From Chloroflexia bacterium (GTDB lineage Bacteria; Chloroflexota; Chloroflexia; Thermomicrobiales; CFX8), in NCBI GenBank assembly GCA_030431755.1, contig JAUIIK010000008.1:1-63762 (forward strand): a DNA stretch of 63,762 nt, written 5' to 3'. Numbering within the stretch: position 1 is the stretch's first letter; each line of letters starts with the position of its first letter. The notes beneath the pieces were generated by a model. That model was not told the origin of the DNA and did no database searches. It was given only the letters and a program-made list of their open reading frames with translations. Both the position numbers and the translations under genes were made by a program. This document shows, one piece after another, positions 1 through 63,762 of the stretch.

Positions 1-168
1 AATGAACATCACCGACCGGTCATCCTTGTTGAGCACAAGCAGCACCGGTGCTGCCCACCTTCCTGTGCACTCTAGTACCTGATCGCCGCGCTCCCACTTG
101 TCGGCGGTTTTCCCTACGCCCTCTTGCCTCTTCCCTGTTACCTTTATACATGAAGAGGAGAGTGGAAC

Positions 169-1677
169 ATGACAACGACAACGAAACCCGTCCGTGTCCG
201 ATTTGCCCCGAGTCCAACCGGCGACCTCCATGTTGGCGGCGCGCGGACTGCCCTGTTTACCTATTTGTATGCCCGCCAGCATGAGGGCGCGTTCATCCTG
301 CGAATCGAGGATACCGATCAGGCGCGCTACGACGAAGCGAGCATCAACTCGATCACCGCGTCATTGCGTTGGCTCGGGCTGGACTGGGACGAAGGCCCCG
401 ATATCGGCGGTCCTAGCGGACCCTACTTCCAGAGCGAGCGGCTTGAGCTCTACCGCGAGCATGTCGACCGTCTGCTGGCCGAGGACTACGCCTACGAATG
501 CTACTGCTCGCCGGAGCGGCTGGCGGAGCTGCGGGACGAGCAGCGCAAGGCGGGCAGGCCGCCGGGCTATGATCGCCACTGCCGCAACCTGACCGACGAG
601 GAGCGCCAGGCGAAAAGGGACGAGGGCATCAAGCCGGTCGTGCGCTTGAAAGTGCCGCTCGATGGCGCCACCAGCGGACTCGATCTCCTGCGCGGCCCGA
701 TTACCTTCGAGAATGCCAAGCTCGAAGACGCCGTTCTGCTGAAGTCCGACGGCTTCCCGACCTACCACCTGGCGGTCGTCGTCGACGACAAGGAGATGGG
801 CATCACTCACGTCACGCGTGGCGAGGAGTGGATCCCTTCGATGCCGCTGCATCTCATTCTCTGGGATGCCTTTGGCTGGGAGCGCCCGGTCTTCGCCCAC
901 ATGCCGGTTATTCTGAAGCCGGATGGCAAGGGCAAGCTCTCGAAGCGCGACGGCGCGGCGAGCCTGCTGGCGCTACGCGATGAGGGCTACCTGCACGAGG
1001 CGGTCGTCAACTACCTGGCGATGGTCGGCTGGGCCTACGACGACCACACAGAGATCTTCTCGATGGACGATCTCATCGAGAAATTCAGCCTGGAGCGGGT
1101 CAGCCCGAGCCCGGCACGCTTCAACTACGACAAGCTCGAGTGGATGAACCAGCACTACATCAACCACATCGTCGATGTCGATGATCTCGCGGCGCGCGTC
1201 GTCCCGCTCCTGGTTTCCGAGGGGCTGGTCGACAGCGTCCCGGAGGGCTCTGATACAGAGAAGCTGGTCATCGAAGCAGTTGGGCTGATCAAGGACAAGA
1301 TGAAGTTCCTGACCGAAGGGCCAGATCTCATCAGCTATTTCCTGGCCGAACCGCCGGACTACGACACGGCGTTGCTGGTGCCGCGCAAGACCGAGCCCGA
1401 TGCCGCGCTGCGTGGCCTCAAGGCAGCCCGCGACGTCATCGCCGAGATCGGCGTCGAGGATGAGGAGGCGGTCGAAGCACGGCTGCGGGCGCTGGCGGGA
1501 GAGGTCGATCTGAAGGTCGGCCAGCTCTTCATGCCGATCCGCGTTGCTGTGACCGGCCGGACCGCCTCGCCGGGCCTCTTCGAGACACTGCGCGTGGTCA
1601 ACAAGGAACGGTCGCTAGCCCGGATGGACCGGGCGATTGCGAAACTCGAGGGCTACGAAGCCGTCGCCGCCGACTAA
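169..1677 (+). CDS. gltX: Glutamyl-tRNA synthetase
   Basis: Class I aminoacyl-tRNA synthetase that charges tRNA-Glu in the cytoplasm. The HIGH-type motif is HVGG at residues 21-24, inside the family pattern RFAPSPTGDLHVGGARTALF, and the KMSKS-type loop is KLSKR at about 256-260. At 502 residues it has full GltX length, with a C-terminal helical anticodon-binding half. The ATG at 169 is chosen because a purine-rich ribosome site (AAGAGGAGAG) lies just upstream. Some bacteria use GltX non-discriminatingly for tRNA-Gln as well; the sequence alone does not settle this. The next gene starts 11 bp downstream and may be cotranscribed. Confidence 0.98.
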   Translation: MTTTTKPVRVRFAPSPTGDLHVGGARTALFTYLYARQHEGAFILRIEDTDQARYDEASINSITASLRWLGLDWDEGPDIGGPSGPYFQSERLELYREHVDRLLAEDYAYECYCSPERLAELRDEQRKAGRPPGYDRHCRNLTDEERQAKRDEGIKPVVRLKVPLDGATSGLDLLRGPITFENAKLEDAVLLKSDGFPTYHLAVVVDDKEMGITHVTRGEEWIPSMPLHLILWDAFGWERPVFAHMPVILKPDGKGKLSKRDGAASLLALRDEGYLHEAVVNYLAMVGWAYDDHTEIFSMDDLIEKFSLERVSPSPARFNYDKLEWMNQHYINHIVDVDDLAARVVPLLVSEGLVDSVPEGSDTEKLVIEAVGLIKDKMKFLTEGPDLISYFLAEPPDYDTALLVPRKTEPDAALRGLKAARDVIAEIGVEDEEAVEARLRALAGEVDLKVGQLFMPIRVAVTGRTASPGLFETLRVVNKERSLARMDRAIAKLEGYEAVAAD

Positions 1678-1688
1678 CCTGGTGTGCG

Positions 1689-2207
1689 ATGGCGATGACC
1701 GCCGCCGATGTCTGCGCCGTCGTCGATGCGCTGGAGCGTAGCAAGCTCTTTGTCTCAGTCGATGGCGGTTGGGGTGTCGATGCGTTGCTCGGGCGGCAAA
1801 CGCGGCCGCACGATGACCTCGATCTCGTGATCGACATTGAGCAGGTGCGCACTGTCTGTGAGTGTCTTGGCGCGTGCGGCTACAGCATGCAGGCAGATGA
1901 GATGCCGACCCGCTTCGTCCTTGTGACGGACGGAGACCGGCGCATCGACTTCCATCCGATGTACTTCGACGCGACGGGGTTTGCGCACCAGCGGCTGCCA
2001 GGCGGAAAGCTCTTCAGCTGCCGGACTGTAGCGCTTGGGCATCGTGGGCGGATTGGCGGCCGCGAGGTGCAGTGTTTGTCGCCCGAGCTTCAGCTCGCCG
2101 CGCATACAGGCTATGAGCCGGACGCGCAGGACCGCCAGGATGTCGAACTGCTCTGCTGCCGGTTCGAGCTGCCGTTGCCGCCGGCGTACCGCGAGGGCCG
2201 GCGTTGA
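1689..2207 (+). CDS. Aminoglycoside nucleotidyltransferase-like protein
   Basis: A 172-residue protein with the nucleotidyltransferase signature GGWGVDALLGRQTRPHDDLD at about residues 24-43. The two acidic residues of the DDLDL motif are the expected metal ligands, and a third acid lies near 'RRIDFHPM'. The pattern matches the AadB/LinB-type family (aminoglycoside or lincosamide adenylyltransferase-like). Many chromosomal members have no shown resistance role, so the substrate is unknown. It follows gltX by 11 bp and has no terminator before it. Confidence 0.8.
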   Translation: MAMTAADVCAVVDALERSKLFVSVDGGWGVDALLGRQTRPHDDLDLVIDIEQVRTVCECLGACGYSMQADEMPTRFVLVTDGDRRIDFHPMYFDATGFAHQRLPGGKLFSCRTVALGHRGRIGGREVQCLSPELQLAAHTGYEPDAQDRQDVELLCCRFELPLPPAYREGRR

Positions 2208-2264
2208 ACACGACGTCTGATAATCTGGAGCTTTGGCCGTAGAAGTTCACATAAAGCAAGGGGG

Positions 2265-2858
2265 GTGTCCGTGGGTTCTGGAGCGCCGTTCGACACCGAC
2301 CATCTTTCGATTGATGCGCCGCAGCAACACCCGGTCGAGGTCTTCTGCGTCGGCAGTCACATTGCCGGCACGCTGCACTCCGGGCGGCCGCGGGTCAGCG
2401 ACCACCTCGAATCCAGCGAACGGATGATTGAGATTACCAACGCGACGCTGATGCCCGGGCCCGGCGACAGCCCGCTGGTCGAGCGCCGGAGCGTCTTCGT
2501 CAACAAGGCGATGGTGCTGTTCGTGCTTGATCTAACGCCCGAGGAGTGGGCCAGCGGCGCGGCCGATGTCGTTCACCCGACTGAGCCCCATGACATCCTC
2601 GCGAGCGTTGGCGACTTCTGGATCTCCGGCACGATCAAACTGCCACCCCACGGCGACCTCAACCAGTTCCTGGCTCGCGTCCCGCGCCGCTTCGTGCCCA
2701 TCGCTGCGGCCGACATCCTGGACTACGACGAGCAGAGTCCCTGCGCGGTGCTCGTAAACCGCGACTATCTCGAAGCCATCGTCGCGAACGAGCCGGCTGA
2801 TCTCGACGCAAGCGAGCAGGAGCCTGCCGGACCGGAAGACGTGCCGGAATCCGGATGA
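2265..2858 (+). CDS. Conserved protein of unknown function, paralog A
   Basis: A 197-residue soluble protein that I do not recognise. It shares most of its length with the next gene (shared stretches HPVEVFCVGSH, LFVLDLTP.EW, VGDFWISG, DILDYDE/DILGYDE), so the two are a tandem duplication. The start is the GTG at 2265, preceded by AAGCAAGGGGGG. The C-terminus has an acidic tail (about 177-197) that paralog B lacks. No signal peptide or membrane helix is visible. Confidence 0.75.
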   Translation: MSVGSGAPFDTDHLSIDAPQQHPVEVFCVGSHIAGTLHSGRPRVSDHLESSERMIEITNATLMPGPGDSPLVERRSVFVNKAMVLFVLDLTPEEWASGAADVVHPTEPHDILASVGDFWISGTIKLPPHGDLNQFLARVPRRFVPIAAADILDYDEQSPCAVLVNRDYLEAIVANEPADLDASEQEPAGPEDVPESG

Positions 2859-2935
2859 TTCGGCTATTCCCATAGGTCCGCCGGGCGTCCATGCTGAGAC
2901 TGACGTTGTCTGGTGCTCGGACGATGGGAGACACT

Positions 2936-3466
2936 ATGAGCACGCATCTGACGTTTGATTCTCAACTCACCTCGCTCGACGCGCCGCACCAACACCCGGT
3001 AGAGGTCTTCTGCGTCGGCAGCCACGTTGTCGGCGTGCTGCATTCGTTGCGACCGCGTGTCGGCAACCACCTGGAGTCCGCAGAGCGGGTGATCGAGATT
3101 GTCGACGCCTCGCTCGAGACCGGACCCGGCGCGCCGCCTTTCGTCGAACACCACACGGTGCTGATCAACAAGGCCAAGGCGCTCTTCGTGCTCGATCTGA
3201 CACCTGCGGAGTGGGGTAGCGGCGGCTCCGACCTGGAGCGTCCCGGCGAGCCGCACGATGTCTTCGTGAGTGTCGGCGATTTCTGGATCTCCGGACAATT
3301 GCTGCTGCCGGTTGGCGGAGACGTCCATGACTATCTCGCCCGCTCGCCGCGTGAGTTCGTGCCGCTGATCAACGCCGACATCCTCGGCTATGACGAGCGC
3401 ACCCCCTGCACCGTCCTCATCAATCGCGAACACCTCGAAGCCGTCGTCGTGCGGTCGATTCCCTAG
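2936..3466 (+). CDS. Conserved protein of unknown function, paralog B
   Basis: A soluble protein of 176 residues paralogous to the upstream gene. I chose ATG 2936 over an in-frame upstream ATG at 2891 because GGGAGA sits at proper distance before 2936, and similarity to paralog A begins close after it. The core VEVFCVGSH...LFVLDLTPAEW...VGDFWISGQL...DILGYDE is shared. It ends just before a strong hairpin terminator. No function can be assigned. Confidence 0.75.
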   Translation: MSTHLTFDSQLTSLDAPHQHPVEVFCVGSHVVGVLHSLRPRVGNHLESAERVIEIVDASLETGPGAPPFVEHHTVLINKAKALFVLDLTPAEWGSGGSDLERPGEPHDVFVSVGDFWISGQLLLPVGGDVHDYLARSPREFVPLINADILGYDERTPCTVLINREHLEAVVVRSIP

Positions 3467-3486
3467 CGAACTGTTCAAGGTGACGA

Positions 3487-3522
3487 GCGCACCCCGGCGA
3501 TTGGATGATCGCCGGGGTGCGC
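3487..3522. terminator. Bidirectional terminator between convergent genes
   Basis: A perfect 15-bp stem (GCGCACCCCGGCGAT paired with its complement) closes a 6-nt loop between the rightward paralog pair and leftward metG. There is no clear T-tract, as is common in GC-rich genomes. The convergent position supports a shared terminator. Confidence 0.75.
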
Positions 3523-3530
3523 GTGCGCGG

Positions 3531-5096
3531 TTAGTCTGCCGTCGCCTCAGCTTCGACTTCGATCCGCGGGAAGATCGGGGATGGCTCGGTAACGGACTGC
3601 CCCGGCACCGGGAGATCCCAGATCGACGCGCTGCCGAGCTGCCGGGCGATCTCGTCGACAGAAGACGGGATCACTGGCTGCAAGAGCTGGGCGAGACGTC
3701 CAATCGTGACAGCAAGCGTCGCTAGCACGGTGTCGAGGCGCTGGGTGGCGTCCTCATCACCGTTGCGGGCTCCGCGGGCCAGCACCCAGGGTTGCGACTG
3801 CTCGATGTAGGTGTTGGTCCCGGTGACCGACTCCCAGATCGCTGCCAATGCCTGGAGCGGCTCGTAGACGCTGAACAGTTCCGTCGACCGTTCGATAGAC
3901 CTTGCGAGCGTCTGCGCCAGCGCCGTCTCGTGCTCGCCTGGCGCGCCCGGTTCTGGGATGACGCCGTCGCGGTAGCGGTTGATCATGCTGACCGAGCGGT
4001 TCAGCAGATTTCCGAGATCGTTGGCGAGATCGGCGTTGTAGCGCTCGATGATCCGGTTGACCGAGAAGTCTCCGTCACCGTGCGGCGAGACCTCCCGCAG
4101 GAAGTAGAAGCGCACCGCGTCCGCGCCGTACTCGTCGGCAACGGCGATCGGGTCGATCACGTTGCCGGTCGTCTTACTCATCTTCGCGCCGTTGATCGTC
4201 AGGAAGCCGTGGACGACGATCTCGGTCGGCAGCGGAACGCCGGCAGACAGCAGGATGCCAGGCCAGTAGATGGCGTGGAAGCGCAGGATGTCCTTGCCAA
4301 TGGCGTGGACTCGCTGCGGCGAGTTCTCCCAATAGCGCTTGTAGAGCTCGCCGTCGTCACCATAGCCGAGCGCTGTGATGTAGTTGGCCAGCGCGTCGAT
4401 CCAGACGTAGATCACCTGGTTGGGATCGTCCGGCACCTGGATGCCCCAGCCTCGTGCTCGTTCTTGCGAGCGCGATACCGAGATGTCCTGGAGCCCGGCT
4501 TCGATGAAGCGCAGCACCTCGTTCTTGCGCGACTCCGGGAAGACCCGCAGCTCGTCGCTCGAGATGCGCCGGTGTAATTCGTCGCCATACTTCGAGAGCC
4601 GGAAGAAGTAGTTCTCCTCCTCAACGGGCACCGGCGGTGTCTCGTGGACCGGGCACTTCCCGTCGACGAGCTCCTCTTCGGTGTAGAAGGTCTCGCAGCC
4701 GACGCAGTAGAGGCCGGTGTAGTGCTTCTTGTAGATGTCGCCGGCAGCCGCGACCGCGCGCCAGAGCTTGTCGACGCCCGCGAAGTGGCGCTCGTCGACG
4801 CTGGTGCGAATGAAGTCGTCATTGGAGGCGTCGAGGACCTCCAGCGCGTTCTGGAAGCCGGCGACGTTTCGGTCGACCAGTTCGCGCGTTGTCAATCCCT
4901 GTGCCTCGGCCGCCTGGACGTTCTTTAGCGCGTTTTCGTCAGACCCGGTTAGGAAAAAGACATCCCGCCCCTGGGTTCGGTGAAAGCGCGCGTAGGCGTC
5001 CGTCTGGGCGAACTCCAGCGCGTGCCCGACGTGTGGCTCCGCATTCACATACGGAATCGACGTCGAGATAAAATACGCATCTCCACGGTCCGGCAT
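3531..5096 (-). CDS. metG: Methionyl-tRNA synthetase
   Basis: Class I synthetase that charges tRNA-Met. HIGH-type motif HVGH at residues 22-25, KMSKT at 305-309, and a zinc knuckle region (CVGCETFYTEEELVDGKC) at about residues 130-150. It is 521 residues long and lacks the C-terminal EMAP/tRNA-binding dimerisation domain of longer MetG forms. ATG 5096 follows GAAAGGAGCGG. It is preceded by a T-box leader and a consensus promoter, so it is probably induced by uncharged tRNA-Met. Confidence 0.98.
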   Translation of the reverse strand: MPDRGDAYFISTSIPYVNAEPHVGHALEFAQTDAYARFHRTQGRDVFFLTGSDENALKNVQAAEAQGLTTRELVDRNVAGFQNALEVLDASNDDFIRTSVDERHFAGVDKLWRAVAAAGDIYKKHYTGLYCVGCETFYTEEELVDGKCPVHETPPVPVEEENYFFRLSKYGDELHRRISSDELRVFPESRKNEVLRFIEAGLQDISVSRSQERARGWGIQVPDDPNQVIYVWIDALANYITALGYGDDGELYKRYWENSPQRVHAIGKDILRFHAIYWPGILLSAGVPLPTEIVVHGFLTINGAKMSKTTGNVIDPIAVADEYGADAVRFYFLREVSPHGDGDFSVNRIIERYNADLANDLGNLLNRSVSMINRYRDGVIPEPGAPGEHETALAQTLARSIERSTELFSVYEPLQALAAIWESVTGTNTYIEQSQPWVLARGARNGDEDATQRLDTVLATLAVTIGRLAQLLQPVIPSSVDEIARQLGSASIWDLPVPGQSVTEPSPIFPRIEVEAEATAD

Positions 5097-5135
5097 GGTA
5101 CCGCTCCTTTCGCGGTCAGGGACTGGATGCGGAGT

Positions 5136-5226
5136 GAGTTTGTAGGTTGTAGTACGTAGTTTGTAGTGAACAGCCAGCCAAACCCGCGACCCGCCCGGAT
5201 TTCCTACAAACTACAACCTACGAACT
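5136..5226. repeat. Imperfect inverted repeat in the metG leader
   Basis: AGTTTGTAGGTTGTAG (from about 5137) pairs, with one mismatch, with CTACAACCTACGAACT ending at about 5226. The loop is GC-rich and the arms are AT-rich, unlike the surroundings. It lies between the T-box terminator and the metG ribosome site, and looks like a small palindromic intergenic element rather than part of the riboswitch. Confidence 0.55.
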
Positions 5227-5251
5227 TCCCTTTGCAGCCGTCCCTTAACAA

Positions 5252-5532
5252 CACAATCCCAAGGCCCTGCACCCGCCTGGGGCGAGGGGCCTCGGGATGA
5301 AGCGCTCGCGGTACCACCCGGCTTTGCCGCTGCCTCGCGGACAGCGACCTCAGCGACTGGAGAACTACCAGCCAGGGAAGGATAACGGTTTCCCTTGGTC
5401 CGGCCCGGATTACCGGAGGGTTTCACCCGGGCAGCTCGGAGGTCATTCCCGGTCGGTGGCGCATCACTCTTCCAGCAACAGTGACTCTCTGGGCCGCCGT
5501 GCCGTGCCGGCACTCCTCGTCATTGCTATTTG
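5252..5532 (-). promoter_or_regulatory. T-box riboswitch (tRNA-Met sensing) upstream of metG
   Basis: On the minus strand the leader contains the near-invariant T-box sequence GGGTGGTACCGCG (about 5307-5319), the AGAGAGT element of stem I, and a specifier loop reading GGGA-ATG-ACC with the ATG at 5444-5446. This matches methionine and the downstream gene. A terminator helix follows the T-box. T-box leaders pair with uncharged tRNA to favour the antiterminator; here that would raise metG expression when Met-tRNA is low. Confidence 0.93.
5258..5297 (-). terminator. Regulated terminator of the metG T-box
   Basis: On the minus strand CCCGAGGCCC pairs (with G-U wobble) with GGGCCTTGGG, followed by ATTGTGTTGTT. 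It is immediately downstream of the T-box sequence, the normal place for the competing terminator. Confidence 0.8.
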
Positions 5533-5572
5533 ATGTTTGGCGCCTACCGCAGATGAGCGGTAGAGGCTTCGT

Positions 5573-5601
5573 AGAATAGTCGAGGAATCATCGATTGTCA
5601 A
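5573..5601 (-). promoter_or_regulatory. metG: metG promoter
   Basis: Reading leftward, -35 TTGACA (5596-5601), a 17-bp spacer and -10 TATTCT (5573-5578). A short hairpin (CTACCGC/GCGGTAG) lies at the likely 5' end of the leader, followed by the T-box. Confidence 0.85.
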
Positions 5602-5629
5602 ATTGCCTGCGTCGTGCGAGGAGCGTGAT

Positions 5630-6118
5630 GTGCAAGAACTCGCGGTAGTCGCCCCGGCCTTCGTCGAGATGGCCCACGGTATCGTCTGGTGCAACGTTGC
5701 CACCGTCGATCGAGAGGACCGGCCCCGCAGCCGTATCCTGCACCCGCTTTGGGAATGGGACGGCGAAGCGCTGGTCGGCTGGGTCGGGACCGGCCCAACG
5801 CCGGTGAAGCGGGCGCACCTGGAGCACAACCCGTTCGTCTCCTGCTCCTACTGGTCGCCGAACCACGACACCTGCGCTGCCGAGTGCCGGGCGAGCTGGC
5901 ACTTCGACGACGAGACCTGCACGCGCGTCTGGGAGGCGTTCAAGGCTGCCCCGGAGCCGGTCGGTTACGACCCGGCGCTCATCCCACCCTGGTCGGATGG
6001 CCCGACGTCGGACGCCTTCGCGGTATTGCGGCTAGAACCCTGGCGCTTGCGAGTCTTCCCCGGCACGGTGTTGATGGGACAAGGCGGGGAGATTCTGGAC
6101 TGGAAAGCTGCGCCGTAA
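5630..6118 (+). CDS. Pyridoxamine-phosphate-oxidase-like FMN-binding protein
   Basis: A split-barrel flavin/F420-binding type protein of 162 residues. The early segment HGIVWCNVATVDREDRPRSR, followed by LHPLW and later W.P..LRVFPG, matches pyridoxamine 5'-phosphate oxidase-like proteins that bind FMN or a related cofactor. The track frame opens at a TTG (5603), but GTG 5630 has GAGGAG 6-8 nt upstream, so I start there. It diverges from metG. The substrate is unknown; true PdxH activity is unlikely given its divergence. Confidence 0.78.
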   Translation: MQELAVVAPAFVEMAHGIVWCNVATVDREDRPRSRILHPLWEWDGEALVGWVGTGPTPVKRAHLEHNPFVSCSYWSPNHDTCAAECRASWHFDDETCTRVWEAFKAAPEPVGYDPALIPPWSDGPTSDAFAVLRLEPWRLRVFPGTVLMGQGGEILDWKAAP

Positions 6119-6270
6119 AGGATAGCTGCCAGATACGGTTGTGACGGATAACGGTGAGGGACGCGATTGCGGGCGATGTGTGTCGCGTGACGGCGCGCCA
6201 GCAGGCACGTCTCGCAGCCTTGAGGACACGTACGAATGCAGTGCCACTGCAGGCGAATCACTTGAGATAC

Positions 6271-6299
6271 TTGACGCTGATGGGATTCGCGCATACACT
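6271..6299 (+). promoter_or_regulatory. Candidate promoter of a small transcription unit
   Basis: TTGACG (6271-6276), 17-bp spacer, TACACT (6294-6299). It lies about 60 bp before a small ORF that has its own ribosome site and terminator. Confidence 0.55.
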
Positions 6300-6357
6300 G
6301 CTTTCTGGACCTAGAAGATCTCAGTAGTTCGCATTGCACGGAAGGAAAGGCCACAGC

Positions 6358-6489
6358 GTGAACGGTAACGCAATCACCATCACCATGCTGGTTGGACCGA
6401 CCGTCGGCGTGATCGTGGACACGAACCCGCGCCCGTTCGGGGGCGGAGTGCGCCCGGCGCCCGTGCAAGGTTGGAGCAGACGCTACTGA
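6358..6489 (+). CDS. Small ORF, 43 residues, unknown
   Basis: GTG start with GAAGGAAAGG about 8 nt upstream. The product begins MNGNAITITMLVGPTVGVIV, continues through a Pro/Gly-rich middle and ends in WSRRY. It sits between a consensus-like promoter (6271-6299) and a hairpin terminator with a T-run (6516-6553), so it forms a complete small unit. It could instead be a small RNA. I know no homolog. The remaining sequence in the 6119-6691 gap shows nothing else I can support. Confidence 0.4.
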   Translation: MNGNAITITMLVGPTVGVIVDTNPRPFGGGVRPAPVQGWSRRY

Positions 6490-6515
6490 GTGTTCTCAGA
6501 CATAGAGCGACTTCC

Positions 6516-6553
6516 AACCGCGGGCGGACCAGAAACGGCCCCGCGGTTTTTTG
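6516..6553 (+). terminator. Rho-independent terminator
   Basis: AACCGCGGG pairs with CCCGCGGTT and is followed by TTTTTTG. It is the only strong T-run terminator in the left flank and lies 26 bp after the small ORF. Confidence 0.82.
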
Positions 6554-6691
6554 TTGCCCCGGTTTGGCTGGCTCGGGTCGCGCGATGGAGCGGACGTCGC
6601 CGCTACTAATGGATATGGGCGGAACTTCGGATGTAACCAACATGCTGGCAGTGGATGATCTGGGCGAAGACGAAGGGCGAAAGAGGTAGCG

Positions 6692-7552
6692 ATGACCTAT
6701 ACAGGACAACATAACGACGTGGCAGTGCGCTTCGACGGCGTATCGAAGAGCTTCGGCGGCAAGCGTGGCCGTGACCGCTGGTTTCGACGCACGAATGAGC
6801 AATCGGCGAAGCTCGTGCGAGCGCTGAATGATGTCTCGTTCGAGGTCCGGAAGAATGAGATCTTCGGAATTCTCGGGGCGAACGGCAGCGGCAAATCGAC
6901 GCTGGTTCGGCTGATCTCGACCCTGCTGATCACCGACGAGGGGACGATCACCGTCTTCGGCAACGATGTGCGGGACGACGAGGCCGAGGTCAAACGGCTG
7001 ATCAACCGTGTCTCGGTCGAGGCGTCATTCTTCAAGAAGCTCTCGCCGATGGAGAATCTGCTCTACTCGTCGCGGCTCTATGGCCGCACCGGCTCCGAGC
7101 TGCGGCGCGACATCAAGCAGATTCTGGTCGACCTCGGCATTCCCGAGGAGCGCATCGGCGTGCCGCTCGAAACGATGTCGCGGGGCATGCAGCAGAAGGT
7201 GGCGATTGCGCGGGCGTTCCTGACCTCGCCGGTGCTGCTCCTGCTCGACGAGCCGACGACGGGGCTCGACCCGCGTTCGAAGAAGGATGTCCAGCGCTTT
7301 GTGCTTGATCTGCGTGAGAAACACGACGCGACAGTACTGATCTGCTCGCACGACATGGACGAGGCCGAGCGGCTCTGCGACCGCATCGCGATCATGGACA
7401 ATGGTCGCATCGTCGCGACCGGCACGGTTGACGAACTCAAGGACCAGGTGCGCGGCACGCAGGGCCTGCTCGACCCGACCCTCGAAGACGTCTACATGGC
7501 TCTCACCGGGCACGGTCTCGTCGAGGAGAAGCTGATGGCCGGCGTGGCGTAG
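6692..7552 (+). CDS. ABC-type exporter ATP-binding protein (ABC-2 family)
   Basis: The 286-residue ATPase has Walker A GANGSGKST (about 62-70), signature SRGMQQK (about 163), and Walker B LLLLDEPTTGLD (about 179-190) followed by the switch histidine in CSHDMDEAE. It is of the drug/polysaccharide/NatA-type exporter class and would pair with the ABC-2 permease encoded just downstream. That permease gene is split by the prophage in this strain, so the ATPase is probably without its partner while the prophage is integrated. The substrate is unknown. Confidence 0.95.
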   Translation: MTYTGQHNDVAVRFDGVSKSFGGKRGRDRWFRRTNEQSAKLVRALNDVSFEVRKNEIFGILGANGSGKSTLVRLISTLLITDEGTITVFGNDVRDDEAEVKRLINRVSVEASFFKKLSPMENLLYSSRLYGRTGSELRRDIKQILVDLGIPEERIGVPLETMSRGMQQKVAIARAFLTSPVLLLLDEPTTGLDPRSKKDVQRFVLDLREKHDATVLICSHDMDEAERLCDRIAIMDNGRIVATGTVDELKDQVRGTQGLLDPTLEDVYMALTGHGLVEEKLMAGVA

Positions 7553-7606
7553 GACATTGACGTGCAGACATGGCTCTCCACGGATGAGCCGTGATTTCCC
7601 GGATCT

Positions 7607-7680
7607 GTAGTGGTGGGGCTCGTCCCCACCCGGTTCGGGATTTGGAATCGTTCGCGCGTGGGAACGAGCCTCACCCCTAC
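7607..7680. repeat. REP-like palindromic intergenic element
   Basis: GTAGTGGTGGGGCTCGT (7607-7623) pairs with ACGAGCCTCACCCCTAC (7664-7680), 15 of 17 positions matching. A related short palindrome (GGGTGGAG/CTCCACCC then CCTAC) lies near 63671. No ORF is present in the 7553-7753 gap. Confidence 0.6.
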
Positions 7681-7753
7681 GAAAACCAGAAGATGAGCGT
7701 CGGCGCAGTCATGCGAACAGCAGCGCCTCCAACCAGCGGCCCAATGACGTGCC

Positions 7754-8365
7754 GTGAACGAAAGTGACGGAATCGAAATGTCATACGTGCCAACCGTAGC
7801 CCCGGGAACGGGGTCGCGGGCGCCACACCGCATTCTGGCCCGCGAGAGCAAGGCCGCGATGGCCTTCGTCGAGCGCAACTTCTATCTGACGAAGCGCTAC
7901 TGGGGCTGGGAGGTCGCCTTCCTCGTCTACACGGCTGCATCGTCGCTGTCGATCATGTTCATCGGCGCGTCGCAGGATGGCGACACGAACCGGTTGATCC
8001 TCTTCCTGGCGATCGGGACGCTCGTCTGGGGCTACCTGAACTCGGTCTTCATGAACGTGGCCGAGACGGTCGCCTGGGAGCGCTGGGAAGGCACGATCGA
8101 GTACACGATGATGGCGCCGGTCTCGCGGGTGACGCACATGTTCGGGATGTCGCTCTTCGCGATCATCTACGGGCTGATCCGCTCGACTGTGCTCTTCCTG
8201 GTGCTGGCGGCATTTTTCCCGGAGATCAGCCTCTCGGAGGCGAACCTGACCGGCGCCGCGCTGGTAATCGCCGCCGGTAGCTTCTCGTTCATCGGCTTCG
8301 GGATCGTCGGCGCGGTGCTGCCGCTGCTCTTCCCGGAGAAGGGCGAGCAGATGACGTTGATGATG
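7754..8365 (+). pseudogene. ABC-2 permease, 5' part (interrupted by prophage)
   Basis: This encodes the first 204 residues of an ABC-2 type membrane permease, with four predicted helices (about residues 52-72, 77-100, 133-155, 162-186). It ends ...PEKGEQMTLMM, where the TGA is the first prophage codon. The missing part, starting TFIISSILLLVSG, is at 53459-53740. Joined at the shared ATG the frame is continuous and gives about 298 residues and six helices, the normal ABC-2 size. The start may be GTG 7754 or ATG 7778. It is intact in sequence and merely interrupted, so precise excision would restore it. Confidence 0.9.
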
Positions 8366-9884
8366 TGAACACAAGCGGGATGAGCTCGCGGGGGAAGAGG
8401 GCGCTGGTGATCTGCCAGCGCGGGGTGCGCTGGCCGGCGGGCCAGATGTTGACGCGCAGCTGGAGGGCGCGCAGGAGGTCGCGGCGCTGCTGCCAGTCCA
8501 TGCTGTCGAGCTGGGCGGCGACGGAGGCGCGCCAGGTATCGAGGCTGTCGAGGGCGGCGCGGCGCTGGGCGGTATCGGCCTGGCGGGTGGTGAGCTCGGC
8601 GCGCTCGGCCTCAAGGTCGCGCCAGCGCTGGCTGAGCTGCTCCAGCTGGGCGACGAGAATGGTGGTGGTGTCGGGGTCGTCGGTCTGGCCCAGGGTGCGG
8701 GCGAGGTTGGCGCGCTGCCGATCGAGGCCGGCCAGCTGCTGCGTCACGGCTACGAGGTCCCCGTCGTCGTCGGTGGTGGACTCGGCCAGGAGGGACGACA
8801 GGACACGTGGCTGCTCGATGAACCAGCGGACGCGCTCCCAGACGTCGGCGTCGAGGGCGCTGCGCTTGATCCCCATGCGGTGACCGCCGCCAACACAGAC
8901 ATACTGATTCGACTGATTGTTGACAACCAGGTTGCGGCCGCAGACGACGCAGCCGATGAATCCCGCACGCAGCAGCGAATCCTGCGGGCGCGGGTTGTTG
9001 CGGGTCGCTTCGCGGACGTTGGCGGCCAGGCGGCGGCGGGCGGCGCGGCCCTGGGCGGCCGAGACGAGGGCCGGCACGACACCGTCAGGGAGCTGAATAG
9101 GGTCGGGCGCGTCGGGGAGCATGCGCGTCTTCGGGCCCGAGCCGTTGCGGCGCTGGAGCGGGTGGCCCTGCCAGCGGAAGGCGAGGGCCTCGCCGGCGTA
9201 GGCCGGGTCGTGGAGGATCAGGCGCACGGTCGACGGACCCCAGGTGGGCCGGCCGGTGGGCGAGGGCACGTTGTCATCCATCAGGCCGCGGGCGATGGCG
9301 CGCAGGCTCGCGCCGGCGTTGAACTCGCGGTAGATGCGCCGGACGATAGGAGCCTCGGCCGCATTAACGGCCAGGGCGGTGTTGTCGTCACGCCAGAGGT
9401 AGCCGTACTTGGGCTTCGGGCCGGGGATGTACTTGCCTTGCTCGGCGCGGGCGCGGCGGCCGCGGTTGGTGCGCTCGGCGATCTTCTCGCGCTCGACCTC
9501 GGCCACGAAGGCCTTGGCGCTGAGAATGAAGCGGCCGACGGCGGAGTCCTCGAACTCTTCGGTGACGAGCTCCAGGCGCGCGCCGGCGTCGATGATCTCC
9601 TCGACGAGGATGGCGACGTGGGCCTGGTTGCGGCTGAGCCGATCGAGGGCGTAGCAGAGGACGACGTCGGGGCCGCTGGAAACGCTGGCCAGGACCTGGC
9701 GCAGCGCGGTCAGGCCGGGGCGCTCGCGGTACTGCGCGCCGGTGTAGGTGTCGCTATAGACGCCAGCGACGGCGTAGCCGTGCTCCTCGCAGTAGGCCAG
9801 GCAGGCGCGTTGCTGGGTGTCGAGCGAGGTGCCATCGAGCTCCTGCTGGTCGCTGGAGACACGGGTATAGATCAGGGCGTGCAT
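8289..9884 (-). CDS. int: Large serine recombinase (phage integrase), lysogen form
   Basis: Catalyses attP x attB integration. The N-terminal resolvase domain has ALIYTRVSSDQQ with the nucleophile at Ser10 and the DRLSR motif near residue 82; a recombinase domain follows, then a zinc ribbon (IGCVVCGRNL...YVCVGGG, about 310-335) and a coiled coil (about 385-455). Residues up to Thr507 are phage-encoded. The last 24 residues, ending PRRRSRSR, are read from host DNA beyond attL. In the circular phage the same frame would continue into the right end for 14 residues to a TAA at 53412-53414. Start ATG follows GAGGGAGCAACG. Confidence 0.97.
   Translation of the reverse strand: MHALIYTRVSSDQQELDGTSLDTQQRACLAYCEEHGYAVAGVYSDTYTGAQYRERPGLTALRQVLASVSSGPDVVLCYALDRLSRNQAHVAILVEEIIDAGARLELVTEEFEDSAVGRFILSAKAFVAEVEREKIAERTNRGRRARAEQGKYIPGPKPKYGYLWRDDNTALAVNAAEAPIVRRIYREFNAGASLRAIARGLMDDNVPSPTGRPTWGPSTVRLILHDPAYAGEALAFRWQGHPLQRRNGSGPKTRMLPDAPDPIQLPDGVVPALVSAAQGRAARRRLAANVREATRNNPRPQDSLLRAGFIGCVVCGRNLVVNNQSNQYVCVGGGHRMGIKRSALDADVWERVRWFIEQPRVLSSLLAESTTDDDGDLVAVTQQLAGLDRQRANLARTLGQTDDPDTTTILVAQLEQLSQRWRDLEAERAELTTRQADTAQRRAALDSLDTWRASVAAQLDSMDWQQRRDLLRALQLRVNIWPAGQRTPRWQITSALFPRELIPLVFTSSTSSARPSPGRAAAAPRRRSRSR
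8363..8374. other. attL junction
   Basis: Host permease sequence ...GATG joins phage sequence TGAACACAA at a shared ATG (8363-8365). The phage arm GTGAACACAA (8365-8374) is the reverse complement of the phage arm at attR. The only bases common to both junctions are ATG, as expected for a serine integrase with a very short crossover. Confidence 0.88.
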
Positions 9885-9940
9885 CGTTGCTCCCTCAGCG
9901 CGGGTCGAATCGTCTGTGGGGCGCTGTTGCGCTCAGGGGG

Positions 9941-10372
9941 TCAGGCGACGCAGGCGCGCGCCTCGTTGACGCCGTGGTCAGTGACGCCGCCGAAGTGCCC
10001 CCAGTCGGAGAACTCGCGCGCCAGCCCGTCGACGGCGAAGATCGGGCCGCTGTTGGGTGACAGGTTGCTCGATGCCCACACCGCGACCTCATGGCCGCCA
10101 TCGAGGCCGGGGCCCTGGAGGTCGGCGGCAATCATCCAGACATCTTCGTAGTCATCCGAGCGCACGGCCTGGCCGTTGCGGAGCGAGAGCCCCGGCTCCA
10201 GCCCGGCGGCGATAGCGTCGAGCTTGCCGGCCGAGACGGCGCGACAGGCGCTGGCGGCGCTGCTGTCGTCATCGCCGAAGTTGAGAAACACAACAACCGC
10301 GGCAATCGCCATGCAGCCCAGCACGGCTAGGCCGCCGGCGGCTGCCAGGGCCAGCCAGGCGCGGCGGCTCAT
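9941..10372 (-). CDS. Membrane-anchored prophage protein
   Basis: A 143-residue protein with an N-terminal hydrophobic helix (about residues 6-31, AWLALAAAGGLAVLGCMAIA) and an exported C-terminal domain with two cysteines. The 'VLGC' inside the helix is only a weak lipobox. Its ATG overlaps the repressor stop (ATGA), and it lies between repressor and integrase in a leftward lysogeny operon. That position fits a lysogenic-conversion or superinfection-exclusion role, but this is inference. Confidence 0.72.
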   Translation of the reverse strand: MSRRAWLALAAAGGLAVLGCMAIAAVVVFLNFGDDDSSAASACRAVSAGKLDAIAAGLEPGLSLRNGQAVRSDDYEDVWMIAADLQGPGLDGGHEVAVWASSNLSPNSGPIFAVDGLAREFSDWGHFGGVTDHGVNEARACVA

Positions 10373-10851
10373 GTGGCGCTGTCCTGGGTTGTCTTGCCGG
10401 CGGGCCGGCCCAGCTGGAGCGCCTCGATGACGATGCGTTGGGCGCCGGGCGCGAGGCCCTGGGCGCGCTGGACCCACTCGGCGATGAGCTCCGGGGTGAC
10501 AATGGTCGTCTCCTCGACGGTGATCTCGGGCGGCTCGACGGCGTAGCCGGCGGCCCTGAGCAGCTCGGCGACGGTCGTCCGCAGCGCCGCGGCAAGTGGG
10601 TTGAGGAGCTCGGCGGGCGGCACCGGGCTATCGGGGTTGCTGAGCTCGAGCCGGCTGATGGTGTGCTGCGAGCGGCCGAGCTGGCTGGCGAGCTCCCGCT
10701 GGGTGAGACCCAGCTCCTCGCGTTTGGCGCGCACGGCCGGGCCGAGACGGTTGGGGTAGCGGAGACCGGCTTCGGCGTGGATCGACGTCGGCTCGTTGGG
10801 CTCGTGCACCCGACCTTCTTTCGCGAGTTGCGCGTACAGCGTACCGTGCAT
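10369..10851 (-). CDS. XRE-family transcriptional repressor
   Basis: A Cro/CI-type helix-turn-helix (RAKREELGLTQRELASQLGR...ISRLE) with a C-terminal helical tail lacking a LexA-type protease dyad. It is the probable prophage repressor: it is divergent from the early rightward genes, across a promoter-operator region at 10873-10932. An in-frame ATG at 10887 would overlap that promoter, so ATG 10851 with GTGGAGAA upstream is preferred. The absence of a self-cleaving domain suggests induction by a route other than RecA-driven cleavage. Confidence 0.87.
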   Translation of the reverse strand: MHGTLYAQLAKEGRVHEPNEPTSIHAEAGLRYPNRLGPAVRAKREELGLTQRELASQLGRSQHTISRLELSNPDSPVPPAELLNPLAAALRTTVAELLRAAGYAVEPPEITVEETTIVTPELIAEWVQRAQGLAPGAQRIVIEALQLGRPAGKTTQDSAT

Positions 10852-10872
10852 GCGATTCTCCACTCTGGGTAC

Positions 10873-10901
10873 TTGACGGTCAAGCATTTATGCCGTATTC
10901 T
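10873..10901 (+). promoter_or_regulatory. Early rightward promoter (PR-like)
   Basis: TTGACG (10873-10878), 17-bp spacer, TATTCT (10896-10901), driving the early operon that starts at 10954. Operator-like palindromes lie just downstream, at the expected transcription start. Confidence 0.8.
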
Positions 10902-10932
10902 GGTACGCAGTACGCGCGAACTGCTTACGCGC
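10902..10932. promoter_or_regulatory. Operator pair at the early promoter
   Basis: GCGCGAACTGCTTACGCGC (10914-10932) is an imperfect palindrome centred near +15 of the PR-like promoter. It overlaps a second half-related site GGTACGCAGTACGCGC (10902-10917). The 19-bp site recurs near other prophage promoters (14641, 22197, 27630, 37635, 50122). Position suggests repression. Confidence 0.65.
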
Positions 10933-10953
10933 TGTAAGAGTAGGAGAGCGTCC

Positions 10954-11142
10954 ATGCCGGCGATGACCGCGAGCGGATTGATCAAGACCTCGGCCCAGCT
11001 GACGCCGGAACAGGCCGAGCAGCTGGCGGCGCTGGCAGAGCGGCGGGGTTGCTCGGTGGCGTTCCTGATCCGGGAGGCCATCGACACATGGCTCGCAACG
11101 CAGCGGGCCGCGAAGGGAGGGCGCGATGAGCGCGCTGGATAA
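10954..11142 (+). CDS. Small ribbon-helix-helix-type protein
   Basis: A 62-residue protein with LTPEQAEQLAALAERRGCSVAFLIREAIDTWL, the pattern of CopG/Arc ribbon-helix-helix DNA-binding proteins. First gene of the rightward early operon, with AGTAGGAGAG upstream of ATG 10954. By position and size it could be a Cro-like or early regulator. Confidence 0.7.
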   Translation: MPAMTASGLIKTSAQLTPEQAEQLAALAERRGCSVAFLIREAIDTWLATQRAAKGGRDERAG

Positions 11143-11395
11143 CGGCAGCCCGTGGCTGGCCAGTGATGTGACGGTGCCGGAGCCGGACGCCCACTGTGAG
11201 AGCTGCGGCGGGGCACTGTATGCCGGCTTCGACGAGTGGCAGAAGTTGCCGGCGCAGGATGGCGACGGCGAGACGACGTACACGATCTGCGCTGAGTGCG
11301 TCGAGGCGCAGCTGGAGGCCGGCCTCCAGCTGCTGGCCGAGGACCCCGCCTGGCAGCAGTTCGCCCGGCGCGTGGCCGAGACCCCAATCCCATGA
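11126..11395 (+). CDS. Small zinc-ribbon protein
   Basis: An 89-residue acidic protein with two CxxC pairs (HCESCGG and ICAEC) that probably bind one zinc. It overlaps the previous gene by 17 bp and has GGGAGGG before its ATG. Function unknown. The next 190 bp (11396-11585) hold no supported gene. Confidence 0.65.
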   Translation: MSALDNGSPWLASDVTVPEPDAHCESCGGALYAGFDEWQKLPAQDGDGETTYTICAECVEAQLEAGLQLLAEDPAWQQFARRVAETPIP

Positions 11396-11585
11396 TTCCC
11401 CAACATCCCGATCCCCTTCCCCGGCTGGTGGCGAGCTCACGCGAGCTGGCCGCCACGCCCGAGCGTGTGACGGAGCGGCGGACCCCTTCCCCCTGCCGAG
11501 CCGTTGCGCGCTCCGGCGTGGCTGTACGCCCAGCATAGGGCAGGGCGCGGCCGTGGAAATGCATTTGCAGAAAGGAGGCGGGCAA

Positions 11586-11915
11586 TTGCCGAGTGACGTG
11601 CTGCTGACCCAGCGGGCGGCCGACGAGGCGCTCGACGTCGAGCTGGCCTGCCGGCGGCTGATCGCGACGGTGCGGGCGGCGCTGGCTGACGGCGTCGTAA
11701 CGCCTGCGGAGGCGGCGGCGATGCTGGCGGAATCGAGCGCGGTGCTGACGGAAGCCGAGGAGGCGAAGCACTGGGCGGACGAGGCCCACAAGGTCGACGC
11801 GGCGCTCGACACGCTGCGCCGGGGCGGGGCGTTGAACCCGACGCCGCACAAGCGCGAGCGCTTTCGGGCGGCGAATCTGGACGTCGTCGAGGTGACCAAC
11901 GAAGTAGCCGTCTGA
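11586..11915 (+). CDS. Hypothetical early phage protein
   Basis: A 109-residue helical, Ala-rich protein. I start at TTG 11586 because a full Shine-Dalgarno AAAGGAGG lies 8 nt upstream; an open frame extends further but without a ribosome site. It contains a TPAEAAAML segment. Its stop codon lies in a perfect hairpin. Function unknown. Confidence 0.6.
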   Translation: MPSDVLLTQRAADEALDVELACRRLIATVRAALADGVVTPAEAAAMLAESSAVLTEAEEAKHWADEAHKVDAALDTLRRGGALNPTPHKRERFRAANLDVVEVTNEVAV

Positions 11916-11936
11916 GGAGCGCAATCCTCAGACGGC
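11907..11936. terminator. Perfect 12-bp hairpin over a stop codon
   Basis: GCCGTCTGAGGA (11907-11918), loop GCGCAA, TCCTCAGACGGC (11925-11936). The TGA of the upstream gene lies in the left arm. No T-tract follows, so it may be a terminator, a processing site or an RNA-stability element. Confidence 0.5.
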
Positions 11937-11938
11937 TG

Positions 11939-12301
11939 ATGTACCCGGACAGATTGGATACGACCCCAATGATAGCAAAGGAACGACCGCGAACGTACGA
12001 CGCCACAGCTGCGCTGGTCCAGCGCAGCTGTGGCGGTTGCCGCTTCTACCACGGCCTGTCGCAGCTGGCCGGCCAGGGGAAGTGCACGCATCCCCAGCGC
12101 CGCCGGCTGATGGACACGGTGCTGGTGCGGCGGCGCGAGCTGGCCTGCCGGGACCGGCATGACCGGGCACTGTGGGAGAGCTGCGCGCCGACCGAGCCGG
12201 TGACGCCGGCGCTGGACAGGGTGCTGCTGCACCTGCCGCCGCGGCTGTGCCGCTGGCCGAAGTTCCCGGTGGTGAACGAGTCAATCGAAGGGATTCAGTA
12301 A
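11939..12301 (+). CDS. Cysteine-rich hypothetical phage protein
   Basis: Up to 120 residues; ATG 11939 or the internal ATG 11969 could be the start, and neither has a strong ribosome site. It has CGGCRFYHG, GKCTHP, ACRDRH and SCAP, a spacing that could bind zinc or an Fe-S cluster. Codons in the middle form a perfect 35-nt inverted repeat (12001-12035). Function unknown. Confidence 0.55.
   Translation: MYPDRLDTTPMIAKERPRTYDATAALVQRSCGGCRFYHGLSQLAGQGKCTHPQRRRLMDTVLVRRRELACRDRHDRALWESCAPTEPVTPALDRVLLHLPPRLCRWPKFPVVNESIEGIQ
12001..12035. repeat. Perfect 17-bp inverted repeat with one-base centre
   Basis: CGCCACAGCTGCGCTGG (12001-12017), T, then its exact reverse complement (12019-12035). It can form a cruciform in DNA or a long hairpin in RNA and lies inside a coding frame. 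Confidence 0.85.
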
Positions 12302-12654
12302 TGGAGCTGGTCAGAAGCAACATCGTTGGCTACGCCGGCCGGCGGGCGGTGATTCACGAGGTGCTGGAGGAGACCCGCGAGGTGGTCGTGCTCTACCGCG
12401 AGCAGCTGCCGCCGGCGGAATGCCCGGACTGCAAGGGCCGGGGCGAGGTGCGGGTGGCGGTGCTGGGCTGTGTGAGCTGCGACCGCTGCGAGGGTCGTGG
12501 CGAGCTGCTGGCGCGGGAGGTGCTGCAGCGCGAGACGGTGTCGATCGACGAGCTGACGCGGCCGCCGGCTGAGGCTGAGCACCCGCTGGCGCGGGCGACC
12601 GGCAAGTTCCTGTCGAACCCGCAGGCCATCTTCGATGAGGAGGTGGCGTCGTGA
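12301..12654 (+). CDS. DnaJ-type zinc-finger small protein
   Basis: A 117-residue protein with CPDCKGRGEV and CDRCEGRGEL, i.e. two CxxCxGxG motifs as in DnaJ cysteine-rich domains, here without a J domain. It follows the previous gene with a stop/start overlap. Probable metal-binding early protein of unknown role. Confidence 0.65.
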   Translation: MELVRSNIVGYAGRRAVIHEVLEETREVVVLYREQLPPAECPDCKGRGEVRVAVLGCVSCDRCEGRGELLAREVLQRETVSIDELTRPPAEAEHPLARATGKFLSNPQAIFDEEVAS

Positions 12655-12875
12655 ACGCGCAGTCGAAGCGGGCGGGCGGCGGCTACACCGCGCCGGCGCA
12701 GGTTCACATCGAGGCGGGCTGGCCGTCCGGGATGACGCTCGACGCGAAGGTCGTCTTTCCGCCGGGCAAGGGGCCGGAGGACACGCTGGCGGTGTTCACG
12801 GCGCTGGAGCAGCTGGAGGCTGCGCTCGGCGAGGTCCAGCTGGTCAACAACGCGGAGCGGCAGGTGACGGCATGA
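12651..12875 (+). CDS. Hypothetical small phage protein
   Basis: A 74-residue protein starting at GTG 12651, overlapping the preceding stop by 4 bp (translational coupling). A beta-rich middle (VHIEAGWPSGMTLDAKVVFP) is followed by a helix. Function unknown. Confidence 0.6.
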   Translation: MNAQSKRAGGGYTAPAQVHIEAGWPSGMTLDAKVVFPPGKGPEDTLAVFTALEQLEAALGEVQLVNNAERQVTA

Positions 12876-13003
12876 GCGACCGCAAGGAGCCACGGGTGGG
12901 GGAGTGGGTTGAGCTGGCGCTGCAAGGGCTGGCGTTCTGCATCATCGTGATTCTGCTGGTGGGGATCTTCGCGATGCTGACGCCGCCGCCGGCCGCGCCA
13001 TGA
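12872..13003 (+). CDS. Small single-pass membrane protein
   Basis: 43 residues with one strong hydrophobic helix (LAFCIIVILLVGIFAML, about 20-37). Start ATG 12872 overlaps the preceding stop. Function unknown. Confidence 0.6.
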   Translation: MSDRKEPRVGEWVELALQGLAFCIIVILLVGIFAMLTPPPAAP

Positions 13004-13182
13004 ACGTCATGCGGCACACTATCGGACGCGGGCTGCACTGGCTGGCCTGGTGGCTGTCACGCTTCGCCTTCTGGGTCGAGGTCTGGCGCTGCGAGGAGTG
13101 CGGCCAGTACAGCCGCGACCCCATCCCCTACGACAGTTTTGAACACACCTGCCCGAACTGCGGGAAGGAAGCGAGTGTATGA
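13000..13182 (+). CDS. Small zinc-ribbon protein
   Basis: 60 residues. The aromatic-rich amphipathic N-terminus (LHWLAWWLSRFAFWVEVW) may associate with membranes and is followed by a zinc ribbon CEECGQYS...CPNCGKE. Coupled start with the previous gene (ATGA). Confidence 0.62.
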   Translation: MNVMRHTIGRGLHWLAWWLSRFAFWVEVWRCEECGQYSRDPIPYDSFEHTCPNCGKEASV

Positions 13183-13871
13183 GCAGCGACGAACAGAAGT
13201 TCAACCCGAACAAACACATGCGGGTCTTCGAGCGCCGGCAGCGGCAGCGGGACGGCAGCTACAAGACGGTGAAGATCGACTATCTGGACGTGAAGTGGCG
13301 CATCGTCTGGTTCCGCGAGGAGCACCCGGAGGGCTCGATCGAGACGCTGCTGAAGTCGACGCCGGGCGAGCCGCCGGCGGTGATGCAGGCGACGGTGCGC
13401 TACGTCGACCAGTACGACGACCAGGGCAAGCCGCTCTGGGTGACGGTGACCGGCTGGGGGCAGTGCGACCAGGATGACTGGAGCGACTGGCTGGAGAAGG
13501 CCGAGACGCGCGCCATCGGCCGGGCGCTGGCACTGGCCGGCTACGGGACACAATTCTGCGAGGACTTCGAGGAGGTCATTGCAGACGGCCCGGTCGACCA
13601 GGGCGAGCGGCGGCAACCCCAGCAGCGCAACGGCGGGAGTCCGGCACGCCGCTCCGGGGGCGAGACCGGCGAGTTGATGACCGCCAACCAGCAGAAGTAC
13701 ATCTTTTCGCTGGCACGCGAGGCGGGGCTGCCGAACGACGAGCTGGACGAGATCGTGCACGCGCGCTTCGGGCATGGCATGAGCGAGGTGCTCAAGAGTG
13801 AGGCCAGCGCGCTGATCGGCTCGCTGCAGGAGCTGCGGGATGAGCGGCAGCTGGCAGGAGCTGCGGGATGA
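13179..13871 (+). CDS. Phage recombination protein, single-strand-annealing type (candidate)
   Basis: A 230-residue protein. The N-terminal region has YLDVKWRIVWFREEHPEG and DWLEKAETRAIGRALALAG, a pattern I associate with phage proteins annotated as Rad52/Erf-like or ssDNA-binding. A Gln/Arg/Gly-rich linker (about 145-165) is followed by a helical domain (ELMTANQQKYIFSLAREAGL). It probably acts in phage replication or recombination. Assignment to a named annealase family needs profile comparison. Confidence 0.6.
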   Translation: MSSDEQKFNPNKHMRVFERRQRQRDGSYKTVKIDYLDVKWRIVWFREEHPEGSIETLLKSTPGEPPAVMQATVRYVDQYDDQGKPLWVTVTGWGQCDQDDWSDWLEKAETRAIGRALALAGYGTQFCEDFEEVIADGPVDQGERRQPQQRNGGSPARRSGGETGELMTANQQKYIFSLAREAGLPNDELDEIVHARFGHGMSEVLKSEASALIGSLQELRDERQLAGAAG

Positions 13872-14161
13872 TGAACCCACTGAAGAGCGCGTTGTTCTAC
13901 CGGAAGATGGACGAGGCGGGGATCTCGCAGGAGAAGCTGCTGGAGACGATGCGGCGGGTGCTGGGCGAGGTGAACGAGGACCCGGCCGACTACATCCTGG
14001 TCGCGCCGATCCTGGTCGTCCACAAGGACTTCAAGGAGCACCCGCTGAGCGCGCACGGTTTGCTGGTGGAGTTCGGACAGAACGTCTACTTCATGTCGAA
14101 GGCGCGGCTGATCGACGCGGTAGCGGCCGTCAAGGACGAGCCGCTGATTGTGAAGAACTGA
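13868..14161 (+). CDS. Hypothetical phage protein
   Basis: A 97-residue soluble protein, coupled start (ATGATG overlapping the upstream TGA). Segment YILVAPILVVHKDFKEHPLS is probably a beta core. I do not recognise the family. Confidence 0.58.
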   Translation: MMNPLKSALFYRKMDEAGISQEKLLETMRRVLGEVNEDPADYILVAPILVVHKDFKEHPLSAHGLLVEFGQNVYFMSKARLIDAVAAVKDEPLIVKN

Positions 14162-14173
14162 GAGGAGCGACGG

Positions 14174-14611
14174 ATGACGGAGACGGCGACGATGGAGGCG
14201 CAGGAGCCGCAGGCGATCAATGCGCTGCCGGAGGAGATCGTGCTCGATCCCGGCCGGGCGGCGGAACGCGCCTGGCGGACCGAGGCGGCGGCGCTCTACG
14301 ACACGCTGGAGCACGAGCAGCGGCTGGCCTGGGCCTGCGACTGCATCGAGCACGCGCCGGAGTATGACGGCGCGCTTGATGTCGTTGGGCGGGTCCGAGG
14401 CGGCACATCACAGGGTATTCGGTGGCCGTCCCAGGACGCGACAAAGACAGGGATCGTGCAGTGTCTGCGGGACCTGAGCGACCGTTCGGGGCTGCTCCTG
14501 CGGCCGGGGGTCGGGGTGGCCAGCTGGTGCCAGGTGTTGACGGCGCGGACGGGCGCCGTCGAGGCCGAGCGGGCCTGGCAGCTGGAGCGGCTGCGGGAGC
14601 TGGCCGGGTGA
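14174..14611 (+). CDS. Hypothetical phage protein
   Basis: A 145-residue acidic, helix-rich protein with AGAGGAGCG upstream of ATG 14174. No recognisable motif. It closes the first early operon; the next 219 bp hold an operator, a promoter and a long hairpin leader. Confidence 0.55.
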   Translation: MTETATMEAQEPQAINALPEEIVLDPGRAAERAWRTEAAALYDTLEHEQRLAWACDCIEHAPEYDGALDVVGRVRGGTSQGIRWPSQDATKTGIVQCLRDLSDRSGLLLRPGVGVASWCQVLTARTGAVEAERAWQLERLRELAG

Positions 14612-14640
14612 GTGTTGTTGTGGCCAGAAATATGCAGGTC

Positions 14641-14671
14641 GCGCGAACCGTCTACGCGCAGGCTGTATACT
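14641..14671 (+). promoter_or_regulatory. Operator and promoter before the replication operon
   Basis: GCGCGAACCGTCTACGCGC (14641-14659) matches the early operator at 16 of 19 positions. Six bases later is TATACT (14666-14671), a good -10 preceded by TG. There is no good -35; the operator covers that position, so binding should block or replace normal -35 contact. Confidence 0.6.
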
Positions 14672-14735
14672 GGCCGTGTGTCGCTCGCGAGGGCGGCATC
14701 GGCGCTGTGGCGGGCGTCGTGAGAAGCGATTAGAG

Positions 14736-14807
14736 GGCCGACGAGGGCCGTTGCCACGGGTGTGTCTCTAGTCCACCCACCGCCACGGCAAACGGTCCTC
14801 GTCGGCC
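14736..14807 (+). ncRNA. Long hairpin leader before the replication initiator
   Basis: GGCCGACGAGGGCCGTTGCC (14736-14755) pairs over about 20 bp, with one bulge, with sequence at 14787-14807. An inner GGGTG/CACCC stem lies in the loop. It ends 23 nt before the GTG start of the initiator gene. It could be an attenuator, a translational control element or a counter-transcript target. Confidence 0.6.
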
Positions 14808-14830
14808 ATTCCTGTATCGGGGTGTAGCCA

Positions 14831-15787
14831 GTGACAGATCGCGGTGTGAGCAAGCGCAGGCCCTACGTTGCGCTCGGCTATGCCGACATCCGCCTCGGCC
14901 GCGACCTCAAAGGATCGGCATTCTTGCTCTACTGCTATCTCTCGCTACGGGTCGGGACCAACTCCGGCGCCTGGCCATCCTATGAGCGCATCAGCACAGA
15001 CACCGGCCTCGCGCCGGCGACGATCAGCAAGGGCCTGCGCCAGCTGGTCGACTACGGCGTGCTGCAGGTCGAGCGGCGGCGCAGCGAGGGCCGGCAGACG
15101 AGCAACTTCTACACGTTGCTCGATCCGCCCGACACTTCAGAAACTGAAGTAAACGGGACGACTCAGACTTCAGAAACTGAAGTCAGCCCCCAGCTGCCCC
15201 CAGAACCCCCTTCTACTTCAGGTTCTGAAGTGAAAAACGGACCCAGGGTAGCGCCCGACACTTCAGAACCTGAAGTGGGGGTAAACGGGACGACTCAGAC
15301 TTCAGAAACTGAAGAGGAAGAAACTACAGGGTTAAGACCTGAAGAAGCTTCAGATATTGCGCCTGCGGCGCGAGTCAGGCCGCGCGACCCGCTCTTCGAG
15401 GCGGTGGCGGAAGCCTGGCTGGGCAAGCCCTACCCCGAGCTGCAACTGACCAGATCCCAGCGCGGCAACGTCAATGCCTGCGTCGTGCAGCTGCGGGAGA
15501 TCAAGGCCTGCCCGGAGGCGGTCCCGCGCGAGTGGCAGCGGCTGCGGAGCATGTTCGATCACCCGACGCCGGCGGCGCTGGCGAAGCACTGGAACACCAA
15601 CGGCACGGGGCCGAAGCGAAAGGAGACCCCGGTTGATATCGCCCAACGAAGAATTATCAGTCGAGAGCAATCTCGAAGGGCTGGTCGCGATGCTGGCCGA
15701 AGCGACGACCGACCGCAGTGGGATGAGCGACTCCGAGATCGGGCGCTGGGCGCTGATGTACCGCGCCTTCCTGATGGTCGAGCGTAA
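14831..15787 (+). CDS. Phage replication initiator with embedded origin
   Basis: A 318-residue protein with an N-terminal winged helix (GSAFLLYCYLSLRVGTN..WPSYERISTDTGLAPATISKGL), a variable linker with repeated TSETEV/TSEPEV peptides (about 102-160), and a C-terminal domain typical of phage replication proteins. The linker codons contain six palindromic iterons, as in lambda O where the origin lies in the initiator gene. GTG start after a short GGGGTG site. Confidence 0.82.
   Translation: MTDRGVSKRRPYVALGYADIRLGRDLKGSAFLLYCYLSLRVGTNSGAWPSYERISTDTGLAPATISKGLRQLVDYGVLQVERRRSEGRQTSNFYTLLDPPDTSETEVNGTTQTSETEVSPQLPPEPPSTSGSEVKNGPRVAPDTSEPEVGVNGTTQTSETEEEETTGLRPEEASDIAPAARVRPRDPLFEAVAEAWLGKPYPELQLTRSQRGNVNACVVQLREIKACPEAVPREWQRLRSMFDHPTPAALAKHWNTNGTGPKRKETPVDIAQRRIISREQSRRAGRDAGRSDDRPQWDERLRDRALGADVPRLPDGRA
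15134..15353. other. Candidate replication origin: six palindromic iterons
   Basis: ACTTCAGAAACTGAAGT or close variants at 15134-15150, 15167-15183, 15215-15231, 15260-15276 and 15299-15315. A sixth, CTGAAGAAGCTTCAG, is at 15339-15353. Spacings (33, 48, 45, 39) are multiples of three because the repeats are translated. The local sequence after copy five is AT-richer than its surroundings and could be the unwinding element. Confidence 0.78.
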
Positions 15788-16349
15788 GGCGACATTGGAC
15801 GACGTGTTCACCGTTGCCAGGACCTGGCTGGCGCACTCGCGTTTCTTCCCGACCGTCGGCGACCTGGCCTCGCCGATCGAGGGGCACGTCGCGGCCCGGC
15901 TGCGCGCTGAGGAGGTCGCCCAGGCGCAGGTAGCCGCGACGCCGGTGGCCATGCTGGATGGCGTGCCGGACTACGCGGCCATGCCAACCCGCGATCTGCC
16001 GCCTGGCTACGACTACGCCGGCGACCCCCACTGGCAGCGTGGCTTGAAGCGCTTCCAGGCGCTGAAGGCCGAGGGGGCGCACTCCAGCTGGGGCCAGGCC
16101 CTGGCGAACATCCCGGCCAGCGCGCCCGGTTTCCAGGGGGCGACGAAGGCGCGGACGCTGGACTGCCCGGACTGCAAGGGCGCGCGCTACCTGCGGCTGG
16201 GCGAGTGGGACGCCGGCCGCGGCGAGCACTTCGGCCGGCTGGGCTCGCACTACGTGGCCTGCCCGACCTGCTGTCCCTACGGCACGTATGACCCCCAGGC
16301 TGAACGCGCCGCCGCGCAAGCCGCGGCACTGAGCGGGGCACTGGCATGA
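15633..16349 (+). CDS. Helicase-loader-like replication protein with zinc finger
   Basis: A 238-residue protein. The N-terminal region (W..MYRAFLMVERKATLDDVFTVARTWLAHSRFFPTVGDL) resembles the G39P/DnaB-loader-type domain of phage replication modules, and the C-terminus has a zinc knuckle (CPDCKGARYL...CPTCCPYG). I start at TTG 15633 because AAAGGAG lies 7 nt upstream; it overlaps the initiator gene in another frame. It probably helps load the host replicative helicase, since no phage helicase gene is visible. Confidence 0.62.
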   Translation: MISPNEELSVESNLEGLVAMLAEATTDRSGMSDSEIGRWALMYRAFLMVERKATLDDVFTVARTWLAHSRFFPTVGDLASPIEGHVAARLRAEEVAQAQVAATPVAMLDGVPDYAAMPTRDLPPGYDYAGDPHWQRGLKRFQALKAEGAHSSWGQALANIPASAPGFQGATKARTLDCPDCKGARYLRLGEWDAGRGEHFGRLGSHYVACPTCCPYGTYDPQAERAAAQAAALSGALA

Positions 16350-17863
16350 GCACGACATCGCACAACGAGAGCACCAGAACGGAGCACCCCATGACGACGA
16401 CCCTCTCTGATTCCGCACGAAATACGGACGCGCTGGTGCGCGAGATTCCGGTCGACCGGATCCACCGCAGCACCTTCAATCCGCGCCAGACCTTCGATGG
16501 CGAGCGCCTCGACGAACTGACAGCCTCAATCCAGCAGCACGGGCTGATCGAGCCGGTGGTGGTGCGGCCGCATCCCGACCCCGAGGACCTGCTGGGTTCT
16601 GGCGCGGATAGCTGGGTCGAGGAGCACTACGAGCTCATCGCCGGCGAGCGGCGCTGGCGGGCGGCACGGCAGGCCGGCCTCGAGGTGATCCCGGCGATGG
16701 TGCGGGATGTCGACGACGCGACGGCGATCCAGCTGGCGATCGTTGAGAACCTGCAGCGGGCCGATCTCGACCCGATCGAGGAGGCGGCGGGCTTCCAGCT
16801 GCTGATCGAGCGCGCCGGCATGACGCAGCGGGCGGCGGCGGCGGCGCTGAATCGCTCGCAGCCGGCGATCGCCAACGCGATGCGATTGCTGCGGTTGCCC
16901 GCCCATGCCCAGGACCTCATTCGCGAGGGCAAGCTAAGCCGGGCGCACGGCGTGGCGCTGATGCGCTTCGAGGAGTTCCCTGCGTTTCAGGAGGCGCTTG
17001 GCGACGTCGCAGTGAAGGACGGCCTGGCGAGCAAGGAGCTGGAGAAGCCCTTTGACAGCTACGACGTTGCCCGGCGGCTGCAAGGCGTGGCAGTTCCGCT
17101 CTACACGCGATTCGACGAGTGTGAGGACTGCCCGTTCAACGCGAGGCGCAAGGGTCAGTACCACGATTACTGCCTGAAGCCGGAGCACTTCGAGGAGCTC
17201 AGCGAGGCACGCGCCGCGGCGCGCGATGCCGAGCGCGACGAACGGCGGGCGGAAGCGGAGGCCGCCGGGGAGCTGCCGTCGATCCGGGACGTCGGCAGCC
17301 ACGAGGACCTGAGCTATGCGCTGGACCCGACAGCGGGCTGGACGAGCGTGCCGGCCGGCTGTAGCGAGGACTGCCCCTGCCGTTGTCGTGTGCTGAGCTG
17401 GCAAGGCGACCAGGTCATCCAGATCTGCGCCGACCCCGGCCGATACCGCGAGCTCCAGGAAGCTGAGAAGCAAGCCGAGACCGAGCGTAAGAAGGCGACG
17501 CTGGCGGGCCGCCTGGCGCAGCTCGAAGCAGCAATCGACGACCTACCGGCGCTGGGAACGATCGCGCCGGAAGAGCTCATTGTGCTGATGGGCGCGGCAC
17601 TGGAGCGCGTTGGCAAGAAGTCATTGCCGGGCCTGGTGGCCGAGCGTCAGGGGCATGCCGGGCTGGCCGAGCACCAGGACTGGAGCCGGTTCACGGTCCA
17701 GGAGCAGCCGCAGTTGTTTGGCCAGCTTGCAAGTCTCGACATCGTGAAGTTCGCACTGGAGGTGGTGCTGCGGAACGAGCTGCTGGACCGCTACGAGGGC
17801 TATGCCCGGAGCTCGCCACTGGCGGACTTCTACCTCGGCCCGGATGACGGCGAGGCGGCATGA
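16346..17863 (+). CDS. ParB/Spo0J-like DNA-binding protein
   Basis: A 505-residue protein. ParB N-terminal motifs (VDRIHRSTFNPRQTF, QHGLIEPVVVRPH, ELIAGERRWRAA, IVENLQRADLDPIEEA) are followed by a helix-turn-helix (MTQRAAAAALNRSQPAIANAMRL). The long C-terminal half has cysteine clusters (CEDCPFNARR...C, GCSEDCPCRC). No parA lies next to it, so it may act in replication or regulation (or use the CTPase/nuclease fold) rather than partition. Confidence 0.85.
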   Translation: MSTTSHNESTRTEHPMTTTLSDSARNTDALVREIPVDRIHRSTFNPRQTFDGERLDELTASIQQHGLIEPVVVRPHPDPEDLLGSGADSWVEEHYELIAGERRWRAARQAGLEVIPAMVRDVDDATAIQLAIVENLQRADLDPIEEAAGFQLLIERAGMTQRAAAAALNRSQPAIANAMRLLRLPAHAQDLIREGKLSRAHGVALMRFEEFPAFQEALGDVAVKDGLASKELEKPFDSYDVARRLQGVAVPLYTRFDECEDCPFNARRKGQYHDYCLKPEHFEELSEARAAARDAERDERRAEAEAAGELPSIRDVGSHEDLSYALDPTAGWTSVPAGCSEDCPCRCRVLSWQGDQVIQICADPGRYRELQEAEKQAETERKKATLAGRLAQLEAAIDDLPALGTIAPEELIVLMGAALERVGKKSLPGLVAERQGHAGLAEHQDWSRFTVQEQPQLFGQLASLDIVKFALEVVLRNELLDRYEGYARSSPLADFYLGPDDGEAA

Positions 17864-18603
17864 GCGGGCTGCGGACGGACCGGATTCCGAAGGCGGTTGC
17901 GGACGACCTGTGGCCGACGGACACGAACAACGGAGAGGACGACGAGATGAGCGGACCGATAACGGTCACGACGGCGCACGGTGAGGCGGTCACGGTGGAC
18001 AGCATCGAGGAGCTGAGTACCAACCCGGAGGTTCGCCGGCAGGCGGGCGAGGTCGTGAAGCGTGCGGTGGGTAGTGCGGTCGAGCGGGTGAATTCTGCAT
18101 CCCAGGATTCGGAATTCCGAATTCCCGACGTCGTCTACGGCGACTTTCAGGACGCGCCGGAGCTGGGGCGGCTGGCGCGGGCGCTGGCTGACGAGTACGA
18201 GGGCGACCCGCGGGTCAACGACGTGCTCTGGCACAGCGAGGGTTGCGAGATTCGCTACGCCTGGAAGCGGCAGGGCGGCCGCGCGAAGGGGCGGGCGACG
18301 TTGGGGAAGTGCGTGAAGCTGTCCGGCCCGGCGAAGCACTTCGCCAAGGGCGCGGACTTCCTGATCTGGATCGCCTGGGATCACACGCGCAACCTCGCCT
18401 TCACGCGCCAGGACATGCTGGCCCTGCTCTTCCACGAGCTGCACCACATCCAGCGGGACGTGACGGACGACGGCGAGGACGTCTACAGCGTGCGTGGGCA
18501 CGACCTGGAGGTCTTTTTCGCCGAGATCGAGGTTTTTGGGGCCTGGCTGGACGACATCGAGCGCGGTCGGAAGGCCTTCGAGCAGCTGGGACTCGGGGTG
18601 TGA
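17860..18603 (+). CDS. Putative phage metallopeptidase
   Basis: A 247-residue protein with a zinc-metallopeptidase motif HELHH within MLALLFHELHHIQRD at about residue 190 and a conserved FLIWIAWDHTRN block before it. The pattern fits the putative phage metallopeptidase family found in replication modules, where a nearby acidic helix gives the third ligand. ATG 17860 (overlapping parB-like stop) or internal ATG 17947 after GGAGAGGACGACGAG could be used. Confidence 0.7.
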   Translation: MSGLRTDRIPKAVADDLWPTDTNNGEDDEMSGPITVTTAHGEAVTVDSIEELSTNPEVRRQAGEVVKRAVGSAVERVNSASQDSEFRIPDVVYGDFQDAPELGRLARALADEYEGDPRVNDVLWHSEGCEIRYAWKRQGGRAKGRATLGKCVKLSGPAKHFAKGADFLIWIAWDHTRNLAFTRQDMLALLFHELHHIQRDVTDDGEDVYSVRGHDLEVFFAEIEVFGAWLDDIERGRKAFEQLGLGV

Positions 18604-18605
18604 TC

Positions 18606-19178
18606 ATGAGCACCCGGGTCTACACCCGCTGGACGGAGCGCCGGCGCTTCCTGCTGGAGGATCTGCTGGCGCGGGGCTGGTCGGACCGGCGGATCGCGAA
18701 GGTCTTCGAGACGACGGCCGTCGCGGTCAACGCGGCCCGCCAGCGCTTCGGGATGGCCCCGCGCTACCGCCAGGGGCACAGCCGCAAGGCGCTGGCGCAG
18801 CTGCTCGGTGTCACGCCGCACGTCATCCACCGCTGGCAGGAGGCCGGCTGGCTGGGGCGGCGCTACTGTGCGAGCTCGCCGGGCGGGCATGGCGTGCTGC
18901 TGACCAGCGACAGCGAGTTGATGGACTTCCTGGAGAACCCCGACACCTGGCACGCCTGGCGCTGGCAAGACATCACCGATCCCAACCTGCGCCTTTACTG
19001 CCGGCGGCTGCGCGGCGACGTCGTCTACCTCGGCTCGGCCGAGGTGGCGGCCATGGCCGGAGTGTTGCAGACGACGGTCAACCGGCACATTCAGCAGGGC
19101 AAGCTGACGGTGCGGCGGGACGGGAACCTGAACCGCATCCGGCTGGAGGAGGCGGAGCGGTACCGGGATGCACGATGA
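18606..19178 (+). CDS. Helix-turn-helix DNA-binding protein
   Basis: A 190-residue protein with two predicted HTH units: RRFLLEDLLARGWSDRRIAKVFETTAVAVNAAR near the N-terminus and an excisionase-like YLGSAEVAAMAGVLQTTVNRHIQQGKLTVRRDG at the C-terminus. It could regulate late genes or act with the replication machinery. Confidence 0.65.
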   Translation: MSTRVYTRWTERRRFLLEDLLARGWSDRRIAKVFETTAVAVNAARQRFGMAPRYRQGHSRKALAQLLGVTPHVIHRWQEAGWLGRRYCASSPGGHGVLLTSDSELMDFLENPDTWHAWRWQDITDPNLRLYCRRLRGDVVYLGSAEVAAMAGVLQTTVNRHIQQGKLTVRRDGNLNRIRLEEAERYRDAR

Positions 19179-19552
19179 GCGCGCCGTTGATCGTGCGGTT
19201 TCGGGTCGACGGGCAGCCGGTGTCGCGCCAGACCGTCTGGGCGCGGCGCTATCACCGCTACCGGGCGCAGGTGTTCCGGGCGGCGCAGCGGGCGATGCGG
19301 GGCTTGCCGACCCACAGCCCGGTGGCGGTCGAGATCGTCTACCGCTCGGCCTTTGCCAGCGACGCCGACGGCGCGCCGGATCTCGACAACATTGCCAAGG
19401 GGATTCTGGACGGCATGCAGAAGGTCGTCTACAGCGACGACCGGCAGGTGCAGGATCTCCGCATTCGACGGGTCGCGGTTGCGGCCCAGCCGGAGCAGGT
19501 GGTTGTCACCGTCCGGCGTCATCCTGATGTGAGTGGAGGTGCTTTGCGATGA
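19175..19552 (+). CDS. RusA-family Holliday junction resolvase
   Basis: A 125-residue nuclease. FRVDGQPVSRQ at the N-terminus and DLDNIAKGILDGMQKVVYSDD (acidic catalytic cluster) match RusA, which cuts four-way junctions formed in phage recombination. ATG overlaps the previous stop. A second RusA-like gene is at 20616. Confidence 0.85.
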   Translation: MSAPLIVRFRVDGQPVSRQTVWARRYHRYRAQVFRAAQRAMRGLPTHSPVAVEIVYRSAFASDADGAPDLDNIAKGILDGMQKVVYSDDRQVQDLRIRRVAVAAQPEQVVVTVRRHPDVSGGALR

Positions 19553-19947
19553 ACGGCGAGAGCTTCGCGGTTGCACTGGAGCGCATACGGGACGATCACG
19601 GGCTGTCGCAGTCCCGCCTGGCGGCGCGGGCCGGCTACGACCACAGCTATGTCTCGCGGCTGGAGTCGGACAGCCGGTCGCCGACGCGGGACGCGGTGAT
19701 CGCGCTGGGCTCGGCGATGTTCTGCAGCGAGGTCGAGCTGGACGAACTGCTGATGGCGGCTGGCTTCGCGCCGCTCGATCCCGCGAACCTGCTGGCTGGT
19801 GAACCGGCGCTGGGCGAGGCCTACGAGCTGCTGTCCGGCGCGGAGCTGCCGGCCGACGTCAAAGACGACCTGCGGGCCGGTGTGCGAATGAGCGTGCGCC
19901 AGGCGCGGCGGGCGGGGTCGAGCTGGAAGGCGGCGGTTGATGGTTGA
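19549..19947 (+). CDS. XRE-family HTH protein
   Basis: A 132-residue protein with an N-terminal Cro/CI HTH (ALERIRDDHGLSQSRLAARAGYDHSYVSRLE) and a helical C-terminus with no protease domain. It is encoded on the lytic strand inside the replication block, so it is a second possible reader of the 19-bp operators. Confidence 0.78.
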   Translation: MNGESFAVALERIRDDHGLSQSRLAARAGYDHSYVSRLESDSRSPTRDAVIALGSAMFCSEVELDELLMAAGFAPLDPANLLAGEPALGEAYELLSGAELPADVKDDLRAGVRMSVRQARRAGSSWKAAVDG

Positions 19948-20179
19948 GCAGACTGAGTACGAGTGTGCTGACTGTGGCCAGTCAACGGAATGGGTTACCT
20001 GCGAAACCTGCGGAGGTGCCGGCGTCGACTGGCTGGATTGGGACCCAGATGATGAGTACTTTGGAGACACTGGGCCGGACCCTTGCAGCGACTGTTACGG
20101 GTGCGGTGGTTGGTGGTCCTGCTTCAGTTGCGGCTCGGACAGAGCGCGAGCCTTTCGCGTGGACCGGGTGGCACCGTGA
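19940..20179 (+). CDS. Cysteine-rich zinc-binding protein
   Basis: A 79-residue, very acidic protein with five cysteine pairs (CADCGQ, CETCGG, CSDCYGCGG, CFSCGS), enough for two zinc sites. Overlaps the XRE gene by 8 bp. Function unknown. Confidence 0.6.
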   Translation: MVEQTEYECADCGQSTEWVTCETCGGAGVDWLDWDPDDEYFGDTGPDPCSDCYGCGGWWSCFSCGSDRARAFRVDRVAP

Positions 20180-20619
20180 AGCTGACCTTCGAGCGCCTCG
20201 CGACGGTATCGGCAAGTCAGATCGTCTTCGAGATCGACTGGGAAGCCGAGCGAGTCACCTGCACGCATGTCGAGCAGCTGGGGCGGAAGCGGACGGAGCA
20301 CGCGCTCGGGTGCGGCTCGGTCTCGGAGACCTGGGCGGTGATCCTGGAGTTTCAGGCAATGGGCTACCGGGAGGTGCAGCGCCACCAGGCGACGCATGAC
20401 GCCATTGTCGCCGGCGCGGCGGACGCGAAGGACAAGCAGTGCTGGCGGCGCGCGCCAGTGACGTTCGGGCAGTGGCGCGACCTGGGCTATGTGCCGTTGC
20501 TGCTCGCCAAGTACTTCGAGGGCTTCCAGGCCTACGTGTCCGATGTCGCGGTACAGCTGCGCGCGCCGGACACCGGCCAGGTGAACTACCGGCACGCCAA
20601 CGCCGGGGGTGCATCGTGA
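20176..20619 (+). CDS. Hypothetical phage protein
   Basis: A 147-residue soluble protein from GTG 20176 (coupled to the previous stop). No motif recognised. Confidence 0.58.
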   Translation: MKLTFERLATVSASQIVFEIDWEAERVTCTHVEQLGRKRTEHALGCGSVSETWAVILEFQAMGYREVQRHQATHDAIVAGAADAKDKQCWRRAPVTFGQWRDLGYVPLLLAKYFEGFQAYVSDVAVQLRAPDTGQVNYRHANAGGAS

Positions 20620-21014
20620 AGGTCATCCTGGAGTTCCCGGTGCCGATCCGGGAACTGGACAAGAACCATCGCCCGGCGCACTGGGCAGTACGAGCGGTTT
20701 CGTGGAACCGGGCGCTGCGGGATGCCCACAACGAGATTCTGGCGCAGCTGGAGGTGCCGGGATTGCGGGACTGGGAGCCGATCGACGAGCCGGTCTGGGT
20801 GCGCTGCACCTGGCGGCACCGGGAGGATCACCAGCGGCCCGACTACGACAACGCGGTGGCGCGGCTCAGCCCGACCTTCGACGCGCTGGAGTCGGCGGCG
20901 GTCCTGGAAAACGACCACCTGATCGAGGATGTACGGATTCAGTTTGAGCCGGTCCCGGCGGGGCGTGAGTCGATCACGCTGGTGCTGTGGACGGAAGGAG
21001 ACGAGGCAGCATGA
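20616..21014 (+). CDS. RusA-like nuclease (second copy)
   Basis: A 132-residue protein with the layout of RusA: an N-terminal FPVPIRELDKNHRPA, then RPDYDNAVARLSPTFDALESAAVLENDHLIEDV, in which the spaced Asp/Asn residues fit the RusA catalytic cluster. It is distant from the 19175 protein. It may be a divergent resolvase with other specificity. Confidence 0.65.
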   Translation: MKVILEFPVPIRELDKNHRPAHWAVRAVSWNRALRDAHNEILAQLEVPGLRDWEPIDEPVWVRCTWRHREDHQRPDYDNAVARLSPTFDALESAAVLENDHLIEDVRIQFEPVPAGRESITLVLWTEGDEAA

Positions 21015-21316
21015 CGATCAAACGAGCGGTCTGGAAGTACACCATCGAGTGGCCCAAGCTCGTCGGCACGTTCGAGATGCCGATGCACGCGCTCTTTCGG
21101 GCCGCGCGGGGCGTCAATAGCGACGGCAGCTCAACCCCGAGTATCGAGCTCTGGTACGAGGTGGACCCGGAGATGCCGAAAGAGTCCGTGCGCGTCATGG
21201 CCATCGGCACAGGTTTCTACTTCAGCCCGGATCGCATGACCTATATCGACACGGTATTCGTCGACGGCGATGTCTGGCATCTCTACTGGGATTGGCGGGC
21301 CCATGACGGCAAGTGA
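21011..21316 (+). CDS. Hypothetical phage protein (DUF7352-like)
   Basis: A 101-residue protein beginning MTIKRAVWKYTIEWP, rich in beta and aromatic residues (YIDTVFVDGDVWHLYWD). The layout recalls small phage proteins of the DUF7352 type; this is from memory and not checked. Confidence 0.58.
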   Translation: MTIKRAVWKYTIEWPKLVGTFEMPMHALFRAARGVNSDGSSTPSIELWYEVDPEMPKESVRVMAIGTGFYFSPDRMTYIDTVFVDGDVWHLYWDWRAHDGK

Positions 21317-22049
21317 CATCGACATCGAGCAGCAGCTCAACGACCTGGCGAAGCGGCGGCGGGAGCTGACGGACCAGCTGTCGAGGGCCACCAACTTCCA
21401 GGAGCGCCGGGAGCTCAGTGACCAGGTGGAGGCGCTGGGGAAGCAGGCGCGGGAACTGGAGGCCGAGCAGCGCAAACAGCGGGCCGCCGTGAGCCCGGCC
21501 GCGAAGCCGCATAAGAAGCCGATCGGAAAGCCTGAGGAGTCTATGCCGAAACCACCGACATTCGAGCTGTACCGCCGGATGGGCCGGAACAGTGTCGCGG
21601 CTCTGCCGACGCCGGCCGTCTCGCTGACGACGACGCAGCTGACCTTCAACCAGCCGGCGCTCGATGCGCTGGGCGTCAAGGTGGGGGGGCAGGTGCTGCT
21701 CTACTTCGCGCGTGACGCCGGCATTCTGGCCGTGGCAAAGCCGAAGCCGGGCTGGGAGGTGTCCAGTGCCCTGAAGATCGGCGAGGGGAAGGGCGCGGCG
21801 GCCGGCAGCGTCACCCTGGGCGCGTTCGGCAAGTGGGCGGCGCTGGATCTGAAGCGGGCGAAGGGGATCTATGGGCTGGAGCACGATGAGGATCACGAAC
21901 ACTGGGCGTTTCAGCTGCCGGCGGGGTCGTGGGCGAAGCCAGCGAGTGGGACGCCGGGTGGTGCAGCGGGGTCGGCAACGCGGGGGCGAGGGAAGACGAG
22001 TGCCGCGAAGCGTGACGACTTGCCGGCGACGTCGCCGCATCGGTCATAG
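21303..22049 (+). CDS. Hypothetical phage protein with coiled coil
   Basis: A 248-residue protein. Residues about 5-60 form a charged coiled coil (DLAKRRRELTDQLSRATNFQ); the middle (VSLTTTQLTFNQPALDALGV) looks like a small beta domain similar to AbrB/SpoVT-type folds; the tail is Lys/Arg/Gly-rich. Last gene of the early/replication block. Possible DNA-binding role. Confidence 0.58.
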   Translation: MTASDIDIEQQLNDLAKRRRELTDQLSRATNFQERRELSDQVEALGKQARELEAEQRKQRAAVSPAAKPHKKPIGKPEESMPKPPTFELYRRMGRNSVAALPTPAVSLTTTQLTFNQPALDALGVKVGGQVLLYFARDAGILAVAKPKPGWEVSSALKIGEGKGAAAGSVTLGAFGKWAALDLKRAKGIYGLEHDEDHEHWAFQLPAGSWAKPASGTPGGAAGSATRGRGKTSAAKRDDLPATSPHRS

Positions 22050-22050
22050 C

Positions 22051-22080
22051 TTGCGAACATATGTTCTAGTGTGGCAATAT
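22051..22080 (+). promoter_or_regulatory. LexA/SOS-box-like palindrome over a promoter
   Basis: CGAACATATGTTCT (22054-22067) fits the Gram-positive type SOS box CGAAC-N4-GTTCG, with one end mismatch. It overlaps a promoter-like TTGCGA (22051-22056), 18-bp spacer, CAATAT (22075-22080). The downstream sequence to 22196 has no ORF. Confidence 0.6.
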
Positions 22081-22196
22081 CTGAGGCGAACCCCAACAGG
22101 GAGAGCTGCACGACGGCCGGCGCGAAGCGAGGTTGGTTGACCGGAGCCCCGGAGCAGGGCCCGGCGGCCGACCTACGTCTCATGCTGACGTGGATC

Positions 22197-22227
22197 GCGT
22201 GGACGCGGTACGCGCATGATGTATATT
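22197..22227 (+). promoter_or_regulatory. Operator-like site and promoter before terminase
   Basis: GCGTGGACGCGGTACGCGC (22197-22215) matches the replication-operon operator at 13 of 19 positions. Six bases later is TATATT (22222-22227) preceded by TG, the same geometry as at 14641-14671. Confidence 0.52.
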
Positions 22228-22268
22228 GAGCATGACTACCTGCCTTGTGAAATGTTCAGGTTTTGTTC

Positions 22269-22634
22269 ATGTTTCGCTGGACCCGGACACGCGAAAAGGC
22301 CGCACTAGCACTCGCAAACGGGTCTACCCGGCATGAAGCGGCTGAAACCGCTGGCGTGACCGAGCGCACGATCTACAAGTGGCTCGATACTGACGAGTTT
22401 GCGGCCGAGGTGGACCGGCTGAGTCTGATGACCGATATTGCCGGGCGAGCCGAGCGACTGCGGATTGCGAAGCGCGTCGTGCGGCAGCGGCTTCAGGCCG
22501 ACGGCGTCTACGTGACAGACAAGGACTTGCTGGAGTGGCTGAAGTTCGCGCAAAGTGAGACAGATGGTATCAAGCTCGACCTTGCCGCCATCGCAGAGGC
22601 TGCGGCATCTGTGGCCGGTCAAGGACAAGACTGA
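22269..22634 (+). CDS. Terminase small subunit
   Basis: A 121-residue protein with an N-terminal HTH (ANGSTRHEAAETAGVTERTIYKWL) of the phage terminase small-subunit type, which recognises the packaging site. It directly precedes and overlaps the large subunit. ATG 22269 chosen over an upstream TTG. Confidence 0.8.
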   Translation: MFRWTRTREKAALALANGSTRHEAAETAGVTERTIYKWLDTDEFAAEVDRLSLMTDIAGRAERLRIAKRVVRQRLQADGVYVTDKDLLEWLKFAQSETDGIKLDLAAIAEAAASVAGQGQD

Positions 22635-23961
22635 ACTAATTCGACGGCAGGCTGCGGCCGGGGCCGAACATGCGCTGATCCGCCCGCCGGTTGAGGAGTG
22701 GGTGCGGAGCTGCACGATTGCCCATCCCCAGCAGGGGGAGATCGCCTTCGAGCCCTATCCCTACCAGGACGAGTTCTTTGCCGACGACTCCTCCAGCCGG
22801 CTGATCCTGAAGGCGCGGCAGACGGGCATCAGCCTGAGCTGCGCGATTGAAGCCCTCTACTACGCCCTCCACGGCCGCGAACGCATCCTGTTCATCTCGA
22901 AGACACTCGAAGACGCGAAGGAGCTGCTGGGCTACGTCCAGGATGTCTACCAGCTGCTCGACGATCCGGCGCAGGAGCTGGTGCGTGAGAACCTGACGGA
23001 GATGGAATTCGCGAACGGCTCACGTATCCGTTCGCTGCCGGCGACGAAGGGGGCGGGGCGCGGCTTCACGGCGACGCGGGTCTACCTCGACGAGTACGCC
23101 TTCGCGGAGTACGCGGCGCAGATCTACCGGGCGGTGCGGCCGACGCTGTCGCGCGGTGGGCAGCTGACGATCCTCTCGACGCCGGACGGCCAGGACAATG
23201 AGTTCTTCAAGCTCTGGCAGGGACTGATCGAGGGCCACTGGAGCAAGCACAAGATTCACTGGAGTGAGTGCCCGGAGTACGACGAGGGCTGGTTCAACCG
23301 AGAGCGGCCCAACTACACCGCCCGCGACTGGGCTTCGGAGTACGAGTGTGACTTCGTGGCGTCGGGCGAGGCGGTCTTCCTGCCGGAGGATGTCCAGAAG
23401 TGCGCGGACGGTTGGGTCGGCTTGCAAGCGCCGCGACTGGGCGGCCGCTACGTGACGGCCTGGGACATCGGCCGGCGGCGGGACGCGACGGTCGGAATCA
23501 CGCTCGACATCGGCCCACGCTTCGACGCGGACGGCGCGTTTCTGTCGGACGACTGGCAGGTGGTGGCCTTCGAGCGCTTTCTGGGGCTGCCCTATCCCGG
23601 CATCCAGGCTGCTATCGAGCGGCGGGCGGCGCTCTACGACCCGCAACCCTGGGTCGAGTACAACGGCGTCGGCGACCCGGTCATTGAAAACCTCGCGATC
23701 GAGGCGACCCCCTTCACGACAACCCAGCGCTCGAAGCACAACGCGATCACGGCGATGGCGCTGGCGGTCGAGCACCAGGTGCTGAAGCACGCGGTCCCCC
23801 AGCTGCGGGACGAGATGCTGACCTACCAGTGGGAGGACAAGAAGCTCATCCAGGACGCGGTGATGGCGTGCGCGATTGCCTGCTGGGCGGCGGAGCGGAC
23901 GGTGCCGGAGGAGCAGATGATGGTCGAGGACGACTACGTCGAGATTGGACCGCAGATATGA
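22561..23961 (+). CDS. Terminase large subunit
   Basis: The 466-residue packaging motor has a Walker-A-like KARQTGIS at about residue 84, Walker B VYLDEY at about 174, coupling motif LTILSTP near 203, and a C-terminal RNase H-like nuclease (TAWDIGRRRD near 300; EYNGVGDP near 366). The start is uncertain (GTG 22555 or ATG 22561), overlapping the small subunit. Confidence 0.93.
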   Translation, partial: QMVSSSTLPPSQRLRHLWPVKDKTELIRRQAAAGAEHALIRPPVEEWVRSCTIAHPQQGEIAFEPYPYQDEFFADDSSSRLILKARQTGISLSCAIEALYYALHGRERILFISKTLEDAKELLGYVQDVYQLLDDPAQELVRENLTEMEFANGSRIRSLPATKGAGRGFTATRVYLDEYAFAEYAAQIYRAVRPTLSRGGQLTILSTPDGQDNEFFKLWQGLIEGHWSKHKIHWSECPEYDEGWFNRERPNYTARDWASEYECDFVASGEAVFLPEDVQKCADGWVGLQAPRLGGRYVTAWDIGRRRDATVGITLDIGPRFDADGAFLSDDWQVVAFERFLGLPYPGIQAAIERRAALYDPQPWVEYNGVGDPVIENLAIEATPFTTTQRSKHNAITAMALAVEHQVLKHAVPQLRDEMLTYQWEDKKLIQDAVMACAIACWAAERTVPEEQMMVEDDYVEIGPQI

Positions 23962-25520
23962 GCGCGATGAACGGGCACGCGGGCGAGCTGCTGGAGCTGC
24001 TACAGGATGGGCCGCAGGAGTTCCTGATCGAGCGGCTGGCGCGGCTGGAGGATGCGCTGCTCGGCTGGGACAAACTCAGCGGCGATGGCGAGCTGGACTT
24101 CAGCCGGGAGTCGCTGCGGAGGATCGCCAAGACGGCGCGGGAGTTCTACCTGGCGAACCCGCTGGTCGGGCGCGGGCTGCGGGTCATGCGTTACTACGTC
24201 TTCGGCCAGGGCGTCTCGGTCAAGGCGAAGGACGAGCTGGTCAACGAGGTGGTCCAGGAGTTCTGGCTGCACCACCGCAATCAGGCGGTACTCACGTCGA
24301 CGCAGGCGATGGGCGACCAGGGCACGTCGTTGTCGGTGGAGGGCAATCTCTTCTTTGCCCTCTTTACCAACGGCTTCACCGGCCGGGTGCAGGTGCGCTC
24401 GATCCCCTTCGCCGAGATCGACGAGGTCGTCTGCGATCCCCAGGACCGGGCCGTGCCGTGGTTCTACAAGCGCACCTGGCGGGAGCCGCGCGACCCGTTG
24501 GGCGGCGGCATGGACAGCCGCACGCTGACGGCCTACTACCCGGATTGGCAGCACCCGGCGGTGCGCGATCCGGCACGGGAACGGCCGGACATGGTGGCGG
24601 GCAAGATGATCGTATGGGACACGCCCATCCGGCACGTGCGGGTCGGCGGGCTGCCAGACATGACGTTCGGCGTGCCGGAGGTCTACGCGGCGATCGACTG
24701 GGCGCGGGCCTATGCCCGGAGTCTGTCGGACGACGCCACCCGCAGCGCGGCCCTGGCCCGCTTTGTGTACCGCTTGTCGGTCGGCGGCGGGCAGCAGCGG
24801 GTCAATGCGGCCAAGAGCAAGCTGGGGACGACGCTCAACGACGCGGCCGGGACCGAGGAGACGAACCCGCCGCCGGCGCGGGGCAGCATCGCCGTGGTCC
24901 CGAAGGGCCAGGAGCTGGAACCGATGCGGGTGGCCGGCGCGACCTTGCAGCCGGACCACAACCGTTCGCTGCGGACGCACACGGCGGCGGCGATGGATCT
25001 GCCGGAGACCTTCTTCGGCGACGCCAACGTCGGCAACCACGCGACGGCGAAGACGCTGGACCGGCCGACGGAGCTGAAGTTCGCGGAGCGCCAGGAGCTC
25101 TGGACGGGCTTGTTGACGGGCCTGTGCCGCTACGCGGTCGAGCAGAGCGCGATGGCCCCCTACGGGCTGCTGCAGGGCAAGCGGGTGATCAACCCCTTCG
25201 ACCCGGACGATGTGCGGATCGAGCTGATCGGCGTCGCGGACGACCACATCGACGTGGACTTCCCCAGCATCTTGGAGGCCGACCTGGTCGAGTACGTCAA
25301 CGCGATCGTCGAGGCGGCGACGCTGTCCGGGTCTCCCAACGCCGGCATCTTCGACGACAAGACGCTGCGGCGGATGCTGCTGGTGGCGCTGCGGGAGAAC
25401 GATATTGACGCGGTGATGGCGGAGATCGAGGCGGAGCTGGCGAAGGCCGGGGCGGAGGTCGCCGAGGAGGCCGAGCTGGCGGCGGCGGTCCGCGAGCTGA
25501 GGGAGGCGCTACCACAATGA
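23958..25520 (+). CDS. Portal protein
   Basis: A 520-residue protein directly after the terminase with an ATGA overlap. It has the portal layout: a helical N-terminus, ANPLVGRGLRVMRYYVFGQG, a central clip/stem with LPETFFGDANVGNHATAKTL, and an acidic helical C-terminus. It forms the ring at the capsid vertex through which DNA passes. Confidence 0.88.
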   Translation: MSAMNGHAGELLELLQDGPQEFLIERLARLEDALLGWDKLSGDGELDFSRESLRRIAKTAREFYLANPLVGRGLRVMRYYVFGQGVSVKAKDELVNEVVQEFWLHHRNQAVLTSTQAMGDQGTSLSVEGNLFFALFTNGFTGRVQVRSIPFAEIDEVVCDPQDRAVPWFYKRTWREPRDPLGGGMDSRTLTAYYPDWQHPAVRDPARERPDMVAGKMIVWDTPIRHVRVGGLPDMTFGVPEVYAAIDWARAYARSLSDDATRSAALARFVYRLSVGGGQQRVNAAKSKLGTTLNDAAGTEETNPPPARGSIAVVPKGQELEPMRVAGATLQPDHNRSLRTHTAAAMDLPETFFGDANVGNHATAKTLDRPTELKFAERQELWTGLLTGLCRYAVEQSAMAPYGLLQGKRVINPFDPDDVRIELIGVADDHIDVDFPSILEADLVEYVNAIVEAATLSGSPNAGIFDDKTLRRMLLVALRENDIDAVMAEIEAELAKAGAEVAEEAELAAAVRELREALPQ

Positions 25521-25645
25521 CGAAGTCTGAATACGTTCGCTGCGCTCGGTGCCGGCGTGAGTGCGTGCCGTTTCGTCGCGATCCGCACACCAAGAAGCCG
25601 GTCTGTTTCAACTGCTCGACATGGAAGGACGAAGAGCCCGAATGA
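25517..25645 (+). CDS. Very small zinc-ribbon protein
   Basis: 42 residues with CARCRREC and CFNC. Its ATG overlaps the portal stop and its stop overlaps the next ATG, so it is tightly coupled. Function unknown. Confidence 0.58.
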   Translation: MTKSEYVRCARCRRECVPFRRDPHTKKPVCFNCSTWKDEEPE

Positions 25646-25815
25646 TCTACGCGCTGATCGTTGCCGTGTTCGTTGCCGGCTTTGGACTGGGAGGGTTCTT
25701 GATGGTCTTCGCCCAGAAGTGGCTGACGGGACGCCAGATGCAGCAGATGATGAGTGACCCTGGCATGGTCGGCCTGATGGAGTCCTTCGAGTTGCGCCGA
25801 AGGGAAGAGGATTGA
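25642..25815 (+). CDS. Small membrane protein in the head module
   Basis: 57 residues with one N-terminal hydrophobic helix (LIVAVFVAGFGLGGFLMVFA) and a Met/Gln-rich tail (GRQMQQMMSDPGM). Function unknown. Confidence 0.58.
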   Translation: MIYALIVAVFVAGFGLGGFLMVFAQKWLTGRQMQQMMSDPGMVGLMESFELRRREED

Positions 25816-26699
25816 TCTCGTCGTTGCCCTGGGAGTCGGCGGGGCGGGTGCCGGGTGCGCTGGTCGAGGCGGCCGAGTCGCTGGAGCAGGCCGTAGCACG
25901 ACGGCGGAAGCTGGCGGACCTGGCGTTGCCGGAGGAGCGGCTGGCAGCGCGGTTGCGGACGGTGTTCCGGGCCCAGGAGCGGGGCTTCCTGCGGCGGCTG
26001 GAGGCGGCCCGGCTGGCCCGGACGGTCGTCGAGGCGGCGCGGCTGTGGGAGGCCGACGATGACGACGAGCTCGACGTCGGCGACTGGGAGCGGCTGTACG
26101 ACGAGGCGGCGGCCGAGACGGCGCCGGCGCTGGAGTCGGCGCTGGCGACCTGGATCGACACGGCGCTCCACGCGGGCTTCGCGGCCGGCCTCGCGCCGCT
26201 CCAGGTGCAGCTGAGCCTCCAGCTGGCCAACCCACGGGCGGCGGCCTATGCCAACGAGCGCGCCGCGGCGCTGGTGACGCAGATCGACGGCGTGACGCGG
26301 GAGCAGATCCGCAAGCTGGTGACGCAGGCGACGAGCGAGGGGCAGAGCTACCAGCAGCTGGCGCGGGAGATTCGCGAGCGCTACGCCACCATGCACACGC
26401 CACAACCACAGCGGCACATCCGGGACCGGGCCGAGCTGATCGCGATCCAGGAGCTCGGCGAGGCCTACGAGGCGGGCAACTACGCCGGCGGCGAGGCGAT
26501 GCTACGGGCCGGGGTCGCGCTGGAGAAATACTGGCTGACGGTGGGCGACGACCGGGTGGACCAGGAGATCTGTGCCGCGAACCAGGCGCAGGGCTGGATC
26601 CCATTCCGCGCCGAATACCAGAGCGGCCACCAGCGGCCATTGGGCCACGTCGGCTGTCGCTGTACGCAGCTGACGCGACGGAAACCGGAAGGAGATTGA
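25812..26699 (+). CDS. Minor head protein (SPP1 gp7/Mu F-like)
   Basis: A 295-residue helical protein from TTG 25812. Its C-terminus carries the family signature: IAIQELGEAYEAGN, then KYWLTVGDDRVDQEIC, and ending in GHVGCRCTQL. These proteins associate with the portal and procapsid. Confidence 0.83.
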   Translation: MISSLPWESAGRVPGALVEAAESLEQAVARRRKLADLALPEERLAARLRTVFRAQERGFLRRLEAARLARTVVEAARLWEADDDDELDVGDWERLYDEAAAETAPALESALATWIDTALHAGFAAGLAPLQVQLSLQLANPRAAAYANERAAALVTQIDGVTREQIRKLVTQATSEGQSYQQLAREIRERYATMHTPQPQRHIRDRAELIAIQELGEAYEAGNYAGGEAMLRAGVALEKYWLTVGDDRVDQEICAANQAQGWIPFRAEYQSGHQRPLGHVGCRCTQLTRRKPEGD

Positions 26700-26888
26700 G
26701 TGTCGCCGAAGATCGAATACAAGGGCAACCCACTGCGGGGCTACACCTGGACCATCAAGGATGACGACGGGACATGGCTCACGAGTCGGAGCAAGAACTT
26801 TCCCGACCGCCAGGGAGCGGCAGAGGACGCCCGCAAGTATCAGGGCAAGATCGCGAATGCCGCGGACGAATCTGAGGTAGGTCAATGA
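26700..26888 (+). CDS. Hypothetical phage protein
   Basis: A 62-residue protein from GTG 26700 directly after the upstream TGA. GYTWTIKDDDGTWL with a following positively charged helix suggests a small beta-alpha fold. Function unknown. Confidence 0.55.
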   Translation: MSPKIEYKGNPLRGYTWTIKDDDGTWLTSRSKNFPDRQGAAEDARKYQGKIANAADESEVGQ

Positions 26889-27178
26889 ACAAGGAGCCAC
26901 TGAAGCCGCTGCGGCGGGACAAGAGCGGCGGCGTGACCGGCAACGCACACAGCCATGACAGTTCGCCGCCATCGTCGACGCCGAGCGCGCCGGATGCGGT
27001 GCGAAACCCGGAGATCACCCAGCGGGCGCACCAGTTCGCGTCGATCATCCGGGCCTACTACCTGGCGCTGCTGGCCCAGGGCTTCGCGCACGAGGACGCG
27101 ATGACGCTGACCGTGGCCTATCAGACGGCGGTGGCGGCAGCGGGACAGGAGGCACAGGCGCCTGACGAGACCGAGTGA
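26885..27178 (+). CDS. Hypothetical phage protein
   Basis: A 97-residue protein with a disordered Ser/Pro-rich N-terminus (about 15-40) and a C-terminal helix pair. The segment LLAQGFAHEDAMTLTVAYQTA resembles LLRRGFSEPQAVELVKGFQTT in the next gene, so the two may be distant paralogs. Confidence 0.58.
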   Translation: MNKEPLKPLRRDKSGGVTGNAHSHDSSPPSSTPSAPDAVRNPEITQRAHQFASIIRAYYLALLAQGFAHEDAMTLTVAYQTAVAAAGQEAQAPDETE

Positions 27179-27194
27179 CGGAGATGAGGAGCAG

Positions 27195-27437
27195 ATGACC
27201 GAGCACAGTCCAAGGTATGACGGCTCGGGGGAACGGGAGCGGCTGTGGGAGGACGTGCTGAGCGCGGTGCGGCACGCGGAGCACTGCGGCGACTGGGAGG
27301 AGCTGGCGGAGGAGATGGGGACCTACCGGGATGCGCTGCTACGGCGGGGCTTCAGCGAGCCGCAGGCGGTCGAGCTGGTGAAGGGCTTCCAGACGACGTG
27401 TCTGATGCTCTGGCACACGGGCGGGGCGGGCGGTTGA
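27195..27437 (+). CDS. Hypothetical phage protein
   Basis: An 80-residue acidic helical protein with GATGAGGAGCAG before ATG 27195. It shares its C-terminal helix pair with the preceding protein. Function unknown. Confidence 0.58.
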   Translation: MTEHSPRYDGSGERERLWEDVLSAVRHAEHCGDWEELAEEMGTYRDALLRRGFSEPQAVELVKGFQTTCLMLWHTGGAGG

Positions 27438-27637
27438 ACGCTGAGGAGCTGCAAACGATCCTGCGGCTGATCGACGCGGCCGAAGATCCGGGCTACCTGG
27501 TGCCGCTCGACGTCGTGCGGGAGTTCGCGCGCATCCGCCAGGCGGGGCTGACCGGGACGTTGGAGATCGACATCAAGGACGGCGAGCCGCAGAGCCGGCG
27601 CTGGATACCGCCACGGGTGCGGATCGAGCGCGCGTAG
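27434..27637 (+). CDS. Hypothetical phage protein
   Basis: 67 residues from TTG 27434, coupled to the previous stop. Contains LVPLDVVREFARIRQAGLTG, probably a small helical fold. It is the last gene before the head promoter. Confidence 0.52.
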   Translation: MNAEELQTILRLIDAAEDPGYLVPLDVVREFARIRQAGLTGTLEIDIKDGEPQSRRWIPPRVRIERA

Positions 27638-27677
27638 ACGCATCGCGCTTGCGGCATTCGCGCGAGTCGGTTAGACT
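27630..27677 (+). promoter_or_regulatory. Operator and promoter of the capsid genes
   Basis: GCGCGTAGACGCATCGCGC (27630-27648) directly abuts -35 TTGCGG (27649-27654); spacer 17; -10 TAGACT (27672-27677). The cargo promoter at 37606-37653 has the same geometry. A hairpin (GTTGCCG/CGGCAAC, 27724-27754) lies in the leader before the protease gene. Confidence 0.62.
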
Positions 27678-27781
27678 CCACCTGACAACCCAGATCAAGC
27701 AGAGACCCACGAGAGCCTGCTGAGTTGCCGCCCCGCTGCGACGGGCCCGGCAACCGGCGGGCTTTGTGCATTGGAGCGGCA

Positions 27782-29068
27782 GTGAGCGTTCTCGACCGGA
27801 TCAAGACATGGATGGCGCTCGAAGAGGCGGAGCTGTCGCACCGGGACATCGCCCGGCAGCTGCGGTCGGCGATTGACGCCGCGCACACCGGCGACTACTG
27901 GATCTGGCTCAAAGACACCTTCGATGACCGCGTGATCTACGAGATCACGAACCGCCACACTGACGAGTCGGCCCTGCTCCAGCGCTCCTATTCCATCGAC
28001 GAGGACAGCGGCAAAGTGACACTGGGCGACGCCGTGCAGGTGCGCCAGGTGACGACCTATGAGCCGATCGAGGAAGCGGCGGCCGAGAGCGCGGGCAACG
28101 CCACGCTCACCGACGAGATTGTGCCGCTGATTGAGAAGGCGGTGGCGGACGACGGCACAGTGCCGATCAAGGTCATCGCGCCGGGTTGGGGATCGAGCGG
28201 CTACTACAGCCCGGAGGTCCTCCAGAACGCTGCCGGCGTCATCCCGCCCGGCACCCACATGTACATCGATCACCCCACCGTGACGGAAGAGCAGGAGCGC
28301 CCGGAACGCTCGGTGCGCGACCTGGCGGCGATCACCGTCGAGGACGCGGTCTGGCAGGAGGAGGGCGCTCAGGGGCCGGGCCTCTACACCAGGGCGCAGA
28401 CGATCGCCGGCTTCGGCGCGGTACTCGACGAGATCGCGCCGCATATCGGCGTCAGCATTCGCGGCCGCGGCCGGCGCTCAGAGGGCGAGGTCGAGGGTCA
28501 GAAGGGGCTGATCGTCAACAGCATCGAGGCGATGGACTCCATTGACTTTGTGACCCTGCCGGGGGCCGGCGGGGCGATTGGCGAGCTCGTGGAGAGCGCG
28601 CGCAGCGGCCAGAGGCCGGAAGGAGCCGAGACCGTGACGGACAACAGCAACCCCCAGGCCCAGCCGGCTGACAACGGCGTGCTGGAGGAGACGCAGCGGA
28701 AGCTCGCGAAGGTCGAGGCCCAGCTGGCACGGAGCGAGGCGCGCGCCCACATCACGGATGCGCTGGCCGAGCGGCGTCTGCCAGAGGCGATTCGCGCGAA
28801 GCTGATGCCGGCTCTGGCGCGGGACATTCCGCTTACGGAGGACGGCGAGGTTGACACCGCCAAGCTCGATGACCGCATCGAGGAGGCGGTGAAGGCGGAG
28901 CTGGCCTATCTGGAGCAGGTCGCGCCAACGGGCCGGGTGACCGGCTTCGGCGGCGGGCCGATTGACGAGTCCGAGGTGGACGAGGAGACGCTGGACGCCA
29001 GCATCGCGGAGGGCTTCGCGGCCTTCGGGCTGAGCGAGTCGGCGGCCAAGCGCGCGGCGGCGTTCTAA
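27782..29068 (+). CDS. Prohead protease fused to scaffold domain
   Basis: The 428-residue protein starts at GTG 27782 after GGAGCGGCA. The protease half (about 80-260) has IDHPT with a likely catalytic His, VSIRGRG with a likely Ser, and MDSIDFVTLPGAGG, in the order seen in capsid maturation proteases. The C-terminal half (about 300-428) is coiled coil (EETQRKLAKVEAQLARSEAR) as in scaffolds. Such fusions guide shell assembly and then digest the scaffold. Confidence 0.75.
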   Translation: MSVLDRIKTWMALEEAELSHRDIARQLRSAIDAAHTGDYWIWLKDTFDDRVIYEITNRHTDESALLQRSYSIDEDSGKVTLGDAVQVRQVTTYEPIEEAAAESAGNATLTDEIVPLIEKAVADDGTVPIKVIAPGWGSSGYYSPEVLQNAAGVIPPGTHMYIDHPTVTEEQERPERSVRDLAAITVEDAVWQEEGAQGPGLYTRAQTIAGFGAVLDEIAPHIGVSIRGRGRRSEGEVEGQKGLIVNSIEAMDSIDFVTLPGAGGAIGELVESARSGQRPEGAETVTDNSNPQAQPADNGVLEETQRKLAKVEAQLARSEARAHITDALAERRLPEAIRAKLMPALARDIPLTEDGEVDTAKLDDRIEEAVKAELAYLEQVAPTGRVTGFGGGPIDESEVDEETLDASIAEGFAAFGLSESAAKRAAAF

Positions 29069-29118
29069 GCCGGCTGCTAGAGACGCTGAGCTGACCTGGA
29101 CCTGAGAGGAACATCCTG

Positions 29119-29940
29119 ATGGCGACCAATCGCAAGCAGAAGCCCGGCTACCAGCTGAGCGTCGTGTGCAGCAACCCGGCGACCCCGAGCTCGGGCGATC
29201 CGGTGCGCTTCGGCGAACTGACCGGCGTGGCACTGACCGACGAGAGCGATGCCGGCAACGCGACCGGCTACACCACCGTCGACTTCGGGCCGGCCGTCTG
29301 GGAGCTGACCGTCGACGACAACGAGAGCGGCGGCATCGCCGTCGGCGATCCGATCTACTACCACGACACGCCAACCGGCTCGCCAACGACGAACCTGAAC
29401 AACTCGAGCACCGGCATGGACGCCTTCTTCGGCGTGGCGCTGGAGGCGGTGAGCTCGAATGCGACGACGGCGATCGACGTGCTGCACATCCCGCTCGGCT
29501 CGACGCTGGGCACGGCGGGCGGCAGTGACCGGGTGCGCTACACCGAGACGGTGCTGACCAGCGCCCAGGTGAAGGCGCTCAACGCGACGCCGATCACGCT
29601 GGTGGCGGCTCCAGGCGCGGATCTGGCGATTGTGCCGCTGGAGATTGCCCTGGTTATGAACTACGGGGGCAGCAACGCCTTCACCGAATCGGCCGACGAC
29701 CTGTCGCTGGCCTACGCAACCGGGCCGGCCGAGATCCTTGAGATTGAATCGACCGGGCTGATCGGCGAGACCAACGACGAAGCGCGTTTCATCACCATCC
29801 AGCATGCCGAGACCTTCGTCCCGGTCGAGAACGACGCGGTCGTCATCACCAACCTGGACGACGAGATCGCCGGCAACGCGGCCAACGACAACACCCTGAC
29901 GGTGCGGCTGTACTACCGCGTCGTGCCGACGGACGCCTAG
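29119..29940 (+). CDS. Capsid decoration or cement protein (DUF2190-like)
   Basis: A 273-residue protein. The N-terminal half has DPVRFGELTGVALTDE and GDPIYYHDT, the pattern of DUF2190-type stabilising proteins; a second domain (VRYTETVLTSAQVKAL...) covers about 138-273. It lies between the protease and the major capsid gene. Confidence 0.7.
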   Translation: MATNRKQKPGYQLSVVCSNPATPSSGDPVRFGELTGVALTDESDAGNATGYTTVDFGPAVWELTVDDNESGGIAVGDPIYYHDTPTGSPTTNLNNSSTGMDAFFGVALEAVSSNATTAIDVLHIPLGSTLGTAGGSDRVRYTETVLTSAQVKALNATPITLVAAPGADLAIVPLEIALVMNYGGSNAFTESADDLSLAYATGPAEILEIESTGLIGETNDEARFITIQHAETFVPVENDAVVITNLDDEIAGNAANDNTLTVRLYYRVVPTDA

Positions 29941-29982
29941 ACGAACCGGACCCGCGAGCGGGCCTGAGAGAGGAACGATCCG

Positions 29983-31245
29983 ATGAGTGCAGTTGCAGAG
30001 TTCGTCGAGCGCGCCGGGGAAGACTTTCGCGCCGACCGCACCCACACCAACCTGCGCGCCGACAGCCAGGAGCTCCGGACGCTGCTGGCCGAGAGTGGCC
30101 CGCGGGCGTCGAAGCGGGCCCGGCAGACGGCGGCCTACAAGCGCCGCATCAGCGAGGCGCTGGGCTTCTGGAGCGAGATCCTGGGCGGCAACCGCAACGC
30201 GCTCTGGATGCACGAGGGCGGCGTGGCGATCGGCTTGGAGGAGGCGATGGGCACGAGCGATTTCCCGCTCTTGACCGGCGACATCCTCGACCGCTCGCTG
30301 CTGGGCCGTTACCAGGAGCAGCCGGCCGGCTGGCGCAACTACATCGGCTACCGGGCCGTGCGGGACTTCCGCCAGGTGCGGGAGATCGCCGTCGACGGCC
30401 TCGAAGGACGGCTCGTGCCGGACTACAAGACGGCCGAGATGGAAGAGCCGCGCGAGAGCGCGCTGTCCGAGACGGGCTACCTGTGGAACGTCGAGGTCTA
30501 CCAGCGGATCGCGGCGCTGAACTGGCGCCTGATCATCAACGACGACCTGGACGCCTTCACCGACATCCCGGTGCGCTTTGCGCGAGGTGCGCGGCGGACG
30601 CAGGAGTACTACGCGGCGACGCTGCTGGCGGACACCAACGGCCCGTCGGCCACGTTCTTCACCAACGGCAACAGCAACATCGTCAACACGACCAACCTGC
30701 CGAGCGCGTCGGACGACAACCCGGCGCTGTCGACGGTGGCGATCCAGGACGCGCTGACGCTGCTGATGAGCCAGACGGACGCCGACGGCGAGCCGATCAT
30801 GTTCGACAGCTTCGAGCTGGTTGTGCCGACGTCGCTGAAGATCACGGCCGAGAACATCATCCAGACGATGCAGTACCGGGTGACGGACTCCAGCGGCAAT
30901 GTGATCCAGCTGGTGACCGGCAACGGCCTCGGCGCGAACATCCGGGTCACAGTCAACCCGTACCTGTCGGTGGTCTCGTCGAATGCCAACGGCGCGACCA
31001 GCTGGTACCTGATTGCGACGCCGATGGCGGGCGCGCGGCCGGCGTTCCGGATGGGCTCGCTGCGCGGCTATGAGGAGCCGGGGCTTTACCGGCTGGCCGG
31101 CAACACCGAGCGTGTCGGCGGCGGCATCGTGCCGGAGCTGGGCGACTTCCACACGAATGAGCAGAAGTACAAGGTCATGCTCATTCTCGGCGGCCGACAG
31201 GTCGACCCGAAGTGCGCGGTGGCGTCGAACGGCTCCGGCAGCTAA
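29983..31245 (+). CDS. Major capsid protein
   Basis: A 420-residue protein in the position and size of the major shell subunit, with GAGAGAGGAACG before ATG. A Mu-gpT-like appearance (YKTAEMEEP...YLWNVEVYQRIAALNWRLIINDDLDAF) rather than the classic HK97 delta domain. It is downstream of protease and decoration genes and followed by connectors. Confidence 0.82.
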   Translation: MSAVAEFVERAGEDFRADRTHTNLRADSQELRTLLAESGPRASKRARQTAAYKRRISEALGFWSEILGGNRNALWMHEGGVAIGLEEAMGTSDFPLLTGDILDRSLLGRYQEQPAGWRNYIGYRAVRDFRQVREIAVDGLEGRLVPDYKTAEMEEPRESALSETGYLWNVEVYQRIAALNWRLIINDDLDAFTDIPVRFARGARRTQEYYAATLLADTNGPSATFFTNGNSNIVNTTNLPSASDDNPALSTVAIQDALTLLMSQTDADGEPIMFDSFELVVPTSLKITAENIIQTMQYRVTDSSGNVIQLVTGNGLGANIRVTVNPYLSVVSSNANGATSWYLIATPMAGARPAFRMGSLRGYEEPGLYRLAGNTERVGGGIVPELGDFHTNEQKYKVMLILGGRQVDPKCAVASNGSGS

Positions 31246-31502
31246 TGCCGAGGCAGCTGCCTACTCCCACCGAGCCGGGGACGATGTACCTTGCGGCGCT
31301 CCTGGAAGAGATCCGGGGGCTCCGCGAGGACCTTGCGCCGTCCGAGGTGGGGGTTGAGGCGCAGCTGCAGGCGGCGCCTGTCGATCTGACCGCGCTGACG
31401 GTACCGGAGCTACGTGAGCTTGCGGGGGAACGCGGCATCGACGTGTCGGCGAAGATCCGCAAGGACGACCTGATCGCCCTGCTGGAAGCCGAGGCCGAGT
31501 AG
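31245..31502 (+). CDS. Small phage protein with SAP/Rho-N-like helix domain
   Basis: 85 residues, ATG overlapping the capsid stop. The C-terminus LTVPELRELAGERGIDVSAKIRKDDLIALL matches the helix-extended-loop-helix (Rho N-terminal/SAP) fold often found in head-tail region proteins. Confidence 0.65.
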   Translation: MPRQLPTPTEPGTMYLAALLEEIRGLREDLAPSEVGVEAQLQAAPVDLTALTVPELRELAGERGIDVSAKIRKDDLIALLEAEAE

Positions 31503-31873
31503 TGGTTGCGACCTACGACGTCACGACCGACGCCGGGAAGGTGCGGCTGAAGATCGGGGACACCGATACCAGCAACCCGCTCTTCCAGGATGCCGAGATC
31601 GACGCCTTCCTGAGCATGGAGGGCAGCGACCTCTACCGGGCGTCGGCGGCGGCGCTCGAGGCGATTGCCAGTAACCAGGTGATGGTGCTGAAGGTGATCC
31701 GGATCATGGACCTCCAGACGGACGGCGCGGCGGTGGCGCGGGAGCTGCGCCAGCAGGCGGCGTCGCTGCGGCAGCAGGCGGACGAGGACGCCGTCATCGA
31801 CTTCATCGAGTGGACGGTCGATCCCTTCGCGGCCCAGGAGATCAGCGACAACAGCATCCTGCGGTCGCTCTAG
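31502..31873 (+). CDS. Head-tail connector protein (adaptor type)
   Basis: A 123-residue helical protein from GTG 31502. The pattern VRLKIGDTDTSNPLFQDAEIDAFL is common in gp6/gp15-type adaptor proteins that extend the portal ring. Confidence 0.72.
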   Translation: MVATYDVTTDAGKVRLKIGDTDTSNPLFQDAEIDAFLSMEGSDLYRASAAALEAIASNQVMVLKVIRIMDLQTDGAAVARELRQQAASLRQQADEDAVIDFIEWTVDPFAAQEISDNSILRSL

Positions 31874-31894
31874 TGCAGGGAGAGGAGGCGGGAC

Positions 31895-32272
31895 GTGGCG
31901 CTCCGATCGATCATTCACCCCAGCGTGCACGCGGCCTTGCCGGGGCATTTCCCGGCGACCTGCACGATCCAGGAGAACACGCCGACGCGCGATAGCTACG
32001 GCCAGGAGATTCCGGATTGGAACGACCTGGCGGGGCACGTCGGGCTCAGCTGCGCCGTCAGCGAGAAGGGCTCGACCGAGCGGCGCAACCTCTGGGGCGC
32101 GTACCCAGAGGCGCAGAAGCTGGTCGCGCTGGCCGGCTCCTACCCCAGCATCACCAACGAGCACACGGTCGTCATCGACGGTATCCAGTACGACATCCTG
32201 GCGGCGCTGCACGATTCGCAGTCGGCCTCGACCTATCTGCCCATCCGGGTGGTTCGCAATGCTGGCGCTTAA
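31895..32272 (+). CDS. Head-tail stopper-like protein
   Basis: A 125-residue beta-rich protein after GAGAGGAGGCGGGAC. Position between adaptor and gp10-like protein, and segments such as CTIQENTPTRDSYGQEIPDW, fit the head-closure (stopper) family. Confidence 0.65.
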   Translation: MALRSIIHPSVHAALPGHFPATCTIQENTPTRDSYGQEIPDWNDLAGHVGLSCAVSEKGSTERRNLWGAYPEAQKLVALAGSYPSITNEHTVVIDGIQYDILAALHDSQSASTYLPIRVVRNAGA

Positions 32273-32648
32273 GCTCAAGGGGCTGGACGCCCTGGTGCAG
32301 CGGATCGAGCGGCTGGAGGCCGGGCTGCAGGAGCAAGCGCTGGGCGCGGCCCTTTACACCGGCGCGCTGATCGTCGAGGCGGACGCGAAGGTGCGGGTGC
32401 CGAAGGTCACTGGCACGCTGGCGCGCTCGATTCACACCGAGGTGCGCGGCGCGACGGCGGTCGTTGGCACGAACGTCGTCTATGCGCGGCGGATCGAGTA
32501 CGGCTTCGTCGGCCTGGACAGCCTGGGGCGGCGCTACAACCAGCCCCCCCAGCCCTATTTGCGGCCGGCGCTTGCCACGAACCGCGACGCGGTCCTGGCG
32601 ACGGTGGCGGCTGAATTGCGGTCGCAGCTGGCGAGGTTGGGCGCATGA
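32259..32648 (+). CDS. HK97 gp10-like protein
   Basis: A 129-residue protein with LKLKGLDALVQRIERLEAGL, VPKVTGTLARSIHTEV, VYARRIEYGF and QPYLRPAL, the hallmarks of the HK97-gp10 family at the head-tail interface. It overlaps the previous gene by 14 bp. Confidence 0.83.
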   Translation: MLALKLKGLDALVQRIERLEAGLQEQALGAALYTGALIVEADAKVRVPKVTGTLARSIHTEVRGATAVVGTNVVYARRIEYGFVGLDSLGRRYNQPPQPYLRPALATNRDAVLATVAAELRSQLARLGA

Positions 32649-33025
32649 CGCTCCAGGAGGACCTGGTGAGCGCGCTGGAGGACGATGCCGGCGTCGGGGT
32701 GGTCATTGGCGACCGCATCTACCCGCTGAGCTTCCCGACGGACGCGACATTTCCCTGCGTCACCTATTCGACGATCACGGCGCCGGTCGAGCAGGCCGTT
32801 GACCGGACGGTCCACGCTCAGCGCAGCGGCATCCAGGTCGACCACTGGGCCGAGACCTATGCCAGCGCCAAAGCGAGCGCCGCCGCGGCCCGGGCGGCGC
32901 TGCTGGGGATGGCCGGCAACACCGTCGACCTGCACGAGGTGCGGCTGTGGAACGAGATGGATAGTCGGGACGCCGACAGCGGCCTCTACCGGCACATGCA
33001 GGAATGGTGGTTTGTCCACTCATGA
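32645..33025 (+). CDS. Tail terminator/completion protein (DUF3168-like)
   Basis: A 126-residue protein with LVSALEDDAGVGVVIGDRIYPL and FPCVTYSTI, the usual opening of DUF3168 tail-completion proteins that cap the tail tube. Confidence 0.75.
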   Translation: MTLQEDLVSALEDDAGVGVVIGDRIYPLSFPTDATFPCVTYSTITAPVEQAVDRTVHAQRSGIQVDHWAETYASAKASAAAARAALLGMAGNTVDLHEVRLWNEMDSRDADSGLYRHMQEWWFVHS

Positions 33026-33291
33026 CGGTTGCAGACAGCGTCACACTCGACCCCGAGGTAGGGGAATGGCTGCAGCTCATGGAGCAGCTGGCCGCTGACA
33101 TCCGCGACGGCAAGGTGAGATTGGCGAAACACGGCACGTCTATCGAAGCGGAGATCGCGGAGTTGCCACCGGACGGGGATGGCTGGGTCAACCAGGCCTA
33201 CACCGGCTACCGGCGTCTGGAGCTGCGCTACCTCGATTTCGAGACGCAGCAGCGCTGGTTCGCCAAGGTGAAGGAGCTGCAGACGCCATGA
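33022..33291 (+). CDS. Hypothetical phage protein
   Basis: An 89-residue acidic protein with ATG 33022 overlapping the preceding stop. No motif recognised. Confidence 0.55.
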   Translation: MTVADSVTLDPEVGEWLQLMEQLAADIRDGKVRLAKHGTSIEAEIAELPPDGDGWVNQAYTGYRRLELRYLDFETQQRWFAKVKELQTP

Positions 33292-33539
33292 CGCTGAACC
33301 AGCAGGAGCGGGCGCTGCTCCAGATTGCGCTGGACGCCCTGAGCGCGCTGGCGACGACAACGCCGCCGGCGGAAGCACCGCGGTGCCGGAAGTGCGGCAG
33401 CGAGGCGCTGGACCGGATTGCGACGGCCGGCTCGGGCGACTTCATCGTCTGCCTGCAGTGTGGCAACGAGTGGCCGGCCGAGGACCAGCTGGTCCGGCTC
33501 CAGGAGGGAGGCGCGGATGCCGAAGTTTCGGGCGCTTAG
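33288..33539 (+). CDS. Small zinc-ribbon protein
   Basis: An 83-residue protein with a helix and a ribbon CRKCGS...CLQCGNEW, similar to transcription-factor-type ribbons. Function unknown. Confidence 0.6.
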   Translation: MTLNQQERALLQIALDALSALATTTPPAEAPRCRKCGSEALDRIATAGSGDFIVCLQCGNEWPAEDQLVRLQEGGADAEVSGA

Positions 33540-33717
33540 CGACCTCAAGTACCCGACGAACGTGCGGGCCAACCGTGAGAACTGGGAGTGGAAAGAGGCG
33601 GCCGCCGGCGAGGTGGTCGACGACATCCCGACGAAGAGCCGGCCGTGGCTGCTGGAGCAGGGCCACATCGAGCTCGTCGACGAGGCCGCTGAGGACGCGG
33701 CAGAGGGCGAGGAGTAG
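33517..33717 (+). CDS. Small hypothetical phage protein
   Basis: 66 residues, GGAGGGAGG upstream of ATG 33517, overlapping the previous gene by 23 bp. The motif GEVVDDIPTKSRPWLLEQGHIE is typical of small proteins placed just before the tail tube gene. Confidence 0.6.
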   Translation: MPKFRALSDLKYPTNVRANRENWEWKEAAAGEVVDDIPTKSRPWLLEQGHIELVDEAAEDAAEGEE

Positions 33718-33719
33718 GC

Positions 33720-34460
33720 ATGGCGAAGTACGGCTCGGACGACGTCAGTTTCTGGCTCGTCGACGGCTACTCGCTGGCTGGACTGCTGGCGGACATCACG
33801 CTCGACGGGCCGGAGGCGCTGCTGGAGGAAACGCACGGCTTCGGCGACAGCTGGGTCGAGCAGGAGCCGGTTGGGCTCTACCAGTGGAGCGCCAGCCAGA
33901 ACGGCTGGATCGACGACGCGACGAACGCCTCACTGGACGCGCTGAGCGGCCAGGACGGCGCGGAGCGGGTGATGTGCTTCTGCGTCAAGGGCAACGCGAT
34001 TGGCCAGAGCTTCGACGGCCTGGCAGGGCCGTTCCAAATGAAGCACACCAAGACGCTGAGCCGCGGAGCGCTGTCGAAGATCGCGGCCGACTTCAGCGGC
34101 AGCGGGCGCTACGACGAGGGCCTGATCCTGCACGAGCTCAGCGAGGAGACGGCCGACGGCGACACCGAGAGCAGCGGTGTCGACAACGGCGCGTCAAGCA
34201 GCAACGGCGGCGCGGCCTATTTGCAGGTGACGGCGCTGGACCTGGGCGGCTACGACGATGTGACGGTGCGGGCGCTGCACTCGGCCGACGATGTGACCTA
34301 CGTGGCGGCGGCGACCTTCACCGACGTGGCGGCCGCGCCGGCGGCTGAGCGGGTGCTGGACACCGGCACGATCAACCGCTACCTGGCCTCGGACTGGACC
34401 TTCAACGGGACCGGGTCGGGTCAGTCGATCAGCTTCATGGTCGGGTACGCCCGGCACTAA
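33720..34460 (+). CDS. Tail tube-like protein with added domain
   Basis: A 246-residue protein starting MAKYGSDDVSFWLVDGYSL, related at its N-terminus to the next gene. The C-terminal part (about 140-246, after a Ser/Gly-rich linker) is a beta domain (AYLQVTALDLGGYDD...FMVGYARH) like those on surface-exposed tail or head proteins. Confidence 0.65.
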   Translation: MAKYGSDDVSFWLVDGYSLAGLLADITLDGPEALLEETHGFGDSWVEQEPVGLYQWSASQNGWIDDATNASLDALSGQDGAERVMCFCVKGNAIGQSFDGLAGPFQMKHTKTLSRGALSKIAADFSGSGRYDEGLILHELSEETADGDTESSGVDNGASSSNGGAAYLQVTALDLGGYDDVTVRALHSADDVTYVAAATFTDVAAAPAAERVLDTGTINRYLASDWTFNGTGSGQSISFMVGYARH

Positions 34461-34475
34461 CGAGAGGCGAGAGCA

Positions 34476-34880
34476 ATGGCGAAGTATGGATTTGACGACG
34501 TCGTCTTCCAGATCGACGACGACGAGGGCGGCTCACTGGTCAACCTGAGCCAGTACCTGCAGTCGATCAGCGGCATCGGCATCGAGGCGGTGCTGGAGGA
34601 GGGCACGACGGCCGGCGATAGCTGGGTCGAGCAGCTCTTCACCGGCTTGAAGCAGGGCGACGACATCACGCTCGTCTTCTTCTTCGACGACACCAGCTCG
34701 ACGGTGGAGGCGACCTTCGCCAACAGTGTCGGCGAGACGCGCTCGATCTCGGTGGCCGACGGCGGCGAGACGGCGACGGGCGAGGTCATCATCCGGAAAA
34801 AGACCAAGCAGATGGCCCGCGGCACGGTGACGAAGCTGACGGTGATCGTGGCCTGGACGGGGGCGATCTCGGAGTCGTAG
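34476..34880 (+). CDS. Major tail tube protein (candidate)
   Basis: A 134-residue beta-rich protein beginning MAKYGFDDVVFQIDDDEGGS, with GDSWVEQLFTGLKQGDDITL. Small size, position just before the tail chaperones and paralogy with the previous gene support a tube subunit. Confidence 0.68.
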   Translation: MAKYGFDDVVFQIDDDEGGSLVNLSQYLQSISGIGIEAVLEEGTTAGDSWVEQLFTGLKQGDDITLVFFFDDTSSTVEATFANSVGETRSISVADGGETATGEVIIRKKTKQMARGTVTKLTVIVAWTGAISES

Positions 34881-34956
34881 GCGTTGAGGGCCTGGGCGTG
34901 GGGCGGGACCCTGCGCCCGGGCGGTATTTGGCACGGAATCGGAGAGAGGAACGCGG

Positions 34957-35469
34957 ATGGCATTGGTGACGAAGGTGCGCGAGTGGGTCGAGGTGCCACA
35001 CGAGCCGGGCAACCGTTTCCAGCTGCAGAAGCTGAGTTGGAAGCAGCTGGAGGACGCTCAGGAAACGGCCAGCGCGCGGGCGCGCCAGCACATGAACGAC
35101 TACAGCGCCGACATCCTGGTCGCGCTGCGGCGGGAGAACCGCGAGGACGCGCTGGCGGCGGCCGACGTCGACGAGGACGAGTTGGAGGCGGCGCAGCAGG
35201 ACCCGTTGACGGGCTACGACCGCTTCACGCTGCTGCGGCACGGCCTGGTCGGCTGGGAGGGCCCAGAGTACCAGGAGAAGTTGAACGACGCGGCGCGTGG
35301 CGACCTCGATGCCGAGACGCAGGAGTGGGCCTGCCGGGCGATCCTGCGGCTGACGAAGCCGGAGCTCTTCGTGGACGAGGATGAGAACCCGGGAAACGGC
35401 AACGGCTCCTCTACCAACTCCTCGACCCGAGTTATCGACCTGGTGGGACCGAGGACGCCGAGCTCCTAG
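34957..35469 (+). CDS. Tail assembly chaperone, zero-frame product (G-like)
   Basis: A 170-residue acidic helical protein. A classic -1 slippery heptamer GGGAAAC (35391-35397) lies in frame near the end of the gene. Its C-terminal tail past the slip site is Asn/Ser-rich. Equivalent to lambda gpG. Confidence 0.8.
   Translation: MALVTKVREWVEVPHEPGNRFQLQKLSWKQLEDAQETASARARQHMNDYSADILVALRRENREDALAAADVDEDELEAAQQDPLTGYDRFTLLRHGLVGWEGPEYQEKLNDAARGDLDAETQEWACRAILRLTKPELFVDEDENPGNGNGSSTNSSTRVIDLVGPRTPSS
35391..35397 (+). other. Programmed -1 frameshift site
   Basis: G GGA AAC in the reading frame of the G-like gene. After slipping, decoding resumes at 35397 and the -1 frame is open to the TGA at 35751-35753. 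This gives a G-T fusion of about 265 residues. Confidence 0.82.
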
Positions 35470-35753
35470 CAGCCGACCCCGAGCTGGGCCGGCTGCTGTT
35501 GGTGCTCAACGTCTGCCAGCAGTTCCACCTGAGCCCATCGGAGGCGTGGCTGGAGATTTACGAGCGCAACCCGGCCGGCTGGGTGGGGTCGCTGCTGGAG
35601 GTCCACCAGTTCCGGCAGGCGTGGCAAGAGCTGAAGCGCGACCCCGAGCAGAAACACCTCACGTTGAACCGCTGGCACGACCAGGTGCAGGACATCGAGG
35701 CGGAGCTGGCGATGGCGAAGCAGCGCCGGATGCAGGAGCAGAAGGATGACTGA
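35397..35753 (+). CDS. Tail assembly chaperone, -1 frame extension (T-like)
   Basis: The -1 frame from the slip site encodes RQRLLYQLLDPSYRPGG... then LLVLNVCQQFHLSPSEAWLE and an Arg/Gln-rich helix. It is translated as the C-terminal part of the G-T fusion; a GTG at 35499 could also start it alone but has no ribosome site. It helps assemble tail tube on the tape measure. Confidence 0.75.
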   Translation, partial: RQRLLYQLLDPSYRPGGTEDAELLAADPELGRLLLVLNVCQQFHLSPSEAWLEIYERNPAGWVGSLLEVHQFRQAWQELKRDPEQKHLTLNRWHDQVQDIEAELAMAKQRRMQEQKDD

Positions 35754-35889
35754 GCGCGAATTCAAGGCGCAGCTGCGGGCCTGCTACCTCCAGCTGGCCG
35801 CGGCGGAGGACGCCCAGGCGGAACGCCGCGCCTGGTTGCGGCTGGCCAAGCTGATTACACGGCGATACGACGAACCCCCGGCCCAATGA
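35746..35889 (+). CDS. Small hypothetical protein after the tail chaperones
   Basis: 47 residues (MTEREFKAQLRACYLQLAAA...), ATG overlapping the T-frame stop. Its stop codon lies within the loop of a terminator. Probably a short helical protein; function unknown. Confidence 0.6.
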   Translation: MTEREFKAQLRACYLQLAAAEDAQAERRAWLRLAKLITRRYDEPPAQ

Positions 35890-35899
35890 CCGGGGGTTC
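35872..35899 (+). terminator. Terminator ending the head/tail chaperone operon
   Basis: GAACCCCCGG (35872-35881), 8-nt loop, CCGGGGGTTC (35890-35899), then TGTTG. It cuts the late operon before the reverse-strand cargo. Confidence 0.8.
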
Positions 35900-36291
35900 T
35901 GTTGTGGCGGCGTGACTGGTAAGGGATAGAACAGTCAACGCGCCTTGTGCTGCCTCGGGCGGACGCGGCAGGTCGCTATGACATGCGTTGCCTTGCCGTG
36001 GCTTGGCTTGTCGCTATGGCGCGACGAGGCGTGGCAGGAAAGGGCTTGGCCAGGCAAGTCGCGGTGACGTGGCCGGGCGAGTCAAGGCCAGGATGGACGA
36101 GGCTGGTCGTTCTGGCATGCGGCGCGAAGGCCGGACATGACGAGGCACGCGATGACAAGTCGCGGTGACGTGGGGAGACACGTCGCGAACTGACGCAACT
36201 AGACATGACGAGTCGTCGTGGCGAGACACGTCGCGAACTGACGGAGCTAGACCTGTCGCGCCGAAGTGATTTGATCTGTTGGGCGACATGG
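35900..36291. repeat. Repeat-rich noncoding region
   Basis: No supported gene. Direct repeats include GACACGTCGCGAACTGAC at 36177-36194 and 36225-36242 (period 48) and CAAGTCGCGGTGACGTGG at 36055-36072 and 36156-36173 (period 101). Many short words such as GACGAG and CATGACG recur. It separates the convergent late operon and cargo cassette. Confidence 0.6.
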
Positions 36292-36987
36292 CTACACCGG
36301 CTCGAAGGCGACGACGTCGAAGCGGCCGAAGGACTGCGAGCGCTTGGCCCCCAGGCCGTTCTCCTGGGCCAGGAGCCAGATCTGTGGCCAGTGCTGCGGC
36401 TCGATGACGTCCTTGACGACCTGTACCTCAAACTCGATCTGCGCCTGCTCGACGAACTCGTAGTGCTGCAAGGTCGACTGTGGCCCCTGGGGCCCGCTGA
36501 CGTGGCCGATGAAGAGATCCGCGCCGTCCGGCTTCATGCGCTCCAGGTGAATCCGGGCAGGGCTGACGAAGACGCGCTCAGCCAGGAACGACTTCGGCCC
36601 CTTGCGGGTCTTGCCCCAGCGCTCGCCGGCAAACAAGATGTTTGTGCACTCCTTCAGCATGGCCTTCACCTGGCGGTCCTCGATGTAGAGGCCCTGCTCG
36701 TCCTGCTTGAAGCCGGTGCCCTGGTTGACGGCCAGCTGCTTGGAGGCGGCGACCAGATCGTCGTAGCTCGTGTCGCCGTCGACATCGGCGCCCAGCTCCT
36801 GGAGGGTGCGGAGCAGCATCTGGCGGCGCTCTTCGACGTCGTCGACGCCGGTGCTGGTGCGAATCCAGCCGTCGATCACGTCGGGTGACTTCGGGATGCC
36901 GCCCACCAGGCGGTCGCGGAAGGCGATGACGACGCGGTAGGTGGTGTACAGCTCGCTGCTGACGTCGGCGAAGATACTCTTACTCAT
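36292..36987 (-). CDS. Reverse-strand cargo protein with RAMP-like glycine loop
   Basis: A 231-residue protein. Its C-terminus, ENGLGAKRSQSFGRFDVV, closely matches the glycine-rich loop of RAMP-superfamily (Cas5/Cas6/Cas7-like) RNA-binding folds, and the N-terminal beta strand YRVVIAFRDRLVGGIP suits a ferredoxin-like start. No CRISPR array or other cas gene is present. ATG 36987 follows GAGGAGGCCACC and overlaps the upstream gene. It could be a phage protein family that merely shares the loop; function is not known. Confidence 0.62.
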   Translation of the reverse strand: MSKSIFADVSSELYTTYRVVIAFRDRLVGGIPKSPDVIDGWIRTSTGVDDVEERRQMLLRTLQELGADVDGDTSYDDLVAASKQLAVNQGTGFKQDEQGLYIEDRQVKAMLKECTNILFAGERWGKTRKGPKSFLAERVFVSPARIHLERMKPDGADLFIGHVSGPQGPQSTLQHYEFVEQAQIEFEVQVVKDVIEPQHWPQIWLLAQENGLGAKRSQSFGRFDVVAFEPV

Positions 36988-37531
36988 CGGTGGCCTCCTC
37001 GGTGATTTCATTCAAGATACGGTCGATGTCCTCGTCGGTGTAGCGGTCCTCGACGGTCTCGCCATCCTCCAGCTGCTCGGCGAGCCGTTCCATCAGCATG
37101 GCGCGGGAGATGTCGATCGACGCCCGCTGCCGCCGCTCGCCCGCCGCTTTCAGCAGGTCGTCGCGCGTCATCTTCGGCAGGCGGATGTGCCGCTCGCCGA
37201 CGTGCTCCATCCAGCTGGACCAGCGGCTCTTCTTCGCCCGCTTCGTGAGTTCCTCGCGCGTGACGAGCTCGTCACCCAGCTGGATGTGCGTGCTGGTCGC
37301 GGTCCGCGTCGTGGCGACAACGGACTGCGCTTCGCTGTAGACCATCTGGCGGAAGTTCTCCTGGAAGTAGCGCTCGACGACCTTGGGCTGCTTCGCGAAG
37401 TGCGTGCAGGCCTGCTCGGTGAGGAATGGCAGCTCGATGGCGTCTTCACCATCGAGCGCTGCGCGAATCCAGGCGCGGACTTCGCTGCGGACGGATTTCT
37501 GGGTGGTTGGTGCGGTACCCTTAGAGGGCAT
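36980..37531 (-). CDS. Reverse-strand cargo protein, helical
   Basis: A 183-residue protein, first gene after the cargo promoter. Mostly helical and charged; DDLLKAAGERRQRASIDISR and LEDGETVEDRYTDEDIDRIL near the C-terminus. It is translationally coupled to the RAMP-like gene (8-bp overlap), so the two probably act together. I do not recognise it. Confidence 0.6.
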   Translation of the reverse strand: MPSKGTAPTTQKSVRSEVRAWIRAALDGEDAIELPFLTEQACTHFAKQPKVVERYFQENFRQMVYSEAQSVVATTRTATSTHIQLGDELVTREELTKRAKKSRWSSWMEHVGERHIRLPKMTRDDLLKAAGERRQRASIDISRAMLMERLAEQLEDGETVEDRYTDEDIDRILNEITEEATDE

Positions 37532-37605
37532 GGGAGCTGTGTCCTTCCATGCAATGGTCTCGTGCGTTCCAGCGCCCGAGACCTTTCTTTTGTCATTGCG
37601 ACTGA

Positions 37606-37653
37606 AGATAACAGACGATCCGCGTACGTGTCAAGCGCGATCTGCATACGCGC
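37606..37653 (-). promoter_or_regulatory. Cargo promoter with adjacent operator
   Basis: Reading leftward: operator GCGCGTATGCAGATCGCGC (37635-37653), then -35 TTGACA (37629-37634), 17-bp spacer, -10 TTATCT (37606-37611). The near-consensus promoter predicts strong transcription of the two-gene cassette. In the opposite reading the operator matches the early operator at 17 of 19 positions. Confidence 0.8.
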
Positions 37654-37886
37654 TATCCGCTTCGTCGCAACTGGAGGATGTTGTCCTCGAATCCAGCCGG
37701 CCGGACCATGAAGCCCTGAGCGCCCAGCACGTCGCTGAGCAGCTCAAACATGGTGGCGGCGAGGGCGACGTCGGGGCCGGCCTCGATGTCGAGCGTGGCC
37801 CGTCGGCAGGCGGTCGCAATGAGCGCGGCGTCTGCCTGATCCATCTCCAGGTGGGCCGACTGGCCCTCGTACTTCAGAATGCGCAT
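37653..37886 (-). CDS. Small hypothetical protein (reverse strand)
   Basis: 77 residues with AGGAAGGAAACACC before ATG 37886. Pattern MRILKYEGQSAHLEMDQADA plus a helix; its stop lies at the edge of the cargo operator. It is expressed divergently from the HTH gene at 38040. Function unknown. Confidence 0.58.
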   Translation of the reverse strand: MRILKYEGQSAHLEMDQADAALIATACRRATLDIEAGPDVALAATMFELLSDVLGAQGFMVRPAGFEDNILQLRRSG

Positions 37887-37931
37887 GGTGTTTCCTTCCT
37901 AGTTCTAAACCCGTTGACCCGAAAAGGCTGC

Positions 37932-38004
37932 TAGACCTTTGTGGACCTAACTGTACTTGACTGGACTGGTCTCGTCAACGCCTAAATGGACCAACCTGGA
38001 CCTA
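37932..38004. promoter_or_regulatory. Phased TGGACC-type direct repeats
   Basis: TAGACCTT (37932), TGGACCTA (37942), TGGACTGG (37962), TGGACCAA (37987) and TGGACCTA (37997), with spacings 10, 20, 25 and 10, lie in the divergent region before the HTH gene. Near-helical phasing suggests cooperative protein binding, perhaps by the HTH protein itself. Confidence 0.5.
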
Positions 38005-38039
38005 TCTGCTATCCTGTGGAGGATGGAAAGCGAGACCCT

Positions 38040-38243
38040 ATGAGTGTTCGAAAACTCATTAACTTGACAGAAGCGCGAGAGATGATCGGAGTCAGCAAGA
38101 CGACAATGGCCCGGCTGGTTCGCGAGGGGTCGTTCACGATCTTCGTCAACCCGGTTGACCGCCGAGAGAAGCTTGTCGATCAAGCTGAGGTCGAGGCATT
38201 CTTGCGACCTAAACCGCTTGAAGAGGGAAAAGCGGCCGCCTGA
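38040..38243 (+). CDS. Excisionase-like HTH DNA-binding protein
   Basis: 67 residues: KLINLTEAREMIGVSKTTMARLVREGSFTIFVNPVDRREKLVDQAEVEAFL is the MerR-like/excisionase (HTH_17) fold. It could be a local regulator or the recombination directionality factor for the serine integrase. It lies far from int, and phased repeats sit just upstream. Confidence 0.72.
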   Translation: MSVRKLINLTEAREMIGVSKTTMARLVREGSFTIFVNPVDRREKLVDQAEVEAFLRPKPLEEGKAAA

Positions 38244-38270
38244 ACCCGCCAGGCTAGCCGCTTCTAGCAG

Positions 38271-38296
38271 CCTTCCATCGGGTCAACGGTGGAAGG
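38271..38296 (+). terminator. Hairpin terminator after the HTH gene
   Basis: CCTTCCATCG, loop GGTCAA, CGGTGGAAGG, then TGTTCT. Confidence 0.6.
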
Positions 38297-38386
38297 TGTT
38301 CTCAGTGTACCTCACTCACTTCGATGCAAACGCATTTCTCCCACGGGAGAAGAGTCTCCTGCTACGATGCAGCCGGAGGCTCGATC

Positions 38387-38563
38387 ATGTCGAAACGTCG
38401 GCGTTGGTTCGTCCTGGCTATGCTGCTGCTCATTGTTGGGACGGCGCTAGTCGAGATGCTGGCTGGTGACAGAGAAATCTACGGGGCCAGCGCGATGGTG
38501 GTCTGGGGCGCGTCCGTCATGTGCATCATCATCGTGGGTACGCTGGTGCGTGAGATGCGCTAG
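38387..38563 (+). CDS. Small membrane protein
   Basis: 58 residues with two hydrophobic helices (FVLAMLLLIVGTALVEML and ASAMVVWGASVMCIIIVGTL). ATG 38387 follows CCGGAGGC. An independent gene between terminators, with function unknown. Confidence 0.6.
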   Translation: MSKRRRWFVLAMLLLIVGTALVEMLAGDREIYGASAMVVWGASVMCIIIVGTLVREMR

Positions 38564-38577
38564 AATAGCCGCAATTG

Positions 38578-38611
38578 AACTAGACGTCCGCCACTCGGCC
38601 GCCGTCTAGTT
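38578..38611. terminator. Hairpin between membrane gene and tape measure
   Basis: AACTAGACG pairs with CGTCTAGTT across a 16-nt GC-rich loop. There is no T-run, but a second stronger hairpin follows at 38631. Confidence 0.5.
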
Positions 38612-38628
38612 AACAGGAGCCGTCGCAT

Positions 38629-41600
38629 GTGCGCCCGCTCCTCTCCTTAGGAGAGGGTGGGCGTTTTTTCGTGGACGCGGGCGAACTGGCAATCATTCTG
38701 CGGCTTGTCGATCAGGCAACCGCAGACCTCAAGCAAGCCAAGCAAGTGTTGAAGGATCTCGGCGACGAGTCCGCGACTGCCGCTGCCCAGGTCGACAAGC
38801 TCGACGCCTCATCCGGCACGCTGAACAAGACACTGGGTAATCTGGCGCAGTCGGCGGTGACGGGCGTTGGCGCGTTCCTCGGCTACCGCGCCGTGGACAC
38901 GGTAATGACGGGGGTCGGGCAGGCCTTCGACTTCGTTAAGAGCAGCGCCATCGGCATGAATTCCGACCTGGAGACGGCGGCGCTTCAGTTTGAGACGCTG
39001 ATGGGGAGCGCCAGCGAGGCCGAGAAGCACGTCGCTGATCTCTTCGAGTTCGCGGAACGAACCCCATTCGAGACCGCGCCCATCATCGAAGCAAGCCGCC
39101 TGTTGGAGACCTTCGGCGGCGAGGCGCTGAATACGACGGAGCAGCTCACCCGGCTGGGGGATGCGTCGGCTGCGACGTCGGGGCCGATTAACGAGTTGGG
39201 GTTTTGGACTGGCCGGCTCTACTCGCAGCTTGAGTCTGGGAAGCCATTCGGCGAGGCGGCGATGCGGCTCCAGGAGCTCGCCGTGCTGTCTCCTACGGCA
39301 CGCGCCGAGATGGAGGCGCTGCAAGCAGCGGGCGCGAGCTCGGCGGAGGTCTTCCGCGTATTCGAAGCGGACCTCGACCGCTTCAGTGGGGCGATGGAAC
39401 GCCAGGCTGGGACGTGGGCTGGACTGAGGTCGACACTGACCGACTCCCTGGCGCTGGCCGCCAGCCAGGGGCTCAAGCCATTCTTCGAGCTTGCCAAGGA
39501 CGGCCTCGACGAGATCAACAGGTATCTCGGTTCTGCCGAGTTCGATGACTTCGCTAACGGCTTCGCGGCCAGTATGCAAGTGGCGGCTGACGGTGTGCGG
39601 GGACTGATCTCGACTGTCCGTGATCTGGCCGCAAGTCGGGACTTCGCCGAATTCGCATCGACCATGCAAGGCGTTGGCGACATCGTGCTGGACGTCACCA
39701 CGGCAACGGGCAGGCTGTCTGTTGTTGTAGGCAAGGAGCTGGTGCCCGCAGTCGGGGATGTGATTGTCGGCCTGGAGCCCATTGTCACGGGCCTCCAGTC
39801 ACTCATTGACACCATCGAGGCGATCCCCACCCCGGACGAGCAGAAAACCGAAGACTGGCGACGGTTCTGGGAAGGCGTCGCGGACGGCAGTACCGGCGCG
39901 TCAGAAGCAATGGCGAACTGGGCAGTTGATCTCCTGCCGCGAGTTAACGACGGAAGCCTTGAACTGCTGGATGGACTCATCCGCATCAATGGCGTCTTCG
40001 GTGACATCGAGGAGGCGACGCGCTCCCTCACCACCACCACTGACGACAACGCGGACGCCACGCAGCGCCAGATTGAGTACCAACGCCAGAATGCTGAGAT
40101 GTCGGACGAGGCGCGGGCTGCGGTGGCCCGGCTCACCGACACCACCGCAGATGCGACGTTGGCGTACCACAGGCATAACCAGGTGGTCGAGGACAGCGGC
40201 GAGGGCCTGACGGCATGGGAAGTCCACATGCTCAATGCCGCGGCGGCGACCTACGACGTCCAGTCGGCATTGTCGGGGCTGGAGGGCGCGTACCAGGCGG
40301 CCGGGGATGCCGCGAACATCTTCAACCAGCAGTCGAGCGAGTACGGCCAGATCGCGTCGACGATCGAGGCGGCGCGGGATGCGCTGATCGAACGGCAGCA
40401 ACAGAACATCGACCTGACGATGGAAGAGCAGCGCTTCCTCGAAAACTACCCGCAGATTTACGACCGCGTCACCGGCGCGCAGGACGACGCCACGATCCAG
40501 GCTGGACTATTCGCAGGGAGCCAGGTGGACGTCATGCTCGCGCAGGATGACGCGGCGGCCTCGTCCGACAACCTCGTCAGCTCGGTTGGTGACGCCAACG
40601 CGGCGCTGGCTGATGCGCAGGCGCAATCGGGCTTGACGACGGACGGCGCGCTCGACCTGGCGGCGGCGCTGTCCGATGTCGGAATCGAACTTGGCAATTT
40701 GGATGGTCAGTCGGCGACGCTGGCGCTGAATCTCGCCGAGGGTGGCGGCGTGGGCACAACGGCGGGCGCGCGCGGCGGCGCGACACGCTTCGAGCAGCGC
40801 GCCGAGGACCTGGGGATTACCGGGCGCATTCAGGGCGCGGGCGCGGCGCTGGCGGACCTGGACGGCTCGTCCGCTGAAGTGACGGCTACGGTCGATGACG
40901 TCGACGCGCGCACGGATCTTGAGTGGATCGAAAACACCAAGAACCGGCTAGACGGATCGGGTTTCGTGATTGTGGCGTCCGTCGACACCTCTGCGGTAGA
41001 CCGCGCCGTGCAGTACATCGACGACAGCCTGCCGCACTCGCCGGCGAAGCGGGGGCCGCTTTCACGCGAACCTGACTGGCGCTTCCTCTTCGGCACGATG
41101 CCGGCAGCGGCCGGGGCAGCGGTGGATGAGACCGTGCGGAACATTGGCGCGGAGTTCGACATCCTCTTCGCCCACATCACCGAGGGCTGGGGGCAGGTCG
41201 TCACGGCGATTCAGCACGACTTCACCGGCCCGAACATCGTCGACATCATGACCGGCGAGGCGGCGTCGAACCTGGAGCAGGACATCGCGGCGCTACAGGC
41301 GTACATGGACGCCCTGCTGGAAGCCGGCTTCGCGCCGGACAGTCCGGAGATGCAGGCGCTGCGGCAGCGCTACCAGGAGCTGATGCAGGAGCTGGCGCTG
41401 GTCTCTGAGATTGCCGGCACGGACGCAGCCAAGGAGTACTGGCGCGAGTGGGCCGACGAGAACCTGCCCAAGAGCTACATGCGCGGGCTGGTCGACATCT
41501 TCGAGGAGTTCGGCATCACCGCCGGCGAGTACTTCGCCGAGGCCTTCTGGGACGAGTTCGCGTCGGGCCCGGGCCGTCCTGGCGACGGCAGCGGCTCGAT

Positions 41601-42465
41601 CATCGACAAGCTGCTGAATGGTGATGACGAGCCGATCGGCGTGCCGATCGAGATCGAGGTGCGGGCGCGGGACATCGGCGGCGACGAGGTCACGCTGGTC
41701 GAAGGCGTCCAGCAGATCGCCGAGGAGGCGCTGGCCGAGCTGGCGCGCATCTTCGCGGAGTACCCCGAGGTCGCGGTCGGCATGGTTGACGACCTCGTGC
41801 AGGCCGTCGTCGACGGGCGCTTGCCCTTCGAGGAGGCCATGCGCTTGCTGGCAATGATCCCGGAGGACGACCTGATTCCCGCGCTGGAGCGGCTGGAGGA
41901 GCAGCTGACGGTCGACCTGGCCGAGGCGCTGTTGAAGTTCGGGCCGAACTCGCCGGAGGTCCAGGCCATCCTCCAGGCGCTGCAGGCCATCGAGGCGGCA
42001 GCGAGCGCGACCGACGACGCCATCAGTCAGATCCCGGACAGCCTGGCCAACCTGCCGGGCTCAAAGGGCTACCAGGCGCCGGGGGATCAATCGCCGGGTG
42101 GCGTGGGACCGACGGGCTCGGTCGCGCCGGTGGGCGGCTTCGGCGGCCTGGCGGACATCGACGCCCTGACGGCGCAGCTGGCGGGCGGGGCGCGGCTGAA
42201 CCTGCCGGCCGACCAGTTCCGGCAGGTCATGCAGGCGCTGCAGGCGACGGTCTACCTGGACGATGACGGGCTCTACCGGCCTGATCCGGGCGGCGGCTTC
42301 ACCCTCTACGGCTCGCCGGGCGACTACTACGTCAACCCCTACGGCCCCAACGGCGGCCAGGGCGGCGGAGGCGACACGCACATCTACATCGACGGCCGGG
42401 AGGTCACCAGCGCGGCCTTGCAGCACCTGCGGCGGGAGACGCCGGTCGGGACGGTAGCCCCATGA
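38629..42465 (+). CDS. Tape measure protein
   Basis: Up to 1278 residues; sets tail length and is ejected with DNA. It has the usual tape measure N-terminus (AIILRLVDQATADLKQAKQVLKDL), a conserved domain with FETLMGSASEAEKHVADLFEFAERTPFE, and long helical stretches, then a Gly/Pro-rich C-terminus. Start GTG 38629 has AGGAG 9 nt upstream; GTG 38671 right after the terminator is the alternative. Confidence 0.9.
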   Translation: MRPLLSLGEGGRFFVDAGELAIILRLVDQATADLKQAKQVLKDLGDESATAAAQVDKLDASSGTLNKTLGNLAQSAVTGVGAFLGYRAVDTVMTGVGQAFDFVKSSAIGMNSDLETAALQFETLMGSASEAEKHVADLFEFAERTPFETAPIIEASRLLETFGGEALNTTEQLTRLGDASAATSGPINELGFWTGRLYSQLESGKPFGEAAMRLQELAVLSPTARAEMEALQAAGASSAEVFRVFEADLDRFSGAMERQAGTWAGLRSTLTDSLALAASQGLKPFFELAKDGLDEINRYLGSAEFDDFANGFAASMQVAADGVRGLISTVRDLAASRDFAEFASTMQGVGDIVLDVTTATGRLSVVVGKELVPAVGDVIVGLEPIVTGLQSLIDTIEAIPTPDEQKTEDWRRFWEGVADGSTGASEAMANWAVDLLPRVNDGSLELLDGLIRINGVFGDIEEATRSLTTTTDDNADATQRQIEYQRQNAEMSDEARAAVARLTDTTADATLAYHRHNQVVEDSGEGLTAWEVHMLNAAAATYDVQSALSGLEGAYQAAGDAANIFNQQSSEYGQIASTIEAARDALIERQQQNIDLTMEEQRFLENYPQIYDRVTGAQDDATIQAGLFAGSQVDVMLAQDDAAASSDNLVSSVGDANAALADAQAQSGLTTDGALDLAAALSDVGIELGNLDGQSATLALNLAEGGGVGTTAGARGGATRFEQRAEDLGITGRIQGAGAALADLDGSSAEVTATVDDVDARTDLEWIENTKNRLDGSGFVIVASVDTSAVDRAVQYIDDSLPHSPAKRGPLSREPDWRFLFGTMPAAAGAAVDETVRNIGAEFDILFAHITEGWGQVVTAIQHDFTGPNIVDIMTGEAASNLEQDIAALQAYMDALLEAGFAPDSPEMQALRQRYQELMQELALVSEIAGTDAAKEYWREWADENLPKSYMRGLVDIFEEFGITAGEYFAEAFWDEFASGPGRPGDGSGSIIDKLLNGDDEPIGVPIEIEVRARDIGGDEVTLVEGVQQIAEEALAELARIFAEYPEVAVGMVDDLVQAVVDGRLPFEEAMRLLAMIPEDDLIPALERLEEQLTVDLAEALLKFGPNSPEVQAILQALQAIEAAASATDDAISQIPDSLANLPGSKGYQAPGDQSPGGVGPTGSVAPVGGFGGLADIDALTAQLAGGARLNLPADQFRQVMQALQATVYLDDDGLYRPDPGGGFTLYGSPGDYYVNPYGPNGGQGGGGDTHIYIDGREVTSAALQHLRRETPVGTVAP
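38631..38670 (+). terminator. Intrinsic terminator at the start of the tape measure gene
   Basis: GCGCCCGCTCCTCTCC, loop TTA, GGAGAGGGTGGGCG and then TTTTTT. It overlaps the first codons if translation starts at 38629, or ends at GTG 38671 if that is the start. It would stop transcription into the tail genes unless antiterminated. Confidence 0.78.
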
Positions 42466-45386
42466 CGCTCTCGGTTGTGTTGGGAAGCACGGACATCCAC
42501 GACAAGGTCAGCTACGGGATCACGGCCGACCCGGCGCGCTGGGCGCAGGGGGACCGGCTAGTCTTGCCGCTGGTGATCTATGGCGCGGACCAGGACGCGG
42601 TCGAGGCGAACCGGCGGGCCATCCTCAGCGAGCTCAACGCGGCTGAGACGGCCTGGCGGCAGGGGCGCGAGTCGGAGCGGGTGACGCTGGCGGCGCAGCT
42701 GAACACGACCGACACGATTAGCTGGCAGGTGCGGCGCGGGCGGGTGACGCCGGCGCGCTGGTATCCGGCCGGGACCTTCGGCCGGGCGACGCTGGAGCTG
42801 GAGACGGAGACGCGCAACGGGCGGCCGGTGGCGGAGCTTTCCAGTGATGCCAGGAGTGCCAGCGGGACGCTGACGAACGGCGCGGCGACGGTGCTGCTGG
42901 CCGATGTGACCGGCGACTGGCCGGCGCGGACGCGCTTTACCTTCGTCGACACGAGCAGCACGGGCGTGGTCAACCGGCTGCGGATTTCGGCCGTCTCGGC
43001 GGCGTCGGCGGTGGTGGGCGACTGGGACCCCTGGATTGACATTGACGGGGCCAGCGCCAACCAGAGTGACGCCACGGCCTTCGGCGGCTCGTATGAGACG
43101 CGGACACTGTCGAGCGCGTCGACCTGGAGCTACGTCGGGACGGCTGTGCAGCCGGCCGGGGCACTGAACACCGGCTGGCGGCAGATGTGGCTCCGGCTGC
43201 GGGACAACGCGACGGTGATGGCGGCCCCGACGTCGCTCACGGCGACGGTGCTGGCGGCATCGCAGGTGCAGGTGGCGACGGGCAACAGCGGCGGGGGCGG
43301 GACGAGCGTCTCGGCGACCTGGGGCGGCGCGACGACGGCGGGGAACCACCTGCTGCTGGCGGTCAAGGTGCAGCACGAGGACCCGCCGGAGCCTGAGCAG
43401 GTGCAGGACGCGATCGACAGCGACACGGCGGACACGACGCCGAGCGTCAGCTGGGGCGGCGCGACCGTGGCCGGCAATCACCTGGTGATGGTGCTGCGCT
43501 TCGAGGGCGACCTCGACGACTGGACGATGCCGGGCGGCTGGCAGTTGGGCGAGGTGGACTCCAACCCCGGCTCGCCGAACGTCCACACGGCGCTGCTCTA
43601 CCAGGAGAACGCGGCGAGCGACAGCGGCGCGGTCAGCGGCGGCTCGTTCGGCGTTGCGACCGACTGGACGATGTGGATCGCCGAGTACAGCGGTCTGGCG
43701 GCGTCGCAGACGATCGTGTCGACCGGGCGCGGCAGCGGCGACAGCACGAACATCGGCATGGTCGCGCTCGACGGCGCGCCGAGCGTCGACCGCTTCCTGG
43801 TGGTCGGGGCCATCGCCAACAACGACAACACGGCGACGAGCTTCGGCGCGCCCAGCGGGGGCTACACCCAGCGGGGCGAGGAGGCCGGGCTGCTGGTGGC
43901 GGACAAGGCGACGGCGGCGAGCGGCGTGCACACCATGAGCGCGCTGCTGGACGGCACGCTGGAGGACTACGTCGGCGTGTCGGTGGCCTTCGCGGCCGCG
44001 CCGGCGACGGCCGAGCCGGTGGTGATCACGCCGCCGACGGGCTACGCGCTGGCCGGCATCGCCCAGAACCTCGACGAGGGCACGGCGGCGGTGACGACGG
44101 CGCTCTTCTACCGCGAGAACGCGAGCAGCGAGAGCGGCAGCAAGAGCGTGACGTTCGACCGCACGGTGGTGGCTGAGGCGCGGTTGATGGAGTACGCGAA
44201 CGTCGCGCCGAGCCAGTCGCTGGTCGCGGTCGTGACGGCGACGACGGAGGGCGTGGCGAGCGGCATCGGGCCGACGGCGATCGCCCAGGACCCGCACACC
44301 TTCGCGGTGGCGCTCTTCGGGGCTTACCGCACCAGCACGAGCTACGGCTTCTACCAGACGCCCTTCGCGGAGGTCTCGGACAGCCGCGGGCTGGCGGTGG
44401 CGGTGGCGACGGCGGGGCAGTCGCAGGCCTGGAGCGCGTCGGCGGTGGCGAGCGCGGTCGATCAGGGCGCGCACCTCCTGGCGGTATTCCGCGACGAATC
44501 GTCGACGCTGACGCAGGCGCTGGGGACGGGCGGCACGAACGCGGCCGACGACAACGGGCTGCCGGCCGGGAGCTACGCGGTGCGGGTGCAGGCGGTCAAT
44601 GCCGCCGGCGACGTCGGGGCGGCGACGGCGAGCGCCAGCCCCAGTCTGACGGTAGCGGGCAGCAGCATCGCCCTGAGCTGGAGCGCGCCGACGGCGACGA
44701 GCATCAGCCACTACCGCATCACCGTTCAGGACCCCGATGGCGACGTCTGGGTGGCCGACACGCCGGACAACAGCACGAGCTACACGATCAGCGAGCTGAC
44801 GACCTGGGAGACGGCGGCGGCGCTGCCGAGCACGAGCACCGGCAGCTACTCAGCCTCGCCGGCGATCATCCAGGCGCGGGTGCGGACGACCGACGCGGAT
44901 ACCGACAACGCCCAGGTGATCAAGACGACGCGCAGCGTGCGGTCGCTGATCGGCGACTGGCACATGGTGGACGTCGGGGCCTCGTACCTGCCATTGCAGC
45001 AGGAGATGGCCGACGGCGGCATTCCCGAGTGGGCGGTCGACTTCTATGCCCGCAACGCCGGCGGGGCCAGCTACGCGCTGCACACCGACGCGCTGAACGT
45101 GGCCGGGCCAGAGACGGGCATCACGCTCTGGTATCCCGGACTCGACCTCGGCACGAAGCGCACCTGGGTCTGCGAGGTGCGGGCCGACGGCTCGGTCGTG
45201 GCCTGGCTGGAGGATGGCAGCGGCAACTACGTCGGCTCGGTGGCGGTGGCCGGGAGCCTGCGGCTGGCGGCCGGCGACAACATCGTGAGCATTGCGATGG
45301 AGCAGGCGGGCGGGGTCAGCGCCATCTCGGCGGCGCGGGGCACCTTCCAGGCGACGCTCTATCCCCAGGTTGATTGGCTGACGTGA
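42462..45386 (+). CDS. Tail-tip protein with repeated lectin-like domains
   Basis: A 974-residue protein. Residues about 1-130 resemble a distal-tail N-terminus. Two related beta domains follow: VSATWGGATTAGNHLLLAV near 281 and VSWGGATVAGNHLVMVLRF near 328, with a third, partial copy at about 520-680. A fibronectin-III-like domain spans about 685-790. It probably binds host glycans. ATGA overlap with the tape measure stop. Confidence 0.72.
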   Translation: MTLSVVLGSTDIHDKVSYGITADPARWAQGDRLVLPLVIYGADQDAVEANRRAILSELNAAETAWRQGRESERVTLAAQLNTTDTISWQVRRGRVTPARWYPAGTFGRATLELETETRNGRPVAELSSDARSASGTLTNGAATVLLADVTGDWPARTRFTFVDTSSTGVVNRLRISAVSAASAVVGDWDPWIDIDGASANQSDATAFGGSYETRTLSSASTWSYVGTAVQPAGALNTGWRQMWLRLRDNATVMAAPTSLTATVLAASQVQVATGNSGGGGTSVSATWGGATTAGNHLLLAVKVQHEDPPEPEQVQDAIDSDTADTTPSVSWGGATVAGNHLVMVLRFEGDLDDWTMPGGWQLGEVDSNPGSPNVHTALLYQENAASDSGAVSGGSFGVATDWTMWIAEYSGLAASQTIVSTGRGSGDSTNIGMVALDGAPSVDRFLVVGAIANNDNTATSFGAPSGGYTQRGEEAGLLVADKATAASGVHTMSALLDGTLEDYVGVSVAFAAAPATAEPVVITPPTGYALAGIAQNLDEGTAAVTTALFYRENASSESGSKSVTFDRTVVAEARLMEYANVAPSQSLVAVVTATTEGVASGIGPTAIAQDPHTFAVALFGAYRTSTSYGFYQTPFAEVSDSRGLAVAVATAGQSQAWSASAVASAVDQGAHLLAVFRDESSTLTQALGTGGTNAADDNGLPAGSYAVRVQAVNAAGDVGAATASASPSLTVAGSSIALSWSAPTATSISHYRITVQDPDGDVWVADTPDNSTSYTISELTTWETAAALPSTSTGSYSASPAIIQARVRTTDADTDNAQVIKTTRSVRSLIGDWHMVDVGASYLPLQQEMADGGIPEWAVDFYARNAGGASYALHTDALNVAGPETGITLWYPGLDLGTKRTWVCEVRADGSVVAWLEDGSGNYVGSVAVAGSLRLAAGDNIVSIAMEQAGGVSAISAARGTFQATLYPQVDWLT

Positions 45387-45778
45387 TGGATGGACCACGG
45401 GTGGCCGCGACATTGGAGCGTGTGCAGCCGATCGAGCACGTCACCGACGAGGGCTACGCGGTCTGCCGCTGGCCCTACTACGAGCGGTCCGAAAAGGGCG
45501 TCGTGGCGGCGGCGATCTGGGAGCTCGACATTGACGAGGAGTGCCGGCGCTGGGGCTTCCCGGACTACGCGGTCGTGAAACAGCGAGACGCGTTGCGGCA
45601 CGAGCTGTGCCTGCTGGGACCGGACTCGCCGGCCGAGTACGTCTACGGCTTCGACAGCCGGCTGATTGGCGACATCGGGCTGGAGGACCTCGGCCGCGAC
45701 ATCGTCTGGTTTATCAAGCGGATGCACGCGATCTACGCACTACAGACAGGAGTACCCCATGGCGAACGCGCTCTTTGA
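45386..45778 (+). CDS. Hypothetical tail-module protein
   Basis: A 130-residue soluble protein; TGATG overlap with the tail-tip gene. Contains YAVCRWPYYERSEKGVVAAA. No recognised family. Confidence 0.58.
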   Translation: MDGPRVAATLERVQPIEHVTDEGYAVCRWPYYERSEKGVVAAAIWELDIDEECRRWGFPDYAVVKQRDALRHELCLLGPDSPAEYVYGFDSRLIGDIGLEDLGRDIVWFIKRMHAIYALQTGVPHGERAL

Positions 45779-46172
45779 CTTCTTCAAGGAGGAGCTGCAC
45801 GACGCGGCCTACAACCTCATCACCGGCACGGTGAAGCAGGATCTCATCGACACGGCCGACGACAACCCGGACACGGCCGTCGACGACTTCTACGACGACA
45901 TCACCGGGGCGGCGGTCGAGGCGACGGCGACGCTGGGCTCGAAGTCGAACACGACGCCCGGCAACGGGGCCTTCGACGCGGCGGACGGAACCTGGTCGGC
46001 GGTGACCGGCGACGAGTGCGAGGAGGTGTTGGGCTGGCTTGACACCGCCGGCGCGGCCTCGACTGACCCGCTGATCTACAGCATGGACACCTTCAGCGCC
46101 GGGATGCCGGTGACGCCCAACGGCGGCGACATCAACTTCACCTTCAACGCCAGCGGGATCTTCAGCTACTAG
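45759..46172 (+). CDS. Hypothetical tail-module protein
   Basis: A 137-residue acidic protein with ACAGGAGTACCCC before ATG 45759. The N-terminus LFDFFKEELHDAAYNLITG is helical and the rest is beta-rich with a NFTFNASG ending. It resembles small structural fibre-associated proteins; function not known. Confidence 0.6.
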   Translation: MANALFDFFKEELHDAAYNLITGTVKQDLIDTADDNPDTAVDDFYDDITGAAVEATATLGSKSNTTPGNGAFDAADGTWSAVTGDECEEVLGWLDTAGAASTDPLIYSMDTFSAGMPVTPNGGDINFTFNASGIFSY

Positions 46173-46185
46173 AGAGGAGGCCGGG

Positions 46186-46536
46186 ATGACCTACGCAGAG
46201 ATGACCTACGCAGAGATGACGCTCGCCGAGCTCAACGACGCCTGCGATCGGTGGCATCAGAAGATGCTCGAAGCGCGGGCGAAGATCCGCGCCGGGCGAT
46301 TGACGCTGGGCGACGAGGAGCTGCTGGCGCTTTACCAGGTCGTCGGCGAGGCGCAGGCGCACATGAACGTGATCCAGCCGCACCGGACGCGGTTGTTCGC
46401 GCAGGCGGAGTACGACGCGTCGCAGGAGGCGCAGCGGATGCGCGGGCGCCTGTCGCAGGAAGACTACAAGGCGCTGCTGCAGAAGGTCGGCGTCGCGTTT
46501 ATCGAGCCGGAGACACAGGTTCACAGTACGGAGTAG
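46186..46536 (+). CDS. Hypothetical coiled-coil tail-module protein
   Basis: A 116-residue helical protein with GAGAGGAGGCCGGG upstream. Its start MTYAEMTYAEMTLAEL is a tandem 15-nt duplication of ATGACCTACGCAGAG, so two ATGs have similar context. Function unknown. Confidence 0.62.
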   Translation: MTYAEMTYAEMTLAELNDACDRWHQKMLEARAKIRAGRLTLGDEELLALYQVVGEAQAHMNVIQPHRTRLFAQAEYDASQEAQRMRGRLSQEDYKALLQKVGVAFIEPETQVHSTE

Positions 46537-46546
46537 GAGCACAACG

Positions 46547-47704
46547 ATGATGACGGTACGACGCTGGCTGGTGATTCCGCTCGGGCTCATGCTGATCCTG
46601 AGCAGCGGCGTGATGCTGACCGGGGCGACCGAAACCTCCGGGACGCTGATCCTCTGCGAGGCGGGCGACGGCTCGCTGTCGCTGGCCTCAACAGGCGAAG
46701 AGTGTGTTGGCACGCCCTACGAGATCGAGGGCGAACCGTGGCAGGCAGAGCCGACGGCGACCGAGACGGCCACGGCGACGAACACGCCGGAGCCGACGGC
46801 TACCGAGACGCCATCGCCGACACCAACCGCAACCGAGCCCCCGGCAACGAGCCTGTGGCATCCACCGACCGATCACGAGCATGGCGATGCGCCACCAGCG
46901 TGGGCCGATACGTGGTCGCAGGCCACCTTCGGCCATCCGGTCGTCTTCGGCGGTGACGAGGCGACGCCGAACGAGAACCTGCACAAGCATGAGGCGTACA
47001 AGGGCTTCCTGATCGACTTCTTCACCACCTGGCCCTACACCGTTGACATGGAAATCTACGCTCGTCTGCACTTCCAAACGAATCCGCATGGGCGGGCGGC
47101 GCAGTACCACTCCTACGAGATCTACGCCTTGGATCAGTTAACCGGCGACATTTCTTTCTGGCAGGGCTGGCTCGACTTTGGAGAGGTGCCGGCGAACCGT
47201 TTCGAGAAGCCGGCGACGACGTTGACATGGGCGTTGAACAACACTGATGGTGACCTGATTCTCGGGCAGGGTGCTGGGTCGACCGGCACTGAGGATTGGT
47301 ACAGCCGGAACACGGCGGCGGAATGGTCCTGGATCATAGACCTGCGTGTCCACGATCCGTCGACCACGACGGACGCCCCTGCTGAGTACACCGACCCGAC
47401 AAATCAATCGACCTGGATACCAACCGGAGACTACGGGCTTGACCGGCGGTTGGGGCTCAACTTTGTGGTTGAAGGGGAGGAATTCAATCACATTCTGGAA
47501 ACGCGCAATATGGAGAATCCACGCGGCTGGTTCTGCGCGACGGTGTTCGGTGAAATCACACAGTTGAGCGTAACGGGGCCGGGCGACTGCAATCCCGGGT
47601 CGCTGCCACAATACATCGCGCCAACGATGCCGGAAATGCCGCACCCGGTCCACCCGTCTGTGAGCAAGGTCTACCCATGCCCAGCGTGCCAGTTGCCCAA
47701 CTGA
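46547..47704 (+). CDS. Secreted Thr/Pro-linker protein, possible lysogenic cargo
   Basis: A 385-residue protein with a signal peptide (RRWLVIPLGLMLILSSGVML), a Thr/Pro/Glu-rich linker (about 68-100) and a beta-rich domain starting HPPTDHEHGDAPPAWAD with several histidines that may bind metal. Export signals are unusual for a tail protein, and the later part of the gene is AT-richer than neighbours. It may be a lysogenic conversion gene resembling host surface proteins. Confidence 0.68.
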   Translation: MMTVRRWLVIPLGLMLILSSGVMLTGATETSGTLILCEAGDGSLSLASTGEECVGTPYEIEGEPWQAEPTATETATATNTPEPTATETPSPTPTATEPPATSLWHPPTDHEHGDAPPAWADTWSQATFGHPVVFGGDEATPNENLHKHEAYKGFLIDFFTTWPYTVDMEIYARLHFQTNPHGRAAQYHSYEIYALDQLTGDISFWQGWLDFGEVPANRFEKPATTLTWALNNTDGDLILGQGAGSTGTEDWYSRNTAAEWSWIIDLRVHDPSTTTDAPAEYTDPTNQSTWIPTGDYGLDRRLGLNFVVEGEEFNHILETRNMENPRGWFCATVFGEITQLSVTGPGDCNPGSLPQYIAPTMPEMPHPVHPSVSKVYPCPACQLPN

Positions 47705-47712
47705 GCTAGCTG

Positions 47713-49980
47713 ATGGGGCAGTTCTACACCGACTTTAGCGACTCGCCGACGCTAACCGAGCGTTGGCATACGGGCGATGGCGCGGTCACGGTTGAGACAT
47801 CCAGCCTGCCGACAGGCTCCGGCACGCATGTTGCGAAGATTGTGATGTCCGCTGGCGGGCGGTATGCCGTGTCCTGGGATGAGGTCGGTACGCCGAGTGG
47901 TGACGTAGAAGTCTTGCTCAAGTGGCAGGTGGAGAACACGCCGGATGGCAACGCTGGGCGGGCAATCGTGCACGGCTCGGGGGATTCCTCGTCCGAAACC
48001 GGTTACTTCGCAAACCATAACGTATTTGGAAGCAGTACATTCGTTTTTGGCCTCATCAAGTACGATTCCGCAGCTTCGACGACGCTGGCCACCGGCAACG
48101 ACAACCTAAGCGAGGACACCTGGTACTGGACCCGGGTCCAGCGCACTGGTACCACAATACGTCGGCGGACCTGGGCCGATGGGGGTTCGGAGCCCGGTAC
48201 ATGGAGCTTTAGTGCGACCGATGCGGCGCTATCGAGCGGCTGGATTGGTTTCGGCGCATCCACCTCCGGGCAGGTCATGTGGGTCGACGAGATGGGCGTC
48301 GGAACGGGCGGCGATGCCGCGCCGGATACCTACGTCGCCCAGGACATCACCCTCAACCACCTGGGACCGACGACGGCGCTCTACGAGATGGCCGTCACCC
48401 CGCCCACGCAGACGGTGTCGATGCAGGCGATCGGGCCGACGGCGCAGGTACACCAGATGACGGTGATCGGCGATCAGACGATCAGCCTGAACCACCTCGG
48501 GCAGACCAGCCAGCTCTACGGCCTGACTGTCTCGCCCGATCAGGACGTGACACTCAACCATCTGGGGCCGACGGCGCAGCTCTACGAGGCCGCCGTCGCG
48601 TTCCCGGCGCAGGCCGTCACGCTCAACCACATCGCGGCCACGACGGCCCTCTACCAGCTGGCGGTCAGCCCTGGCGCGGTGACGGTAATACTGGCGCACC
48701 TGGGGCCGTCGTCGGAGGTGTTCGATGCCGGGCTGGTCTACACCCAAACGATCACGTTGGCGCATCTGGGGCCGACGTCACAGGTGTTCGCACCCCAGCG
48801 CATCAAGAAGATCATCATCCTCGCGCCGCTGGCCCCAGGCGGGCCGCCAGAGTTCGCGTTGGTGGTGACGGGACCGCTGCCTGACGGGGCGTTCGTGGCG
48901 CGGCAACGGCTGCCGGCTGACCTGGCGCTGTCCTTCGGCTCGCAGCTGCCGGGGGGCTGGGCCTCGCTGAGTGCCGGGGTGCTCGACGACACGTTGCGGC
49001 GGGTGCTGTCGGCGACGGAGGTGCAGGCGATGGTGTTGCCCTATCCGGTCGAAGCGCCGCCCTTCGCGCATGTCGAGCTGCTGGAGGCGGGCACCGGGCG
49101 CGTTTGGGAGGGCCGGCGGTCAGCGGTCGACGACGTCGGCGGCGAGATTCGCGGCATCGAGGCGGTGGGCTACGGCATCACCGGGCTGCGCGATCAGCCG
49201 ATGCCGGGCGGCCGGGGCGCGGTGCGGAGCGACGTGCTGGTGCGGGCGGCGATCGCCCAGGCCGCGCCGCTGATCGAGCTGCTGGAGGTCGAGGACCCCG
49301 GCGTGCTGCGGGACTGGCGCGAGTTCGCCGGGCGCTGGCCGCACGATGTGCTGTCGACGCTGACCGGGGCCGGGAACGGCGCGGTGGCGTTTACCTGGAC
49401 CGTCTACGACCGGCAGCTGCGCTTCTTCGCGCTGACGCCGCCGAGCACGCCCCATTACCAGGTGCCGGCCGACGGGACGGTGCGGCGGCGGCTGGGCAGC
49501 GACGAGATCTACACGGCACTGACGATGAGTTACACCGACCTCGATGGGCGGCGGCGCTCGACCGGGACGCTGCGGGACGAGTTCGCGATTGCGAAGTACG
49601 GCATCGAACGGGTCTACCCGATCCCCGACGGCGGGACGATGACGCCGGCGGCGGCGCTGGCCTTCGCCCGCACCGAGCTGGCCAAGCGCACCCAGGAGGG
49701 CGTGGCGGTCAGTATCACGCGCGACTGGACGCGGGGCGTCGAGACGAGCTGGGGCTCGCAGACGCCGGTCTGGCGGGTGCAGGCGGGCGAGTGGTTGCAG
49801 GTGGCTGACGAGGCCATGCAGCCGATCACGGCGGTGAGCTACGACGCCCAGGCGGGCAGCGGCACGGTGACGCTGGGCCAGCCGGTGGCGACGTCGGCCG
49901 CGGCGGAGTGGCGGCGGATGCAGGAGACGATTGCGGCGGTGCGGGGTGGTCGGAACCCGGTGACGGGCGCGGCGTCGTGA
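47713..49980 (+). CDS. Tail protein with seven short repeats
   Basis: A 755-residue protein. Residues about 1-200 form a concanavalin-like beta domain (DFSDSPTLTERW...). Residues about 208-362 hold seven 22-24-residue repeats of the form ITLNHLGPT-x2-LY-x3-V, and the C-terminal 390 residues resemble a tail-hub/baseplate domain (ALTPPSTPHYQVPADG; ITRDWTRGVETSWG). It is probably part of the adsorption apparatus. Confidence 0.7.
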   Translation: MGQFYTDFSDSPTLTERWHTGDGAVTVETSSLPTGSGTHVAKIVMSAGGRYAVSWDEVGTPSGDVEVLLKWQVENTPDGNAGRAIVHGSGDSSSETGYFANHNVFGSSTFVFGLIKYDSAASTTLATGNDNLSEDTWYWTRVQRTGTTIRRRTWADGGSEPGTWSFSATDAALSSGWIGFGASTSGQVMWVDEMGVGTGGDAAPDTYVAQDITLNHLGPTTALYEMAVTPPTQTVSMQAIGPTAQVHQMTVIGDQTISLNHLGQTSQLYGLTVSPDQDVTLNHLGPTAQLYEAAVAFPAQAVTLNHIAATTALYQLAVSPGAVTVILAHLGPSSEVFDAGLVYTQTITLAHLGPTSQVFAPQRIKKIIILAPLAPGGPPEFALVVTGPLPDGAFVARQRLPADLALSFGSQLPGGWASLSAGVLDDTLRRVLSATEVQAMVLPYPVEAPPFAHVELLEAGTGRVWEGRRSAVDDVGGEIRGIEAVGYGITGLRDQPMPGGRGAVRSDVLVRAAIAQAAPLIELLEVEDPGVLRDWREFAGRWPHDVLSTLTGAGNGAVAFTWTVYDRQLRFFALTPPSTPHYQVPADGTVRRRLGSDEIYTALTMSYTDLDGRRRSTGTLRDEFAIAKYGIERVYPIPDGGTMTPAAALAFARTELAKRTQEGVAVSITRDWTRGVETSWGSQTPVWRVQAGEWLQVADEAMQPITAVSYDAQAGSGTVTLGQPVATSAAAEWRRMQETIAAVRGGRNPVTGAAS

Positions 49981-50096
49981 GGATCCGACGCGCGAGGATG
50001 GCCTGAGCGCGTCCGGGAAGGGCGTAGCTGAGTCCTCCATCATGTGCGGGGTCGAACGCGGCAGGGCGGTACCGCGACGCTCGCCAGGCGAGGAAC

Positions 50097-50140
50097 TATA
50101 CTGTCGGTGGAAATGCAGAACGCGCGTACCGCGTGGGCGC
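50097..50140 (+). promoter_or_regulatory. Lysis promoter and downstream operator
   Basis: TATACT (50097-50102) is a -10 with no good -35. GCGCGTACCGCGTGGGCGC (50122-50140) lies about +22 from the expected start, and the sequence GCGGTACCGCGACGC is upstream at 50067-50081. Similar in arrangement to the early promoter operator. Confidence 0.5.
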
Positions 50141-50164
50141 GATATGAGATTGAGGGCCAGCGGC

Positions 50165-50545
50165 ATGTGCACACTCGAAGAGCTGCGAACGCAGATGGTG
50201 GACATGGAAGAGCGGCTCAACGCGAAGCTCGACCGTTACCACGACGACTCCGAGGCCGAGCGCGGTCGCATTGCCCAGCGTGTTGAGCGAGTCGAAACTG
50301 GCTTGTACACCGTCCAGCGCACCTACATCCCGAAGCATGACATCCAGGAAACGGTCAACACGTCAGTCAACACCGCGGTCACCACGGCGGTCGAGACCGA
50401 GATCCCGAAGGCGGTCGGCCCTGCCGTCCAGAAATGGTTTGAGCAGGAGTGGAAGCCCTACGGGCGGCTCATCAAGGGCATCGCGGTCATGATCCCGACG
50501 CTGGCGTCGATCCTGACGATCATGACGCTGCTGGGGTGGCTGTAG
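50165..50545 (+). CDS. XhlA-like coiled-coil membrane protein (holin accessory)
   Basis: A 126-residue protein with an N-terminal coiled coil (MVDMEERLNAKLDRYHDDSE) and a single C-terminal helix (KGIAVMIPTLASILTIMTLLGWL), the layout of XhlA-type lysis proteins. ATG 50165 has TGAGGGCC upstream; ATG 50144 is possible. Confidence 0.7.
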   Translation: MCTLEELRTQMVDMEERLNAKLDRYHDDSEAERGRIAQRVERVETGLYTVQRTYIPKHDIQETVNTSVNTAVTTAVETEIPKAVGPAVQKWFEQEWKPYGRLIKGIAVMIPTLASILTIMTLLGWL

Positions 50546-50847
50546 TGGACGTCCACATTCTCGCGAACGGGACGCTGGCGATCTTGATCGCGCTGGCGTT
50601 TCTGGTGACGGCCATCGCCACTTGGCGGATGGGCCGCTGGTTCGCTCCGGGGGCGTCGCTGCTGTTGTTCGCGACGTTCCTACGCTTCTCCGGTCGCTTT
50701 GCCCGGCGCGGCGGCGGGCCGGACTGGCTCGCGCTGGACCAGGAATGGATCATCACCGTCAACTACACGCTGGTGCTGGTGGCGGTGGTTGGCGTCGCAG
50801 CCGAGGCGGTCTGGGTGCGCTGGAAGTATGGGAGGCAGGGGCTGTGA
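50545..50847 (+). CDS. Small three-helix membrane protein (holin candidate)
   Basis: 100 residues from GTG 50545, overlapping the previous stop, with about three hydrophobic stretches (LAILIALAFLVTAIATW; ASLLLFATFLRFSG; YTLVLVAVVGVAAEAVW). Size, helices and position fit a class I holin. Confidence 0.62.
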   Translation: MDVHILANGTLAILIALAFLVTAIATWRMGRWFAPGASLLLFATFLRFSGRFARRGGGPDWLALDQEWIITVNYTLVLVAVVGVAAEAVWVRWKYGRQGL

Positions 50848-51089
50848 GCGCGACCAAGAAATACTCCGAGTACACCGCCACTGACGGGAGCAAGTGGCTC
50901 ATTCTCGTTTCGCTCGACGAACGGTTCGGCACATGGCCACGCTCCCGGTGGCGACGTGAAGGCGACGATTGGATCCACGACGGTATCGGATCGTCGGGCG
51001 GTATCACTGACCCAGACGAGGCAATCCAGCATGAGCGCGACTACATCGACTTTGACGTGATCCCGCGCCGGCGGAAGGTGTCAGCATGA
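50844..51089 (+). CDS. Hypothetical phage protein in lysis module
   Basis: 81 residues from GTG 50844 (overlapping TGA). Soluble, with YTATDGSKWLILVSLDERFG. Function unknown. Confidence 0.55.
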   Translation: MSATKKYSEYTATDGSKWLILVSLDERFGTWPRSRWRREGDDWIHDGIGSSGGITDPDEAIQHERDYIDFDVIPRRRKVSA

Positions 51090-51202
51090 CCATCTGGACG
51101 ATTGACCGCATCAAGGAGATTGCGTTGGTGCTGCTGGCCGGGGTGCTGGTGGGCTTCGGCATTGGCCGGCGGCGGTACATCGGGAAGATGCCGAGGTATT
51201 GA
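51086..51202 (+). CDS. Very small membrane protein
   Basis: 38 residues with one helix (IKEIALVLLAGVLVGFGIG) and a basic tail; coupled starts on both sides. May be a holin partner or an antiholin. Confidence 0.5.
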   Translation: MTIWTIDRIKEIALVLLAGVLVGFGIGRRRYIGKMPRY

Positions 51203-51203
51203 G

Positions 51204-52568
51204 ATGACCACTCTCCCACTACTCGCCAATCCATCTGAGGCGTTCCGGCAGCCAACGCTGATCGACTTCGAGCTCTTCCACCAGGAGGCCGACAAGAAGG
51301 GGATGCTCGACTCTCCGCTCTTTGCGTACATCCCGTCGATGGTCGAGCGGGTGGCGAGGCTGCGGCTGATCTACGACCGGATCGTTGCCGCCGGTCACTC
51401 GGCGGAGGTCTGGCTGGCGATCGCCGGCAAGGAGCACACCTGGGGCACGGCGGCGGACAGCGTCCTGCGCCGGAACGACACCCGCAGCTGGACGAACGCG
51501 AAGACGATCCAGGACCCGGGCATTGCCGGCCGGCGCGTCTATGACGAGGTGCGGCGCGATTGGTACGCAGCCTACGACGACGTCGAGGACAGCGTGCGGG
51601 ACGGCATCTACCGGATCGATGACCCGACCTATGCCTACAAGGACGCGGTGTCGATCGGCGAGGTCGTTCAGGTCTTCGCGCCGAAGGAGGACAGCAACGA
51701 TCCCGAGGGCTACGCCTGGTGGATCGTCAACTACGTCAACGGTCTGCGGAGCCGGATGGTTGCGGCGGCGCCGGGCGGTGACACGCCGTTGGTGCCGTGG
51801 ATTCCGGCCGATGGCCGGCACTTCACGCGCGGCCGGAGCGAGCCGTGGCCGTACTACTACATTCAGCATCACACGGACGGCTGGGACTCGCTCTTCTGGC
51901 TTACAGAATCTCCGAACTCCAACGTGTCGGCGACCTATCTGGCGAACCACGACGGTTCGTTGCGCGGCCAGCTGGTCCGGCATCAGGACACGCCGCACAC
52001 GACCGGGAAAATGAACGACGACTCACTGTCGATGGAGTGGGAGCGCAAGTGGAGCGGGACGACCGAGCAGCGTGAGGTCTCGTTGGCGCAGTACCGCAAG
52101 CTGGCGGCGGCATGGCATCTGATCATCCAGGTCGAGTACGAGCGGGGCAATCCGCACCTGCGGGATGCCGCCGGCAACCTGAAGCTCGATCGGGATCAGC
52201 TGCGGGACCACAACGATTTCTACGCGACAACGTGCCCGGGCAACCTCGACATGGACCGGCTGTACGAGCTGGTGCAGGCGGAGATCGCCGGGGCGACGAA
52301 CCCAAACGCGCTCATCATCGACGGTATCGCGGTGGTGCTCGGCTTCAAGGATCACTTTTTGGAGGTCGGAGCGGCGGTCTACCCGGAGGACCCGGTTACT
52401 GGCGGCATCGCGCACTTCGGGAAGCCAGTGGCAGCCGAATACGAGACGGAGTTCGGGAGTGCCCAGCCATTCGAGGGCTATGTCATGGAGTGGCATCGCG
52501 GGAACAATCCGCCGTTCGACATCATCCGCACGCTCCGTGGTCAACCGGACCCGGAACGTGCCGCGTGA
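51204..52568 (+). CDS. Endolysin: N-acetylmuramoyl-L-alanine amidase
   Basis: A 454-residue lysin. An N-terminal domain (about 40-160; GHSAEVWLAIAGKEHTWG) resembles glucosaminidase/lysozyme-like folds. A central amidase_2 domain (about 215-360) has the zinc ligands expected in YYYIQHHTDG and near TTCPGNLD. The C-terminal 80 residues may bind the wall. It lies after the holin-like genes. Confidence 0.85.
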   Translation: MTTLPLLANPSEAFRQPTLIDFELFHQEADKKGMLDSPLFAYIPSMVERVARLRLIYDRIVAAGHSAEVWLAIAGKEHTWGTAADSVLRRNDTRSWTNAKTIQDPGIAGRRVYDEVRRDWYAAYDDVEDSVRDGIYRIDDPTYAYKDAVSIGEVVQVFAPKEDSNDPEGYAWWIVNYVNGLRSRMVAAAPGGDTPLVPWIPADGRHFTRGRSEPWPYYYIQHHTDGWDSLFWLTESPNSNVSATYLANHDGSLRGQLVRHQDTPHTTGKMNDDSLSMEWERKWSGTTEQREVSLAQYRKLAAAWHLIIQVEYERGNPHLRDAAGNLKLDRDQLRDHNDFYATTCPGNLDMDRLYELVQAEIAGATNPNALIIDGIAVVLGFKDHFLEVGAAVYPEDPVTGGIAHFGKPVAAEYETEFGSAQPFEGYVMEWHRGNNPPFDIIRTLRGQPDPERAA

Positions 52569-52836
52569 TCCGCAGCTGCTCGACGGCTTCAGCCTGGGCG
52601 AGCGGGTCCGGCTGGAGGAGGTGCGGGCGCTGGTCGAGCTCGAGGAGCTGGGCGGGGCGCTCGACGGATTGCTGACGGCGCGTGAGCGCAGCTGGCTGGC
52701 GTTCTTCGGCTGGCTGCGAGCGCGGCGGCCGCAGGACGATGACGCGGTGCTTGCCCCAGAACGCGCGACGGCGATTCTCGCCGGCATCATGGAACACATA
52801 CGAAAGGACAGGCGCGATGGACTTCATACCGAGTGA
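52558..52836 (+). CDS. Hypothetical protein in lysis module
   Basis: 92 residues, helical and charged. GTG 52558 (overlapping the lysin stop region) is the likely start; GTG 52537 is possible. Function unknown. Confidence 0.52.
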   Translation: MPRDPQLLDGFSLGERVRLEEVRALVELEELGGALDGLLTARERSWLAFFGWLRARRPQDDDAVLAPERATAILAGIMEHIRKDRRDGLHTE

Positions 52837-53200
52837 CCCGCTGCCGATGATCGCGGCCGCGGCGGCGCTGACGATGCTGGGCGTCTGGGCGCTGGTGGCG
52901 CTGATCGGCACTAGGTTGGTGCAGGATGCGCTGTCCGGTCCGGAGGGCGAGCTGCCGGGCTGGCTGCGTCGGTTGCGGGATGAGCCGGCGGTGGTGCGGT
53001 CGGCGGTGACCCAGGCGCTGGCGTTGCTCGTGATCATTGGGCTCGAGCTGGAGCCGGCGGCGATCGTGGCGATCGAGACGGCGGTGGCGGGCTTGGTTGG
53101 CTTCTGGATTCGGGCGGCGGTGACGCCGGGAACGAAGCTGGAGCAGCAGGGCTTTGTCTACGACGCGATGGCCGGGCGGTGGCGGCGGCCGCGGTCATGA
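52817..53200 (+). CDS. Two-helix membrane protein (holin candidate)
   Basis: 127 residues with hydrophobic segments at about 9-33 (PMIAAAAALTMLGVWALVAL) and 68-96 (AVTQALALLVIIGLELEPAA), and a basic tail. AAAGGACAGG precedes ATG 52817. Likely to work with the endolysin. Confidence 0.6.
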   Translation: MDFIPSDPLPMIAAAAALTMLGVWALVALIGTRLVQDALSGPEGELPGWLRRLRDEPAVVRSAVTQALALLVIIGLELEPAAIVAIETAVAGLVGFWIRAAVTPGTKLEQQGFVYDAMAGRWRRPRS

Positions 53201-53280
53201 GATGGGAGCCGCTGTACGGCTTCGTGCTGGGCGCGGGGACGGTCGTGACCTGCTGGGTGGCAAGCTGGGTGTTGTCGTGA
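53197..53280 (+). CDS. Very small membrane peptide
   Basis: 27 residues, almost entirely one helix (LYGFVLGAGTVVTCWVAS). ATG overlaps the previous stop. Last prophage ORF. Confidence 0.42.
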   Translation: MRWEPLYGFVLGAGTVVTCWVASWVLS

Positions 53281-53376
53281 CGGCAGTTTGCCCGCTTCAT
53301 AGTCCGCAGACTCCACGGGCAGACCTCCACTGCCAGGTCGGCCGCGAGTCTACCTGATTTGGTGCGGAATAGGATG

Positions 53377-53404
53377 CGCCCGGTCGTTGTGGCCGGGCGT
53401 TTGT
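53377..53404 (+). terminator. Terminator at the right end of the prophage
   Basis: CGCCCGG, loop TCGTTGTGG, CCGGGCG and then TTTGTCGTT. It closes the lysis operon just before attR. Confidence 0.72.
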
Positions 53405-53445
53405 CGTTGGCTTAGACGGGGTCGTCGGGCCAGGGGATGCGCTCG

Positions 53446-53458
53446 TTGTGTTCACATG
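53446..53458. other. attR junction
   Basis: Phage arm TTGTGTTCAC (53446-53455) joins host ACCTTCATC at the shared ATG (53456-53458). Combined with the attL arm, the rebuilt attP core is TTGTGTTCACAT followed by GTGAACACAA, a perfect 22-bp palindrome. The stop codon of the unintegrated integrase is at 53412-53414 (minus strand). Confidence 0.88.
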
Positions 53459-53740
53459 ACCTTCATCATCTCATCGATTCTGCTGCTTGTCTCGGGCGTC
53501 TACTACCCGATCTCAGTCCTGCCGGGCTGGATGCAGCCCTTCTCTGCGATCTCGCCTGCCACCTATGTGCTGGAGGCGATGCGTTCGGCGATCCTCGATG
53601 GCGCGCCGGTCGCGGATCTCTACGGCGACCTCGCCGCGCTGGGCCTGATAGCGGTGATCTCGATCCCGCTTGGCATGGCGGTCTTCGGCTACTTCGAGCG
53701 CTACGCCAAGCGCACCGGCCGTCTCAAGCGCTCGGGCTAA
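53459..53740 (+). pseudogene. ABC-2 permease, 3' part (displaced by prophage)
   Basis: Encodes the last 93 residues of the permease: TFIISSILLLVSGVYYPISV, the typical ABC-2 segment PISVLPGWMQPFSAISPATY, and a final helix. In the lysogen an ORF from GTG 53387 in prophage DNA reads into it. Joined to 7754-8365 it restores a full six-helix permease. Confidence 0.9.
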
Positions 53741-53762
53741 GTAGCCGCCAACGGGCATCGGC

Positions 53763-53789
53763 AGAGCCGGGGAAGACCACCCCGGCTCT
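53763..53789 (+). terminator. Terminator of the ABC exporter operon
   Basis: AGAGCCGGGG, loop AAGACCA, CCCCGGCTCT, then CATCACT. It is the natural end of the permease transcript. Confidence 0.72.
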
Positions 53790-53834
53790 CATCACTAATC
53801 CTCAGGCTTGCGTTGCTTACATCGAGAAGATACT

Positions 53835-53846
53835 AAGTGTACACTT
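53835..53846. promoter_or_regulatory. Operator-like palindrome of the toxin-antitoxin operon
   Basis: AAGTGTACACTT is a perfect 12-bp palindrome 42 bp before the antitoxin start, with a -10-like GATAAT downstream. Antitoxins of this type usually repress their own operon. Confidence 0.62.
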
Positions 53847-53887
53847 TGTTGATAATGTGAACCTGTGAGGCAATTGAGGAGTGGGCG

Positions 53888-54142
53888 ATGAAGACGACAA
53901 CGGCTAAAGGCTTCCGGCGCGAACTCAGTGATCACCTCAGCCAGGTTGAGTACGGTGGTGAGCGCGTCACCGTAACCAGGAACGGCAAACCTGCAGCGGT
54001 ACTCGTCTCGCTCGATGACTATGAACTGATTCGGCAGATTGAGGATCGGATTGACGGTGAGGCTGCCGAGGAGGCGATCCGGGAAGCCGATGCCCAGGGC
54101 TGGCTTTCCTGGGAGGAAGCTACCGGCGAGCGCGAACCGTAG
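53888..54142 (+). CDS. Phd/YefM-family antitoxin
   Basis: An 84-residue protein: FRRELSDHLSQVEYGGERVTVTRNGKPAAVLVSLDDYELI is the Phd/YefM DNA-binding domain, and the acidic C-terminal tail would wrap the toxin. Three bp before the toxin gene. Confidence 0.9.
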   Translation: MKTTTAKGFRRELSDHLSQVEYGGERVTVTRNGKPAAVLVSLDDYELIRQIEDRIDGEAAEEAIREADAQGWLSWEEATGEREP

Positions 54143-54145
54143 TCC

Positions 54146-54415
54146 GTGAAATATACGATTACCTGGTCGCGTCGAGCTTCGCGAGCACTCGAAAGGCTCC
54201 AGCCATCCACAAAGCGCCGCGTTCTCGACAAGGTTAGACGCTTGGCCTCTGATCCGAGACCACCTGACTGTGAGTCGCTCCAAGGCTATCCCTACTATCG
54301 TGTGCGAGCTGGCGACTATCGGATCATCTATGACATCCGCGACGATGAAATTCTCGTCAGTGTGGTCCTGGTTGGTCATCGACGTGAGATCTACGAGCAG
54401 GTGAGACGCCTCTAG
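54146..54415 (+). CDS. RelE/ParE-family toxin
   Basis: An 89-residue protein from GTG 54146. The pattern YTITWSRRASRALERLQPSTKRRVLDKV and GDYRIIYDI...VVLVGHRREIYE is the RelE fold. RelE toxins cut mRNA on the ribosome; ParE relatives target gyrase. The sequence looks RelE-like. Confidence 0.9.
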   Translation: MKYTITWSRRASRALERLQPSTKRRVLDKVRRLASDPRPPDCESLQGYPYYRVRAGDYRIIYDIRDDEILVSVVLVGHRREIYEQVRRL

Positions 54416-54467
54416 TCAGCGTGCTATCTTGCCCAACGTCGCACGAGAGAGGGCAAGGGGCACGGAC

Positions 54468-55523
54468 ATGACCGACCAAGACCGCCACTACGAGATGATG
54501 AAGGAATTGATGGAGCTGCCGGGGCCAACGGGCCAGGAGGGACCGGTGATGGACTGGCTCCGGGAACGCTGGCAAGGGCAGGTCGAGGAGCTCTGGACGG
54601 CACGTGGTGGCAACCTCTTCGCCCACGTCGGCGGCACCGGTCCGAAGCTGCTGGTCGAGGGCCACGCCGACGAGATCGGGTTCGTCGTCCGCAGCATCGA
54701 CGAGGAGGGCTTCGTCTGGCTGGCCGGTGGGCAGGCCCCGAGAGGCGACGTCGACAAACGCTTCCCGATTGGCCAGCCGGCGCTGATCATGGGCCGTGAT
54801 ACATACATCGAGGGCCACTTCGCGACGACGAGCGGCCATATTCTGACCGAACAGCAGCGCAACCAGAAGCTCGGCTACGAGCACGTCTTCGTTGATATCG
54901 GCGTCACATCACGCGATGAAGCGCTGGAGCTTGGCGTTCATCCCGGCGCAGGGGTGATCTGGAATCCGCCGACGCGGCGAGTGCGGAACCGGGTGACTGG
55001 CAAAGCCGTCGACGACCGCTTCGCGCTGGCGATTATGACTCTGTTGCTGGACGACCTCGACCGCGACAAGCTGGCCTATGACCTCTACTTCTGCGCGACG
55101 ATCCAGGAGGAGATCGGGCTGGTCGGCGCAAGCTCGATCCGTCATGACCTCGACATCGATCTGGCCCTCGCCCTCGACAATGGCCCGGTCGGCGATATCC
55201 CGACCGTCGACCGCCGGACGTTGCCGACCCGCCTGGGTGGCGGCCCGACGCTGGTCCACAAGGATGCCCGTACCCACTACAGCAAGGACTTGATCTGGCG
55301 GCTCTCCGACATCGCCGATGAGGCGGGTCTTCCGGTCCAGCACGCCGTCTGGGAGTTCTTCGGCAGCGACGGCGACGCCCTGATTCAGCAAGGCATCCCC
55401 ACCGCCCTCATCGGCCTTCAGACCCGCTACACCCACTCGCCCTTCGAGACCTTCGATCTGGCTGACTTCGACGCCGCCTATCGCCTGGTGGAAGCGTTCG
55501 TTTCCACACCGTCGGAGGTGTAG
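54468..55523 (+). CDS. M42 family aminopeptidase/endoglucanase-like
   Basis: A 351-residue metallopeptidase: LLVEGHADEIGFVV (first ligand His, Asp), KAVDDRFALAIM (bridging Asp), ATIQEEIGLVGA (catalytic Glu pair), and THSPFETFDLADFDA with the last His. M42 enzymes form dodecameric aminopeptidases. Start ATG 54468 follows GAGGGCAAGGGG. Confidence 0.93.
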   Translation: MTDQDRHYEMMKELMELPGPTGQEGPVMDWLRERWQGQVEELWTARGGNLFAHVGGTGPKLLVEGHADEIGFVVRSIDEEGFVWLAGGQAPRGDVDKRFPIGQPALIMGRDTYIEGHFATTSGHILTEQQRNQKLGYEHVFVDIGVTSRDEALELGVHPGAGVIWNPPTRRVRNRVTGKAVDDRFALAIMTLLLDDLDRDKLAYDLYFCATIQEEIGLVGASSIRHDLDIDLALALDNGPVGDIPTVDRRTLPTRLGGGPTLVHKDARTHYSKDLIWRLSDIADEAGLPVQHAVWEFFGSDGDALIQQGIPTALIGLQTRYTHSPFETFDLADFDAAYRLVEAFVSTPSEV

Positions 55524-55595
55524 GAGAATCAGGCTCTCTGGGCTGGATCGACGGTACGCGCCTGCCAAGGGGCCCCACATTCGTTAGGATGCGCC

Positions 55596-56909
55596 ATGAC
55601 CTGGTTGCAAGAAGCGCTGATCGAGCACCCGGAGGCGGCGGTGTTTCTCGCGCTGGCGGCCGGGTTCTGGTTCGGCAGATTCACCATCAAGGGGTTTGGT
55701 CTCGGCGCGGTAACCGCGACGCTGCTCGCCGGGGTGACGCTTGGCTCGCTCGTTTCGATCCAGCTCGATGATGGCTCGACGGCGAGCATCGAGGTCTCTC
55801 ACGGCGCGATGGAGATGTTCTTTCTGGCGTTCATCTTCACGCTCGGTTTGCGCCTGGGGCCACAGTTCTTCGCTGGACTCCGGGGCGCGGCTGCGCCGCA
55901 GGCGCTCTTCGCGGTGATCGTCGCCGGCGTGGGCCTGACGACCTCGATCCTGATCTCGCTGGCGCTTGACTACAACCCCGGCTTGGCCGCCGGGCTTGCG
56001 GCCGGCGCGCTGACCCAATCCTCAATCGTCGGCGTCGCGCAGGACGCGCTCGGCAAGCTCTCGGAGGATCCCGAGACGCTGGACGAGTGAGACAACCTGG
56101 TGCTGGTTGCCTACGCCGTGACCTACCTCTTTGGCACGCTTGGCACGGCGATCTATTGCGCCAATGTCGCGCCGCGCTTGCTCGGAATCGCCGACCTCAA
56201 AGCGGCAGCCAGAGCGAAAGAGATCGAGCTTGGCATGCACGGGACCACAGCGGCCGTCGGCCTACCCGACGACGCTGGATTGCCAGCTGTGTCAGAGCCG
56301 GCTGATTACGGCGCTGACGACGATCTCGCCGGCAATCAGCAGGTCGAAGTTAGCGATCAGACCCGCGTCGCAAATGACTTCGTGATCATCGGGATCGGCG
56401 TTGCGGTAGGCGTGCTCGTTGGCGTCGTTACCTTCGACATCGGGAGCTTCCCGTTGACACTGACACCGAGCGTCGGCGCGCTGCTCCTGGGCCTCCTCAT
56501 CGGCTGGCGGCGCGGGACGCCCGAGGAGCCCGGCCAGCAAGCCCCAGGTGTGCAGTGGTTCTTCGAGACTGCCGGGCTGACGGTCTTTGTCGCGATGATC
56601 GGGATCAACGCCGGTCCCGGCTTCGTCGACGGCATGCGGGACTTCGGCGTCGAACTGTTGCTTGCCGGCATCGCTGTCACGTTGATTTCGCTCGTCGCCG
56701 GAACGTTGGTTGCCCGCTACATCTTTCGCTTTGACCCGGTGCTTACGCTGGGGTTGTTGGTCGGCGCGATGGCCACCTCGGCGGCCGTCGGGTCGGTCCG
56801 CGAGGCGGCGGACTCGAACGTGCCCGTCCTCAGCTACGGCGTCCCCTTCGCCGTCGCCAACATCGTGCGCTCGATCGGCGGGGCGGTCGTTGTTGCAGTA
56901 CTTGCGTAG
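55596..56909 (+). pseudogene. AspT/YidE-type membrane transporter with in-frame TGA
   Basis: Two open segments in one frame. 55596-56087 encodes 164 residues with five helices; a TGA follows at 56088-56090, and the same frame resumes at once with DNLVLVAYAVTYLFGTLGTA and continues to 56909. Together they make a full AspT-Ex-type protein (about 437 residues) with the two repeats (LGLRLGPQFFAGL; IGINAGPGFVDGM). GTG 56100 could start the second half alone. It is either a nonsense mutation, a read-through case, or a sequence error. Confidence 0.82.
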
Positions 56910-56984
56910 ATATCTGATGTCGCCAAACGCCGCCGGTCACGGACGCTCGCGGCTGAGTCTGCGACGCTACGGGAAAGTGGAGTG

Positions 56985-57602
56985 ATGACACCAGAGCCTC
57001 CGATTCGGCTAGGGTATTTTCTTGTATTGAGCGACGTTGCATCTCTCGACATGCGCGGGGCTTATCGTGGAGTAGACCGGGTGTGGTTCGGTCCTATTGT
57101 CGAAGATGATGGGTCGATCTCCGGAGTTTCTGAGGAGCTAGCCAGGCTTTGGGATCGATACAGCGAAGCAAAACACTCGAAGGAACTGAACACGAATCGA
57201 TGGCTGGTCACGAAGTTGGCATCCCAGTTTCGGGAGCATGACATAGTGCTTAATGTGATCTACACGGAGATTTCAGCTGTGATTGAAGGATCGCGAGATC
57301 TATCGAAGTACGAGCTATTTGATGAGACCGCAGCGGTCTGGCGAGGTGTTCATGACTCGATTGAGCAACGTCCTCAGAATTTGGAGTTTGTCGGGTACGA
57401 CGTTTCGTCCCCGTTTCCGAGTTTTCACTCCGCCATATATCAACCCGGTTTACCGAAAGATGAATTGTCGCTCGCTGACCTGCTCAATGACCACGGGCTG
57501 CCGAATCGATTCGATGATGCTTTGTTCATCGGTCGTGAGGCAAACAAGGCGGACTATGGCCCATACCCATTCTGCGTTCTAGGAGTTTGGAACGTTACCT
57601 AG
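56985..57602 (+). CDS. Hypothetical protein of lower GC
   Basis: A 205-residue soluble protein from ATG 56985 (GTGGAG upstream). Base and codon use are clearly more AT-rich than neighbours, which suggests transfer. It contains HSAIYQPGLPKDELSLADLL. I do not recognise the family; an immunity-type protein is possible but unsupported. Confidence 0.65.
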   Translation: MTPEPPIRLGYFLVLSDVASLDMRGAYRGVDRVWFGPIVEDDGSISGVSEELARLWDRYSEAKHSKELNTNRWLVTKLASQFREHDIVLNVIYTEISAVIEGSRDLSKYELFDETAAVWRGVHDSIEQRPQNLEFVGYDVSSPFPSFHSAIYQPGLPKDELSLADLLNDHGLPNRFDDALFIGREANKADYGPYPFCVLGVWNVT

Positions 57603-57721
57603 TCGTCTGTTTCCAATGCAGGCCGCAGTCGTTTTCATCGATCCAGTGATCGCCCACAGCGAAGTCGGAAGCCACGAATCCGGCATTCCCGGCAATTCGA
57701 GAAGCCACGCGGACTCGTTGT

Positions 57722-58483
57722 TCAGGTCGCAAGTAGGACCCGGAGTTCGGACACTATCTGCTGTTGTCGGTCTTGGAATACTGTTGGAAATCGATCGAAC
57801 AAGAGCACGCAATTTTGCAGCGTAGGGCTGCTCCAGCCAATGGCGTCAACTATGCGAGAGTGGACGTCTGTCAGCGGCACGAGTGGTCCCGGCACACCTC
57901 TCCTTCCAGACGGGAGTCGGACTCCTTCCCAAATGGGCTCGTGGTGGAAGACGCGGTTGCGGACGTGTCGGAGTTCATCGAAGCGACGATGCACTCGCCC
58001 ACGGTAGGGTTGGATCGAAGTTGGTGCGTGAGGAAATGCAGCTGACAGCAACGGGCTGTTCGGAGTGATCCAAAGCTGTGGGCCACGCGGGCTACTGCCA
58101 TAAGCTGCGCTGAGCATGCTCGTCCAGAATCCAAAGCTCAATTCAGCGATGATACGACCAGGCGACTGCTGCTTTCTCGCTCTCTGCAAGCGTAGCTTGG
58201 CGCGGCTGACGGCATCTCGCTCGTTGCGGAGGAGCATGTTTGGCAAGTTGTACCAGTCAGCCTGGCCATAGTGTTCAGCGAGGGTGCTGTGAACGGCATT
58301 GCGTAACGATACTTCAAGGGCTCCTAGCAGTGGGTAGAGTGCCTGACTCAGCGCGGCATTCCAGAAGTAGGTGGCAACCATCTCAATGTCGCCGCCGCCG
58401 ACAGGCCGATATGCGCTCAGTCGGTCCGTTGATAGGGCCGCCTCAAGATCAAGCATGTATTGTTGCACCGGTGATCCAGACAT
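57722..58483 (-). CDS. Abi-like HEPN protein (candidate phage defence)
   Basis: A 253-residue protein. LPLLGALEVSLRNAVHSTLAE, with the preceding YFWNAALSQALYP, matches Abi-like proteins, and RNRVFHHEPIW near residues 175-185 is the R-x4-6-H HEPN motif. HEPN proteins of this kind are ribonucleases in abortive infection. It is convergent with the unknown gene at 56985. Confidence 0.78.
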   Translation of the reverse strand: MSGSPVQQYMLDLEAALSTDRLSAYRPVGGGDIEMVATYFWNAALSQALYPLLGALEVSLRNAVHSTLAEHYGQADWYNLPNMLLRNERDAVSRAKLRLQRARKQQSPGRIIAELSFGFWTSMLSAAYGSSPRGPQLWITPNSPLLSAAFPHAPTSIQPYRGRVHRRFDELRHVRNRVFHHEPIWEGVRLPSGRRGVPGPLVPLTDVHSRIVDAIGWSSPTLQNCVLLFDRFPTVFQDRQQQIVSELRVLLAT

Positions 58484-58642
58484 CAGTGGCTGAACGCTCC
58501 AATGGACATGGGGACGCCTTTAACGTACACTTATCGAGTTATTCCCCAGAACCCACTGGCTGCTCGCGCGGCTATGGTGCTGGGGTTTTGATTTTCTCAC
58601 AGGTTTGGGTTCCACCATGCCTGCACACAATGAACGACATTG

Positions 58643-59827
58643 CTACCGCGAGATCGTCCGTTCGCGGTGGGGGCCGTAGGCGTTTTCGTCGAGCCAGAGG
58701 TCGCCTTCGGCGAAGCGGGATGAGCGGAAGGGGTGGAGGTCGAAGGATTGGGGCTCGCCCTTGGTGATCCACTCGGCCAGGCCCATGCCGATGGCTGGGG
58801 CTGTCTTGAACGACGTGCCGCTGTCGCCCAACATGCAGAACAGGCCCGCGAAGGCGGGAATCTGGTCGATGATTGGCCGGCCGTCGGCGCTCATGGTGAT
58901 GACGCCGGCCCAGCCGCCGCGCATCGTCGAATGCTCGAAGGCGGGCAGGCGGTGGGAGAGGGCGGCGCGGCAGTCTTCGACATAATCGTGGTCGACGCCC
59001 TCGGCGATGTCGTCCGGATTCGCGCCATCTACTCCTGACTCCAACCCAACAAGCGTGCTATTTGCGCCCTCGGGGCGGAACCAGGCTTCCTGGGAGTCGT
59101 CGATGAAGATCGGGTGGCGGTGGTCGAAGCCGTAGGGCCAGCGGAAGACGGCGACCTGAACGCGGCGCGGCTCCAGATCGAACTCCAGCCCGAGCGGCGC
59201 GACCAATCGTTGAGCCCAGGGGCCGGGGATCAGGACGACGTTGTCAGCCATGAACGCGCCGTCGGTTGTCTCGACGCCGGTGATCTTGTCGCCCTCGGCC
59301 AGCAGCTTCGTGGCCTCGACTCCGGAGCGGACGTCGACGCCGAGATCGCGGGCGGCATTGACGAAGCCGTAGAGCGTCGCGTTGGGGTCGGCGAAGCCGG
59401 AGTCGGGTTCGTAGGCGGCGCAGGTGATGTCGTCGACCCGCGTCGCCGGCTCAATCTCCAGGATCTCGTCGGTCGTCAGGACGCGCGTATTGATCCCGAG
59501 CCTCTGGTGCTCGGCGACGTTGCGACGTAGCTGCTCCTCGTACTGTGGCGCGACGACCTGCAGGAAGCCGGGCGACTCGAAGCCGCAGTCGCCGCCGACG
59601 ATCTCCGACCAGTTGCGGAAAACCTTCAGGCTCTCGAAGGCCATGTTGGCCTCGATCGGGTTGGTGTAGTGGGTGCGAACCAGCGCGCCGCTCTTGCCGC
59701 TTGCGCCCGCGCCGAGCTGGCGGCGCTCCAGCAGGACGACCTTCTTGACACCAGCTTTCGCGAGGAAGAAGGCGGTGCTCGCTCCGTTGACGCCGCCCCC
59801 TACGACAATGACATCGGCGGTGTTCAT
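58643..59827 (-). CDS. FAD-dependent oxidoreductase (DAO/sarcosine oxidase beta-like)
   Basis: A 394-residue flavoprotein with the Rossmann start VIVVGGGVNGASTAFFLAKA and a following E (LLER). GKSGALVRTHYT is the phosphate/FAD contact region, and the C-terminal GDSGTSFKTAPAIGMGLAEW is the second FAD loop. It oxidises an amine or amino acid; the exact substrate cannot be told. Confidence 0.92.
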   Translation of the reverse strand: MNTADVIVVGGGVNGASTAFFLAKAGVKKVVLLERRQLGAGASGKSGALVRTHYTNPIEANMAFESLKVFRNWSEIVGGDCGFESPGFLQVVAPQYEEQLRRNVAEHQRLGINTRVLTTDEILEIEPATRVDDITCAAYEPDSGFADPNATLYGFVNAARDLGVDVRSGVEATKLLAEGDKITGVETTDGAFMADNVVLIPGPWAQRLVAPLGLEFDLEPRRVQVAVFRWPYGFDHRHPIFIDDSQEAWFRPEGANSTLVGLESGVDGANPDDIAEGVDHDYVEDCRAALSHRLPAFEHSTMRGGWAGVITMSADGRPIIDQIPAFAGLFCMLGDSGTSFKTAPAIGMGLAEWITKGEPQSFDLHPFRSSRFAEGDLWLDENAYGPHRERTISR

Positions 59828-60050
59828 GCTGGTTACTCCTGTTTAACTGAATGTGCAGACTCGATACAATTCCGGACGTTCTCACACCATGCGAACGGCG
59901 CGCTTCGCGCCCGATGCTGGCCGATCTTAACATGGTCCTTCAGGGGTACTGCGGACTCCGGCGTCGGGTATGTTAGAGGTGGGTATCGGGTGACAGGGGG
60001 AGCGCGTGCGTCGATGACTCAGCTTTCGCATGCCGTGATTGGACTGTCCG

Positions 60051-61571
60051 GTGGCGAACGACGATAGCGCGCCGACTGCCGGGGCACGGCTGCGGGCTTC
60101 AGCCAGCGAGCTGTTCCACTGGCGCAGCCGGGTCTCGCGGCGGGTGTCCGCCGAGCGGCGTCAGGAAGTGATCGCGGAGCTGGACGGCTCGGCGGCGGTC
60201 TCGCAGGATTACATGATGCTGGCGATGCTCAGCTGCGTCATCGCCACCTTCGGGCTGGTCCTCAATAGCGGGGCCGTCATCATCGGCGCGATGCTGATCG
60301 CCCCGCTGATGTCGCCGATTCTCGCGCTGGCCCTGGCGCTGATCCGTGGCGACGCGCGCCGGATGCTACGGTCGCTGGTGACGCTGCTGATCGGGATCGC
60401 CATCGCGATCATGGTTAGCGCGGTGCTCGGGACAGCCGTTTCGACGAGCGAGTTCAACTTCCTGGCCGAGCTACCGGTCGAGGTGACGGCGCGCACATCG
60501 CCAACGCTCTTCGATCTGACGATCGCTCTGGCCGGTGGTCTGGCAGCCTCCTATGCCCTGGCCCAGCCGCGGCTCTCACCGACCTTGCCGGGTGTCGCTA
60601 TCGCGACGGCGCTGATGCCGCCGCTCTGCGTCGTCGGGATCGGCATATCCCAGGGGCAGTCCGATGCCCGCGACGGCGCGCTGCTGCTCTTCCTCGCCAA
60701 CTTCGTCGCCATCGTCTTCTCGAGCGCCGTTGTCTTTGCGCTGGTCGGCTTCGGTCCGCTATCGCTGCGCCGGAGGCGGGAGGTGATGTCGCGGACTTTC
60801 CTGCTGGCCAGCGTCATGCTCGTGCTGGTCGCGATTCCGCTGGTGAATTTCATGGTCGGCATCGCCGGCGACGCCCAGGAGAACCAGACGATCCGGGCGA
60901 CGATTGCCAGCCATCTGGAGGATCTCAGTCCGGACGCCAGCCTCGTCAGCTTCGACAAGCGCGAGATCGACGGCGAGCTGAACATCCAGGCGACGGTGCG
61001 GACGCCGAGGGAGCTGCTCTACGTCGAGAGCCTGGAGATCCAGGAGGAGCTGGCAGTCGCGCTGGATCGCACGGTGGCGCTCGACCTGCTGGTGATCCCG
61101 ATCACCCGCCTGGAGCCGGTCGACCCACCGACGGCAACGCCGACCCCGCCGCCCGATGCGACAGCCACCGCGACGCCGACAAGCACGCCGACCTCGACAG
61201 CGACGGCGATAGCAAGCCCGACCGCAACAGCGACGATTCAGGTCACGAGCACGCCACCGGCAACGGCTACCCCTCTGCCGACCCCAACGGCGACACCGCC
61301 GGCTACCCCTACGAGCGTCCCACCGACTCCAACTCCGGTCGTTTACCTGGCGGTCGCGGCAACCGGTGGCGAGGGCGTGAACGTGCGTCGCGATCCCCAG
61401 CCGGATGCGCCGCGGATCACGGCGCTACGAGATGGCGCGGTCGTGCAGGCCACCGGCCAGCGGGTCGAGTCCGACGGCTTCGTCTGGCTCGAAGTCGTCA
61501 TCCCGGACGGCCGGGTTGGCTGGATTGCCGAGCCGTTCCTTGTGCCGTACCGGGAGTTTGCCCAGCCGTAG
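60051..61571 (+). CDS. DUF389 membrane protein with Thr/Pro stalk and SH3b domain
   Basis: About 506 residues. The N-terminal DUF389 core (TIGR00341-type) has AELDGSAAVSQDYMMLAMLS, GAVIIGAMLIAPLMSPILAL and ATALMPPLCVVGIG with several helices. An extracellular domain (about 280-355), a Thr/Pro-rich linker (about 360-430) and a C-terminal SH3b-type domain (GVNVRRDPQPDAPRI...GWIAEPFL) follow. GTG 60051 or TTG 60039 may be the start. The SH3b could bind peptidoglycan. Confidence 0.85.
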   Translation: MANDDSAPTAGARLRASASELFHWRSRVSRRVSAERRQEVIAELDGSAAVSQDYMMLAMLSCVIATFGLVLNSGAVIIGAMLIAPLMSPILALALALIRGDARRMLRSLVTLLIGIAIAIMVSAVLGTAVSTSEFNFLAELPVEVTARTSPTLFDLTIALAGGLAASYALAQPRLSPTLPGVAIATALMPPLCVVGIGISQGQSDARDGALLLFLANFVAIVFSSAVVFALVGFGPLSLRRRREVMSRTFLLASVMLVLVAIPLVNFMVGIAGDAQENQTIRATIASHLEDLSPDASLVSFDKREIDGELNIQATVRTPRELLYVESLEIQEELAVALDRTVALDLLVIPITRLEPVDPPTATPTPPPDATATATPTSTPTSTATAIASPTATATIQVTSTPPATATPLPTPTATPPATPTSVPPTPTPVVYLAVAATGGEGVNVRRDPQPDAPRITALRDGAVVQATGQRVESDGFVWLEVVIPDGRVGWIAEPFLVPYREFAQP

Positions 61572-61644
61572 GGACACAAGGGATCATTGTGAGGCGGGTA
61601 AGTGGGTTTGCCATCCGCCGTAGTGGATTTGGAGGAGGCATCTC

Positions 61645-62418
61645 GTGCCATTTGCGACGAATCCAGATGACGGCGTGCGTATACACTATGCCGTCGAGGG
61701 TCGCACCGGGCCCGTCCTCATCCTGCAATATGGCTTCATGGGCTACATCGACGCCTGGTACGAAGCTGGCTACGTTGAAGCGTTGGCATCCGACATGCGG
61801 CTCGTCATCTTCGACCCTCGCGGGATGGAGGGGAGCGACCGCCCGCACGATCCCGGCGCCTACACGACGACACGCATGGCCCGCGACGTGCTAGCGCTGC
61901 TCGATGCGGTCGGCGTCGAGGCGGGCCACTACTACGGTTACTCGCGGGGCGGCAGGGTTGGCTATGAGCTGGCGCTACGTCACGGCGACCGGCTGCGGTC
62001 GGTTATCGTCGGCGCGATGCACCCCTACCACCGCGATCCGGACCAGTTCGACGAGCAGATCGAGATGTTCGAGATGGGCTGGGAACGGTCGATCCCGCAT
62101 CACGAGCAGCGCAACGGTCCGCTCGATCCAGAGGCCCGCGCCCAACTACTGCGTAACGACAGCCAGGCGCTGGCCGCATCCTGCGTTGCCGCCCAGCGCG
62201 CCCCCGGCTTTGATGACAGGCTCGGTGAGATCGAGGTGCCGGCGCTGATCCTGGCAGGCGACCGTGACGCGGCGTTTCACGACGACTCGCGACGGGCCGC
62301 CGCCGCGATGCCCGGTGGGCACTTCATGAGCCTGCCGGGCATCGATCACGGCGAAACATTCATGCGAAGTGATCTCGTCGCCCCGCTCATCCGCGATTGG
62401 GTCTCTGAAACCGGATAG
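61645..62418 (+). CDS. Alpha/beta hydrolase
   Basis: A 257-residue protein from GTG 61645. Nucleophile elbow YGYSRGGRVG (Ser about 95), acid in LILAGDRDAAF, catalytic His in GIDHGETF. A general esterase/epoxide-hydrolase-like fold; substrate unknown. Confidence 0.9.
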   Translation: MPFATNPDDGVRIHYAVEGRTGPVLILQYGFMGYIDAWYEAGYVEALASDMRLVIFDPRGMEGSDRPHDPGAYTTTRMARDVLALLDAVGVEAGHYYGYSRGGRVGYELALRHGDRLRSVIVGAMHPYHRDPDQFDEQIEMFEMGWERSIPHHEQRNGPLDPEARAQLLRNDSQALAASCVAAQRAPGFDDRLGEIEVPALILAGDRDAAFHDDSRRAAAAMPGGHFMSLPGIDHGETFMRSDLVAPLIRDWVSETG

Positions 62419-62469
62419 ATCTGGTTGGTTAGTCGAAACTAACTCCCGATGTCAGGCCGGGAAAAGCGC

Positions 62470-62505
62470 CACGGGGCGGCTCCCTAATGGCCGGATTGCC
62501 CCGTG
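62470..62505 (+). terminator. Hairpin between hydrolase and transporter genes
   Basis: CACGGGGC pairs with GCCCCGTG over a 20-nt insert, with no T-run. It may end the hydrolase transcript. Confidence 0.5.
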
Positions 62506-62546
62506 ACTTCCCACTTCCAGACCCATAGACTCCTAGGGGTGGCGCA

Positions 62547-63542
62547 TTGTCGCGCGCAAAGATCGAGGTTGCATTGGCGATCGACTCAGCGAAGTCAAGC
62601 CAGCACGCGGACTCGGCGGGGAAGACCGCACGGGTGCGCTTCGTCTTGGCAGCCATTCTGGTGCTGAATGTGCTCGTCGCGCTGGCCAAGCTCGGCGTTG
62701 GCCTGCTGGCGGGCTCGCTGGCGATGATCGCGGACGGTCTGCATTCGCTGCTGGACGGCGCGTCGAACGTCGTTGCCCTCATCGGCGTGTCGGTTGCCGC
62801 CCGCCCGGCTGACAACGATCACCCCTACGGCCACCATCGCTTCGAAGTCCTGGCAACGCTGGCGATTGCCGGCTTCATGTTGCTGGCGCTTGGCGAGATC
62901 GTCGACCAGGCCGCCGGGCGCATCTTCGGCGACAGCGCGCCGCAGATTGGTCTGCTCGCCGTCGCAGTCATGTCGGTGACCTTGCTGATTAACATCGGCG
63001 TGACGCTCTGGGAACGCCGGGAGGCAAAGAAGCTCGACAGCGACATCCTCCTTGCCGATTCACGGCATACGCTGTCGGATGTCCTGGTGTCGCTCTCGGT
63101 GCTGGCGTCGTTCGGCCTGGTGCGGCTCGGCTTCGGACTGGCCGATGTGCTGGTGACGCTGGTCATCGCCGGATTCATCGCCTACGGCGCCTGGCAGATC
63201 GTGCGCGAGGCGATGGAAAGCCTGGCCGATAGCGCCGTCGAGGATGCCGACCGCATTCGCGCGGCTGCCGTCGGAGTCGAGGGCGTTGAGGGCGCGCACG
63301 CCATCCGCAGCCGTGGCGGCGCGGGACGCACGTGGGTCGATCTGCACATCCAGGTAGATCCGGCGATGTCGGTCGTCGTCAGTCACGAGATCGCCAGCGA
63401 GGTCGCCGAGGCCGTTGAAGCCGAGCTTGGCCGCCCATCGGATGTCACGGTACACGTCGAACCGGCGACGCTCTACCATCTCTCGCGCATTCGACCCTAC
63501 GAGGTCGCTGACGGCGCGGACTGGCTCCACACGGCAGACTAG
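62547..63542 (+). CDS. Cation diffusion facilitator (CDF) metal efflux protein
   Basis: A 331-residue protein with six hydrophobic helices. The CDF signature is GSLAMIADGLHSLLDGASNV, with Asp/His metal ligands there and in HPYGHHRFEV and LLADSRHTLSDVLVS. The C-terminal cytoplasmic domain ends with VTVHVEPATLYH. It exports Zn, Fe, Co, Cd or Mn; which metal is not evident. TTG 62547 is the modelled start. The last 220 bp of the window hold only a REP-like palindrome near 63671. Confidence 0.93.
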   Translation: MSRAKIEVALAIDSAKSSQHADSAGKTARVRFVLAAILVLNVLVALAKLGVGLLAGSLAMIADGLHSLLDGASNVVALIGVSVAARPADNDHPYGHHRFEVLATLAIAGFMLLALGEIVDQAAGRIFGDSAPQIGLLAVAVMSVTLLINIGVTLWERREAKKLDSDILLADSRHTLSDVLVSLSVLASFGLVRLGFGLADVLVTLVIAGFIAYGAWQIVREAMESLADSAVEDADRIRAAAVGVEGVEGAHAIRSRGGAGRTWVDLHIQVDPAMSVVVSHEIASEVAEAVEAELGRPSDVTVHVEPATLYHLSRIRPYEVADGADWLHTAD

Positions 63543-63670
63543 CTCGCATTGCATTGAGATTCACCGCCTCGTTCAGGCTCGCGGTCCTGGAACCTCGAAA
63601 GTGGCCGACACCAACTTCCACGCAAGATTGGCAACCCGTTCCCACCCGGCTCACGGCCCGCATACGTACG

Positions 63671-63694
63671 CGGGTGGAGATGAACTCCACCCCT
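63671..63694. repeat. REP-like palindrome, partial
   Basis: GGGTGGAG, ATGAA, CTCCACCC followed by CTAC. It shares its CCACCCCTAC end with the element at 7607-7680. Confidence 0.48.
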
Positions 63695-63762
63695 ACGGAT
63701 CCATACGCCATCGATTCGTGGTTGGAAGTCCGTCGTTGTGAGAGAGTTGCCTAGCCCGGATG

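Follow-up and report, generated by a model that had tools for sequence, protein, structure and literature searches.

The attachment site (attP) of a prophage in a Chloroflexia bacterium lies inside the 3′ coding end of the prophage's own large serine integrase gene (int), and integration exchanges the C-terminus of the enzyme for one encoded by the host chromosome. We observed this arrangement in the positions of the sites, in both reading frames, in the empty host site of relatives and in its recurrence among related integrases. Once attP precedes the integrase stop, some exchange of the tail is automatic; what is not trivial is the position of that stop beyond attP. We consider it likely that the overlap spares the enzyme and that the tail swap is a tolerated by-product.

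Results

The analyzed stretch of DNA (the window, 63,762 nucleotides) contains a prophage with recognizable structural and lysis genes, inserted in a gene for an ABC-2 permease. Its relevant features are as follows:

7754-8358, + strand: 5′ part of the ABC-2 permease gene (open reading frame; closes at 8368 via phage DNA)
8289-9884, − strand: large serine integrase gene, lysogen form, 531 aa (open reading frame; PF00239, PF07508; PHROG 95)
8289-8356, − strand: host-encoded integrase tail and stop codon (permease antisense DNA; predicted disordered)
8359-9884, − strand: constant phage-encoded part of the integrase, residues 1 to about 508/509 (from the crossover position)
8341-8374, no strand: attL, with host B arm 8341-8356, TT 8357-8358 and phage P′ arm 8359-8374 (GATGATGTGAACACAA)
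8357-53463, no strand: prophage, ~45.1 kb
22555-23961: terminase, prophage gene
25812-26699: Mu F-like, prophage gene
29983-31245: head protease, prophage gene
38629-42465: tape measure, prophage gene
51102-52568: endolysin, prophage gene
53376-53400, + strand: terminator-like hairpin where the phage left arm ends, about 11 nt beyond the stop of the phage-form integrase; weak
53412-53463, − strand: phage-form integrase tail (...RSCEHNERIPWPDDPV) with TAA stop at 53412-53414 (rebuilt attP junction)
53446-53479, no strand: attR, with phage P arm 53446-53461 (TTGTGTTCACATGACC), TT 53462-53463 and host B′ arm 53464-53479
53464-53740, + strand: 3′ part of the ABC-2 permease gene (open reading frame, rebuilt flanks and intact homologues)

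Joining the host flanks yields an open 293-residue ABC-2 permease frame, the protein of which matches PF01061 (2.8e-14). At least four family relatives (G001-G004, 71-74% identity) carry the permease gene without an interruption, and the attB residues QMTFIIS are the same in all four. Elsewhere in the prophage, the gene at 16346-17863 encodes ParB N-terminal and ParB HTH domains and adjoins a predicted phage metallopeptidase gene (17860-18603). On the attR side the host gene is flanked by a Phd/RelE-like pair, recognized by eye only, in which a short frame resembling an antitoxin (53888-54142) is followed by one resembling a toxin (54146-54415).

Alignment of attL and attR reveals the common pattern ATGAC-S-TT-S-AT-S-AT around a central TT. 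Judged from its place at the center of the attP and attB palindromes, this TT (8357-8358 and 53462-53463) is most likely the crossover dinucleotide. The rebuilt attP, TTGTGTTCACATGACC-TT-GATGATGTGAACACAA, is a 34-bp imperfect palindrome with 14 of 16 arm positions paired around the central TT, and it sits ahead of the stop codon of the phage-form integrase. The rebuilt attB, GATGACG-TT-CATCATC, is also symmetric; both sites are short and palindromic with a common central dinucleotide, as in serine integrase systems. The palindrome score alone is not decisive, as similar scores arise by chance in GC-rich DNA here, but the position of the attP palindrome coincides with restored continuity of the host gene. 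The predicted attP junction of the excised circle reads TTGTGTTCACATGACCTTGATGATGTGAACACAA (or with G beside the TT). Over ATGACSTTSATSATSTSA, attL (8350-8367) and attR (53455-53472) agree save for G/C at every third base, and the phage half-site resembles the host codons at the landing site (MTLMM vs. MTFIIS). A comparable half-site likeness occurs in the related element G018a described below, with TGGATGGG on both sides.

The frame at 8289-9884 matches the Resolvase (PF00239, residues 3-152, 3.8e-32) and Recombinase (PF07508, 2.3e-13) families and PHROG 95 integrases (4.8e-87), and its profile matches include the SPbeta YokA and A118 integrase structures. The catalytic serine, S10, is invariant in comparison A1 and nearly invariant in A2, the zinc-binding cysteines C312 and C315 are invariant in both, and the AlphaFold model contains the long helices of a coiled coil at 374-446. 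As the first-pass annotation had described, the frame runs through attL into permease antisense DNA and gives a lysogen form of 531 residues; its count of 24 host-encoded residues has to be lowered, because residues 508-509 are common to both forms and 22 are wholly host-encoded. Across the rebuilt attP the frame gives a phage form of 525 residues ending in ...LVFTSSRSCEHNERIPWPDDPV. The 521 residues proposed earlier were too few, since that reading passed from '...LVFT' to CEHN and omitted SSRS, although its placement of the TAA at 53412-53414 agrees with the rebuilt frame. An alternative crossover at AC would make the phage form read SSTS instead of SSRS, with the length unchanged. With both frames rebuilt and the host gene restored, the central claim that attP lies inside int and that integration swaps the C-terminus is upheld.

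In the AlphaFold model of the lysogen form, the last strand spans residues 489-493 and pLDDT is <50 over residues 506-531. The model of a phage-form integrase from a viral contig (L067) is similar, with a last strand at 496-502 and low pLDDT (below 50) at 512-528. Among relatives, the part of the lysogen tail that lies entirely beyond the inferred crossover varies from 0 to about 150 residues and has no common sequence; two relatives end at the inferred crossover with 0 added residues, the stop codon straddling the junction. The basic PRRRSRSR end of the lysogen form in the window is probably a composition effect, because other relatives whose integrase frame enters GC-rich antisense DNA have Arg-rich ends too, and on this account we rejected the Arg-rich tail as a DNA-binding or localization signal.

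Many genomes from the bacterium's order encode integrases that are about 35-47% identical to the window integrase. The closest relative by score (G018a, 46%; L023/L024, at G018:C1:2484000-2512000) is resolved on both sides: an 8.6 kb element splits a macro-domain gene, the second half of which lies 8.6 kb away, and its attP palindrome pairs 14/16 arm positions and takes top rank in the end-to-end scan. Counted from the same codon, the G018a integrase has 518 aa when integrated vs. 523 aa in the phage form, and the tails differ (lysogen ...SRVHYWPRSRWRRPRRR, phage ...SRVGWVHNHLTLRWTDRDALAA). Relatives of this integrase in the named collection belong to Sphaerobacter and Thermomicrobiales, and a Sphaerobacter MAG carries an insertion at the same point of the same macro-domain gene. 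The integrase frame of other relatives continues, in antisense, into an interrupted gene (a secA end, a luciferase-domain gene, a transposase gene and, probably, apparent MFS transporter and methyltransferase genes); the luciferase domain alone is confirmed by profile, the others being recognized by eye. On viral contig L048/L067, flanked by apparent phage genes on either side of int (identities by eye), an intact palindrome, GTTTGGGTTCTCTACCTC-GT-CAAGTAGTGAACCCAAAC, pairs 13/16 arm positions and is centered 43 nt before the integrase stop, so that int on this contig seems to contain an attP that has not recombined. Only in the window and in G018a is the crossover resolved on both sides; in the other cases it is placed by where the motif lies or where host genes break off, and decay of some of these integrases is possible. 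The first-pass annotation had proposed looking for the same layout in related prophages, and the rebuilt G018a, the several run-ins into host genes and the palindrome inside the viral integrase gene provide it.

A TTGTGTTCACTAC-like motif that resembles an attP arm is found close to the int 3′ end in 14 members, at comparable positions and always in one reading phase (the search region was that after the conserved core, and a G036 candidate that was out of phase was left out). Its information amounts to 10.3 bits vs. 7.7-8.3 in shuffled regions. At two motif codons the third base is A/T in 13/14 and 14/14 members vs. about 2.3 expected from int-wide usage, a test that is partly circular, as the motif was chosen on DNA; phase was no part of the search. 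On the simplest reading of these sequences, the P′ half-site would belong to the coding sequence across the group. Because related integrases repeat the layout and the arm-like motif is in frame in 14 of them, the integrase C-terminus appears to be routinely rewritten by integration in this group.

Several relatives, among them L005, L012, L016 and L017, have no convincing motif ahead of the integrase stop. Single-protein searches of viral and genome contigs found no close relatives of the window integrase, scans with L048, L044 and L050 added almost no new relatives, and a search of viral contigs for the window attP sequence had no match. No convincing attR emerged from an inverted-repeat search for the second end of the G018b, G011, G057 and G036 elements, nor did a Luciferase-domain search find the other half of the G011 luciferase gene on its contig. 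In six named phages whose serine integrases are more distant, the int 3′ coding end shows no clear palindrome; in some of them, a palindrome lies just upstream of int.

Three further observations concern related integrases. At L046 4504-4548, a perfect 16+16 palindrome, GGCGTATTGATCACAACGTGATCACGTTGTGATCAATACGCC, lies 22 nt past the stop of a related viral integrase and is a candidate attP without int overlap. The genome that carries the prophage encodes a second serine integrase (G000:C123:56402-57931), 39% identical and with one in-frame TAG. In a Thermomicrobiales MAG (L069 11540-11700), a ~54-bp direct repeat takes in the integrase tail and stop and extends further, past the stop.

Discussion

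In the explanation that we favor, attP overlaps the 3′ end of int, and the codons that follow the last structured strand double as the P′ half-site. The reading frame in the phage circle crosses the second half-site and meets its stop 16 codons further on. Integration cuts int at the crossover, and the lysogen integrase keeps its catalytic, zinc and coiled-coil parts whole and receives a tail whose sequence depends on the host DNA next to attB. Both forms would be active enzymes with a dispensable tail. Direction would depend not on the tail but, as with other serine integrases, on the difference between the att sites and on a directionality factor. The overlap may persist because enzyme and site stay together at little cost, in contrast to integrases that break themselves. 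We regard the tail swap as a by-product that is tolerated, because the tails are predicted to be disordered, lie past the last strand and vary among relatives, and because the last 21 residues of phiC31 integrase, which follow its last strand, are reported to be non-essential (PMC5737554).

A rather unlikely alternative, to which we nevertheless give some weight, is control of the integrase by integration. The phage-form 3′ end (tail, stop codon and hairpin) would limit the level or activity of the enzyme, as a destabilizing tail or RNA element that is exchanged in the lysogen, and the swap to host DNA would make stability or expression dependent on integration. The phage form of G018a ends in ...DALAA, where the host tmRNA tag is GNESYALAA, and its lysogen form ends in RRPRRR. 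In both rebuilt elements a hairpin lies within about 6-11 nt past the phage-form stop and is separated from int by integration. However, the phage form in the window ends in PWPDDPV though the host tmRNA tag is GEEQLALAA, and the L048 integrase ends in LIGEG, with no strong hairpin beside its stop. The hairpin in the window is weak, as a consensus scan found 1 vs. 0.5 in shuffles, and it is terminator-like on the opposite strand only, where it would serve late genes. Three phage-form ends allow attP to be placed with some confidence; only one of them has the ALAA tag, and the idea of a degradation tag common to phage forms was therefore rejected. A regulatory role of the swapped 3′ end is possible in some members, for example G018a, and a stability effect of the tail swap is likewise possible.

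It is highly improbable that the tail sets direction, with the 525-residue form favoring attP × attB and the 531-residue form attL × attR recombination. The infecting and lysogenic states do carry different integrase forms, and the first-pass annotation took the two tails for a directionality or timing signal. This proposal is not supported by the low pLDDT of the tails past the last strand, by the reportedly dispensable tail of phiC31 integrase or by the lysogen tails of relatives, which have neither sequence nor length in common and in two cases are absent. Furthermore, integrases with mismatched C-terminal protein fusions were reported to retain full attP × attB recombination but to perform attL × attR recombination poorly or not at all (PMC5737554). 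We give hardly any credence to a trivial read through attL, with the integrase stop lost or the att site mis-called and no attP/int overlap in the phage: although any frame crossing the junction meets some stop, GC-rich antisense frames are long and palindromes of similar score arise by chance here, the phage arm at attR brings its own in-frame stop, the junction is fixed by host gene continuity, and a second element (G018a) is alike while a viral contig holds the palindrome inside int.

The tolerated exchange that we favor can be set against several known systems. With phiC31, Bxb1, A118/LI and SPbeta YokA, the window integrase has in common the Resolvase and recombinase domains, zinc-binding cysteines, coiled coil and final strands, as well as short palindromic attP and attB sites with a central dinucleotide and an att site beside int. 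Unlike in this type, attP in the window overlaps the int 3′ coding end; the attP of phiC31 lies upstream of int. The arrangement is also reminiscent of the retroregulation of lambda int by sib, in that integration separates int from a 3′ element; sib, which affects int expression, acts on the mRNA beyond attP, and lambda attP is not known to lie inside the int coding sequence.

In the integration-dependent immunity of mycobacteriophages, which has a known function and involves a tyrosine integrase, attP lies in the repressor gene, and the viral repressor and integrase carry tmRNA-like tags (PMC8092301, PMC9262239). The likeness consists in an attP within a coding sequence and in differing C-termini of the viral and prophage proteins, and it extends in G018a to an ALAA end of the phage form that is lost on integration. 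Unlike in that system, the altered protein here is not the repressor but a serine integrase, for which the role of the change is putative: attP in the window lies in int, and a repressor-like HTH gene upstream of int (10369-10887) is untouched. The tmRNA-like end was found in G018a only, the phage form in the window ending in PDDPV vs. ALAA in the host tag. Archaeal suicidal (SSV-type) integrases likewise have their recombination target inside their own gene and are inactivated by integration, a behavior reported to be exclusively archaeal (PMC8371274). Unlike these tyrosine recombinases, which are split on integration, the enzyme described here is a serine recombinase whose structured part stays whole and which exchanges only its 22 terminal residues.

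The first-pass annotation knew of no description of such a tail swap, and in the papers searched, mostly without subscription journals and thus weak evidence of absence, we also found nothing relevant on a serine integrase with attP inside its own gene. Overlaps of attP with int 3′ ends may have been reported earlier for other phages. A serine integrase whose gene contains attP at the 3′ coding end, and which comes through integration with its tail supplied by the host, seems, from this search, to be undescribed.

The integrase described here would be a bacterial, serine-type counterpart to the archaeal self-destroying integrases, one that loses its tail alone and in which attachment site and enzyme are kept as one compact unit. 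For annotation, it means that integrases predicted from prophages of this group carry C-termini from the host chromosome, of up to about 150 residues, and the phage form should therefore be worked out before such an enzyme is used as a tool. The recombinase family also represents a natural series of tail variants for testing the role of the C-terminus.

Follow-up and report, generated by a model that had tools for sequence, protein, structure and literature searches.

The strategy of dispersing one operator over a phage genome is already known from other phages, and the prophage described here would be a further instance of it. In phiC31, a GC-rich serine-integrase phage, inverted repeats bind repressor c. 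P1 is described as carrying 22 operators of one repressor, C1, dispersed over the phage genome (PMC8546580), and in the account given for SPbeta a repeated element, SPBRE, lies at prophage promoters, where it is bound by the master repressor MrpR (PMC10516654). Mycobacteriophage L5 is reported to use one repressor with many stoperators genome-wide, the consensus differing between heteroimmune phages (PMC6550527). Separate dyads bound by a ParB-family protein are described for the KorB operators of RK2 and for the SopB sites IR1-4 of N15 (PMC11790492, PMC7205306). A literature search for operators of a Chloroflexota prophage returned none among the matches listed.

The window analyzed here is a whole contig of 63,762 bases from a genome of ~5.15 Mb in 272 contigs. 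It contains a prophage that extends from a serine integrase gene at the left to a right end somewhere within 54-57 kb. Gene coordinates were taken from a purpose-built codon-usage gene finder, and the ORFs 14831-15787, 25518-25645, and 38040-38243 were added by hand. The genes used below are the following:

8289-9884, - strand, serine integrase, left prophage end
10369-10851, - strand, XRE/CI-type regulator of 160 aa, matching HTH_31, HTH_3, and a 434-repressor-like HTH
10954-11142, + strand, RHH protein of 62 aa, first early gene
16391-17863, + strand, ParB-type protein of 490 aa
from 19175, RusA
19549-19947, + strand, XRE protein, phage member of a regulator family conserved across the host order
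from 22702, TerL
from 23958, portal
from 27782, head protease
from 29983, head protein
from 38671, tape measure
from 51204, endolysin
from 52817, holin (weak match)

Among 30 further prophage proteins scanned, HTH_36 was matched by one and DnaD_N by one, and both matches were assigned to ORF 14831-15787 because of its place. Within this ORF, the 17-bp palindrome ACTTCAGNNNCTGAAGW occurs five times at 15134-15315 (0.01 expected), an iteron-like array that makes this a candidate site for the replication origin; in lambda, the O gene holds the iteron array. The single HTH_17 match of the same scan is probably the small late-region ORF 38040-38243, which looks HTH- or excisionase-like by eye and is divergent from 37653-37886. 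Next to the XRE gene at 10369, and overlapping it by 4 bp, the gene at 9941-10372 encodes a 143-aa protein with a signal-like N-terminus and an LGC lipobox-like start, which could be an exclusion lipoprotein expressed in the lysogen. Other repeats were seen at 35754-36291, a 538-bp stretch without a called gene with CGCGAC-type dyads and an imperfect 48-bp repeat present at 36053, 36154, and 36202, and at 48337-48686, where 80-nt imperfect repeats occur three times within ORF 47713-49980. A second phage-like contig of the same genome (L076, G000:C38) shares with the prophage the C-terminal end of the tape measure (61%) and the gene after it (47%).

The element shared by the six sites is a 19-bp dyad, GCGCGWA-N5-TWCGCGC, listed here with no strand assigned:

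10914-10932, operator 1, GCGCGAACTGCTTACGCGC, just past the start predicted for the rightward early promoter
14641-14659, operator 2, GCGCGAACCGTCTACGCGC, ending 6 bp before TATACT (14666-14671), upstream of the ParB operon
22197-22215, operator 3, GCGTGGACGCGGTACGCGC, ending 6 bp before TATATT (22222-22227), ahead of TerL and the structural genes
27630-27648, operator 4, GCGCGTAGACGCATCGCGC, abutting TTGCGG, upstream of the head protease and capsid genes
37635-37653, operator 5, GCGCGATCTGCATACGCGC, abutting the TTGACA of a leftward promoter
50122-50140, operator 6, GCGCGTACCGCGTGGGCGC, downstream of TATACT (50097-50102), upstream of the gene at 50165 and the lysis genes

The repetition and spacing of this dyad are directly observed. 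Reading each of the six sites in both directions (12 readings) shows no variation in columns 1-3 and 17-19, 11/12 agreement in columns 4, 5, 15, and 16, and either A or T in columns 7 and 13. The first-pass annotation had already reported all six sequences at these positions, and its match counts were reproduced (16/19 for 14641; 13/19 for 22197 against 14641). It had erred in reading two sites in reverse: against the 10914 site, 37635 matches at 17/19 in the + orientation and 11/19 reversed, and 50122 at 14/19 and 13/19, respectively. Orientation means little here, because the element is a dyad. Weaker copies (11/14 positions) lie 15 bp off three of the main sites, at 10899-10917, in tandem to operator 1, and at 27645-27663 and 37620-37638, both overlying the -35 of their promoters. 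These copies are only suggestive, as four of their bases come free from the shared GCGC.

An exhaustive dyad search over 31 intergenic prophage segments (7-mer halves, gaps 0-11, at most two mismatches) returned precisely these six sites as its top set, and none of 200 Markov simulations matched the six, the maximum being four regions. Looser searches were not significant, six regions being reached in 13/200 simulations with at most three mismatches and in 6/60 with 6-mer halves. With a pattern drawn from the 10914 site alone (at most two mismatches), 10 prophage places were found versus 1.3 expected at the whole-genome rate, and 7 of the 10 were non-coding versus 0.12 expected; these seven are the six named sites and the weak copy at 27645. 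The half-sites occur at 10 places with the N5 spacer and at 0-4 places with spacers of 0-4 and 6-12. A 6-mer count against coding DNA gave eight non-coding and two coding places, and simulated windows held 0.4 places of at least 12/14 versus 7 observed, for a pattern drawn with the sites in view. Of the genome's matches, the two perfect ones (2/2) and 3/10 of those with one mismatch fall inside the prophage, one of the latter (25636) being coding. Across the whole genome there was no overall enrichment of the 10914 pattern at up to two mismatches (140 palindromic places versus 201 for the reversed control). The sites are thus concentrated in the phage genome, as in dispersed-operator immunity. 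The coding matches at 16415, 25636, and 52763 (at most two mismatches) look like chance, and 25636 was rejected as an operator, its one-mismatch match spanning two overlapping small reading frames. The earlier claim that one operator recurs at six transcription units has good support.

All six sites adjoin promoter-like sequence and are intergenic or at gene edges. With transcription starts placed from sequence (-10-like hexamers), the offsets of the site centres from the starts fall in pairs: -28 for 14641 and 22197, -45/-46 for 27630 and 37635, and +15/+22 for 10914 and 50122. This agrees with the geometry first described, in which two sites end 6 bp before a -10, two abut a -35, and two lie downstream of the start. 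The -35 hexamers concerned are TTGCGG at 27630 and TTGACA at 37635, and the downstream sites lie 6-24 bp past the start at 10914 and 13-31 bp past it at 50122. At 14641 and 22197, the TG stands immediately before the hexamer and misses a genuine extended -10 by one base. The promoter-like sequences with both hexamers are the following:

10873-10901, + strand, rightward early promoter, TTGACG-17-TATTCT
27649-27677, + strand, promoter-like TTGCGG-17-TAGACT behind operator 4
37605-37634, - strand, promoter-like TTGACA-18-TATCTT, leftward, behind operator 5

At the early promoter, the -35 partly coincides with the -35 of a promoter-like sequence directed toward the XRE gene (palindrome TTGACGGTCAA). 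TATANT occurs five times in the prophage, always in non-coding DNA, and four of the five are no more than 60 bp from one of the six sites, although such positions make up just 536 of the 4279 non-coding bases; these four hexamers represent three places, one being read on both strands. One operator thus stands at several separate, predicted phage promoters, as in phiC31-, P1-, and SPbeta-type immunity.

Strong leader hairpins were also noted between operator-linked promoters and first genes, at 14678-14835 (-77 kcal/mol), 27684-27790 (-45 kcal/mol), and 37524-37598 (-27 kcal/mol). Similar hairpins, ending in TTTnGCATTT, are present on another contig, G045:C270 (L028 8396, 11306).

The likeness to phiC31 lies in one intergenic palindrome repeated over early and late regions; the same dyad search applied to phiC31 recovered TACTCACGTGAGTA at 15 places, spread over 13 regions (null 2-3). 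The phiC31 set differs in its sequence, in its larger number of sites, and in being a 14-bp gapless dyad, and the phiC31 repressor gene has 2,052 bases, whereas the prophage XRE has 160 aa. The element also differs from the C1 site of P1, described as 17-bp and asymmetric (PMC8546580), and from SPBRE, described as a 15-bp motif whose binder MrpR has a recombinase fold (PMC10516654). L5 stoperators, as characterized in PMC6550527, are asymmetric, mostly off promoters, and oriented with transcription, whereas the six sites are dyads next to promoter-like sequence and do not belong to that type. For N15, the search found the GCGACC-type SopB dyad at three places, a recovery and not a significance result, as this count is no higher than the null.

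Our preferred reading, to which we give a probability of about 0.6, takes the six dyads as the dispersed operators of a single lysogeny repressor, for which the divergently encoded XRE protein at 10369-10851 is the most likely candidate. A dimer of this protein would bind GCGCGWA-N5-TWCGCGC. In the lysogen, the repressor would block the early promoter from 10914, the ParB operon from 14641, the terminase and structural operon from 22197, the capsid promoter from 27630, a leftward two-gene operon from 37635, and the lysis end from 50122. It would do so in three ways: by covering the -35 and spacer, by binding next to a -35 that is itself overlain by a weaker copy, or by binding just past the start. 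For the sites at -28 and those beyond the start, it is difficult to see any role but blocking.

Two XRE proteins had been named as possible binders. XRE 10369, the candidate for one phage-encoded master repressor at all sites, has a 434-repressor-like HTH (E 8e-4), and no peptidase family was among its domain matches. We favor it over XRE 19549 because the strongest site, 10914, and its weak tandem copy lie between its gene and the divergent early gene encoding the RHH protein. Homologues of XRE 10369 elsewhere (nine loci and L070) had no comparable upstream dyad. XRE 19549 is disfavored and was set aside: it shares 60% and 61% identity with two paralogues of the host, its family is matched in 59/61 genomes of the host order, and a dyad of at least 12/14 was found at none of 20 family loci (L100-L119, L100 being the window's own), with 11/14 reached in 3/20. 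Several host copies of this family have repeated TGTCG or TGGCG words in their promoters, as judged by eye.

The contig G070:C552, from a related phage, encodes proteins 44% (TerL), 29% (ParB), and 31% (early protein) identical to those of the window, along with proteins matching phage integrase and Cro/CI-type HTH. Its best dyad set is the AT-rich ATTTA-N4-TAAAT, in seven intergenic regions (0/200 simulations); it is unrelated in sequence to the prophage dyad, and two members stand in matching places, upstream of TerL and of ParB. The TerL copy is separated from the TerL gene by one small gene, as in the window, and the ParB copy lies directly upstream of its gene, whereas the window's site is three genes upstream; a further copy separates a small HTH-like gene from ParA. 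This AT-rich dyad may be a promoter element (late) instead of an operator. Dispersed dyad sets were thus found in 2 of 12 loci, the prophage and G070, the others being five TerL loci and five ParB records. No comparable set was found in the five other TerL-bearing loci, four of which gave two or three regions at best; in the GC-rich G057, GC palindromes occur in eight regions versus 5-7 in 20 simulations. Dyad scans of G045:C270 and G000:C38 gave nothing significant; G045:C270 carries a 13-bp dyad, CGCTGACACAGCG, twice, once upstream of a head-protease homologue. Viral contigs searched with ParB and the portal yielded no close prophage relatives. A second copy of the system on G000:C161 was considered and rejected: its one-mismatch site is internal to a predicted reading frame (L072 1709-2236), and the XRE is the sole prophage gene with a match there. 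A class-wide search for the operator with TATANT at 6 bp (at most two mismatches) gave matches in 20/158 genomes, about the level of the reversed control, and no second case.

It is also conceivable, if unlikely, that the ParB protein at 16391, for which no ParA was seen among the proteins scanned, recognizes the dyads and silences from dispersed sites in the manner of KorB, or that the dyads are N15-like partition sites. In both phages with dispersed dyads, ParB has a C-terminal part rich in Cys (the two proteins are 29% identical), and in G070 dyads are found immediately upstream of parB and parA. However, a comparable set was absent from all five named records with a ParB homologue, the best being the GC-rich palindromes of Aval in four regions (null 2-3). 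The parS, OB, and SopB motifs tried matched the window with 2-5 mismatches at best and at none of the six sites. No ParA family was found among the prophage proteins scanned (a subset of the ORFs). The sequences and spacing differ from those of the KorB and N15 systems; here the 7-bp halves stand 5 bp apart, farther than in the N15 sites.

About as doubtful is a genome-wide switch set by exact operator position (the three paired offsets), in which the ParA-less ParB or one XRE would repress the lytic units and activate the capsid promoter or the leftward operon, the lineage keeping operator places while swapping their sequence.

We give little credence to the RHH protein at 10954, an Arc/Cro-like protein, as the binder, acting as an early lytic repressor or together with the XRE. 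Its gene starts 21 bp past the strongest site and the weaker copies 15 bp away suggest tandem binding, but it is the first gene of the lytic side, and master repressors are usually expressed in the lysogen.

The first-pass annotation had proposed that one regulator blocks some promoters and helps others. The single operator at six units stands, as set out above; help at 27630 and 37635 is conjectural. A dual-role regulator, repressing at 10914, 14641, 22197, and 50122 and activating at the other two, appears improbable. Both 27630 and 37635 abut the -35 with identical geometry, and lambda CI abuts the -35 at PRM, where it activates. Against this, it is precisely these two promoters whose -35 is overlapped by a weaker copy, so that plain blocking is at least as likely there as activation, and the promoter at 37635, with its full TTGACA, should need little help; on these two grounds we favor blocking at both sites. 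Finally, that the six repeats are chance or some other type of repeat is very hard to credit: the DNA is GC-rich and the looser searches were not significant, but the strict search with its simulations, the spacer control, and the genome-wide rate all oppose it.

The dyad-enumeration test, with which the phiC31 and N15 sites were recovered, could be applied to any phage genome. For the biology of these phages, repression of six units by XRE 10369 would give a prophage of a little-studied bacterial lineage a testable immunity circuit. The comparison with G070, which involves two phages only, suggests that operator places can persist while the operator sequence changes, a route by which new immunity groups would form.

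Follow-up and report, generated by a model that had tools for sequence, protein, structure and literature searches.

A prophage RAMP gene pair beside a C-phased, GAC-punctuated guide-like array resembles VIPR-class systems

Why does a prophage carry two coupled genes that run opposite to its own tail genes, and what could their products do? We addressed this question for a window of 63,762 bp, which is an entire contig of a 5.1 Mb genome. A sequence-only reading had proposed a lysogeny-expressed pair of RNA-binding proteins, perhaps acting in defence or counter-defence. The part of this proposal that places a RAMP-like RNA-binding protein and its partner in a phage conflict system was supported by our analysis, but the array beside the two genes had been missed, and "pair" understates what appears to be an RNA-guided system. 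By analogy with the experiments on SUSP1 (PMC13142463), from which the mechanism is taken, we estimate at about 0.85 the probability that the cassette belongs to the VIPR class of phage-borne, RNA-guided systems and silences genes of competing prophages or phages.

A PHROG search of the window revealed a prophage with genes for a large terminase, head-protease and capsid-type proteins, a major tail protein, and a tape measure, all on the + strand. Host-type genes were found near both ends, encoding an ABC transporter (6692-7552, +) and a cation-efflux protein (62547-63542, +), indicating that the prophage sits inside host sequence. A ParB-like protein (PHROGs) is encoded at 16346-17863 (+). 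The cassette is located between the major tail protein gene (33720-34460, +, phrog_9522) and the tape measure gene (38629-42465, +, phrog_973). On the − strand, an ORF encoding a helical, vap-like partner of 183 aa (36980-37531) precedes the ORF of a Vipr-like RAMP protein of 231 aa (36292-36987, with a possible longer start at 37011), and the two overlap by 8 nt, in agreement with the earlier description of two coupled reverse-strand genes. Their position ahead of the tape measure gene and against the + strand tail genes was also correctly described, but the "tail chaperones" named as neighbors are two small ORFs without a PHROG match.

The near-consensus promoter announced for the pair corresponds to a promoter-like site upstream of the partner gene (TTGACA...TATCTT, 37634-37605, −, 10 of 12 matches), and two promoter-like sites were found where shuffles gave an expectation of 0.4. 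The prophage operator that had been placed at its −35 was not confirmed: the 18-mer TTGACACGTACGCGGATC occurs only once in the window at up to three mismatches, and its 12-mer core was found at 10 sites versus 12.8 expected, i.e., at chance level. Upstream of the promoter, a 77-aa ORF (37653-37886, −) runs in the same direction as the cassette and had no family match in the libraries searched, and a small HTH/excisionase-like gene (HTH_17, phrog_66) at 37986-38243 (+) is divergent from the cassette. Directly after the RAMP gene lies a 384-bp guide-like array (35904-36287, −), ended by a hairpin that may act as a terminator (35873-35900, −, end points taken from the fold). The folded stretch reached −28.4 kcal/mol (z −3.2) with no U-run on the − strand, and the hairpin was absent from the output of the scan that gave the promoter-like sites. 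The cassette is thus ordered as promoter, helical partner, RAMP, guide array, and hairpin.

Used as a single query, the RAMP protein was not recognized by the family libraries. Neither cassette protein had a Pfam family at E ≤ 5, and phmmer matches to retinol-binding and CUGBP proteins were weak and below significance. A virion protein was rejected, since no PHROG was obtained at E ≤ 0.001; no known virion family was matched, and the closest PHROG was one small-terminase family at E = 0.1. Relatives were nevertheless found in the Microcystis phage Mae-JY09 (52% identical), at 74 loci in IMG/VR, and at one locus on an Actinomadura contig; plasmids and 60 related genomes gave no close relative. 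Across 64 aligned rows, G29, P32, F93, Q106, K108, A109, K112, E113, G211, G213, R216, and G221 are invariant. The glycine-rich motif pointed out by the sequence-only reading, ENGLGAKRSQSFGRF, does lie near the C-terminus of the 231-aa protein and is followed by DVVAFEPV. A tree of the 64 proteins placed the window in a 13-row clade (support 100/96) together with the Microcystis phage and IMG/VR phages.

When the 64-row profile was searched against the PDB, all 13 sequences obtained at E ≤ 1 were CRISPR RAMPs (Csm4, Cas7, Cas5, Cmr6, and Csm3; best E 0.03), and among NCBIfam models at E ≤ 0.1, Cas6 matched 17 and Csm4 10 of the 64 rows. The AF2 model, built on 63 rows with the Microcystis phage row left out, reached a pLDDT of 91.8 and a pTM of 0.84. 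Its top Foldseek matches in the PDB were type III and type VII CRISPR RAMPs, and VIA aligned it with type VII Cas7 (Z 13.4, 168 residues, rmsd 4.7) and with a chain of the E. italicus Csm complex (Z 13.0). In BFVD, the second-ranked match was a siphovirus "Cas system-associated RAMP superfamily protein". The confident model thus predicts a Cas7/Csm3-like RAMP, and the fold outside the RAMP type that had been named as evidence against the earlier proposal did not materialize. The predicted fold, the profile search, and the adjacent array together support the core of that proposal, a RAMP-like RNA-binding protein acting with a partner in a phage conflict system.

The partner, which had been described as helical, is helical in its predicted model (pLDDT 88.7, pTM 0.67), for which the PDB gave nothing better than E 5. 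A profile started from 11 partner sequences detected the family in 43 of the 62 dereplicated RAMP loci, the 19 others including contigs cut near the RAMP gene, and in most loci the partner precedes the RAMP gene. No Pfam family was common to more than one of 34 members, and phages and viral contigs yielded no match for the partner alone. By eye, the partner-RAMP pair of locus L003 (9947-10705) lies between genes for a RusA-type resolvase and a terminase, and that of L005 (5989-6735) follows a RusA-like ORF, while the pair of the window is an inverted insertion in the tail module.

The first sign of the array was a repeated CGAC motif in the DNA beside the RAMP gene. Runs of at least five YGACNNNYC motifs occur near the RAMP gene in 52 of the 62 dereplicated loci, and their flanks carry a C at +8, +13, +18, +23, and onward. 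The gaps between repeats peak at 28, 33, 38, 43, 48, and 53, with 364 of 788 gaps equal to 3 modulo 5. The C at every fifth base and these gap peaks lead to the grammar [GAC(NNNYC)k]n. In the window, the array comprises 72 pentamers NNNNC (consensus NN-G/C-N-C), of which 69 have C at the fifth position, and eight GAC triplets cut it into a leader of 6 pentamers followed by units of 8, 10, 10, 9, 9, 7, 7, and 6 pentamers. It scored 91.4 with a parser of this grammar, compared to a mean of 7.5 and a maximum of 13.9 in 300 dinucleotide shuffles of the region and to 13.8 for the runner-up place in the window. The statement of the sequence-only reading that no arrays are present was therefore incorrect, the array lying just outside the stretch that it described. 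Units 1 and 2 (within 35904-36254) look as if one arose from the other by local duplication; their antisense readings are V[DE]TALGYL, decoded by hand, and VV[DE]TALAY[IM][DE], and they are perhaps directed at two variants of one target.

Arrays of this kind are widespread in the family. Counting arrays from −2.6 to +3.5 kb of the RAMP start, a same-strand array was found in 58 of the 62 dereplicated loci at a score of at least 18, and in 55 at a score of at least 30. The loci without one are L039, which begins near a contig end, L051, L068, and L071. In L068, L071, and L044, arrays run antisense to the RAMP gene. L051, a long branch in the RAMP tree, has no C-phased array and shows a weak A-phased pentamer signal 719-744 bases past the RAMP start; it may use another consensus. 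L037 holds a second C-phased tract (~15568-16133) of 103 pentamers with a single GAC; at a distance of about 5.6 kb from the start of the RAMP gene, it may be another kind of array or due to chance composition. Across the family, units contain about 5-13 pentamers, and a single array holds up to 48 GAC triplets (L023). An Rfam search of five sources returned only a tRNA, also in L023. In the middle pentamers of 446 unique guides, positions 1 and 2 are near uniform, position 3 favors C or G, position 4 favors C or T, and position 5 is C in 97%. The share of identical units falls with RAMP identity: at about 100% RAMP identity nearly all are identical (8/9 to 28/28 in the smaller array), and in the pairs compared at 97% RAMP identity or less, no identical unit was shared. 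It would nevertheless be wrong to speak of a complete turnover, since some homologous, non-identical guides persist. In 88 pentamers of homologous guides from different loci, 14 changes fell at positions 1-2 and 39 at positions 3-4 (two-sided p = 0.0008 assuming independence, which related pairs do not have). Positions 1 and 2 thus appear to carry information that is kept.

How these positions may be read was examined by matching the dinucleotides at pentamer positions 1-2 of 202 units (k ≥ 7) against 1.28 Mb of DNA in which the arrays were masked. Perfect matches numbered 0, 8, 0, and 0 at skips of 0, 1, 2, and 3 bases, respectively, while 20 shuffles of the skip-1 set gave no match in 14 cases, one in three, two in two, and six in one. 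Because few guides supply these matches, we do not claim an overall excess. Five of the eight come from one guide of L034, which matches the RAMP genes of L025, L027, L036, L065, and L073 at 16 of 16 positions and spells (K/N)VAEGWLK there, the skipped base being the wobble base; in the RAMP gene of L034 itself it matches at 14 of 16, with mismatches only in the first pentamer. With an improved parse and k ≥ 8, one of 182 guides matched perfectly at skip 1, and none did so at other skips or in three shuffles per rule. A site in L063 matching a guide of L056/L075 appeared to lie in a shadow frame and was treated as chance.

The longest guide of L077, taken without its first pentamer, was then compared with 65 Actinomadura genomes. 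With a one-base skip and at most two mismatches, it matched 31 places in 25 genomes, versus one place for the reversed pattern; with a two-base skip, it matched 4 places in 4 genomes, versus 9 for the reversed pattern. Seven of the eight sites fetched read LTPHGLRH(S/G) in codon frame, and all four ORFs scanned at such sites contain a Phage_integrase domain. Homologous guides of L034 and L036 decode as HELGH(L/I)V(L/I)H; this guide was chosen by eye, post hoc, once all guides had been decoded. At one mismatch or less, the L034 pattern occurs in 154 of 249 genomes, and since the reversed pattern is also found in many genomes, the evidence rests on the identity of the sites. Nine of the 20 sites fetched read HELGH(L)(L/V)(L/M)H in a context judged by eye to be plausible for a metalloprotease, and the others do not; all five ORFs with the motif that were scanned, including the one perfect match fetched, carry Peptidase_M78 and HTH domains. 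ImmA/IrrE-type proteases act in prophage switches. The three decoded guides (the L034 RAMP guide, the L077 guide, and the HELGH guide) are all antisense to the coding strand. These results support the view that, as judged from sequence matches, guides of the relatives spell conserved motifs of rival elements, namely an integrase box, the HELGH box of ImmA/IrrE-type proteases, and a RAMP gene.

The guides of the window gave no such target. Exact searches of IMG/VR returned no match at k = 10 and one at k = 9, which is about chance. Among its own and related genomes, matches were found in 3 of 101 at two mismatches or fewer, and in 1 and 2 of 158 genomes of the class at one mismatch or fewer, numbers that are all close to chance. 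For three long actinophage guides, exact matches in IMG/VR were likewise absent, and a 14/14 match of a k = 7 guide of the window to the window itself was rejected as near chance. The skip rule is thus supported for the relatives and extended by inference to the window.

Taken with the SUSP1 experiments, these observations are consistent with a cassette that probably uses its RNAs to recognize and silence genes of competing phages. The array transcript would supply guides of about 6-10 pentamers, with or without being cut, and one RAMP subunit per pentamer would grip the constant C. Positions 1 and 2 of every pentamer would be presented and would base-pair with two of each three target bases, and the base left out would coincide with the codon wobble position. 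The partner may assist on DNA, and the outcome would be silencing rather than cutting of genes of the competing prophage or phage. We regard as an evenly balanced possibility that the family represents a lineage of its own in noncontiguous RNA guidance, using the grammar [GAC(NNSYC)k]n, in which dense, short guides reading two bases in three are aimed at catalytic or conserved motifs that rivals cannot easily change (the integrase HxLRH box, the ImmA/IrrE HELGH box, and the RAMP of the rival), and in which GAC marks the unit boundary, probably as a processing or end-cap signal.

Several other explanations were weighed. The RAMP could cleave or block a target mRNA, like type III Csm3 or type VII Cas7, with a guide antisense to the mRNA and the DNA left unbound. 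The closest solved folds are indeed those of the RNA-targeting Cas7 and Csm3, and all three decoded guides, being antisense to the coding strand, could pair with mRNA; however, binding to dsDNA and targets on both strands were reported for SUSP1 (PMC13142463), and we consider this mode of action unlikely, though to be taken seriously. That the guides regulate the phage's own genes and not those of rivals seems to us quite improbable. The near match of the L034 guide to its own RAMP gene, lacking only in the first pentamer, and the near-chance 14/14 match within the window would agree with autoregulation, but the same L034 guide is perfect in five other RAMP genes, and the L077 guide matches integrases in many other genomes.

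The array might also be a tract for protein binding or packaging that scaffolds RAMP filaments, as RNA or as DNA, and is devoid of target information, its C phase being a binding footprint only. No other signal comes close in strength to the C at every fifth base, for which footprint recognition would suffice, and the lack of targets for the window guides fits such a scaffold as well. A footprint does not account for positions 1-2, which are near uniform and yet better conserved than positions 3-4 between homologous guides, nor for guides of relatives that decode, in codon frame, to HELGH, a RAMP motif, and an integrase box, and we give this explanation little credence, slightly less than autoregulation. 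Lastly, C-rich, GC-rich DNA on one strand could be a low-complexity remnant of decayed coding sequence, but phase resets by GAC are seen again and again, at 52 to 58 of the 62 loci, which come from diverse phages, and shuffles never came near the score of the window array; we find a decayed remnant scarcely credible.

RNA-guided silencing of rivals, if correct, would concern a RAMP family whose members occur in uncultured phages, in a phage of Microcystis, and on a contig of Actinomadura. The results suggest that reading two bases of three also works under another guide grammar, and the family offers an independent route to targets straight from sequence. Judging by the decoded targets, phages may aim at the codons that encode catalytic motifs and skip the wobble base, so that few synonymous changes would let a rival escape.

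Among known systems, type III and type VII CRISPR-Cas share with the cassette the RAMP fold and the glycine-rich loop of Csm3 and Cas7. The units of the window, in contrast, have only GAC and the C phase in common and no near-identical repeats, and no cas gene was recognized in the four proteins scanned, none of which (RAMP, partner, and two adjacent ORFs) matched a Cas family. Moreover, the cassette array runs in pentamer steps, whereas the backbone of type III and type VII CRISPR follows a six-base step. Tas proteins are built on an RNA-binding domain other than RAMP, and the Tas RNA-binding domain was not found here, as neither cassette protein matched Pfam at the threshold given above. The likeness to TIGR-Tas (PMC12045711) lies in a phage-borne, interspaced guide array.

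The closest resemblance is to VIPR, public since April 2026 only and studied experimentally in a handful of systems, among them SUSP1 and a Pseudomonas fulva prophage (PMC13142463, bioRxiv 2026.04.26.720920); besides this preprint, our searches of the open-access literature retrieved no account of a lone phage RAMP accompanied by an array. VIPR was described as combining a phage RAMP and an accessory gene with RNAs in which YNNGG is repeated 9-16 times, whose guides are read with a one-base skip and silence the DNA of competing phages (PMC13142463). It is directed at rival elements, lysogeny regulators and further VIPR genes among them, and it comprises seven types with "GGY/NN motifs, or a related consensus" (PMC13142463). 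The window and its relatives share the phage or prophage location (prophage genes in the window, IMG/VR loci, one isolated phage, and the Actinomadura contig) and a single small RAMP-fold protein bearing a G-loop (pLDDT 91.8; VIA Z 13.4; G211, G213, R216, and G221 invariant), next to which a partner gene, present in 43 of 62 loci, may correspond to one of the accessory genes vap1-6. They also share a flanking, non-coding pentanucleotide tandem with a hypervariable dinucleotide, seen in the DNA sequence. Judging by sequence matches of the L077 and L034 guides, the relatives may in addition share one-base-skip reading, with the skip at the wobble base, and the targeting of rival elements.

When the six-frame ORFs of SUSP1 were compared with our RAMP family profile, the best was 28477-29079 (−) at E = 0.077, which adjoins a 12× YNNGG tract at 29170-29229; both fit the description in PMC13142463. 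The sequence link to SUSP1 Vipr is weak, hhalign giving E = 0.0053 but a probability of 6.8. The guides themselves differ: the pentamers of our family read C-NN-(G/C)-(C/T), whereas the main text of the preprint describes YNNGG, and in place of GGY they conserve C and, more weakly, Y and S. Compared with type II VIPR (the SUSP1 clade), the window array has neither YNNGG repeats nor an invariant structured 3′ tail on each guide; its units abut, parted only by GAC. Our verdict places the locus among VIPR-class cassettes, with a guide array that is phased by C, punctuated by GAC, and unlike the YNNGG guides of the preprint's main text.
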